Origin: Nereocystis luetkeana
Lineage: Eukaryota > Sar > Phaeophyceae > Laminariales > Laminariaceae
Direction: 5' to 3'
NCBI GenBank assembly: GCA_031213475.1
Contig: JARUPZ010000005.1
Coordinates: 9,425,848-9,489,847, forward strand
DNA length: 64,000 nt
Positions 1-64,000 of the stretch are shown piece after piece. Each line of letters opens with the position of its first letter. Position 1 is the first letter of the stretch. The notes under the pieces were generated by a model that saw nothing but the letters and a program-made list of their open reading frames with translations, did not search any database and was not told where the DNA came from. The position numbers were made by a program, and so were the translations under genes.

Positions 1-2
1 AA

Positions 3-905
3 GTAGCGGCTGTGGGATGTGGAGAAGCCGTGGAGGTGGGCGAGGCGGTGAGCTGCTCACCAAGCGGCCAGAGGCCGGCGGCGGCGGGACCAGCGGCTCC
101 GGCCGTGGAAGGGTTAACACGTGCACCATCTGCCGTGCGCTCGATGGCACAAAGTGGCGGGAAGGGGCACGAGCGGCGGCCCGCTCTAAGTAGCAGCGCT
201 GCCGTCATTGGCCGCACTCCTTCGTTTGTAGATACACTGGCTGCGGCCGCGGCGGAGGTCTCTGGTGCTGAAGCTGCCGCTGCTGCTGCCGCCGCCGCCG
301 CCGTTTCCGCCGCTTTCCGCCCTTCCTCGGCAGCACGTATTTCCGTACAAGAGGAAGAGGGAAACGGCCAGAAGGAGGATGAAGAAAAGGCGGGGGAGGA
401 GGGGGAGGGAGGGGGAGAGGAGGAAGAGGGGGGGGAAGGAACGAAACCCATGCCGGCTGCGCCGTGGGGTAGATTTGTCTCGGCCGTGCCTGAAAAGCCC
501 TGTGCGCCTCTGGTCGCTACCTCCACCGCTACCGCTACCGCCGCCGCCGCCGCCGCCACCACCGCTACTACCCCCGCTAAGGCTGTAAACATCCGCGCAG
601 CCGCAGGGGCTGCGCTCTCCGCGACGAAGTACGACGGCTTCGGGATCCCCGCGGTGCCGCTCTTTCCGGCTACGCCTCAGACTCTGCCCCCCTCCCCGGC
701 CGGCTCTTCTACGCCGGGAATGGCCGAAGTCGTTCCGTCCGCGTCCTCCTCTCTTAGTTCGCCGCCATTGCCGAAGTTGTCGACGTCGCTGTCGGCTTGT
801 ACGCCGGAGACGCTGCTTCCTCGACGACAAACCCTTGCGCAAGCATTTGCTGAGGGGCAAGCCTCGCTGGCTCCGCGAGCTTCGCGCCCGTCGTCGTCCC
901 TGTAA
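3..905 (+). CDS. Possible 3' end of an Ala-rich hypothetical protein (open at left edge)
   Basis: The frame is open from base 3 to a stop at 905 (about 300 codons). The product is rich in Ala, Ser, Pro and Gly with an acidic Glu/Gly run around residues 115-140 and poly-Ala runs. No domain is recognisable. The opposite strand is also open over 186-1154 (starting MAAATSDSESD and becoming Arg/Gly-rich), so at most one of the two is likely to be real and composition alone keeps both open. I prefer the plus frame only because it runs off the window edge and could be the last exon of a longer gene. Treat it as unproven. Confidence 0.25.
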   Translation, partial: VAAVGCGEAVEVGEAVSCSPSGQRPAAAGPAAPAVEGLTRAPSAVRSMAQSGGKGHERRPALSSSAAVIGRTPSFVDTLAAAAAEVSGAEAAAAAAAAAAVSAAFRPSSAARISVQEEEGNGQKEDEEKAGEEGEGGGEEEEGGEGTKPMPAAPWGRFVSAVPEKPCAPLVATSTATATAAAAAATTATTPAKAVNIRAAAGAALSATKYDGFGIPAVPLFPATPQTLPPSPAGSSTPGMAEVVPSASSSLSSPPLPKLSTSLSACTPETLLPRRQTLAQAFAEGQASLAPRASRPSSSL

Positions 906-1195
906 CTCCGGGCGCGTCTTGATTGGGCCTCCTGTTGTTGCTGTTGTCGCTGCACCGAACGTTGATGCTTCCACCCCTCCTCCCCGCCCCCGCCCCCGCT
1001 GACCTCTGCCGCCGCCGGCATTGGCATCGTTGGGGTCGGGGCTGCGGTCGTAGTCGGCGTCAGGCGGTGCTCCCACGGGGTTGGGGTTAGGACCGGGGTT
1101 GTGGTTAGGGTTGGACTTGGGGTCGGACTCAGAATCAGAGGTAGCGGCGGCCATGGCAGGGGTGGCCTTGTTGGGCGATGCGTCCGCGTCCGCGT

Positions 1196-1300
1196 GGGGA
1201 GGGGGTGGGGGGTGTACTCGAGATCATAAATGGTCGTAGTCGTATGATCATAGACCTTCGCGCACCCCTGCAATATCGGAACGGAGCACGTCGGGTCCGC
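1196..1300 (-). repeat. Terminal fragment of the ~520-bp poly-C-tailed repeat (family 3)
   Basis: It reads, on the minus strand, the same terminal block seen at 38.3 and 39.95 kb (the core GGTCTATGGTCATACGA and then GAGTACA followed by C-rich sequence). On the plus strand the end appears as a G-rich run joined to GTGTACTCGA. It is divergent and only the terminal ~100 bp is present. Confidence 0.5.
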
Positions 1301-1555
1301 GGAGGGGGGAGGGGGGGGGGGACGGGTTAGGGTGCCCCCCATCCCTCGATGAAGAAGCGCCGCCTACGCCAGCGCTGACCGCGAGGATAATGCCGCCAAG
1401 CGGGGGGAGGTTCCCAAGCGACCATACTTTTTGTGGTGCAATGTGGACACAGGAGATGCAAGAGGGTGGGCTAGGTTGGGGGTGGGGGAGAGAGGGGTGG
1501 GGGCGCGGGGGGGGGAACAATGAAGCGCCACTTTTGATGGGCTGGGGTTTCCGTT

Positions 1556-1785
1556 GCGTCGGGTCGGGTCGGGTCGGGTCGCCCCCCGCCCCCCCCCGAC
1601 TTTGCACACGAGCTCAAGATAGTTTTCCCCCCTAGAGTAGTGGTAGGGCACGTGCGCGCGTGTTAGTGCTTGTGTGGGCCTGCGTGGGGGCCTGCGCGAG
1701 CCTGCGTGGGCCTTCGTGGGCTCACGTGAGCCTGCGCGTGCCTGCGTGGGCCTGCGTGAGCCTGCTTGAGCCTGCTTAAGCGCGG
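1556..1785. repeat. GGGTC microsatellite and CCTGCGTGGG minisatellite
   Basis: A short (GGGTC)n run near 1558-1580 is followed at about 1675-1782 by roughly ten degenerate copies of a 10-12-bp unit of the form GCCTGCGTGGGC. No coding potential is seen here. The stretch from about 1343 to 5490 otherwise holds only short ORFs on both strands that look random. Confidence 0.65.
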
Positions 1786-2759
1786 GTTAGTTACACGCCA
1801 GTAGAGGGCGTTGCTGCCGCTTGGAGGGTATCATAGGGCAGAGAAAGGCGTTTCGATGTCGTTCCCGCCTCCGCGCCTTTTGGCCCCGGACATCCCCATT
1901 GGTACTAAAGCGAGCACTACAGTAAGGAAGCGCCGGGCTGTGATTTCCAAGAAAATAACTAATTCGGGCGCAGTTATACTGCAAATAGTGTATACTACAA
2001 TGCACCCATTCCCAAAATATGAAATCCAGCCTGTCCAGCTTCCCTGTCCTTACCAGGCGTTTCCAGTTTGTTACCACTATAGACATTTCCAGTTTCCTAC
2101 TAACTACAGTAGACATTTCCAGTGGTTGGTAGGAATCAGCAGGTGTTTCCTGTTTCTTGGTACAACAGCAGTATGTAGGTATCCTGTGCTGTTGGTTGGT
2201 GATGTGCTTTGTTTTTTTAGGCTCTCCTGAAGGAGTTCCACGCGGTGGGCACGGCTCGCCCTTTTGATACCGCCGCACCACCACACCACCCCTGTGGTGG
2301 GGGGGAAGAGTCCAGTCTACGAGAAAGGCTTGGGGGACTTTCGCGGAGAGCTTGAGGCGGTCGGCGTAGCCCTCTTGAAATAAACACGAGCCAGAACGAG
2401 TTGCTGCTGTTCGATAGCACTGCACCACAGAGTGCGTTGGGAGTTGGGAGTTGTTGGAAGTTGGCAGGGCGTGCAGGGAGGGGGGCAGGGGAGGGGTCCA
2501 TGATAGTGGTGGCGGAAGGAGAACAGGAAGAAGCACCATAGTTCGTGCATATAGTATAGTAGTTATGTATGCTGCAGGAAGGAAGCAAGTAGGAAAATAG
2601 TACGGTGGCGACACCAGGGGTGGGGCGGTGATACGGGCGGCCCTACCTTCGTGCCGGTCGGCCACAACCATTGCCTTATGTATCACCTTGGTCTTGGCTC
2701 GGCCTCCCGCCGCGCCCCGAGAGAAGCAGCAGCACGAACAGCAGCAGTAGCAAGTGAGA

Positions 2760-2975
2760 GGCGGAAACATCTTGACATTTGTTTTTTCGCGCAAGCGTCT
2801 TCGCGAGAAATGTCTTCGTGGAAGCATCTCTTCGTGGATCCTTCGCGGAAGTTTCTTCGCGGAGACTTCTTGGAGAGATTTCCTCACGTTTTTTGTTTTT
2901 GCGGGAAAGTTTTTTTTCTCGGAAATTCTTTCGCTGGTTTAGTTTCGCGGAATCTTGTCCACGCACTTGTTTTCG
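2760..2975. repeat. Degenerate CTTCGCGGA repeat
   Basis: The block repeats variants of TCTTCGCGGAAG at irregular 10-20-bp spacing. It gives Phe/Arg/Lys-rich ORFs in several frames, so those ORFs are by-products of the repeat. Confidence 0.45.
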
Positions 2976-3419
2976 CGGACCCGAGAGAGTAGAGGAGGAT
3001 GGCGCTGCCCCTGCGCTAGGAGCATGATGTATGTTGGTCGTCTCCCTGGGTCTGTTCTTCTCAAGCCTGCTTGGAGTACGAGCTCGCGAAGGTAGAAATA
3101 GGGAGAAATGTACACTAGAGGTTTCGGTGTGGAGGCGTAGTCGGGGTGGGGAAGAAAGGAGGCGCGGCGAGGGGAGGGTAGGTCCGTGGAGTTGCACACC
3201 AGGCAGGAATGTTTTGTTTTTCGGATTACGTTCAGGGTTAGAAAGTAAGTGGTGAATTAGCGGTGCTTTTAGTGTATGTTGGCGAGGGTTTTGTGTTTCA
3301 GAAAGCAATATGTGGCTTTTACGCTTTTTTACCCGTCTATTGGTTGGGTTAGGGCCTGCAAGAGCGGCAACATCTGTGCGTGCACGTGTGTCGGTGTTGG
3401 TTATCGTATACCTGGTAGT

Positions 3420-3560
3420 TAGTATCGATTTTTTCGTTATATAGAAATATCGAACTTTTTCGATGTATCGAAATATCACATATCGGAATTTCGATATATC
3501 AAAGTATGAAATGTCGAAAAAATCGATGTGTCGTATAGAGTGCGTTTTTGCCCTCCACCC
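3420..3560. repeat. AT-rich TCGATATATCGA-type repeat
   Basis: Overlapping variants of TATCGAAATATCGA and TTTCGATATATC make a weakly palindromic AT-rich tract. A related short patch occurs near 30135-30165. No gene is seen around it. Confidence 0.4.
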
Positions 3561-4875
3561 CTTGGCATCCCCGCATTTTTTACGCTGATGACACTCAACG
3601 AAGCTTTGTCGACGAACGAAGCGACTATATACCTCGTACCACGTACCACGTACCGATTTGGTATTCGTCTATCGGTATGATATCGAAACGAACTCGATTA
3701 TTGTTCGATATTTTATGACTACGGTAGTAAGGGTAATGTGTTTTTCTTATTGTGTTCTTCCCATTTTGTCGGAAGTGCTAGTAGATACCAGTACAAAAGT
3801 TTTGTAATATTCATTCGGTGGGATTATCGTTTGGACCAAGGCGGCGGTGGTAAATATTGGTTTTGCCGCGAAGGCACGGAAAGGTCGTGGAGGAGGGGGG
3901 GGGGGGGGGGTGGGCTGGGGGAGGGGGGGGGGGGGGCATAGATCGCTAAAAGATGAGGGTGATGGTTATTGATGATGAGTTTGGACTGAGCTCTTGCGCA
4001 AGGGATCTAGTGAGTACATGCGAATAGTCCAGGTTTTATTGCTGTTGGTGATTGATTGGACTGAGCTCTGGCGCAAAGGAACTATTAATAGTGAGTACAT
4101 ACAAATAGTACCGGGCGTTGCTGTGCGTTCTGTGTTCCCGCAGGAAAGAACAAACAGGATGATATAGCAGCGTTGCCCTGCTCCTTGAAGCGTGTAGTGC
4201 ACGGTATAAAGCGCGGAAGGAGATTGTAGAATGCACAAATCATACTCTAGTTTATGCCCTAGGAGCTACATACACAGCAGCTCCTGATCTACTGTAGATC
4301 AAGTTTTTAGGAAAACTCATGATCTAGTGGAGAACGAGATCTAGAAGCTCACGATCTAGATCAAGGTCTAGCTGTTTTTACCGCAGTGGTTGTGTAAGAT
4401 CTGCAAAATGCCCAGCGTGTCTTACTGCTTGTTTCTGATGTATTTTGGGAGTTGCTGTTGAAAACACCAGCACAAAACACGGGTATTTTTTTTTCCACAT
4501 TCTCGAACCACGCTGTCGGGACTGTAAGGACCATTTGAGTATTCACAACGTTAGTACTAAACCGTCCTGAAATTTCCGGATAGTGTTTTTTGCTTTGTAT
4601 GCTGTTGCTGTTGTTGGGTAGGATGGTGTTGTGCATGCGAGCTCAGTCGAGGAGTGTAGGGGGGGGGGGGGAGGTTCCAAACAAACATCAGGAAAAAAAA
4701 GAAAGGCGGAACTATTTCTGTTGTTGACTGAAACATTTTGTTTGGTGCGTGAAGTCTCAAGTCTTCTTGCAAGAATCAAAACTGTGCTTGTTTTTTCACA
4801 AGAGATGTGACCTCGGTCATCTCATTTCTACGCTGTTGCTGTGTTGACCAACAACATATAGGGTCTCTGAACCGA

Positions 4876-4965
4876 CATAGACGATCTCCCTGGGTTCACC
4901 ATGTTCTCATGACGGGTCTACATAGACGATCTCCCTGGGTTCACCATGTTCTTATGACGGGTCTA
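4876..4965 (+). repeat. Direct tandem duplication, 45-bp unit, two copies
   Basis: The unit beginning CATAGACGATCTCCCTGGG at 4876 is repeated at 4921 with almost no differences. This indicates a recent local duplication. Confidence 0.8.
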
Positions 4966-5494
4966 AGGTCTAAGTGCTTACTCCTATTGCTCACCCTCTC
5001 TATCCATCTCCTGTAATCGTACACCAGGGGCGTAGAATATAGTCTTCTCGCAGTATTTTACTATTCCAAGATCCAGGCGTGTACAAAGCGAGGGTTCGAA
5101 CATGCACTACCGCTGTACGACGGCATGCAATATGCGTGTGATGCGTGTTGTATACAAGCGCGTCGTCCATGATACGCTCATCTTTCTTTCGTTCTTTGTG
5201 GTCGCATCAAGTCGGGTGCCGACCGAGCCCCAAGATCGTGGCCCCGTCTTTAGACTGCCTGATACATTGGAAATCTTCCTTTTCCATCAGAAAGTAGCGG
5301 GGAGCGTCTAACCGCTTGACCACCACTCAAACTCTAGGTGCTCTGCGCCTATAGAGAGGTGGAACAGGGTATTATCTTGGCATTTTGCCGTATCTGGTAA
5401 CCCTCGCCTTGACAATATAGCAGGAAATGAGCAAAAAGTACGTGCAGCAGTACAGAGTACTAGTGGGACAGCAACACGGAGTACTGTAGTATTA

Positions 5495-5622
5495 TTACGG
5501 GGGACAATAGTAAACAGGACCTCTACGGTACACACAAAAACCTACCGGTATACATTTATCTATTTTTACTACTCCGAGTATTATTAACAATATTTGGTCC
5601 TATTTACTTAGGTCCCCCGTAA
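5495..5622. mobile_element. TA-flanked MITE family 1, copy 1
   Basis: Ends are TTACGGGGGAC and GTCCCCCGTAA, with the family's inner halves (ATTTGGTCC near one end) present. The central TA of the family consensus is replaced by TACCGGTA in this copy, a relative of the TACCWGGTA word described in the findings. Confidence 0.75.
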
Positions 5623-5650
5623 TAGTGGTCCAACAAATAGTACATACTCG

Positions 5651-5679
5651 TAGGGTTAGGGGTAGGGTTAGGGTTAGGT
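5651..5679 (+). repeat. Short interstitial TTAGGG-like tract
   Basis: About four imperfect TAGGGT/TTAGGG units occur in a row. It is too short and too internal to be a telomere and is recorded only as an interstitial telomere-like sequence. Confidence 0.45.
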
Positions 5680-6302
5680 AGTGGCCGATCAAAATACAGA
5701 GTAATAGTGTGCAACAGTACATGAGCGACAGTGGTGTGACGGCAAATACACCGCCTCTCACTGTTCCCGGTCAGCAACAGCAGCAGCGTATTAGTAGCAT
5801 ATAAAATAATCCACCCCAACTCTGTTCACGTACGCATTAATAGTGGTCTGGGACTACATAACACGGTATACCTGGTACTTCCGACGGAAAACCTGAAAAA
5901 AAAAGTAAACTTTTCGGGAAAACAACACAAAACACAGCAGTAGTATACTTCCGACGGAAAACCTGAAATAAATGTAAACTTTTATTATTAATAGGAAAAA
6001 TAACACTAAAAAACAGCTGTGATATCAAAAGTTTCAGTTTCCTCAAAACTACGGGCCATCGTGCGCTCCGGCGTGGTCTCCAGGGTGAACATTGCATGGC
6101 TTTTGAGTGAGTGCAAACACACAGTCCGAAAATAATTGAAAGGCAACCAGTAAGCAGAGTATTATTAATAATAATACGTCGAAAAACAGAGATTCTGAAG
6201 TAAACGTTGACTAAAAAAGAAGAGCAAAAAAAAAACAAAAACAGAAAGAAGCGGAAAACAGTTGAAACGGCTCTGTGCACCGGGTCAAAAATCGCGTAAT
6301 AA

Positions 6303-9300
6303 AGCGATGCGCTGGATCTACCGCAACAGGCCTACCTCGATTTCCCCCGAACGAGGGAATGGAAAGCGGCGGCCGCCCACTATCGTACGCTGTTCGCCGC
6401 GTACGGCATCCGACCCCAGAACGTACTACTCCGACTCCCAAACCGGAGGCTCTACATTGGACCTCATGTCCAAGAGTATCTGGCGGGCCTTGACGCCGAA
6501 TGGGAAGAACGACTGACGAGGTGGACCCTCGGTGTCCAAAGGGCGCTGGAGGCAGGTGACGCGCTGCCTCCTTTTCCGACGGCGGTGGCGGCCCCACCGG
6601 AGCGGACGGACTCGGCGCAGGGGGACGACCGGTTAGCAAGGGGGCAGCATGGACAGAGAGGTGCCGCTCCAGGTTCGCCAGAGAGCCGAGAGATCACAAG
6701 GGACACCGCGCTAGTAGGCCTATGTATCTATTGCGGTGAGGACATAGAAAACTCAGATAGGAATCCAGAGGTCGACCATCTGAGGACAACCATCACTTGT
6801 GACCATGACAACGGACAGTTGGTACACGCCGGCTGCATGCTGGATCGTGCGGAACGCCTCGCATGTGGGCACACAGACCCGCGGCCATGCGTCGAGTGTG
6901 GCTCTGAATGGCCCGTAAGAACCCGACCTCCCCATCCGGCAGAATTAACCGAGGACCTTCCCAGACCACGGCCGGGGGGAAGGTGGTCGGCAGTAGGAGG
7001 TGCCCTGCAGTTCGCCGAACTTCTTGAGGAGGAGGGCACCCAGCTGGTACCGGCCAGTTATGTGACGAGTGGTCATCACCACACGTTCGAGCACATGGTG
7101 AGAACCCATGGAAGGAGCCCAACCTCTTCGTTCCTGCTGTGCTCCCTGTTCAGCGATGCCCTGGGCCTGCCTCGAGCGGCTTACCTCGACTTCCCCCGCA
7201 CGAGGGAATGGCAAGCGGCCGCCGCCGACTACCGTGAGCGTTTTGCCGCGCACGCCATCCGACCGAGGGATATCATGCTCCGACTCCCAAATCGGAGGAT
7301 CTACATCGCACCACAAGCCCAAGAGTTTCTGGCAGGCCTCCATGCCGAATGGGAGGAACGCCTGACTAGGTGGACCCTCGGGGTCCGACATGCATTGGAG
7401 GCAGGTGACGTGGTGCCTCCTTTTCCGACGGCAGTGGCGGACACGCCAGGAGGGGCAGGTCAGGCGCTGGAGAGCGGGCCGTTAATAGGGGGGCAGAACG
7501 ATCAGGGCGGAACTGCTGGAAATGCCACAGAGAACCGTCAGGCCACGGGGAACAGGGACGATACGTCAGCGGGACAAGTGGGGACCCCCCGGACAACATC
7601 CAGCACAGCCCTGGCCAGGTGCACCCTCGGGGTACTAAACGTGCGGGAAGGAGGTGATGCGCTAACTCCTCTTCCGACGGCAGAGTGGACCCCCGGGGCC
7701 CAAAACGCGTTGGAGGCAGGGGACGATTTGCCTCCTTTTCCGACAGCGGCGGTGTCCACAACGGAGGGAACGGTCCCGGCGGCGGAGAGCGGTCCGCAAA
7801 CTAGGGGGCAGGTGGAGCAGGGAGGAGCTGCTGGGAGTGCCGTAGGAAGCCGTCACACCGAGGGGGGTAGGGATGCCGCGCTAGCGGGACAAGTGGAGAT
7901 CCTTCAAGCAAGGCCCAGTACCGTCTCTGCAACATTTGCGGCGGCAACGTCCCCTAGATCAACTGGAAGCGAATTGCCCTCGCGCGAGGGCGGCCAAGGT
8001 GGAATGGATGCAAATGTTGGAGGTTCCTGTCCAAGTGCTGCGCGGCCTCTGCCCCCGGCGGCCGAAACGGCACCGCCGGGAGGAGAAGCCCTGGCGTCGG
8101 AGGGTGACTCGCGGATAGGGGGGCAAGTGGATCAGAGAAATGCTGTTGTAGTAGCGATGGCAAACCTTCAAACAGCCAGAGACAGGGATGTCACGCCCTC
8201 GGGACGCTTGGGGGTCCCCCTGACACCATCCGGCGCCACCCCAGCAATAGCTGGGAATACTTCCTCAGAACCTGGTAGCGCAGCCAGGGAGTGGGGGGGC
8301 ACAGGAGGTGGACGAGGTCGACCGCGTGGGTCTAGGAGGGGGTCCCGAGCGACAAGCACTGGGAGAGAGGCCGTCACGAACCGGGGAAGAATCCCTCGAC
8401 CCGGCGGCAGTGAGCCACCCTCGGCCCCTGAACCGAGAGGGGGCAGCGAGTCGCCCCCGACGCCCGGATCGAGAGGAGGCAGCGAGCTTCGTTCGGATCC
8501 TGGATCGGGAGGGGGAGGTGGCGAAGAGAGAGAACTCGTCAGGGAAGGAGAAGGTGGCGAGGGGGGAGGATCAGCATCGGGGGGCGTAGGGCGACTCCGT
8601 GCATCCATTGGCACCAGTCAAGACGGCGTGATGTGCGGGGGATGCCGAGCGGCAGTTGCTCGGGGGCACCGAGTGGTAGGGCTGCCATGTGGAAACCAGC
8701 ACGTTATGCACGCGCGGTGTGTGGTGGAAGCTATTCGAAGGAGTGGGTCACACGCACAACTCATTTGCGCTACACGAGGGTGCACAGCCCGCCATGGGAG
8801 ACGGGAATCACTGGATGCAGCAGTTCAGGCTGATCCTGGAGTCCGGGTTACGGTCGCAGGACTTGGAGGAAGGCCGGACAACAACTACGATGAACGGGGG
8901 GAAGAGCTTTGTTACCCGTGGGGCCAAAATTCGTTAGGAATAGCAGGGCCACTCGATGATGTTTCTCTCGAGCATCTCCAACAACGTTTCATCACCGTTG
9001 TTAAGGTGCATCCGGGGCTAGCTACTGTCCATGCCAAGCTTCTCACCCACGTGCTCGGTCGCCTGAACCACGCCCTCGGAGCGCATCGGCCAAACAGACA
9101 CTCCGAGACGCCGAATTCGCTCCTGAGGGCCATCAAGCTGTGGTACATAGTGCCAGCACTGCTACACTCGCAGGACAGCCGCGTGAAGCGACGCGAGAGA
9201 TTCGCGTCCGTCGAACGTGGTGACATCACGCTTATTCTCCCGTGGTTGATGGAGTACACCAGTCGAGCATCGACACGGCGCAGGGGCCCAACTTACGAAG

Positions 9301-11546
9301 CCACAGACGCGGCTAAGTACGAGAGAGCGTCGTCAGCCGGTCACCACTCGGGCGGGGTTTCGGTGGCAGCACGCGGTCTTCTCGCGGAAGATCGAGCGCC
9401 CGGCGACGAGGTGACATGGGAGCGGGTGAAAGCCAAATTCCCGGGGGAAGACCGTGCCTCCATCTCCGAGTCGGCAGTGGCAGCGGTGGCAGCAAGCTCT
9501 ACGGAACCGGAGGAAGGGAGTGTTCCCAACTGGCATCCAGAGCAAGAGTTCGATTCGCAGGTGGCCCTCGACATCATCAACTCCCGAAATGCGTTATCAG
9601 GCGCGGGGAGTGACGGTCTACGCTTCTCACACCTGCAGTCGATCATCAGGACCGGCTTCGGTCGCGAGAAATTTGGAGCTAGCATCGAGGCCCTTTGGAG
9701 GCGGATCTTCGACGACCCCGGTTCATTCCCGCCGGAATTCTGGCAGCTCTTCTTGCAGTCCAACCTCACTGCCTTGGGGGGAAAATGTCGACCCGTATGT
9801 GTAGGTATGACATGGAGACGACTTCTCGCAGCAGGGACGATGCGGCAGTGGCGGCCACGGCTGGAAGAGATTAATCGTGAGGCAAGGCAATTTGGGGTAG
9901 GGGTTCGAGGGGGGGTGGAGCAGGTAGCTCTACGCGCCCGGGTGCACCATGAGGCAAGAAACTGGCTCATCCTAACTGACTATTCCAACGCCTTCAACAC
10001 TGTAAAGCGGACGGCAGTACTTGCCGAGGCGGCCACTTGCGTGCCCGCGCTCACGCCGTTCATTGCTAAATGCTACGGCGAGAGGCCCGCCCCTACGTTC
10101 TTCCAGATGGGTTCGGGGGAGCGGCGCAAAATCGACTGTTCCAGTGGAGTGCAGCAAGGGGATGCCATGGGCCCGGCGCTGTTCTGCATGCCACTGCTGC
10201 CAATACTCAAGCGGGTCCGTGAGGAGTTCGAACCCCGGGGTGTTGGAGCCTTTGCCTACCTCGATGACATCAGCATCGGTATGTCAGAGATCACACCGGA
10301 CACGGTGAGAGTAGTGCCCTTTCTCCAGCACGAGCTGTGCGAAATAGGCATTGCCATTAACCCCAGAAAGACGGTTGCTTTGCCTCGCAAAGGACATATG
10401 CCTACGTCGGAAGAGATAGCACTTCTGAGGGGCATCGGTGTTCGCATTGCGGAAGGGGGTGGGGTAAAGGTGGTTGGCGTGCCCATAGGCACTGATGCAT
10501 TCGCGGTGAACAGCGCCGTGGAGATAGTCCGAGATGGGGGAGTAGAGCAACTCGCGCGCATCCTGCCGCGTATGCCGGACAAACAGTCGGCGAACCTCAT
10601 CGCCACCAGTTCAATGGTGCAGCGGACCTCCTACATTGAGCGGGTAATGGACCCGGAGCTGTCACTACCCGCGTGTCAGCGGGCAGACACTAGCGCAATG
10701 TGGATGCTCGAGCGCCTTCTCGAGCTTCCAGGGACAGCGGACGAATCGCCGTTCTTTGCGGACGGATGCCCGGCGAACCGGTTGACGCTGCAGCCGCACC
10801 AGAAAGCGCAGGCGAGCCTCTCCACAGGGGCCGGGGGGTTTGGACTGTCGTCGGCTGAATCAAGGAGAATGTCAGCGTCCATCGGGAGCTTAGTGGCGAC
10901 GGTGCCAGAGGTCCTCGCCGACCTCTCCGGTCCATTAGGGGAAAAAGTCCGAAGGGAGTTACCCAATTCGGACCTCGTTCGCCGCATATGGAGCAGCGTC
11001 AGGGACCTTCGCGATATTCATGGGGTATCGGAGGAGGCAATGGCAAACGTAATCCCGGAAAGTTGGCGGAACAGGGCGTTCCGCGCAAGCGAGGAAGGAG
11101 GGACAGAACAGTATGATGTGGAGGTACTGCCGGCGCATGACGCCCAAACGATTAGCTCCCACAAGGCGCAATACAAGCTGGGGCAGCAGATCAACCGGGT
11201 ACGGTACCAACGGTACGTTGCTTCTCTGGACCAGCTCCCCGAGGTAGCAGGCCCGTCGGATCGGGACGACGTGTTCGGGGGGACGGAAACCAGAGGTCTT
11301 GCCAAGGCTCGGCAACGGAGCCTATTGGGACCAGGCGCAGTCGCCTGTTTGCGTGCAAGGCCCGTGGACATGGCACGTATCATACCGGCTTCTGAGTTCG
11401 TGTCTATGGGACGGCGCTTTCCTGGGAATGGAGGAGCCCATAGCGGCGAGGTGCCCCTGCTGCGAAGCGACGGATGTCACCACACGTCACGCGCGTACAT
11501 ACATGCCACCGAGCAGGCGCACAGGTTAACCAGCATCAGCCGCTAG
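6303..11546 (+). CDS. LINE polyprotein: zinc fingers and reverse transcriptase
   Basis: The frame is open from 6303, with the first ATG at 6585. Numbering from that ATG, a cysteine/histidine-rich finger lies at about residues 47-110 (C47, C50 and later CDH, CGH, CVEC). Repeated modules containing WTLGVxxALEAGD and PPFPTA occupy about 230-390. A RING-like finger (CGGC, CGNQH, HARC) lies at about 683-735. The RT follows: SDGLRFSHL, then motif A LTDYSNAFN with Asp about 1132, motif B SGVQQGDAMGP, and motif C YLDD with the catalytic pair about 1227-1228. The catalytic residues are present, so the RT looks intact. The segment 6303-6585 repeats the module at 7170-7440 in the same frame (YLDFPRTREW occurs in both), which suggests that the true ATG is missing or that the 5' end is truncated. 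The frame ends early at 11546 because of a shift described in the next entry. Confidence 0.85.
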   Translation, partial: SDALDLPQQAYLDFPRTREWKAAAAHYRTLFAAYGIRPQNVLLRLPNRRLYIGPHVQEYLAGLDAEWEERLTRWTLGVQRALEAGDALPPFPTAVAAPPERTDSAQGDDRLARGQHGQRGAAPGSPESREITRDTALVGLCIYCGEDIENSDRNPEVDHLRTTITCDHDNGQLVHAGCMLDRAERLACGHTDPRPCVECGSEWPVRTRPPHPAELTEDLPRPRPGGRWSAVGGALQFAELLEEEGTQLVPASYVTSGHHHTFEHMVRTHGRSPTSSFLLCSLFSDALGLPRAAYLDFPRTREWQAAAADYRERFAAHAIRPRDIMLRLPNRRIYIAPQAQEFLAGLHAEWEERLTRWTLGVRHALEAGDVVPPFPTAVADTPGGAGQALESGPLIGGQNDQGGTAGNATENRQATGNRDDTSAGQVGTPRTTSSTALARCTLGVLNVREGGDALTPLPTAEWTPGAQNALEAGDDLPPFPTAAVSTTEGTVPAAESGPQTRGQVEQGGAAGSAVGSRHTEGGRDAALAGQVEILQARPSTVSATFAAATSPRSTGSELPSREGGQGGMDANVGGSCPSAARPLPPAAETAPPGGEALASEGDSRIGGQVDQRNAVVVAMANLQTARDRDVTPSGRLGVPLTPSGATPAIAGNTSSEPGSAAREWGGTGGGRGRPRGSRRGSRATSTGREAVTNRGRIPRPGGSEPPSAPEPRGGSESPPTPGSRGGSELRSDPGSGGGGGEERELVREGEGGEGGGSASGGVGRLRASIGTSQDGVMCGGCRAAVARGHRVVGLPCGNQHVMHARCVVEAIRRSGSHAQLICATRGCTARHGRRESLDAAVQADPGVRVTVAGLGGRPDNNYDERGEELCYPWGQNSLGIAGPLDDVSLEHLQQRFITVVKVHPGLATVHAKLLTHVLGRLNHALGAHRPNRHSETPNSLLRAIKLWYIVPALLHSQDSRVKRRERFASVERGDITLILPWLMEYTSRASTRRRGPTYEATDAAKYERASSAGHHSGGVSVAARGLLAEDRAPGDEVTWERVKAKFPGEDRASISESAVAAVAASSTEPEEGSVPNWHPEQEFDSQVALDIINSRNALSGAGSDGLRFSHLQSIIRTGFGREKFGASIEALWRRIFDDPGSFPPEFWQLFLQSNLTALGGKCRPVCVGMTWRRLLAAGTMRQWRPRLEEINREARQFGVGVRGGVEQVALRARVHHEARNWLILTDYSNAFNTVKRTAVLAEAATCVPALTPFIAKCYGERPAPTFFQMGSGERRKIDCSSGVQQGDAMGPALFCMPLLPILKRVREEFEPRGVGAFAYLDDISIGMSEITPDTVRVVPFLQHELCEIGIAINPRKTVALPRKGHMPTSEEIALLRGIGVRIAEGGGVKVVGVPIGTDAFAVNSAVEIVRDGGVEQLARILPRMPDKQSANLIATSSMVQRTSYIERVMDPELSLPACQRADTSAMWMLERLLELPGTADESPFFADGCPANRLTLQPHQKAQASLSTGAGGFGLSSAESRRMSASIGSLVATVPEVLADLSGPLGEKVRRELPNSDLVRRIWSSVRDLRDIHGVSEEAMANVIPESWRNRAFRASEEGGTEQYDVEVLPAHDAQTISSHKAQYKLGQQINRVRYQRYVASLDQLPEVAGPSDRDDVFGGTETRGLAKARQRSLLGPGAVACLRARPVDMARIIPASEFVSMGRRFPGNGGAHSGEVPLLRSDGCHHTSRAYIHATEQAHRLTSISR

Positions 11547-12154
11547 TCCACGCGCTGTCTCGCACCTTTAAGCGATTGTCCATCCGCCACCAAATGGAAA
11601 GCGGAGCGCCCTTCAACGCCGACAGAAACCTCCGCATGGACATAGTGATAGAGAGGGGAGGCCTCCGAGACGTTACGTCGTCAGAGTACCGCAACAAGGC
11701 GATACTCCTCGACGTCACGCATGCAGACCCCCAAGCGAGGGTCCACATGCGGGCTGGCAGCGCTGATCGAGACGGATCAGCCGCTTCCACTTCTGAGGCG
11801 CGAAAGCGCAACCACTACGCTCGTGCAGGACAAGTGTCCTTCGACGAGCGCAGCCATAAACTTGTCACCCTCGCGGTGAAAAGCTTTGGACGCCTCGGGA
11901 AGGAAGGTAGCGATTTCACCGACCAGCTGGCGGCGAGCATCGTTGGAGGAACGGACGGGGGATCTTTAGCAAGAAAAGGGGTTTGTAAGGAGCACCTTTT
12001 CCAGGTCATATCGGTGACTACCCAGGTCGCGATCTCGCGCAGAGTGCACCGATATAAGCTCGCCCTGCGAGACCGCCAGGCCGTCAGGGGGAGAAGGGAG
12101 GAGGAGGGAGGACTACTTCCCATGGCGTGGGGGTGGAATGTAGATGCGGAGTAG
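11420..12154 (+). pseudogene. LINE C-terminal part: zinc knuckle and restriction-like endonuclease, frame-shifted
   Basis: Near 11420 one extra base moves the CPCCEATDVTTRHAR knuckle out of the RT frame. Near 11500 a duplicated ACAT moves the rest into a third frame, which continues to a stop at 12154. That frame carries RNLRMDIVIERGG followed by KAILLDVTHADPQA, a PD-(D/E)XK-like arrangement expected of an RLE. Its last part includes HYARAGQVSFDERS and QVAISRRVHRYKL. Since the other 5 kb is open, the two shifts look recent, or could be assembly errors in simple sequence. No programmed frameshift signal is evident. Confidence 0.7.
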
Positions 12155-12343
12155 GAAGCGTGGCGTATAGATACATAGTAGGTAAAATATCTCGGTAAAT
12201 GGTGGGGGTGCTAGTGAGTACAGGCAGGGAAGGAGAATTGGTTCGATGAAGTTAGTGGTATTCGATGAATTATGTCAGCTTCTTCATTTTGAATGAATAA
12301 CGCCCTGCACATTGTCAGAAGGCAAAAAGAAAAGAAAAACGAA

Positions 12344-14755
12344 GCAGTCACTTGACTTCTGTCGGTAGGCTTTGTTCGTTATATTGAGCATTGACTCGAT
12401 CGAGTTAGTTGTTGGTCATCAAGCATCAGCGCTTTCGACAATTAATCAGATTATGTACAGATGCGGAAAATTTCGCCCTTTCAGTTGAAAAGCGTGCTTT
12501 TATATTTTATGAAAGTGTATGCCCTCGTTCATCAAAACCGCGTGCGCACAGACAGACAGGCAGTACGAGGTATGATAAATGCGCGATTTGTTTACTGCTC
12601 TGTGTTCGCGACAGCAACCACGCGTGTATTTGTATCTATGTTTACGTATAACTCAGTGGGAGTACTCGTACCGCCCTCTTCATAACGACCAAGACCGTGT
12701 AGAAGTAGTACGTACCGGTAGTTAGTGTATCAACTCTTCACCGGAAACTAAGTTTTCGCTTTCCGTCAGGACTGCATTATTCCCGTTATGCCGACGGTTA
12801 TTCCCGTTATGCCGACGAAACACACGGGAATCAGGGTCAGATTCAGGTTTAGGTTCACGTTGTTACTGATGTACGGCAGCGCATAATTAAAACAGTCAAC
12901 ACGGACGGGTAGATGGTTTATCGAATTAATACCTGGTGGTACGTACCTGGTAGAAGTGTCCCCCCCCCGCCCCCCCCCCCTTCTCCCCGTGTTTTATGTC
13001 TGAACACTTGCCGGTACCAAACGGTTAGTAAACCGAAGCGTAACGTCCAAAACTCTAGGAAGCGCTCGCGAAGAGTTCCAAACGAGGTAGTATAGGCCTG
13101 TCTCGCACGGAAGGAATGCTGCAGGACAGGACAGCACCAACATCGGATCGCACTAAACGGCGCAGTTTTTTTTTTTGTAAGCGCCGGAAACCTCAATGCC
13201 ACAGGGCGCCCACCCGCCCTCCGGTTTGCGGTATAACGACGTTGCCGCGATATCATCGAGCGGGATCTTATCGCGATACGGTCGAGCGAGAACTTGTCGG
13301 CATTTCATTCAGCGATTTCCTCTCATCACAAACTTGTTGAGCGATATCTTCACATGATATTCTTACTGAAATGTGTCATCATGATCTTACTGATATTTTT
13401 CATCACGACCTCACCGAGATATTGTATCACGATTTTAAAGAGATGATACAGATATAAGTCAACACGACCTCATCACGATCTTGTCGCGATGCCGTCGAAA
13501 TCTCATCGATATCGGTATGGAACATATCCAAATATTGTCACGATCTTGTCGAGATGTTAACGAGTTACGATCACGAAGATCTTGACGAGAACCGACTACC
13601 GGCGGCCCGTGTTGTTTCCGGACATCAAATAACAACAAAGAAGAGCGACGCTCCATCATAGTCGTGGTCCGACATCATACAAAACCGAAAAAGCACCAGC
13701 CAAGCCAGCCAGTGCGCATGCGGCGAGCAATGATCCCACATTCCAACAGTCGTGAACGTGGCGCGTTCGTTCGTCTCTTACAGACGACGTGCGCGGTTTC
13801 AAACGGCTACTGTGTGTGCGCGGAGAATCACCGCTGATACGGTAGCGGATGGATGTGGGTGCGATGCATAGGTAGGTGTGTGTGTGCCCGTCCTCTCAAT
13901 AAACGAGGATCGGGCCACGATTTGCGTCGATGCGAACGTTTCACCAAAAAAGGTAAAGGTCAAAAATATTCAAGACATCTTCCGCCTCCCCTACCCCTCG
14001 CGCCCCCCCCCCGTTTTACCATTCATCACCGGCGACGCCCACAGACACGAGGCGAACAAATTGGAACATAGATTACATTGATCGGACGGTAAAACGAGGG
14101 GCTGGGTCACCTCAGCTTCCCCTTTCCCCTCCCCCTCCCCCCCTTCCAACTCCCCCCAGTCCCCACCTACAGATTTCTGCAGTGTGGCACCCCCCCCCTT
14201 CCCACCAACTGCTTTGAAGTGTGGCGGGATAACAAAACAAAATATCCGGCGACTCGATTTTTTTCAAAAGGCGTGTGCGATCTCACAAGAACGCACGAAA
14301 TGATGTCGATTAACAGTGAAAACGACTCCGATATCGGTACATCGATTCCAACACCAACACACCGATTTCGATACCGGCACCCCGACTCCGATATCGGTAC
14401 CCCGATTCCCGATATCGGTACCCCGATTCCCGATATCGGTACCCCGATTCCCGATAACGGTACCCCGATCCCCGATATCGGTACCCCGATTCCCGATATC
14501 GGTACCCCGATGCCGAGAACGACTCCGATATTAGAGTGGCGTCTCGCCGGAGGCGGTCGGCAACGTCGCCAACATCATCACAGCCATCACACTCCCCTGA
14601 CGAGATAAGACATCAAGGGCAACCAGTCAGGAAGCCAGGGGATACGATGAGCAAAACGACCGCAAGGCAAGGCGAGGCAAAATGCCGCCACAAAAATGCG
14701 ACATTCGCCATCAACCATCTCACCCCCCCCCCAAAAAATCTCCAACACCAAGGAG

Positions 14756-14790
<35 letters not shown>

Positions 14791-14900
14791 GCGTCGTTCG
14801 CGAGAGGGAGACAAGAAAATGAAAAGAGAAGACACAAAAGAGATAAAACAAAGGAAAGAGAGAGGCGCATCACACACTGCATCGCACCGCACCGCACCGC

Positions 14901-14931
<31 letters not shown>

Positions 14932-15047
14932 CCCCCCGGAGCTCAGATGCTACAGCAGTAGCTTCTTCGTTTAAGCTACAGTAAGTAGCCTTTCCTTTTT
15001 AATGTTTTTTTTTTTTTTTCCTGTTTCCGTTCGGTTTTTCGCCGGTT
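12344..15047. other. Intergenic: simple and degenerate satellite DNA, no gene seen
   Basis: This stretch separates the LINE from the 3' end of the V-ATPase gene. It contains a degenerate ATCACGATCTTGTCGAGAT-type satellite (about 13240-13600), a tandem array at 14326-14515, a CAG run (about 14757-14790) and a long poly-C run (about 14900-14930). ORFs such as those at 14316-14960 are produced by these repeats. Confidence 0.6.
14326..14515 (+). repeat. Tandem GATATCGGTACCCCGATTCC array
   Basis: About nine units of 18-24 bp are seen; the core contains adjacent palindromes GATATC and GGTACC. The encoded repeat (DIGTPIP) is probably incidental. Confidence 0.8.
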
Positions 15048-33531
<18,484 letters not shown>

Positions 33532-34602
33532 CCTGCACTTACGACTACTCTACGTTCCTATTTGTTCGGTTCTAGGACTGCAGTGCGCTTACAGTAGCCG
33601 TAGAGCGCGGGAGAAGGGTTGCAACCGACGGGATCGGCGTGGCGGGAGTGTGTGCCTTGGGGATAGGCAAAAGATGGGTGTTTTCACTGTGTTGTGCCAG
33701 CTAGAACGCAAGCTTTGAAGGTTCTCGGGTCCCGCGAAGAGCTGATGAAAAAAGAGGAGTGTCGCCAAAGTTCTATTTTCCATGGCTTCGGAGGCCATAT
33801 TCCAGCGGGCTAGCGGGGGTATTTAGGGACCAGAAAAAGGCACAGAAGCAAGACAGCACAATAGCGGCAGCAGCAGCAGCAGCAGTGGACAAGGCTCCGT
33901 GGATTAAGTAGGGGTACTCCCCAGTACAGACAGTGGCCATGAGTCGGATAGTGAGGATTTTGGGCAGAACCAAGGCCTACTTCATGGAATGTAAGGTGAA
34001 AACGGGTTTGGTTCGATTCCGTCCCAAGATACGGAGTACTTCTTTGTACCCCTAAATATTCAGCATGAAAAGCATGATGCATGCTGGTGGTACAACGATG
34101 GTACCACCCCCCTTCCGTACTGAACGAAGCAGTTCTTCGCGGGTATACACAGCACTGCCCTGCGAGCAGCATTGCCTGTGCCTGCAGCTCTCGCAACTAG
34201 TCTAGGGTATACGACTCGAGGAGACACATTGCGAAGTTCATTGACGAGTGGAACCCACCAGGCATTCATAGGCGGGCACCCCACGGCAGCTTGTCTGAAT
34301 ATTCATTGCACCGCCTCTGCTCAACCTGCGGCAGCAGCAGCAGTTGGCTGATAAGACTGATAGGAGTTGAGGCAACGAAAGCCAATTGCTTCTGCCAGGT
34401 ACCTGGTAAGTACATACCAGGAACGTAAGCGCAACGGATAAATGCCCAGTACATTGCATCGCTATGGTATCGCCGTACGAGAGCTAACTTTACACCCTGG
34501 AAAGAAAGGGAAAATACCTCGAAAATCAATTGCGCCGCGTTTGGTGAGTTGGCTTACGAACCCGTGACGTTATTACGCAGCTCGCAAGCTGAGTATCAAC
34601 TA

Positions 34603-34707
34603 TTACGGGGGGCCATAGTTAATAGGACCAAATATTTCGAGTAAAAATGGTTAGATATATAGGTTTTTATGTATACCATAGGTCCTATTAACTATGGTCC
34701 CCCGTAA
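34603..34707. mobile_element. MITE family 1 copy, first of a back-to-back pair
   Basis: TTACGGGGGGCCATAGTTAA through GTCCCCCGTAA, with TA directly outside each end. Internal sequence runs in the opposite sense to the neighbouring copy. Confidence 0.9.
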
Positions 34708-34712
34708 TAGTA

Positions 34713-34819
34713 TTACGGGGGGGGGCATAGTTAATAGGACCTTTTGTGTAGTCTAAAACCTATATATTCACCTATTTTCACTCACAATATTTGGTCCTGT
34801 TTACTATGGTCCCCCGTAA
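34713..34819. mobile_element. MITE family 1 copy, second of a back-to-back pair
   Basis: TTACGGGGGGGGGCATAG through GGTCCCCCGTAA. Only TAGTA separates it from the previous copy. A TACCAGGTA word follows at 34826. Confidence 0.9.
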
Positions 34820-35018
34820 TATTAATACCAGGTATTTAATCAGTCGAACTCACAGCTGACGTATTTCTTGATTTCAAAAAATAGGGAAATAGGTTCGCTG
34901 CTGCTGCTGTTGCTGCTTGGTGCTCGTCGACCCCCCCCCCCCCACCTCCTCTGCCCCCCTCCCCTACCCCCCTCCCTGGCCTCTTTCTTTTCTTTCGATT
35001 GCCACTCTGCAGCATAAC

Positions 35019-38000
35019 ATGGCGCCCATGCCGAACCCAGACTGGTACGAGGAGAAAAAAGACACAATGGTCACCGTCAAGAATCTTCGGTATGTTAATG
35101 CGGCAGTGAACAAGTTTATCTTGTTGTCGTCCTCGCGCCCGGGGGGGGTGTGTGCTCATGTGTCGGGTTTTCAGGCGTCTTATGTTGCTATTCGGCTGCT
35201 GCCAGGGGGGGGTCGGGATGGCTGCTTGATACAGGGGGCGAGCTACTGTACGTACGCACGTACGTATACCTATGCTGCTGCCGCATGTGCCCTGGCGTGC
35301 TCGGGGGAATAACCCGTTTTGTTGTCACAAGCAACGACGGTATACAGCGAAAGAGACGAATGTGTCCAAGCGGGCAAGCGGGTGCTCATTCACTTCCGAA
35401 CGGAGACAGCCTGATGTCCCCCGCGTTAAGCGCGCCTCGCCTATCTTGTTTAGTGTGCGTCTCCCTTTGTTTTCCCCTCTCTCTCTAGTACGTCTAACTC
35501 TGACTCTCTCTCTGTCCCACTAAACTGACTCCGACGCCCTCTCCCGTCTCTCACTCTCTCTTCCCTCCTCCCTCCCTCCCTCCCCCCCTCCCTCCCTTCC
35601 TCCCTCCCTCTCTCTCCCTCCCTCCTTCCCGCCCCCCCCCCCCCTCCCGCCCCCTTGTTCGCGCCGCCTATCGCTGCAGAAAACTCCCCCTGTCCGTGCA
35701 CGTCGAAGTGTGGAAAACCACGTGGGAATGGTACATAACTTCGTTCGAGCACTCCTTCGCGTGGGGGCGGCGTCGAAAAGAAGACGCGAAGAAGAAGGAG
35801 GCCCAGGACAAGATGGACGTGCTGCAGGGGATGGTCAAGGAGGCAAGGAAGGCGACGCACAACACCCCCGAGGTACGTACGTACGCAAGGAGACCTCCTT
35901 TCGACCTCCTACCCCTGATGCTTTTGGTTTTGGTTGTTTGTTTCGAGCTGCGTGAGCTCCTTGGGCTGCAAACTCTACGTTCCCCATCTTTCTTCGGCAA
36001 GAAAAAAAAAAAACTGTTTCTTGTGAGGACGAAAAACTCCTTTTTTTGTGGGCACAAGAAACTCCTTGTTGGGAAACTATTCATAGAAACTTGGGGGACT
36101 CTTTAGAGCATGATAGTTTTCGCAGTAATAGAAGAGGCACACCGTGTCTGTAATCTTGTGTAGGGTAGTTTTGTGATGGAGGTAGGGCTGGGCGGCTGGG
36201 GGTGGAGACTGAAGTTGCAGCACCGGCAGGCGTCGACGCGGAGCCATGTTCCCGAAACTTTTCAGCAGATCGCACCCTACAATAGTGCGCCGATCCTGAT
36301 TGGCCGGGGCGTTAATCTGCGATCCATTCGGCGTTCTCACCCCACGTGCAAGAAAGTACGCCCAAGGTCCCGAAACCCGCCTCACAAGCGGTTCTTAGTG
36401 CACCGTAGTATACAGGATGTGGCTCACCCTTCACGCGACTCGCCGAACCTTTCTCGGCGCTTCGCGCTTGACTGGCTCATGCAGTGTTCTGATTGGTCGG
36501 AGAAAATCTGATGTGCTCCGTTCCGGCATTGTAAGGATGGTCTATGGTCATACGATCACGGCCGTGCATGGCCCGAGTACACCCGCCACCCCGCGGCCCG
36601 TCCCAAACGTGTATGTTGGCGGCATCTTGACGGTCTCGACGGACAGCCGTCAACGAACTATGCTAGGTCTAACGAGGCATTGACGGGTTAAAGCTAGACC
36701 ATCCCAAGAACAAAAAAATTAAGGGACGTATTTTTGTCGCCTCAACTGGGTCAGAAAATCTCTTAACATCACGGGACAGCTTCCGCGGACTTTGATTGCG
36801 CGCCGCGCAATGTATATAAAACCCCTGTTCAGGCAGGCTCTGGAGATTAGACCCACTTTCAATGAGAATCCTCAGCAGACATCGATCGACTAAACCAACG
36901 ACGGCGTCATGAAATTTGAACAGATCGCGCTGGCTAAGGTCGCCGACCCACCCTAGTGTCACGGTGCTCACACCTCGGTCGGTGACAAGTGGCGTGGGCT
37001 GACCGGGCGTCTGGTAAAATCATTGTTTGGCGCTGGTCTGAAGAAGACAGACGACGAGAAATCTCGACCCCGCTCCGATGGCAAGAAATAGACCATTTTT
37101 CAGGTTTGGCATCGATCGACAAACCCAACAACTTCGTCACGAACTCTGAACGAAGCGCGCTGGTTAGAGGCTCCGACCCACGCTAGTGTCACAGTGCTCA
37201 CACCTCGGTCGGTGATATGTGGCGTGGGTGGGCCAGGCATCTACTAAAAACATATGTAGAGCTGGTGTGTAGAACACAGACGACAAAAACTCTCGATTCC
37301 TCTCCTTTGGCACAAAACAAAACTTTCTGAATGTTTTGACGAAAAGCGTAGGACGCCGCGTCCAACCTCTCGCCCCTCTAGACAACGGATTCCCATGATA
37401 CCTTCGAGGTCATCCTTTACACTCATCGGCCTTGCCCGGTACCAAGCTCGTTGACCGTGGGTTGATTGTATATCGATATTGACGGTCAATCGTCGCATGA
37501 CTGCGGGCGTGCGAGCTGTCTCTGTCTTCTTCCTGTTTGTGTGCGTCGTGATTTCACGTGGTTCGCGTGGTTCACGTTAATGCAGCTATTTGATTGGAAG
37601 ATGGCTCGCGTCGTTCGCGATATTTCAGGGATGTGATTGGAAGATAGCTGGCGTCAACTGCCCCGTACTGTTTCAGATTTGCTACTTGGGTCCGTAAACG
37701 ATCAGCAGTCAGCAGTGGCGATGGTTTTTTTAAGGCGGCAACAAGTTTCTGATGAAGATAGTACCGGCAACAGCAGCAGCAGCAATCGACGCGAAAGGTC
37801 AACGAACTGAGAGTTTGCAGCCAGTCACCCGCAATGATAGGAAACACTAGTGAAGGCGCCGATTATATGTGGCCGAGACGTTATTCTGCCCCCCTTCCCT
37901 ATTATATATAGGTTGGGTTGGCGTCGGTTGGCAACGACATTGTCAAACATGCCACTCACTACGTGAGCTAGACAATCAAGGTGCCGCCTTTTTATTTATT

Positions 38001-41000
38001 TTTTTGGCGGTCGGTCACAGCTGGTTGTCGAGTTAGATCGTTTGTGCGAGGTGAACAACCTTCACTCCGCACAAGTGGGCATTATCGTATCACGAAGTGT
38101 TTATGGTAAGGCACCCAAGAGGCAGTTTCATAGTACTCCCATTGCTGTCTCTGGAAGTGCCTTCACCGGAAATTGAATTTTCTCATTGAAGCTGTCGCCC
38201 ATATGCAAGTCCGCCTCACAAGCGGTTCTTAGTAGGATGCAGCTCACCCTTCATGCGACTCGCCGGACACCTCACGGCGCTTCGCGCTTGGTGCAAGCAA
38301 TGTCTGCCTGGTCGGCGAAAGCCCGACACGTCCCGGCATTGTAGGGGTGCGAAGGTCTATACGGGCATGCATGAGATCGAGTACACATCTCCTATCGAGT
38401 ACCCCCCCCCCCCTCCCCCCCGCCCCCTCCCCCTCATATATACCGGGCATTATTTATACATATATATATACAAGGTGTCCCTTCGGGATGCGATTGACTT
38501 ACAGTAGCATCCCAGGGGTTCCTCAACTTGAAAAGGGGAAGCCGCAGCATCATCAGGCGTCCCTATTTACTCCGACTACTACTATTACGGGGGACCATAG
38601 TTAATAGGACCTGTGGTACACATAAAAACCTATATATTTAACCATTTCTACTAACAATATTTGGTCCTATTAACTATGGTCCCCCGTAATATCACTACTA
38701 CTACTACTACTACTGTAAATACTGCTGTGTGGCAGGACGGAGTTCGACGGCGTGTGCTCGCTTTTAGAGTTGTACGTTAGAAATACGGACATACCCTGGT
38801 AGTAATAATAGCGTGCACTGGTATGCACTTTATGCTGTATTGTATCTCCTGGTGAACACCGCACACACATCGTACGATGTGATGAATGCGAAGACTGCTG
38901 CTGTACCGCTGCTGCTGCGGTAGCGCCTGCTTCGGCTGCGCGGTTGCTTTTTGAAGCAACGAGGAAGTGTGGATTTGTATCGTCTCGTCCTGCCCCCTGC
39001 GCCGCATCCAGTTGGAGTTACGTGCTCCTTTTGAGATTATGTAGTTAGGCGTTCGTTGCTACCCCCTAGGTCGACAGGAATCACGGTCCACACACGCACA
39101 CGCACAGATGCACCGCTCGCGGCCGTCACGAAAGGAAAAGCTTGATGTGCGACTGCTGCTGCTGCTCCGCGATTGCCTCGTTGTAGAGAGGTCGAGGGAC
39201 GGTGTGATCACACACACATGATACTGTACCGCAGCGGCGGCCAAGCGGCACCAGAAAACAAAAAAAAAAATGTGGGGTTTCCATTGTCCTGTTTGCTCTA
39301 GCAGGTCGGAATGCCTTCCTGTAGGCACTCGCCAGAATTCGCCGCGTTGTAAGTCCCAGAGCTTGTGCCACGGATCTCGGCCTGGGCTCGTGTTTGCGCC
39401 GTAGTGTACTCGCGGACCCCCTTGCATGCCACGCAGCCGAGAGCGCGAGAAAAGGCCGGCCTCCCGAAGATTCAAGTTCTGTGCTTAGCAAAAAAAGGTG
39501 TACACCATACAAAGGTTTGGGTTGGCGTCGGTCGGCAGCGACACTGTATAACATGCCGCTCACTACGTGAGCTAGACAACCGGGGTACATCCCGTTTTTT
39601 GTCCTGGGGATCGCCGCAGCTGGCGGTCGAGTTAATAGATCTTTTGTGCGGGGTGGAGAAGCTTTACTTCGCACAAGGGGAATGGTCGTATCACTTAGTG
39701 TTCGTGGCTAGGCGCCCACGAGGCAGTCACATGGTGAACCCATTCCTGTCTCTGGAAATGCCCACACCGGGGAAAAAAAACAACTGATTCGACGCTGTCG
39801 TCCATATGCAAGAAAGCCCGTCTCACAAGTGGTTCTTAGCAGGATGCAGCTCACCCTCCATGCGACTCGCCGGGCACCTCACCACGCTTCGCGCTTGGTG
39901 CAAGCAATGTCTGCCTGGTCATTGAAAACCCGACGTGCTCCGTCCCGGCATCGTAGGGATGCGAGGGTCTATGGTCATACGACCACGGCCATGCATGGTA
40001 GTGAGTACACCCCCCCCCCCCACCCCCCCCCACCCCCACCTCGTCATTGTGGGGGTGCGAAGGTCTATGGCCGTACGACTACGGCCACATGCGCGACATG
40101 ACTACACTCCGCCCTCCGTCCGCGACCAACCCTCTTATGACCACCACCTACCTCCCCGACCCTGTCGAACCGCGCGTCCCCGTTTGCTCGTCTTGCTGTC
40201 GCAGGATTTGGACAAGACTAAACAGGCGATCAAGGAACTGCTGCATGAGATAGAGGTGAGCCCCGCCCTGATGGGTGTGTGACACCCCCAAGTGGCGATC
40301 AACGCTCTGTTATCGTACGGCGGTAGATGGGACTTAGCGGTAAAGTCACGGCGGGGCGGCTCCGGTGTCTACTATTACGGGGGGCCATAGTTAATAGGAC
40401 CAAATATTGTTCTTGAAAATGGTCAAATGTTCAGGTTTTTGTGTGTACCGTAGGTCCTATTTACTATGGTCCCCCGTGACAGACCAGTGAAAAATGCCAG
40501 CCAAAGATGCTATCGCCCGGGGTCGGACCTTTTTCGAGCGCGTCAAGGCTTCCTTCGGCTTTAGTATATTGGGGGTTTGTAGTGTGTCCGGGGGCGGGCA
40601 GCGAGGGGTTTAACCACGGTCTCCTACGAGTATTGTAGTACCCTTGCTGCCAATCGTGCGTGGTCGAAGGACGCCATCATAGCGGCAGTATATATTGATT
40701 TGTCTTTTTAGCAGGGTAGCGATTCACGGAAGGCCTACTGACGGAAGTGTTGGCGGACGGCCTGTTGGTTGACGACCCATTGAAGGCCTATTGACGGACG
40801 GTCTGCTGGTGGGCGACCTACTGAGGGCCAATCGATGGATGGCCTGTTGTAGGACAAACTGTGAATAGACGACCTGCTGAGAGCCTATTTATGGACGGCC
40901 TGTTGGCAGACGATCTACTGATTGGACGGCTTGTTGATTATTTGTGGATGGCCTGTTGGTAGCTGGCCTATTGATGGGCGACCGCCTGTTGACGGCGGTC

Positions 41001-43897
41001 TGTAGATGAAAGACCTGTTCATGGACGGCCTATGAAATACCGATAGATGACCTATTGATGGTGGCATATCGTTTTGACGACATAGTGATTATCTAGTGAT
41101 AGTCAGTTCGGTTCGGTTCTAATCGGTTTGGTTCTGCTCGGCTTTTGGTTGGTACGGTTCGGTTTCGTTCGGTTCCGCTGGTTCGGTTCGGTTCGGTTCG
41201 GTTCGGTTCGGTTCGGTTCGGTTCGGTTCGGTTCGGTTAGGCTTCGCGTGGTTTTATTTTGTTTCGTATACTGTTCAATCCCGTCACATTCCGTTTTGTT
41301 CCGGTACCTGCCTCAGCCGCTTCACTCCTCTTGCCCTGCGTGGACGAACGTGCTACTGCCGTCGTCGCTGTCGTTGTGGTGCTGCGCTTGGGCGAACGCA
41401 GGACAATAAGGACGACCTCAAGTCGGTGGCGCAGGAAAAGCTTGACCTGATCCGTGTTTCGCTCTCCGCGTTCTCCACCGGCTACCGAGAAGCCCGGTAA
41501 GCCGCGAGCCTCTAAAGACAAGCCCCCCGCCGTGGCTTGAATGAACACAAACCCCGACGAGCCGAAGGCTGTACAGTTGTTTGCTAATGATCTCACGGCT
41601 ACAATAGTTATTGTTACGCGGGACCATACGGTGGTAGTACTAATCAGAACGCAAGGAGGCGTGTACACATAGAGGTATTTTTTGGGGGGGCCCATCGTGG
41701 GTTCTGATTCTTACTGCACACCGGGTATGCCCTCCCGCAGTGATTATGTGGCGAAGTAAGCCAACCATATTGACAACAAATGTTCAGCCAAGAAAGGCCC
41801 TAGCTGGGGCCTGGACACTCTCTGACCCTAAGTCTATCAACCCAGACAGTCAGGGAAAATTATCGGGAAGATTATGTAACCAAGCCTGGGAAACATTTCG
41901 GATTGAAGGCGTAAGTGGGGGTTAGTGTGGACTGTCGCCGCTTGCTGCGGCAGGGTAGAGATACACAGCACTTGTTTTTTCTTGAGGCTCCTTACTTGAC
42001 CTTAAGGAGCTATGTACCTCACCCAACCTCACCCAAAAAACATGTTTTATTAAATGCTACCAGGTAGTAAAAGTGCAACCCGACGAACAGTCCATATATT
42101 CGACATTTTTTAGCCTGTACTATATGCCAGGTAGGTATAATCACGAAAAATGTTGTAAATATCTTCGGAATGGTATTTACTCTAGCGATTTCTGGGTGAA
42201 GAAGCCCGGTCAGGTCAGAAATATTTTCGACCAAAAAGTGCTACCGGTATTAATAAAAGACATGCCCTATCATAGCACGCGTCAAAAGCCAACCATTTTG
42301 ATGAAGCTGGGTCTAAGCTCTACACGTACTACTGGTGCTGTTGTTTTAGTCCTTGAATGATTTTTCGAGTAACAAGGCTATTTTCTCTGTACCATTTTGA
42401 TGAAGCTGGGTCTAAGCTCTACACGTACTACTGGTGCTGTTGTTTTAGTCCTTGAATGATTTTTCAAGTAACAAGGCTTAGTTTCTCATTTTTTTGTTGT
42501 TCATTTTTGTTGTTGTTGTGTGTTCGGGTTTGGTTTTCCAACAAATAGCTGTCACGATGTTCGCCCCACTCTTGCACGCTAACGCTGACTCGCGTTCGTT
42601 TGCTCATATCCCCACGGAAACGAAACAGTCTGACGACTCGATGATAACGTTTAACTACCGATAGCGCTATCAATACGGAGTGTGCCCGCTTAATGTGAAT
42701 ATGATAGCGTAGTATCGTCACGTTTCTTGAATAAAAGTAGTGGCGTTATATATTACGGGGGGGCATAGTTAACAGGACCTATGGTATACATAAAAACCTA
42801 TATGTTTAGCCATTTTTACTCACAATATTTGGTCCTGTTAACTATGGCCCCCCGTAATAGCAGCAAGAGAGACCAGGGGCTGAAGAACGCTCTATTTATG
42901 CACGATATAAATATTAATAGTATCGTTTTGGGTTTCTATTTGTCAGTGATAATGGCACTATGTTTCTATACTGCGTCATATGTTCTCTGCTAACGGCGTT
43001 ATGTTTCGTAAAAAACACAAACCCCCCCCCCCCGACAATCACAGGGACCAGGAGATCAAGCGCGTGATGGCGATGGACAAGAGCATGCTGCAGAGCTTCC
43101 TTAGCGAGAGGGCGGGAGAGGTCAAGCACGCCTCCTCCCTCCTCTCCGACGCCCTCCTCAAAGACGACGCCAGAGGCACCAACGCCAACCCGGCCACGGG
43201 AAACGCCTCCAAAACCGCAATTCCTTCTGTGGCAGCGGCGGCGGAACCGACAGCTGGAGCGACGGCGAGGGGGCAGGAGGGAGGTGACGTCGAACCGGAT
43301 GGGGGCTTCAGCGACCCGCGAGTACTCCTGTCCAGGCGCGCGCGAAGCGCGGTGGACAGCCTGCTGCACGACCCGGACATCGAGAGGCTGACGGGGCGGG
43401 CGGCGGGTTTTGCGCGGGGGAGGCTTTTGCAGGCGGAAGCTGCCGCCAGGATTCTGAAGGGAGAGGATGAAGGAGAAGTAAACGAGGCGGGGGGTGTGGG
43501 AGGAGTGGCGCAGGTCTCTTCTGCGATTGCAGGGCGGCGGGGGGGCAAGGGCGGGCATAGTGCGAGGGGGAGCGGCGACGCGCATGCGAGAGAAGGTGGC
43601 GGCGGCGGTGGCGGCCCCGATGGGGGAGGGTCGGAAACGCCGATAATTTCGAGCTTGGCGAAGGAGGCTAGGGAGTTCGTGGCGGGGAAGATGGGGCAGG
43701 CTCAGGATGGCGCGAGGGAGGTGGCCGAGGCCGCCATGGAAGTTAGACGTTCGCATCGAGCGGCCGAGTCGAAAAACGTTGACCGTAAGGAGGGGGGAGC
43801 CGCGAGGGTGGAGGGTGGGATGGTGGATGCGGCAGACGGGGAGGAGGAGAGGCAAGGGGCGTCGGATGGTACCAAAGTCGGTGGAGACGGGAAGTAG
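35019..43897 (+). CDS. Hypothetical helix-rich protein, five exons, 420 aa
   Basis: Exons: 35019-35089, 35680-35872, 40205-40255, 41402-41496, 43045-43897, with GT-AG boundaries and consistent phases (71, 193, 51, 95 and 853 nt; 421 codons including stop). I do not recognise the family. Residues 1-23 start MAPMPNPDWYEEKKD. Exon 2 has an aromatic stretch (VWKTTWEWYITSFEHSFAW) followed by a basic/charged helix (RRRKEDAKKKEAQDKMD). Exons 3-5 continue as amphipathic heptad-like sequence (KQAIKELLHEIE, KSVAQEKLDLIR, IKRVMAMDKSMLQSFLSE) to about residue 175. The rest is low-complexity Ala/Gly/Glu-rich, with two further short helices (VDSLLHDPDIERL, SSLAKEAREFVAGKM). A membrane- or lipid-surface-binding coiled coil is one guess. 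Introns of 0.6-4.3 kb are full of repeats. Confidence 0.72.
36379..36595 (+). repeat. Family 3 partial copy
   Basis: CCTCACAAGCGGTTCTTAGT, GCTTCGCGCTTG, TCCGGCATTGTA and GGTCTATGGTCATACGA appear in the same order as in the full copies at 37.9 and 39.5 kb, with a small insertion near 36400 and the poly-C end reduced to short C runs. Confidence 0.75.
36875..37335 (+). repeat. Tandem duplication, ~237-bp unit, two diverged copies
   Basis: Both copies contain TCGATCGACAAACCC-like sequence, then CTAGTGTCAC(G/A)GTGCTCACACC, TCGGTCGGTGA and GTGGCGTGGG in the same order about 237 bp apart. Confidence 0.75.
37911..38430 (+). repeat. Family 3 full-length copy A (~520 bp, poly-C end)
   Basis: It starts GGTTGGGTTGGCGTCGG and ends GAGTACCCCCCC. 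No ORF is conserved between copies A and B, and no terminal inverted repeat was found. A non-autonomous element is likely. Confidence 0.8.
38585..38689. mobile_element. MITE family 1 copy, closest to my consensus
   Basis: Perfect-looking ends TTACGGGGGACCATAGTTAA and its complement, TA outside both ends, and the simple centre AAAACCTATATATTTAACC. I used this copy as the reference for the others. Confidence 0.92.
39514..40108 (+). repeat. Family 3 full-length copy B plus a partial third unit
   Basis: 39514-40040 aligns end to end with copy A. It is followed directly by another terminal piece (GGTCTATGGCCGTACGACTA, about 40045-40108) after the C-rich tract. Copies A and B are in direct orientation about 1.1 kb apart, inside intron 2 of the five-exon gene. 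Confidence 0.8.
40375..40479. mobile_element. MITE family 1 copy
   Basis: TTACGGGGGGCCATAGTTAA to GGTCCCCCGTGA, about 120 bp downstream of exon 3 of the hypothetical gene. Confidence 0.88.
40725..41060 (+). repeat. Degenerate GGACGGCCTGTTG repeat
   Basis: About 15 irregular units contain GACGGCCTGTTG and GACGACCTACTGA in intron 3 of the hypothetical gene. Confidence 0.7.
41105..41240 (+). repeat. (GGTTC)n microsatellite
   Basis: A GGTTC pentamer run, pure over about 41180-41240, lies 160 bp upstream of exon 4 of the hypothetical gene. Confidence 0.9.
42292..42480 (+). repeat. Tandem duplication, 99-bp unit, two nearly identical copies
   Basis: ACCATTTTGATGAAGCTGGG at 42292 recurs at 42391 and the two units differ at very few positions, so the event is recent. 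Confidence 0.9.
42753..42857. mobile_element. MITE family 1 copy
   Basis: TTACGGGGGGGCATAGTTAA to ATGGCCCCCCGTAA with TA on each side, in intron 4 of the hypothetical gene. Confidence 0.9.
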
Positions 43898-43984
43898 GGG
43901 GGGGGGGGCGCTAGGTGGAATGTGAATGTTGCGAAAGTCAGCCATGCCATGATCTGTCTCGTCTATTACTTGATAGTACACATC

Positions 43985-44185
43985 AGTGGGTTGGTACTTG
44001 GGGTACGTGTCATGCGTATGCTACAGATCTATCACGTAGAAACGTGTGCAGATCACGCCAGATCGTACCATATCAGTGGGTGAGAACTCAGATGGAGGTC
44101 ATGCGTATGCTACAGACCCCATCACGTCGAAACGTGCACTACAAGAGATCACCCAGACCGTGCCAGATCAGTGTACAATATGCTT
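43985..44185 (+). repeat. Tandem duplication of ~105 bp downstream of the hypothetical gene
   Basis: Two diverged units share GTCATGCGTATGCTACAGA, ATCACGT(A/C)GAAACGTG and CAGATC...CCAGATC(A/G)T. The remaining 44.2-46.8 kb holds one MITE and short repeats but no gene I can support. Confidence 0.7.
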
Positions 44186-44690
44186 ACAAACCCGGGCACA
44201 CGCGTGATTCCCTGTAGATCACTACAGCGGGAATATGCACGGATCTTTCAGATCCTGCAGGTCAGCCATGTGAAAACTTGTATATACAGATGATATGGAG
44301 ATCCTCGAAAAATGAACTGCGTCGTCTGCACAGGAATTTGGAACATCGACGCGTGGAAAAATGTGGTCGGTGCGTGATGGTGATGGAAGTGGATGGGGTA
44401 TGGGCGGGACGGAGAAATGTTACAATGCTGTCTTGAATGAGGCTGAAAGCCCGGTGATTACCTGGGTCTATGTGTTGGGTTCGTATTTGTAGTGCTTGGG
44501 AGGCGTATCTTGGATGGAAAACCAGGGATTTTCCCAGCGAGGCACGAGCTTGGCTCTCAGTCTCCGCGTGCACGAAAGGGATAAACCTGCTCTTCTTACG
44601 TCTCTAAGCAAACAACACCCAGTGTCGCGACCTTGATCTTAACAGAAAGGGAGAGTTGTATGGGTGATGATGAGGATGTAGTTTGTGATA

Positions 44691-44793
44691 TTACGGGGGA
44701 CCATAGTTAAGAGGACCTACGGTACACATAAAAAACTATATATTTAACCATTATTACTAACAATATTTGGTCCTATTAACTATGGCCCCGTAA
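44691..44793. mobile_element. MITE family 1 copy
   Basis: TTACGGGGGACCATAGTTAA to CTATGGCCCCGTAA, flanked by TA. Confidence 0.9.
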
Positions 44794-46792
44794 TAGTGAT
44801 GGGTGATGATGCTGATGATGAAAACAGCAACGATGGCGATGATGATGGTGGTGGCAAAGATGGCAATGGCGATGAAGATCACACCACGACGCGAAGCTCG
44901 AGCGGTACCGGTTGCGACGACCGCCGCAGCGCACCGTTCTTTCTGCTCGAGCAGTCACCACAGCAGCTACTCCATAGCGTACACCGCTTGACACAGCCAA
45001 CCGTAGAGTTTTTGCGGGGAAACACCACCACACCTTGCACCGGCGAAAATAAACGTGTCATTAACTAAAATCGTACTGGAAATAGACGTAATTATAGACT
45101 TTCCGAATTCGGGGGAGACGAAACGTACCAGCTAAAAAATGGGGTGAGATATTTCACCAGGCAAGACAATACTACTACTACTGAAAAAAAGAAAACGGTG
45201 CAAGAAAAGGCTTAAAATTCGTTAGACAATATACCCGCCCTTTAATTGCAGATTGTTACAACGATGGTTCCCTGGGCTGGGCAATCGATCGACCTTTCAC
45301 CCCTACAGCTCAGCAGCAGGTATTACCTCCACGCAGAAACCCCAGTTGCCAGCTTACAGTTGTAACATTTTTTTCCTTCTTTTTCTCTGTCGCAGCATGG
45401 GGGGCGCACGTAACGAAACCACCATATTGTAAAGAGTCCCCCAGGTGTACCTGTTATTATTATGCTTACCTGTTATTGGTAGGGGTAAGTTAATATATAT
45501 CGCGCCACAAAGCGGTAAATATAATACCACTTCAGTGTGGTTTTACGCCAGTACCTGGTATACGGTATAATAAGAAGCTCTGCGAGACCTGGGGGTTATG
45601 TGTCCGAAAAAAAAGTCTCCGAAACCACACGCCCTTATGTCCGGGGCGTAGACAGGCGGGGGGCATCCTATTACTAATAGGACAATCTTTTGATTGCCGC
45701 TTGTTTCTGTTCGGACTTTCCAACGGAAAAATTAATGTAATCTTTAACCTGTAACTACACCACGCCGATCGCCATACACGCACGTAATAAGGCAACAGCA
45801 CCGTAGGGAACAACAGACGAGCGCACATCGTTGGCTCTTCTTTATTACATACAACGGAATACGAAGTATACCCCCAGCCTCGATCTACAAAAAGTATCCC
45901 CCCCCCCCCTCTTTTCCTCCTCCTGTGGGCAGTGGCGGGATCGGGGCTGTTGCTTGCTGCTGCTGCTGTTGTTGTTGTGGTTGTTGATGTTGTTGTTGTT
46001 GATGCTCTCGTGTCCTTGATGGATGGCCGAAGCATATACATACCTGGTACATCATCACCATAGAAAACAGCACAGTACTCGTGTATACCCGTATAGTCTA
46101 CTATACGAGGTGCGTTACTCAGCTACCAGGTAGTGTGTGTATATGACCTGCCCGACCTGGTACGAAGACGAGCTGAAAAATGAAAATAAAAAGGGCAACG
46201 TCGAACGTCGAAAACGTGGCATGTTTTTCAACATGTTGGATCCACGAAAACATGTACCATGGAGCTGCTGCGCAGCTGTGACACGTGCTCATACTTCATT
46301 TCAAACCTCTGGGCTATAACGCTAGATGGCCCATTCTTTGAAAAATTGAAACCGCCAAGGGTGGGGGGGTTTGGGTGGGTAGGTATACCGGCCCAGCCCG
46401 CTGGCGTGTCCGTGATCCTATGTCATTTACCACCAATGGGAATGATCACCACGCTGGTCCTTTTCTTGGATCTTACCATATATGGAAGGCATGTTTGGTT
46501 AGGGGGTACATGGTACATCCGAGTACGTTGATGTTGACCTCCGGGCGGGTACTGGCTAGACAAGCGGGTACTGGACAAGCAAAGCATACACGGCTGAGTG
46601 TAGGAAGCTGGCGGTGGACATCTGACTGGCAACACCTATACTACTGTTGTGAGGATTGAGGCTTGAGGGGGTGACAGGAAGCTTCTGAGGAATCATTGCA
46701 TCTCAGTTTTGAGCACTACTTCCTTTTTGTTGCTGTGTACGTAAGCAAATCATCATATTCCGGTACCTGGTACTGCTGCTGGCGACATCTCG

Positions 46793-47704
46793 ATGACCCG
46801 GCTTTCCAGGGCTTCGGGAGAGGCGGGGCGTACTTACCGGCGCCGAGCATCACACTCCGGCTCCTGGTACACGGACGATGGACACCTCTTGGATCGGCAG
46901 CTGGCAGGTTGGCTCGGGGCTGCATCTCCGGGGGCCGTGCCGGGGACCGTTCGCGCCGTAATCGCTCCGCACGCTGGTTTCAGCTACTCTGCCGAGACCG
47001 CAGCTTTCGCGTACTGCCACATGGACCCGACGAGGGTACGAACAGTGTTTGTACTAGGGCCTTCTCACCACGTTCACCTCCGGGGCTGCGCAGTCTCAAC
47101 CGCCTCGTGCATGGAGACTCCCGTGGGCGACCTCGCCATCAACCAGGAGGTCACCCGAGCACTGCTTTCGTCTGGGCACTTCGACGCGATGACGCAGCGC
47201 GTGGACGAGGACGAGCACTCGATCGAGATGCACTTGCCTTTCATAAAAAAGGTCATGGAAGGGCGGAGCTGCAACGTCGTGGCCATCATGGTCGGGGCGC
47301 TCGCGGAAGCGACCGAGGAGTCTTGCGGCAGGGTCCTGGCGCCCTACCTGGACGACCCCGCAAACTTTTTCGTCGTCAGCTCTGATTTCTGCCATTGGGG
47401 ATCACGCTTCCGCTACCAGCCGTGCGACCCCGCGCACGGTCCCGTGCACGAGTACATTCGCTGGTTAGACCACCAGGGCATGACGCTCATCCAGTCGCAG
47501 GACATCAAGGGGTTCGGCAGATATCTCGCGGAGCACGCCAACACCATATGCGGGAGGCATCCCATCGCGGCCTTCATGAACGCGATGAAGTGTTCCTCGG
47601 CTGGCTTCTCTGTCGCGTGGGTGAAGTACGCGCAGAGCAGCAAAGCGACCTCGTCGCAGGATTCCTCCGTGAGTTACGCGTCCGCCGTCGTGACGCTGGC
47701 TTAG
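46793..47704 (+). CDS. MEMO1-like protein, single exon, 303 aa
   Basis: The MEMO family is widespread in eukaryotes, bacteria and archaea. Human MEMO1 is described as a cytoskeleton and motility adaptor related to extradiol dioxygenases, with reported copper-dependent redox activity. Conserved segments are REASHxGSWY (here RRASHSGSWY, about residues 17-26), IAPHAGFSYS with His60, VLGPSHHV with His92, DEDEHSIEMHLPF, FFVVSSDFCHWGSRFRY, NTICGRHPI with the conserved Cys, YAQSS and QDSSVSYAS. His60, His92 and that Cys correspond to His49, His81 and Cys244 of the human metal-site region. Length matches the family (~297 aa). The ATG fits because homology begins about 16 residues later; the short basic N-terminus is unconserved. 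The lack of introns contrasts with its neighbours. No disruption is seen. Confidence 0.95.
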   Translation: MTRLSRASGEAGRTYRRRASHSGSWYTDDGHLLDRQLAGWLGAASPGAVPGTVRAVIAPHAGFSYSAETAAFAYCHMDPTRVRTVFVLGPSHHVHLRGCAVSTASCMETPVGDLAINQEVTRALLSSGHFDAMTQRVDEDEHSIEMHLPFIKKVMEGRSCNVVAIMVGALAEATEESCGRVLAPYLDDPANFFVVSSDFCHWGSRFRYQPCDPAHGPVHEYIRWLDHQGMTLIQSQDIKGFGRYLAEHANTICGRHPIAAFMNAMKCSSAGFSVAWVKYAQSSKATSSQDSSVSYASAVVTLA

Positions 47705-47862
47705 GGCAGGCAGACCCTGTGCTCGTCGCGGGTCGTTTTGGAGGTGCACATGCATACCACCGGGGCTTCCCGATGTGCCTCTCGTGCTGTCGGTTAAATT
47801 AAAGCGCGAAAGGGAACGACCTGCCACAGCTGTACTCTCGTTTGAGCATTTCGCCAGCGGTA

Positions 47863-47967
47863 TTACGGGGGGCCGTATTAAACAGGACCTACGGTACACA
47901 CAAAAGCCCATATATGTCGGTACTTTTACCACCAATATTTGGTCCTATTAACTATGGCCCCCCGTAG
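47863..47967. mobile_element. MITE family 1 copy downstream of MEMO1
   Basis: TTACGGGGGGCCGTATTAAA to ATGGCCCCCCGTAG. It starts 159 bp after the MEMO1 stop and may lie in or near the 3' UTR. Confidence 0.88.
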
Positions 47968-48639
47968 TATTAATAGTACCAACGGACCACCCGGCAGGAT
48001 TTTTTTTCCTGGAAATTTCGAGTCACGAGCAGTGTCAGGAGGGAAATTATTATGGTTCGCAGTTCAGACTAGTGGAAAAAAAAAAGAAAAAAAAAAAGAA
48101 GGAAAAGCGGCACGCAGCCAGCCAGCCAGCCAGCCAGCCAGCCGCGTTTGTTTGTGGCCTGCTTCTGACCCGTTTTTGGTCAGAGGTGAGGGTGTTAGAG
48201 CACCCACGCGTCCTCTTTCGCGCTCGCAAAGGGGGGTCCGCGCGAGCTCGCAGATTTCCCGCGGGCCTCTTCTCGTCGTGCGCCTATACATCCGCTTTTT
48301 TTACTCGGCAGGGCTACTATCCACACAAAGCGTCCGGAAAAGCACCGGTAGAATGCATTGCGGTCGACGGCACAAGGGGGGGAAGTGAACAGGCGGAAAA
48401 TGCGGAGAGAGATAAAGATGGCAGCGGCAATTTTTGGGGGAAACGGAGAAATCTTACGGCATCGATATCCAGGACGGCGGCGGAAAAGGTTTGCGGCCTT
48501 CAGGTCGAAACCCAACGGATGGAGGATTTGGAGGAGTAAAAATATCAAAGACGTCCGGAGGGGGTAGTTTCAATTTTTTCCGGCGGAAAAATCGATCGTG
48601 TGCGAGAGGGGAACCGCGCGCCAGTTTCAGCACGATGTA

Positions 48640-48860
48640 ACAAGGCAAGGTGGGAGGTGGAGGGGCGAGGGTTGGAAGAGGAAGCTTTGGATTTGGTGGG
48701 GGGGGGGGGGGGGGGGGCTCGAGGAGGTGGTCATGGTGGGGGTTCTTCTGCGTCTGGGAGTTCATCGGCGGGGGGGGGGGGGGCGACGTGGGAGGAAAAT
48801 CGCACTATTTCACGAGGGGAGTGGGGGACCTGGGGGGGGGCGGACGAGGCGCTGGAGGTG
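48640..48860 (+). repeat. G-rich low-complexity tract
   Basis: Several poly-G runs of 12-18 bases are embedded in GGAGG-rich sequence. Gly/Trp-rich ORFs at 48598-49071 derive from it. Confidence 0.6.
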
Positions 48861-49380
48861 GAGGTCAAGCTCCCGCCTGCTACGGAGACGGGCTTCGTTC
48901 ACGTATGGGGTCGGCAATGAACCGTCGAGGATTTTTGGTGGGGAAAGGTGGGAGATAATGGGGGCCGACCGCTGTTATAGACTATGGGGCAAGGATGACA
49001 TGTCCAGGTCGATAGAGCATGCCATGAGCGAAGGAGCAGAAGAGCACTCCGTTCTTGTTGGAGAGAGGTGACGGGTGAGTTGTTCGTGTGGCAAATGATG
49101 TAGAACAGGAGTCGGTTTTTGTTGGGGGATTGGCAGGTGAGGGATGGGTCATGATGATTTATGTCTGTCAGGTGAAATCGTGTTTACAGCAGTACAAAAA
49201 TCCACAGTACTTAATATATATATATATATATCGATGGAAGTTGTTGGTTGGGTAGGTACATATGCGACGGTAAACATGCTTTGATGGTTGGTTGGTCTGA
49301 TTGTTTTTTTTTTGTTGGTTCGTTGGAGACAGATCGTGATTTGTATATGTACTGTACCGGGTGATATTGATTTACAACAG

Positions 49381-49716
49381 GCCCAAGAAAAGAACGGGGT
49401 CCGATGTCTAGCAGACGACCTTAAGGTGTTTCGAACCACCGAGGGATCCTCAAAACGCTCACCTTTGCTGTTTGGAGTAGAGAATGTGTCATGGCCCACG
49501 GTGGCTAACGAGAGTGGGAAGTGGTACGCGGGAGTCGCTGACTCGGTGGGCTGTTTCGTGGCGAGATGGCGCAGGAACGAGGCGGAGAGGCGAGTGGGTA
49601 CCGCAGCAGAGGACGCCAAGAGTGCCGGCAAGGGAAAGGGGGGGAGGGGGGGGGGGGGGGGGGTACTGGTGCTGCTTTCCACGGATGCAGAAACGAATTG
49701 GTCGATCGTGTGGTAA
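49381..49716 (+). CDS. Exon-like ORF, unidentified
   Basis: After a plausible acceptor (TTTACAACAG) the frame encodes a non-repetitive stretch with normal composition (LKVFRTTEGSSKRSPLLFG, WPTVANESGKWYAGVADSVG, FVARWRRNEAERR), and then runs into a poly-Gly tract. It looks more protein-like than the surrounding random ORFs, but I find no partner exon with a convincing junction and no family match. It may be a lone or decayed exon. Confidence 0.28.
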   Translation, partial: AQEKNGVRCLADDLKVFRTTEGSSKRSPLLFGVENVSWPTVANESGKWYAGVADSVGCFVARWRRNEAERRVGTAAEDAKSAGKGKGGRGGGGGVLVLLSTDAETNWSIVW

Positions 49717-50369
49717 GGCACCGGTTCAGCTGATGAGTGGATTTTGCGTTCCTACTTTATGCCGTCCCCCGTAATAGCACGGTCGTTTGTTTCGGTTTTT
49801 GGTTGTTATATTCACGGGGTGTGGGGGGGGACAACAACTTGACACCGCTGTCAATGAAATTGAGAGGGGTATGGCAGATCCTGCGGCAAGGCCCCCGACT
49901 CGGCCTCGTAAGCGGAGACGGGAACCTACAGTATGCTACTATCGCGCCCTAAAGTACGAAGTGCATACGCTTTTCCCCTGCTTCTCTCCTCGTCTTCTCG
50001 TGTTCTTCCTCTCCGTCCCTTGTCCCGGTCCATTTCCTTTTCTTCGTGTAGCAGTCGCTCGTTCCCTCTTCAGCACGTACGTGTTCCTCTCGCAGCCGAT
50101 TTTGATTATTCGTGCGTCATCTGGATTATGTCTCAAAGTTGGGATTCCCCTTTAGTTTCAAAACATTACATTTTTTTTTGCGTCATCCTGGTGGACTAAT
50201 TCGTTGTGAAATTGTACCCGGCACGTTGGAATTCCCTTTGCTCACGCTGCTCCATTCTATGGGATGGTTTTGTTTTTTTTCTGCCTCGCAGCCTGTGACC
50301 TCAGAATGTTGGTCTCTCTAGGGCGAAGAAATCAGGACGGACACTTGTGTGTCGTTGTCTGCTCCCCGT

Positions 50370-50686
50370 AGGCTGCGGATGTCCACCCGGCTGTCGCCTT
50401 GCAAGTTATTGAGGTGTGGGAGTGGGCTGTCAAGCGCCGCATTTTTTTTATCCATTTAACGATGTTTCCCGGTGTATGTGGCGCCCTCCTGAGTTTGTGT
50501 GCATTCACATACACAACCCTTCAAGGTGGGCCGTTAATAGTGCCATGGTATCCCCGATCCCCCTTGATGGTTGTGGAGGCGTTACTATTTATTGTTCCTC
50601 TCGGGAGAGGAACACTTGCCCTCCTGTTCAAAGGCATCTGGAGAGGCAAGGAGCTTTGTAATACGATGAGCGACACGTGCGAGTGA
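50370..50686 (+). CDS. Exon-like ORF with two hydrophobic segments, unidentified
   Basis: Following GCTCCCCGTAG|GC the frame reads AADVHPAVALQVIEVWEWAV and includes two hydrophobic stretches (HLTMFPGVCGALLSLCAF; MVVEALLFIVPLGRGTLALL) before a stop. It could be the last exon of a membrane protein on the plus strand, or chance. No family recognised. Confidence 0.22.
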
Positions 50687-50867
50687 TCAAGTGTAACCAG
50701 AGCCAACCTGAAAAGCGGGCGGGCTTGCCCCATACTGCCTAACCGTATTCTGCTACCTAGCCAAGGCTGCGTATTCTTCATAGCGTACTGATGCCATACA
50801 TCTGATGGAAAACATGTTGCGAACATCATGCATGATTTGTATGAAAGTAGACTTTTAGATGAAAATT

Positions 50868-51500
50868 GTCGCGGTACTCGTAGTGTGTATGGAATGTGGA
50901 AGTCGTACGAGTAGTACAGCTGAATATGAAGGAATGTTTACAGCATTGCTCGACAGGCAAGATGTACATTCGAATTATTGGCAATCGATGAGACGACAGC
51001 TTACGCTATGGTGAATGTAGTTCAAGATAGACCAAACATTGCGTTAATCGTAGTGTGTATGGAAAGTGGAAGTTATAGTATACTTCGAAGTATGAGTTAA
51101 TGTATATAATATTGCTCGAAAGGCAAGATATACATTCGAAGTGTTGGCAAATCAATGAGATGACAGCTGATGTTATGGTGAATGTAGTTCAAGATAACCA
51201 AAATATTGCGTTAATCGTAGTGTGTATGGAAAGTGGAAGTTATAGTATGTGAATGGATGCGCACAGTCGCTGCTCGAAAAGGCGAGGTATACACTCGCAC
51301 TCTCCATCCGTTTAGGGTGTATACTTCGAAGTATAATACACGACACGTGCAACATATTGTACAGACTCTAGTAGTGAAATGTTGAAGTGTTGTTTTTTTT
51401 AACGAAATGCTACCACGATGGCACCGCCGTGATATATCATTGGCAATCAATGTGATGACATCTCATGTTATGGGAACTGTGGTTCAAGATAGCCCGAACA
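50868..51500 (+). repeat. Degenerate ~168-bp tandem array
   Basis: At least three units share GTGAATGTAGTTCAAGATA, ATTGCGTTAATCGTAGTGTG, GGAAAGTGGAAGTTATAGTA and CGAAAGGCAAGATATACATT. A final diverged piece near 51430-51490 keeps only the TTCAAGATAGCCC end. No ORF is preserved across units. Confidence 0.8.
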
Positions 51501-51914
51501 AGGTGGGAGAGGCTCCGTGATGTTAAGGGTGACAATATGTCAGGCAAAAAGATGGGTCGATGAGTGTGGGCGAACACGGCACCCGCGCGCAGCTTTCCTG
51601 ATGCAAGGTTGTCACTATAGTCTTCCAAACAAAGATACTTTAATGTAGGCAAGTGATCAACGCTCTTCGCAGACGCGGACTGGGATTCCTCGCCGAGCGT
51701 ACCGAGCAGAACCACCAGACCTCCTAGGCACCGTCGCGAGCGCGTGGCTGCGGCTTTCTCGAGCTGGGGTTTATCAGCCGCAATAAAATGAGAAATAAAA
51801 ACTGGGTCTAAAAAAAATGTAAGAGTACTCGTACCCTTCTGAGGGGTACCCGAAAGAGATAATTATACCCCAGAGGTACGATTTACTTGCAGAGCTTTAC
51901 TATTAAGGGAAACA

Positions 51915-52470
51915 CAGCAGTAATACCAGGACCAAATATGCTTACAGTAGTAGTAAAAATACTGGAACATATACTGTAGTTTTTTGTGCATATGATGGGT
52001 CCTGTCGATTGCTATGGTGTCTCGTAGTAATCAGGACCAAATATTCTTACTAAAAATATTGCAGCAATATGTAGGTTATTTACCGAAGCATTCGAGAGTG
52101 GGTGTTGAAGATAGCGACCAGCACAATGGTTGGTGCATTCGGTATTTATCAACCATTTGAGCGTGAGCGCCCAGCAGTGCGGGTATAGGAAGGATGGTAC
52201 TGCGCCCGTGCCGTACGACTCTCCTTGCACCAACCATCGTTAGTCGGGCACCAACCATTGTTTCACCCCCCGATGACGACTGTACAGGCCGTTGCTGCAA
52301 TCGTCAGTCTGTATCGCCCAGTTTCCTTCCCCTCCGAAAACCCCAAGATAATTGACAAGTTCCGATATCTCAACCATTTAGCACTGCACTTTCCCATTGT
52401 TAGGACAACTTAGTCACAATCTGAGTACTTTATCCCCAAAACAGGACTGCGCTTCTATTAATAGAAGGTT
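51915..52470. repeat. Decayed pieces of MITE families 1 and 2
   Basis: CAGGACCAAATATGCTTAC and CAGGACCAAATATTCTTACT are degenerate family 1 halves (about 51928 and 52031). CTTTATCCCCAAAACAGGAC, then TGCGCTTCTA (about 52430-52460), is a family 2 half. Beyond these, 47.97-54.63 kb contains no gene I can support except the two weak ORFs listed. Confidence 0.45.
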
Positions 52471-53084
52471 TAACCAACAAGTCCGATTGCTATTATTAAT
52501 AATAGCTATTGGCAAGTCCGGTCGTTCTAGCTACACTCTTACATAGCAGGTCCGATTTCTAGGCTATCTAGCAGGTCCAATTTCTGTGACTGTTACAAGA
52601 CGCAAGTCAGCCCTTCCTTGCTGCACAAGGATCGCACCATCTCAGTGTCAGTCGGAAGGATGGTGCAAGGGGCAGCTTCAAGGGGCAGATAGCTTCGTGC
52701 GACATCGTCAGGTTATGCCTCTCGGCACGGAACAGCAGGATGGACATCTATACAGTAGTACTCAAAATATAACCCGGAATTTTTGCGTACTACCAGTGCT
52801 GTTTTACCTACCCGGTCGGTTAAAAAAAATAACCGGGAATAAAACAATTACGGACACCACGGTTGCACGCCTCGAGCAGATCGTCGATCCCTACTTGATG
52901 ATCCACCGGGTAGATCTTGCAGGGAAGATGAAGTCCTGATCTATGTGATCTGTGTGATCTACGAGGGCAGCTCACGTTACCGGGTGGGAAGCGTATGGCC
53001 TGCATATGGTCTTGGGGGTCGATACGTGCCATGTATACAGATAGATCGAGTACACCATCGTACAGCGACAGGTTAGGATCTTCG

Positions 53085-53150
53085 CAGACGATCTAGGTAA
53101 TCTACGTAGATGATCTACGGAGATGGATCATCTACGTAGATGGTCTGGAT
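53085..53150. repeat. GATCTACGTAGATGATC palindromic cluster
   Basis: Overlapping words such as ATCTACGTAGAT and ATGATCTACGGAGATGG resemble the 25.4-kb palindromic repeat. Confidence 0.6.
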
Positions 53151-53994
53151 TATTCCAGTAGATCGCGTTGTGTCCGACGTGTTAATGCTGCCATCCCTGG
53201 CATAGAACAAGATGACGCGACACACTTGAAGGCTTTGCGCGCCCTGTAATCCTTACCTGGTAATTTTTTCCATGTCTGCACAAGGCAAAAATTTGGAAGA
53301 AAAGCAGAATCGACAGCTGTAGGTGGTTTCTTAAAAGGTCTGACTCCTTGCAAGAAAGAAGTTCGTTTCTTCCGAAAATTCACAGCGAAAACAGCTGCAC
53401 GGACTTACCAGGTGACGTTTCAACGTGCCATGTAAGGTTCTGCGGTCGTGGTCGTAATCACGGCCGCCTAATGCTCCTGAAATACAACACACAATGTCGT
53501 ACCCCGTACGCTTGTTCGAGACCCAAAACCTGGACCACTTTGTCTCGCCCCCCCATAACGGTTGAAATTCTGTCAACATAAAAAGACAAACTCCAACTGG
53601 AGGGGGTGGGGGGGCGGGGGGGGAAACAAGCGAAAAAAAAAAACAAAAGGGGAAACAAAAACAAACAAAAACGTATCCACCCTAGAAATTAGTTCCAGCG
53701 CCGGAGACGACGGCCAAGTGCCTCGCGCACCCAAAAATGGCTGCACGCGGAGACAAGAAAAACCGCACCCACCCTCCTCTAGGGGGAGAGCGGTTGCGCG
53801 TGATCCCCCCTCCGGTGCAATCAAAACAGCTGATTGGTAAATACCCGATGCGATAAAACCAATAAAAACGCGTTGAATGCTCCCCATCCTCCTCTCCCCC
53901 TGTAGCGACCGGCAGGCGAGCGAGGTCATCATCGGGATGATTCCGAAACAAAAAAAAAAATCCGCTTCCTCCTTGACGGAATCATCCGGCACCT

Positions 53995-54440
53995 ACGGTC
54001 GAATCACGAATCTCGAATTCACCAGATCGCAAACCGCGAATCGCGCATGAGTATCCCGAATCGCGAATCGGGAGTCACGTGTGACAAGCCCAAACTACGA
54101 TATCACGGACGCGCATCACAATTCGTGGATCACCAGTCATCAATCTTGGGACAACGAATCGTTTTATTAATTAATATGTGTCATGATTTACGAATAAAGA
54201 TTCCCGAACCCCGATTCACGAATCCCGCCGGACGAATCACGACTCGCAAATACTCGATCACGAACGTAAAACAAAAAAAAACACGAATCGGGGATCACAA
54301 GAAGCCATATTGTGAAGAGCCGACTCTCGAAATCACCAGTCACAAATCAAATCACGAGTCGGGAATCACTAGAATGCATATCGCCAGGAGCAAGAACGAC
54401 GAATCTCTCATCACCATTCCCGACAAAAATCACGAATCAC
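53995..54440 (+). repeat. Degenerate CGAATCACGAATC satellite
   Basis: About 30 irregular copies of an octamer close to CACGAATC fill this interval downstream of the SPRYD7-type gene. Confidence 0.75.
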
Positions 54441-54634
54441 TGAACCCAAAGCCACGAACTCTACTCACGAACTGCCAGAAAAAAAATTAAAGGACTATCC
54501 AATCTAGAAAACACCAAAACCGTGAAAAATAACAAAACTAAAGACACTAAAATACAGTACGTATTTTACCGACTCACTACGCATTTTTTCCCTTTTTTTT
54601 TTTTTCGAAAAATCGCTAAACCAAATATCCCCCG

Positions 54635-57600
54635 TCACATCATGTCTTGGCCTACGACTAACGCCTGGCATTTTCGAGGCGGTCGATGCGCGAGCGCCTC
54701 CCCGCCAAACACGACGCTAACCGCCGCGCCCCCTGTCACTCCCACCGCCGGGTACACCGTGCCTCGAATTCGCATGACCGCCAGCTCGTCTCCTTGCCCT
54801 AGTGGCTCGCCCCCCGAGGTAAAAAATAGCATGGGAAGGTCAGTGAAGTCTAAGGCGATCCCTATCACATCGCCCTCCTTGACCTGATGCGAACATTGAC
54901 GGGCGAAGCGTGCACGCAACGGCGCGCGGGGGGGGGGGTTACTTATTTGCCACGCATGGCCATGGTATGATATGACCACAGACCATCACATCCCTATACC
55001 TACAACGCCGGGACGGACCGAGTCGGCTTTTCACTTACCAGGCAAACATAGCAGGAGGGGGGGGGGGGGGGGTGAGGGCATTTGTTGGGTATGTCGTATG
55101 TACCTACGGGTATCAGCCGTACTGGAGGCTTACGCATGCGCACAGGGAGGGGGGGGGGGGTGTACTCGATAGGAGATACAAGGCGCTTCGCTCCGCGGGC
55201 GGCCTACGCCGCCCACTACGCTCGCTCAGGAAGGAAAAAAGTACATCAAATTATGCGAAGCGAAGAGAGGTCCACGATTGAGTTTAGTGTTTTCAAGGAT
55301 CGTAATCGCAAACCGGCGACTTGATAATGCCAAGAGTCCCGCCGCCATGCTTCAGGAAAAAGCAGCTCCGACGTCAGCTTGGATGCCACATATACGCTTC
55401 GCGTCGCGGATGTCGTACGTACGTACATACACCCCAGGTAGGGTACTACTGTCTGTACTTATTTTCTTCTTTCGATATGCTCAATGTCTGCACTGTACCT
55501 GGTATGTACGAAGAAAGCGAAAGCACAGCACGGCACAGCAGCAAAAACCATGAAAATGAAACCGAAAACTCGGAAAGGAAAAAAAATCCCCGTCCCCTCT
55601 CGTGTAATATTTTTCTGCCTGATTGGAACACCTTACACCCGGGTCGAAAAGAAGAAAAGAAAAAATCGCAGAGAAGAGCTTCTCTCTCAGCCTCGTACGC
55701 CGCCCACCCCTCTCGCGACCACCTCGCTACCGATTCGGTCCGGGTAAAGCTTTTATCACTCTCTGCCACAATCAGCCCCGTCGCCCGCCCCGCGTGAAGC
55801 CCGGTGCTCACCGTGGCCTTCGTTCGCCAGCTCGATAACGTTGGTGTTCAAACTGCACACCTCCCTCTTTCAACTTCAGCGTGGTCGCAAAAATAAGCAC
55901 CGCTTGAATATTATCTTGCCCTCCCGTACGACCTTTATAAACTCGTACATGCTCTATCAACAATCATAAATCGAATCCAGACAAAGCCCGTTCATGCATC
56001 CCTCGTGTCTCGAGGCACACGCGACGCCTAGGCACGAAAGCGGCGACCGCGCTCCTTGCAACCCCCCCTCTACCCGCCAGCACCCGCTGGCACCCGTGAC
56101 GGTGCCGGGTCCTCCCGCGATGCCGTGCTCGGAGAACACGCACGCACACGAAACGAAAGAAGAAAAAAAGAAGAAATGACCGAGAAAACAAAGTACTGCT
56201 GGAAAGGTCCGGCAAGTAATGAAAGGAGGCGGTTTGGAAGTGGGAGCTCTGAGAGGCCAGGGAGGCACCAACCGAGCACGCTCAGGGGTTGTGATCTAAG
56301 TATGTAGTTCTATGTACTCGATTTATGCATGGCCGTAGTCGTATGACCATAGACCCTCGCATCCCTACAATGCCGGGACGGAGCACGTCGGGTTTTCACC
56401 GACCAGGCAGACATTGTTTGCACCAAGCGCGAAGCGCCGTGAGGTCTTCGGCGAGTAGCATGAACGGTGAGCTGCATCCTACTAAGAACCGCTTGAGAGG
56501 CGTATTTTCTTGCGTATGGATGACTAGCATCAATGAATTGATTTAATTTCTGGTGTGGCCAGCTTCCAGAGACAGCAATGAATGGGGTTACCATGTAACT
56601 GCCTCGTGGGTGCCTCACCATATACACACTACGTGAAACGATCATCCCCCTAGGCCGGGGGGGGGGGGTGTTCGGCGTGATACACCAACCAACCAGCCGA
56701 CTCGCTTGCATCGAAAGGGAGTGGAGGGGCTGGGAATTTCCACGAGGCGTGTGGTTTCGCTATGGTAGGGATTGCAAATAAGCCGCCCTATTCACTGTTA
56801 TTTTTTTTTTCCAAAATTTCCAAATCTCCAAATTCACCGCCAAATGGCTCTTTGCTGGCCAATAGGAGAAAAATGTCTTCAAAAAAAAAAAAAAAAAAAC
56901 AGTAAACAAAAAAGATGGAAAAGTTGGAAGAAAAAACAATCATGGAACAAGACCAGGCGTTATAATTTGGAGGTGGCGCTCTTAAAATATGGATGACTGA
57001 CGGGGGGGGGGGGGTCCTGAACTGAACTGAGTTGAAAATTACCCAATGTCACTGGAACATTATTTGTGTTTTACACCGTTATTTTTCATACCTTACCTAC
57101 AGTGGACCATGGGATCGATTGTTAACCGGGTTGCACCTTCTATTCGGTACCCAACACCGGTATACCGTACCGTATTCCGTACACATTAGAGCTTCCTCGC
57201 GCAAAAAAAATAGACAAGTGCGTACAGATAGGCTGGCCACCCGCTAATTATACAAAATGGTTCGTATCCCCCACGTTACTCTCGCCCAAGGGGGAAGGGT
57301 CACCGACACGATCTATATACGGCACGCGACATTTATCATGTGTTTTGAGAATTTGGGGACTCGAGCATTTCAGGCTGGTGGGTTCTTATTCTTCAATTCA
57401 AGAATTTGCAGCTAGAAGCATTTGTGCTGAGCGAGGGCTGCTGCCCTAAATCATATAGAATAGCCTCCAAGAACCCATGCCCATGCTCGACGTTGACACC
57501 ACAAAAAGCCGCGAGACTTGGCCGGAACAGGAGATTCTTAACTGCTGCCGCGTATCATTTTGTGTCCCTCCGTCGCGAAATCAGCGAACCACACACGTGC

Positions 57601-60600
57601 AACTTCTATGCATCTGGTATGACCTTATTTACACGAGAGGGGATATTAGTAAGAGTTTATCGCGTCCCTCCGAACATTCATTTACAGCACGCGCGACCGA
57701 AGCATCACACGCGGCCTGCAAACATGAAATGATTCGAAGAAACGATCGACCTCGCTCGTAGCCGATGAAGGCGTCTGCCCCTCTAGATTTCGACCACCAC
57801 AAGGCGTACGGTACATCCATCCCCAAAACGCAAAACGCACGACCTACAGTGAAACAGAGCACATCCCAAAAACAGATCAAAACTCATAGCCCACACCCCG
57901 TCGAAACAAAAACGCCAAACACAAAGGGAGAGGGAAACGGGGAGTAAAAATGATACCATGGGTATTCACGAGCACGTGTATAGGCGAAACTTGAAGCAAC
58001 GGCAACGGGGGACATTTGGGAGCCATCCCCGAAAACCGACATCCAACCCTGCCTCCTATCACCCGAAACCCCAGGCCTGAAATCCGGGGAATGACTCACA
58101 AACGTACCCATAGCCGTGATGAATATCTCGCCTACATACATACGTACAGTAGTTCTTCCTCACTACCGCGTCGTTTTCCAGGAAAATCTACTCACCGATC
58201 CCGCGGCGCCTCCGCCGGAGGTGGAAAACCCCCAAGTTTTTTCCCCGTCTCCCAGCTTCGGCTGTCCCAGCAGCACCTCGCTGTCGCCATCTGGGGCGGG
58301 GCGTCGGGAAACCCCCAAGCTGATCGCACCGCCCGGAGGCAGCGATGTAACGGTCGCTTCCCTGAGCAAGGAGGCGGTAACGGGTCAGAGGGGTGGCGGT
58401 GGTGGTGTCACAAGGAGGCTGCAGGTGGTAAGAAGCGACGAACATCTAGCGGTAGGCGTTCACAGAGATACAGTGGCGGTAGTGGTACAAGAACGAAGGT
58501 GAGAAACCCAAATCTATTTACGCCGCGTCAGGAGGAAGCGATGTAGCCGTCGCTTCCCTAAGGAGGGAGGCGGTAGGCGTTCACGGGGGGCGGTGGTGGT
58601 GGTGGTCGTCGTCATGCTATATAAGGACATAGTAGGTGGCAAGGCAACGGAAATCTAATTACGCCGCGTCTGGAGGAAGCGCATGTAACCGTCCCTTCCC
58701 TCAGGAAGGAGGCGGTAGGCGTTCGCGGGGGACGGTGGTGGTGGTCGTGGTACAAGACGGTGATCAACGAACAGCTTCCCTTGGGATGCTTTTCTTTCAC
58801 CAGCTCTGCGGAGCGCAGCTCGGGCTGTACCGGCCGGGGAACACCGTCTGAGGAAGTGCTCACCCTGCTGTGGTACGAGGTGAACCTGTCTGAAGAATAT
58901 TCAGCAGTCTGCCACGCCACACACGGATGGGTGCACGAAGCACCCCCAATGCACTACAGGTCGCTTGGTGGCATTACTACCGGTAGGACTATCAGTAGTG
59001 GCAGTCTGGTTGGTGGCATCACTATGGTTTGGTGACACCGCTGTACCATGGGCTGGTGGCATCAGGCTCCAATGCCAACGCGACAAAATATAACAAAGGG
59101 GAAACAAAAAAAACGTCCCCGCCCTGGTAATGCCTCCTCACCAGTATGCTGAGTCCTATCGCCGAAGAAGAACCCCCGCCCCCCGCCCGAGCCGTCGAAG
59201 AGGCGATACGCCCGGGACGAAGGGGCGGACAAACGAGAGCATGCGCAGAAAAATATACAGAGCAAGCACGGGGCAAGCGCGGAGAAAACAAGAATAGGGT
59301 ACGGAGAAAATGTGGAGAAAATGCAGAGAAACGGTGGAGAAAATGCGGACAACGTTCACGGAAGAAGCACGGAGCGGAGCACGGCAGAGGGGCGGGATAC
59401 AGGGATTCATGGCTCGCTGGGTATTGCTACGTTCCAAGGCTGTGCTTAGCAGGGGATATACCCTGGAGGTACCCGGGTACCTACCCGAGTGAGGTACACG
59501 GGTATCTACCCGAGTGATACCCGGAAAAGGCCGAGCGGGTACCCGGGTTTACCCGAGTAAGTCTAACCCGTCAAGTCGGTACCCCGAGTCCCCCAGAGTA
59601 TTCACGCTACAAGTCGGACATATCAGGACCTATCTGATCTATCGAGCTACAGCGGATCATCTAGATCCCAGCCCGCCGTGATGACATGCTGGGCAGGGGC
59701 CGTACAGCACAGGTCTAACCCAGGACACATATCGCAGGCCACGTAGATTACACGGCTTCCATCCTGCAACATGAGCTACTACAATGACTTCAGATCCCAA
59801 AACAGATCAGGACTGTCTGCCGTGATATAGAACTACATACTTAGATCACAACCCCTGAGCGTGCTCGGTTGGTGCCTCCCTGGCCTCTCAGAGCTCCCAC
59901 TTCCAAACCGCCTCCTTTCATTACTTGCCGGACCTTTCCAGCAGTTCTTTGTTTTCTCGGTCCTTTCTCCCTTTTTTCTTCTTTCGTTTCGTGTGCGTGC
60001 GTGTACTCCGAGCACGGCATCGCGGGAGGACCCGGCACCGTCGCGGGTGTCAGCGGGTGCTGGCGGGTAGAGGGGGGGTTGCAAGGAGCGCGGTCGCCGC
60101 TTTCGTGCCTAGGCGTCGCGTGTGCCTCGAGACACGAGGGATGCATGAACGGGCGTTGTCTGGCTTCCATCTACGCTTGTTGATAGAGTATGTACGAGTT
60201 GTAAGGGGCGTTCGGGACTGCAAGATAATATTCAAGCGGTGCTTATTTTTGCGACCACGCTGAAGTTGAAAGAGGGAGGTGTGCAGTTTGAACACCAACG
60301 TTATCGAGCTGGCGAACGACGGCCACGGTGAGCACCGGGCTTCACGCGAGGCGGGCGACGGGGCTGATTGTGGCAGAGTGATAAAAGCTTTACCCGGACC
60401 GAACCGGTAGCGAGGTGGTCGCGAGAGGGGCGGGCGGCGTACGAGGCTGAGAGAGAAGCTCTTCTGTGCGATTTTTTTCTTTTCTTCTTTTTGACCGGGT
60501 GTAAGGTGTTCCAATCAGGCAGAAAAGTATTACACGAGAAGAGGGGACGGGGATTTTTTTTCCTTTCCGAGTTTTCGGTTTCATTTTCATGGGTTTTGCT

Positions 60601-61906
60601 GCTGTGCCGTGTGCTGTGCTTTCGCTTTCTTCGTGCATACGAGTACAGACATAGAGCATATCGAAAGAAGAAAATAAGTACAGACAACAGTAGTATCCTA
60701 CCTGGGGTGTATGTACGTACGTACGACATCCGCGACGCGAAGCGTATGTGCATCCGAGCTGGCGTCGGAGCTGCTTTTTCCTGAAGCATGGCAGCGGGAC
60801 TCTTGGCATTATCAGGTCGCCGGTTTGCAATTACGACCTAAACTCAATCGTGGACCTCTGTCACTTCGCATAATTTGATGTACTTTTTTCCTTCCTGAGC
60901 GAGCGTAGCGGGCGGCGTAGGCCGCCCGCGGAGCGAAGCGCCTTGTGTCTAATACGGGGTACCGAAGTACGGTAAACCCAAAAACCTACCAGGTACCAGG
61001 TACCAGGTATATATTTCCCCATTTTTACGAACAATATTTGGTTATATTTGTTGTCGTCTCCCGTCATAGAACATGGAAACGATCTGAAGATGATCTGTAG
61101 AATATCTGTAAATTATCTACCAGGTGTGTGGATTAGTGTGTCGGCATGTGTGTCTGTGTGTCTCGCGTGGGTCGGTGTGTATGAATTCGTGTGTCGGCAA
61201 CTGCTGCGTGTTTGGAGTGGTGATCCAAACTGGTGCCTGCGTTACGATGCAAGGGGTCGTGCGGCACGAGGCGCGAGCATGACCCTGCCCGTACTGCCTG
61301 CTGGGCTCTCACGCTGCTCGTATATACCTGGTAGACGGTTGACAACACCAGAGCTATCGTTGTCTCGGTCGCTTATGTCGGCGTCGCAAAGGGGGTAACA
61401 GCAGTTAATAGTCGTGCCAGAGGTACACACATCGGCGCGGACACTGGTTGTGCTGGATGTCGACGGGCAGAAAGACCGGCCTAACGTGAAGGACACACAC
61501 ACAGCAGTGCAGGACGTGCATATATGACATTCTGCATTCCTGCGCTGTGCGTTGGTTTGTTTCAAGAGACTTGCCCACAGATAGCACCCACAGCTTCATC
61601 ATATTCTGGCTGAGCACCGGCGCCCATCCAGAGACCGCACAAGCACTCGTGCGCCAGCGGATCAGGCATGCGCCTTCAGTCGCCCCTCTCCTCTCTCTAC
61701 TCTCTTACCTGCTCCACCGGAGCGCAGCCCAGCGCAAGCCCATTCCCGGAGACCCTGCCCCCCTCGACGACAACATCCCTTCCCTTCATCTTGCCGTCCA
61801 TCGTGAAGGGTGTTCTCGAAGCTCCGCCTAGCTCGACCCCGGAATTTCCTCCGCTGCCCACCCCGCTCCCGAGCACTACCCGCATGATGCTCTCGCAGCA
61901 CCCCAT
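54635..61906 (-). CDS. SPRYD7-type SPRY-domain gene; first and last exons recognised
   Basis: First exon 61709-61906 encodes MGCCESIMRV and, after a variable linker, MKGRDVVVEGGRVSGNGLAL then GCAPVEQ, ending at CAG|GTAAG. Last exon 54635-54883, after CATCAG, encodes VKEGDVIGIALDF, then MRIRGTVYPAVGV, to a stop. Both align with the two ends of human SPRYD7 (DVVIVKNGRRICGTGG...SAPLHQ and QEGDVVGI...GIRGTVYPVVYVD), in the same order and phase. I could not find the middle exon (the YFE...GIWGIGVA part, about 60 codons) in the 6.8 kb between. The N-terminal MGCC could be lipid-modified (Gly2 myristoylation, Cys palmitoylation). Either the middle exon is small and diverged, or the gene is broken. 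The intron region holds two inverted 1.13-kb repeats and other elements. The function of SPRYD7 is poorly known; SPRY domains usually bind proteins. Confidence 0.72.
54926..55048 (-). repeat. Family 3 terminal fragment in the SPRYD7-type gene
   Basis: It reads inverted (GGCCATGGTATGATATGACC, CGCCGGGACGGACC) and has a poly-G run on its left, the complement of the poly-C end. Confidence 0.6.
55150..56645 (-). repeat. Family 3 copy D, interrupted by a 1.13-kb insertion
   Basis: The left piece, poly-G plus TGTACTCGATAGGAGAT (to 55177), and the right piece, GTACTCGATTTATGCATGG onward (56314 to about 56645), are contiguous in family 3 copy A. The 1.13-kb repeat lies exactly between them. Confidence 0.7.
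55178..56313 (+). repeat. 1.13-kb repeat, left copy of an inverted pair
   Basis: It starts ACAAGGCGCTTCGCTCCGCG and ends AGTATGTAGTTCTAT. The same sequence occurs inverted at 59827-60946 with scattered differences. The first ~50 bp contain a small palindrome (GGGCGGCCTACGCCGCCC). ORFs in it (for example 55321-55797) differ between copies and are probably not genes. The class of element is unknown. Confidence 0.85.
58310..58770 (+). repeat. Three direct repeats of ~140-200 bp (GGAGGAAGCGATGTAACCGT)
   Basis: Units start near 58325, 58520 and 58665. Each contains GGAGG(C/A)AGCGATGTA, TCGCTTCCCT, GGAGGCGGTA and a GGTGG run. The first unit lies in an ORF of normal composition (58116-58502), so a decayed coding origin is possible. 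Confidence 0.65.
59445..59575 (+). repeat. TACCCGGGTACCTACCCGAG repeat
   Basis: About five irregular units rich in the palindromes CCCGGG and GGTACC lie between the inverted 1.13-kb repeats. Confidence 0.7.
59827..60946 (-). repeat. 1.13-kb repeat, right copy of an inverted pair
   Basis: It is the reverse complement of 55178-56313. At the position where the left copy has TGTACCTGGTATGT this copy has a plain TA (CGTATGC on the complementary strand). No flanking duplication was recognised. Confidence 0.85.
60951..61067. mobile_element. Decayed MITE family 1 copy with three CCAGGTA units
   Basis: AATACGGGGTACC to GTCTCCCGTCATA, with the family centre AAAAACCTA...TATATTT split by three CCAGGTA units in tandem. 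Confidence 0.7.
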
Positions 61907-64000
61907 ACTTCCTCCCCCTTGCGTTGAGGAACTGTCTATACGGTGCTGTGAGAGGTATGGTGTGTTAGTGGAACACTCCGCATCTTGGAGTTTGTATAGA
62001 TATGAATTGCATTTCTTCTCAAAGAAACGATCGTATCCATCCCCTACGTAGTCACGGTATCTCCGGTTTTCGTTCTCTGTCCGGTCGGCTGTTTGTTGTG
62101 TGTTGGATCAACGCACCGGTATCTTGCAACGCTTACATGCCCGCCCGAATGCGTCATTGGTGCTTTCCGCAGCAATATCTACACACGTGTATACTCGACC
62201 CTCCATGTCACCTCCCGTTCTGTTGTTCTCTTTCGCTGTTTAGGTTCGGCGAGCGCAGAGTGCGTTCGTCGTTCACCCCACACCAAGAGTTCGTTTTTTT
62301 TTTGGAGAAACGACAAAATAAACGGTGCGAACGAATCACAGACGACGAAGACCCTGCGCTTCGTTTACCGCCCTCCCAATGACACAACAACAGCAGTAGC
62401 AGCTGAAGGACCCCATTGGTATGTAAATGTGGCCATGGGCTTCAATTCTACTCATACCAGGCGTTCATCATATTTTCAGCATAACAACAGGTTATAGGCC
62501 TCTCGTGTTTTGCTTCTTCTGCGCAACAATACCTCGTACCTGGTATTCGATTCTTCCCCTTCTATTACGGGGGACCATAGTTAATATGATCAAGCAAAGT
62601 ATTGTTAGTAAAAATAGTCAAATATATACCTGGTAGGCTTTTATTTACACCACAGGTCCTATTCACTATGCCAACCCCGTAATAAGAGACTCACGTATAA
62701 TAGAAATATTAACTCATCTTCTTGGACGAGCGTGTCAATTAGGTCCTCATGTAACAAAAACGAGGCTCGACAAACTCTGCAGTTTCCTATACGCACCCTT
62801 CAACTATTAATACGTGCTGCTGCAATAATGCTGACTGTTTCCCTCCTCCCGGAGAACCTGACTCGCTCGTGTATCTTGGTGGCCAGCTCGTTGTAATCTA
62901 CCGTGCAAACAGCGAGGGTTGCAGCATACCTGGTACATACCTACTGGTTGACGGCGGCTGCTCGCCATGTGTTATATGGCCAACCCCGCGACGACCCCAG
63001 ACAAACGTGGAACGACAGCTCCTTCTTGCAGGGCTCTTGACGCGTCATGACTCGATCCGTGAGCTCGGTCAGGAACTTTTCGAAATCTCACGGGTCGGGA
63101 GGTTTTAAGCTCCTACGAATCGGGTCGGGCACACCCTTACTCGACCCGACCCCGACCTGACCCGCGAGGTTTGATCCGACCCGTCAGAAACCTTGATTAT
63201 GAATATTTGCCGATCTTGCCACCGCAAATCGTTCGTGGAGCCGGATGGCATTTATGTATGTGATGCCACCGGCAACGGCGATGCTCCCGATAGGTTTTGG
63301 TGCTTATGAGGTATGTGTACACCGGTGATGATCAACGCAAGAATAGCCTGTACTAGGTATCCGTTTGGGAGGTACCTCTGGCCTCAGTTGCGTTCTGCTA
63401 CGTATCTAATATGAGAGCATCATCATCATCACCATCACCATAATCATATATTTGTCCGCTAGGTACGACGCAACAAATGAGACGAGGACGAGACAGCACC
63501 ATTCTGAGTTTGTTCGTGTGGAAAAACTCCCACTATCAAACAAGAAACCCCACCTGGGTCAGCTGTCCTGTTTCTTAAGGGGTGCGGACAGACAGACAGG
63601 CAAACAGACACACAGACAGGCATACAGACATACAGAAAATTTGCATTTACCAAAACAGAGACTCAGCTTTACAAGCTGAGAAAAGCATTCAGCAAGGCCA
63701 CCGAATATTGCATTAAATCGAGGGGAGCCCAGTCCATAGAGCGGGTGTTTGGAGGCGTGTCCAGCTCGATTAGTCCAGCATTAGGCGCAAACAGTCAACT
63801 TTACTGACCACTTTATGCGCGGGAAGTTCACGAACATTAGGGATGAGGAACGCGAAGCGATGCTAGCCTTACCGGGTACTCGGCTATCCCCCAAGAAGAG
63901 GTACTGCTGGAACGCCGTCGAAACATCGCCTACAACGTTTCGATCGAACCGCGTTGGTGGGCACACCCGGAGCGGACATAACTGTCTGCCAACTGATGCC
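61907..64000. other. Upstream region of the SPRYD7-type gene and right edge; no supported gene
   Basis: The promoter of the minus-strand SPRYD7-type gene should lie just above 61906. The rest holds one MITE, an ACAGACAGGCA run (about 63588-63640) and short ORFs. The ORFs at 62869-63108 and around 63660-63960 have non-repetitive composition but no recognisable family. Confidence 0.5.
62565..62682. mobile_element. MITE family 1 copy with a CCTGGTA insertion
   Basis: TTACGGGGGACCATAGTTAA to GCCAACCCCGTAA. Relative to the reference copy (read on the opposite strand) its centre has ATATATACCTGGTAGG in place of ATATATAGG. Confidence 0.85.

Follow-up and report, generated by a model that had tools for sequence, protein, structure and literature searches.

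The window analysed here, 64,000 nt of Nereocystis luetkeana (assembly GCA_031213475.1, contig JARUPZ010000005.1, positions 9,425,848-9,489,847, forward strand), raises the question of why a nine-base palindrome, TACCWGGTA, should be scattered through it. The sequence-only reading had counted about 24 copies, and the exact pattern indeed occurs 24 times, against a mean of 0.30 and a maximum of 3 in 100 dinucleotide-preserving shuffles, none of which reached 24. Twenty of the 24 starts given in that reading were exact, while 22675 is corrected to 22676, and 60989, 60996 and 61003 to 60987, 60994 and 61001 (Table 1). Among the odd 9-bp palindromes of the window it is the commonest, the next being TAGGWCCTA and AGATSATCT with 7 each. 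The enrichment is far larger than had been supposed: 182,395 places in the 465-Mb genome carry TACCWGGTA and 1,744 the reversed pattern taken as control, the double unit TACCWGGTACCWGGTA is found 15,917 times versus 2 for its control, and an unselected sample of 20 × 10 kb yielded 69 further copies. This corresponds to about one TA in 140, when the TA total is extrapolated from that sample to ~25 million. Literature matches to the literal 9-mers, judged by title, included none on transposons; neither the MITE1 pattern nor the TACCWGG triple was matched exactly in viral contigs; Rfam gave no match at the gathering threshold, its six sub-threshold matches (E up to 0.1) being taken as chance; and a search of phages for the Memo protein returned a single weak record.

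Table 1. Palindrome copies and associated repeats in the window
Feature	Positions	Strand	Basis
TA-CCTGG-TA micro-insertion	3409..3417	.	exact pattern
TA-CCGG-TA variant, centre of MITE1 copy (5494-5624)	5543..5550	.	MITE1 comparison
TA-CCTGG-TA	5869..5877	.	exact pattern
TA-CCTGG-TG...TA-CCTGG-TA, decayed and intact micro-insertion, intact at 12944	12930..12952	.	
TA-CCTGG-TA, MITE1 copy centre	17152..17160	.	exact pattern and MITE1 comparison
TA-CCAGG-TA	21753..21761	.	exact pattern
TA-CCTGG-TA, centre of longer palindrome	22676..22684	.	exact pattern
TA-CCAGG-TA	30533..30541	.	exact pattern
Divergent MITE3 (Stowaway-like) copy, 85 bp, ends TACCAATCTGTCCGG.../...TTTCCGGACAGGGTGATA; candidate source family	31327..31411	.	
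TA-CCTGG-TA	31810..31818	.	exact pattern
TGCCAGG-TACCTGG-TA, tandem pair, one unit decayed, intact at 34400	34393..34408	.	
TA-CCAGG-TA, immediately outside MITE1 copy	34826..34834	.	exact pattern
MITE1 reference copy, centre plain (empty)	38583..38694	+	MITE1 comparison
TA-CCAGG-TA	42058..42066	.	exact pattern
TA-CCTGG-TA	45552..45560	.	exact pattern
TA-CCTGG-TA	46041..46049	.	exact pattern
TA-CCAGG-TA	46124..46132	.	exact pattern
TA-CCTGG-TA, shortly upstream of Memo ORF start (46793)	46764..46772	.	exact pattern
TA-CCTGG-TA	53254..53262	.	exact pattern
1.13-kb inverted repeat, left arm; high-copy repeat	55174..56313	+	
TA-CCTGG-TA, left arm of inverted repeat; insertion absent from 10/20 fetched genomic copies	55496..55504	.	
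1.13-kb inverted repeat, right arm, without 7-bp insertion	59827..60950	-	
TACCAGG x3 in tandem, MITE1 centre	60987..61009	.	exact pattern
TA-CCTGG-TA	61325..61333	.	exact pattern
TACCTCG-TACCTGG-TA, variant and intact unit, intact at 62537	62530..62545	.	
TA-CCTGG-TA, MITE1 centre, empty in other copies	62627..62635	.	MITE1 comparison
TA-CCTGG-TA	62927..62935	.	exact pattern

Comparison of repeat copies locates the change at the dinucleotide TA. As the sequence-only reading had noticed, the two arms of the 1.13-kb inverted repeat differ at 55496, where TACCTGGTA stands in the left arm and is missing from the right; the net difference there is 6 bp owing to a one-base change in the right arm. 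These arms belong to a high-copy repeat (~95% identical; of 1,688 first-look candidates across the genome, 40 were scored), and at one TA in 20 fetched loci TACC[T/A]GG was present in 8 (5 T, 3 A, the window's own locus among them), no insert in 10 (in one of which TA has become TG), TA-CG-TA in one and a different four-base gain in one. A single copy, L072, carries two private insertions at other TAs, which are empty in the 19 other copies. The inserts at the centre of MITE family 1 are also as first described, with TACCWGG at 17152, 60987 (three in tandem) and 62627, and TACCGG at 5543; in 45 MITE1 copies inserts occupy at least four different TAs, in the forms CCWGG, CCGG, CCATGG and CCCCTGG. 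In self-alignments of ~337 kb the seven-base insertions that duplicate TA were TACCWGG in 13 of 13 cases, 8 at the single TA of the high-copy repeat and 5 elsewhere, and the 10 remaining 7-bp entries involved no duplication of an intact TA. TA-duplicating inserts of other lengths, for instance the twelve-base class with TACTACTGTCTG and its complement in 14 of 26, were not classed as scars. At one fixed TA, 45 places genome-wide have 1-30 extra bases, namely TACCWGG in 11 (6 T, 5 A), TACCCTGG in 1, TACG in 1 and TACGTG in 2, with CTG (11), TATG (7) and CATG (4) among the remaining 30.

Since plain TA is the ancestral state, the TACCWGGTA copies are insertions; they are not all separate events, because filled repeat copies may descend from a filled master. 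A single old MITE subfamily, which had been offered as an alternative, fails as the whole story because the inserts lie at several MITE TAs and in an unrelated repeat. Two TAs flank the insert where the ancestral site has one, and the main form is accompanied by related minor forms at the same TA; taken over all sites, the minor forms are CCGG, CG, CCATGG and CCCTGG.

We consider TACCWGGTA to be probably the excision scar of a TA-targeting cut-and-paste transposon of the Tc1/mariner type (Stowaway-like), and infer a transposase as its maker. The transposon would enter at TA, duplicating it; at excision the transposase would cut a few bases inside each element end, and end joining would keep both TAs with a few terminal element bases, the main product being the five bases CC[A/T]GG. 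If the ends were CCA...TGG, the scar would hold three bases of one end and two of the other, CCA+GG giving CCAGG and CC+TGG giving CCTGG; if they were CCAGG, a five-base overhang would have annealed to itself with an A:A mismatch in the middle. Less frequent joins would produce CCGG, CG, CCATGG or CCCTGG. The footprint interpretation of the sequence-only reading is partly supported. In its favour are a genome-wide gain of exactly 7 bp, the duplicated TA, the plain TA as ancestor, both centres at one TA, the shorter and longer related forms and a symmetric target preference, all of them hallmarks of TA-transposon footprints; its element with CCWGG ends did not appear among the half sites seen in 264 kb.

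The footprint of Sleeping Beauty reads TACAGTA or TACTGTA, with an A/T ambiguity at its centre. The scars described here share with Sleeping Beauty and Tc1/mariner the duplicated TA and this ambiguity, but contain five bases and not the three of TA-CWG-TA; TACWGTA itself occurs 91 times in 264 kb (24 expected, 3.8-fold) and, like TACGTA, was rejected as being without the flank preference of the scars. For Sleeping Beauty and Tc1/mariner elements, the excerpt of PMC7827188 describes three-base 3' overhangs repaired by end joining, and that of PMC1925063 describes Stowaway/mariner scars of TA, 1-4 bp of end fragments and TA, including a 3+2 join, TACTC...AGTA. In excerpts of PMC1925063 and PMC4561436, the Stowaway and plant mariner-like footprints (wheat beta-amylase intron, rice Osmar in yeast) have, as here, TA on both sides and 1-4 bp end fragments between, and come with several forms at one site and re-insertion at a scarred TA. 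The plant footprints of those excerpts are a handful of scars, whereas here they number ~180,000, a single palindrome, CCWGG, predominates, and the Stowaway-like candidate has ends CCACTCTG. The footprints are of a known kind; their scale and uniformity are unusual. That uniformity seems greater than would be expected if the two ends were trimmed independently, which counts against the footprint reading. Improbable in our view is an unrecognised enzyme or repair reaction that adds CCWGG(TA) at TA without departure of a transposon, a self-limiting seven-base micro-insertion whose product, a TA seven bases from a TA, would itself be the preferred next target, so that tandem growth together with fresh hits would have carried it to ~180,000 copies.

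The target preference of the scars is symmetric. Their flanks have W at +7 in 38/44 and T at +6 in 24/44 in the window, and W at +7 in 97/128 (p 8e-10), T at +6 in 53/128 and A at +1 in 8/128 in an independent sample. Since a W seven bases off is favoured and an existing scar supplies it, new insertions would prefer the TAs that old scars offer, and scars would therefore turn tandem. Slippage of a seven-base tandem repeat would agree with the triples observed, and TACCWGG arrays of three or more units exist in 40 bacterial loci; the heptamer arrays of bacterial intergenic DNA share the unit but run head to tail, whereas here the insertions are dispersed and single. Slippage cannot start single units, which constitute 80 of the 86 blocks in 264 kb, and mixed centres are frequent in tandem pairs (19 of 59 plus-strand pairs, a hand count from the genome-wide double-unit listing), so that this explanation is largely refuted and retains hardly any probability. 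A protein-binding or chromatin site maintained by selection would agree with the palindrome and the symmetric flanks, but is contradicted by the private 7-bp gains at different TAs within repeat copies; the minor series of related inserts and a decay consisting mostly of transitions also count against it, and we regard it as very unlikely.

Which element left the scars is a separate matter. In 264 kb there are 99 TACCWGG half sites without a second TA, of which 60 plus the 15 most shared 10-mers were seen; because flanks are conserved in the recurrent families among these, TACCWGG is not their terminus. When inverted ends and large inserts were looked for, the MITE3 candidates were the sole CC-ended elements with inverted ends, and a 360-bp insert beginning TACCGGTCGCCCCGG was rejected, as it ends in an A/T tract and is retroposon-like in look. 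A different TA transposon, whose genuine ends are CCAGG/CCTGG and which has since become scarce or died out in this genome, is a rather unlikely source: its five-base overhangs, self-annealing around an A:A mismatch like the CAG of Sleeping Beauty, would account at once for the uniform CC[A/T]GG and for both centres, and the decay of the scars, on average ~8% per site, is in its favour, but no half-site family with varying flanks was present among the 60 seen of 99, and the staggers of Sleeping Beauty and mariner given in the excerpt of PMC7827188 are three bases, not five.

A narrower form of the footprint reading, with a somewhat less than even chance of being correct, takes as source MITE3 (~83 bp, TA-CCACTCTGTCCGGAAA ... 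TTTCCGGACAGAGTGG-TA), mobilised by a mariner-like relative that is autonomous; from its CCA/TGG ends a 3+2 join would give CCAGG and a 2+3 join CCTGG. MITE3 has the TA target duplication, terminal inverted repeats and short body of Stowaway MITEs, and its inner end GTCCGGAAATATAAGG resembles Stowaway ends. Its outer ends, CCACTCTG, differ from the Stowaway end CTCCCTC given in the excerpt of PMC4423477. The role of MITE3 is partly supported. Ends of CCA/TGG are compatible with CC[A/T]GG and CCATGG scars (CCATGG 3 vs 0.3 expected, CCTAGG 0 vs 0.2, small numbers); the length is ~83 bp in 18 of the 45 copies with a second end found (60 fetched); and TA-CCACTCTGTCCGGAAA with at most one mismatch occurs 1,173 times genome-wide and 0 times in the control. 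MITE3-like ends lie in the scar-bearing MITE1-centre context at 46 places (at most one mismatch, 7 exact; control 3), counted as junctions only, two of 42 copies (L123, L142) sit directly on a TACCAGG scar, and MITE3 flanks have W at +7 (32/42) and avoid A at +1 (3/42), as scars do. However, T at +1 is found in 5/42 MITE3 flanks versus 82/172 scar flanks and T at +6 in 7/42 versus 77/172, an earlier set of 18 flanks had W at +7 in only 9, and for a repeat in which one TA is fixed for MITE3, a match to its exact flanks yielded 0 sites that were empty or scarred. The 46 junctions are fewer than the some 200 that we roughly estimate for identical targets, CCACG (10/3.3) is as frequent as its control CCTCG (10/3.8), the 182,395 scars greatly outnumber the 1,173 near-exact ends (older ends fall outside that pattern's count), and CCA/TGG ends do not account for the extra-C forms (CCCTGG/CCAGGG 11 vs 1.0, CCCGGG 6 vs 0.25). 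Were MITE3 the source, its excision would be expected to leave mostly TACCAGGTA and TACCTGGTA scars, CCGG and CCATGG being minor. The segment L063:7861-9344, considered as a 1.5-kb element, is read as a pair of ~83-bp MITE3 copies; no transposase was recognised by eye in its listed frames.

Relative to expectation, several other TA-X-TA palindromes are more enriched than CCWGG in 264 kb: simple TA repeats, TA-TTA-W-TAA-TA (14 vs 0.08), which may stem from TAA slippage or from MITE1, and TA-GATSATC-TA (8 vs 0.06), rejected because most of its copies cluster locally at 25.4-25.6 kb of the window (5/7 AGATSATCT). TAGGWCCTA matches the MITE1 body. The excess of TA-TTAA-TA in 264 kb (58 vs 2.7 expected) fits a second family, MITE1, with mostly TA-TTACGG ends, and speaks for the footprint reading. 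MITE2 (CAGTCCCGTTTTGGGGACAAA) was dropped as a Sleeping-Beauty-like control because its conserved sequence extends further out.

If the footprint reading is true, the genome contains a very large number of 7-bp gains, its excisions would be countable and roughly datable, and the sequence alone would reveal target preference, the outcome of repair and how often sites are used again. Searches for conserved motifs in such genomes would then pick up transposon scars and call for caution. In cut-and-paste transposition it is the excision half that usually leaves little trace, and in its ~180,000 scar-like inserts this genome seems to keep a legible account of past jumps.

The palindrome TACCWGGTA, hereafter the scar, has 24 occurrences in the window, where 0.30 would be expected, and ranks commonest among its odd 9-bp palindromes. 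The excess pointed out by the sequence-only reading extends to the whole genome, where 182,395 occurrences were counted versus 1,744 for the backwards-read pattern used as control. Twenty 10-kb stretches sampled without selection from contigs 1-5 contain 69 scars (range 0 to 11 per stretch), and hence the window is typical of the genome. Window and sample together (264 kb) hold 93 scars versus 1.7 expected, 41 with A and 52 with T at the centre; since this set has 14,137 TA dinucleotides, roughly 0.7% of TAs bear a scar. Moreover, 8.7% of the scars adjoin another, from which we infer that tandem units are about 12 times commoner than random hits predict; abutting pairs number 15,917 genome-wide versus 2 for the control.

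The window lies on contig 5 of the 465-Mb assembly and looks eukaryotic, long reading frames being scarce. A GC content of 47-54% in the sample stretches, exon-like pieces that lie kilobases from one another and contigs reaching 21.9 Mb are reminiscent of brown algae. In the window no tRNA was found, and Rfam gave no match at threshold. Minus-strand exon-like pieces at 17605-22838, where the domain search itself gives an ATP-synthase domain only, resemble V-ATPase subunit B in their motifs and suggest introns of about 2.5 kb. Palindromic units ATCTGTAGAT/AGATSATCT are densely clustered at 25403-25640.

Coding features located in the window
Feature	Position	Strand
Reverse-transcriptase frame	6585-11546	
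Memo gene	46793-47704	
ATP-synthase-family exon	19583-20353	minus

The proposal that TA changes to TA-CCWGG-TA was borne out by +7 bp gains relative to plain TA in copies of the 1.13-kb repeat, in copies of the first MITE family (MITE1) and in self-alignments. From 1,688 first-look candidates for the 1.13-kb repeat genome-wide, 40 were scored and 20 loci fetched. At the site of window position 55496, eight of these, the window's own included, are filled (TACCTGG 5, TACCAGG 3), a share exaggerated by the ranking of candidates by likeness to the filled query; the insertion is absent from ten, one of them with TA changed to TG, and the remaining two carry TACG and a 4-base addition of another kind. 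L066 has a second match that is more divergent; it is filled too but was left out of the count. One copy, L072, has two extra insertions at TAs that stay plain in the 19 others. Self-alignment of about 337 kb left, after filtering, 23 seven-base insertion entries; TA is duplicated in 13, all of them TACCWGG, eight at the 55496 site and five elsewhere, and the other ten are unrelated to the scar save two that both stem from a single decayed CACCAGG in L064. In an alignment of 45 MITE1 copies, a set that leaves out the triple at 60987, nine have inserts at the centre TA (CCWGG, intact or decayed, in six, CCGG in two and CCATGG in one); L075, L053, L064 and window 26203 have them away from it. 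Because the plain TA prevails among the copies of each repeat, it is considered ancestral and TACCWGG a gain, judging from these alignments.

A single TA may receive diverse inserts. Between GTCTGTACTG and TATGTACGAAG, 45 places genome-wide have 1-30 extra bases (a hand count of such places alone): TACCWGG 11 (T centre 6, A centre 5), CTG 11, TATG 7, CATG 4, G 3, TACGTG 2, TATGTACTG 2, and TACCCTGG, TACG, TACTG, TATGG and TTG once each. The 11 TACCWGG may not be 11 events, as repeat copies may inherit a filled master; at least two events are likely because both centres are present. The 93 exact scars are accompanied by 102 one-mismatch neighbours versus 42.7 expected, a mean decay of about 8% per site. 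This excess consists chiefly of transitions, the inner C (C>G 13, C>A 11, C>T 5) being the exception; variant scars may contribute there. CCACG (10 observed, 3.3 expected) and CCTCG (10, 3.8) may be additional scar forms. Variant heptamers stand in tandem at window 3630-3655 (TACCTCG-TACCACG-TACCACG) and 62530-62545 (TACCTCG-TACCTGG).

The scars are probably transposon excision footprints. Stowaway and mariner scars consist of TA plus fragments of element ends (PMC1925063, PMC4561436), including the 3+2 form TACTC...AGTA (PMC1925063), and mariner scars vary in form (PMC3770610); Sleeping Beauty leaves 3-base overhangs (PMC7827188), and excision has been described for rice Stowaway in yeast (PMC3660474) and for mariner in rice (PMC4423477). 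A comparable genome-wide scar census was not found among the open-licence papers listed for the wordings searched. The element with CCWGG ends that the sequence-only reading expected did not emerge from the 99 half sites of the 264 kb, of which 60 rows were inspected along with the top shared 10-mers, nor from exactly matching inverted 12-mers, from TACC pairs in inverted orientation or from large insertions. A tentative candidate source is MITE3, a Stowaway-like element with inverted ends, TA-CCACTCTGTCCGGAAATATAAGGACCGTT, usually 83 bp long (18 of 45 measurable copies, 60 fetched), whose ends with at most one mismatch occur 1,173 times genome-wide versus 0 for the control. Its CCA/TGG ends would yield CCAGG (3+2), CCTGG (2+3), CCGG (2+2) and CCATGG (3+3). 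Across about 337 kb, some of it from loci picked for carrying the motif, observed and expected numbers are 142 and 3.2 for CCWGG (CCAGG and CCTGG being a single count on two strands), 24 and 5.8 for CCGG, 3 and 0.3 for CCATGG, and 0 and 0.2 for the control CCTAGG; however, CCAGGG (11 and 1.0) falls outside the prediction. MITE3-like ends meet the MITE1-centre context, which also bears scars, at 46 places when one mismatch is allowed (7 exact) versus 3 for the control, these being junctions and not whole elements. After removal of 13 copies within a larger repeat and 5 duplicates from the 60 fetched, 2 of 42 MITE3 copies lie directly upon a TACCAGG scar. The flanks of these 42, about 5 of which still resemble that repeat, are nevertheless unlike those of scars, with T in 5/42 versus 82/172 at position 1 (counting outward from TA) and 7/42 versus 77/172 at position 6; W at position 7 agrees (32/42), but not in first-sample flanks (9/18). 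In at least 13 of the 60 loci MITE3 is fixed in the larger repeat, between about GCTGCTGTATGTACTCGTACGTACC and CGGTAGAGTATTTTTACTCGATCG, which seems to have spread together with it; no plain or scarred copy of that site with exact flanks was found.

A symmetric preference about TA is expected of transposase targets. Window scar flanks have A/T at position 7 in 38/44 and T at position 6 in 24/44 (32/38 and 19/38 without three MITE1 copies), and the independent sample gives 97/128 and 53/128, with T at position 1 in 64/128 and A in just 8/128. The 12 flanks of TACCGGTA show a like tendency, which was not found in window flanks of TACGTA or TACWGTA. An existing scar would offer a TA at precisely the favoured distance for the next insertion, which would explain tandem growth. 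Bacterial TACCWGG arrays of 3-5 units occur at 40 loci, several in Acidimicrobiia, Chitinophaga, Deltaproteobacteria and Planctomycetes, some bordered by degenerate heptamers.

MITE1 itself may behave similarly. In L076 (791-1923), L082 (795-1924) and L069 (792-1926) the 1.13-kb repeat sits at its centre TA, as a mobile element sharing that site would. MITE1 ends are mostly TA-TTACGG and would predict a 2+2 scar, TA-TTAA-TA. This form (TATTAATA sites) occurs 58 times in window and sample (264 kb) versus 2.7 expected, and 75 times versus 2.0 in the larger set of about 337 kb under a different background model, with three gains in self-alignments. The fit of this excess to the MITE1 ends suggests that palindromic scars in this genome come from more than one TA transposon.
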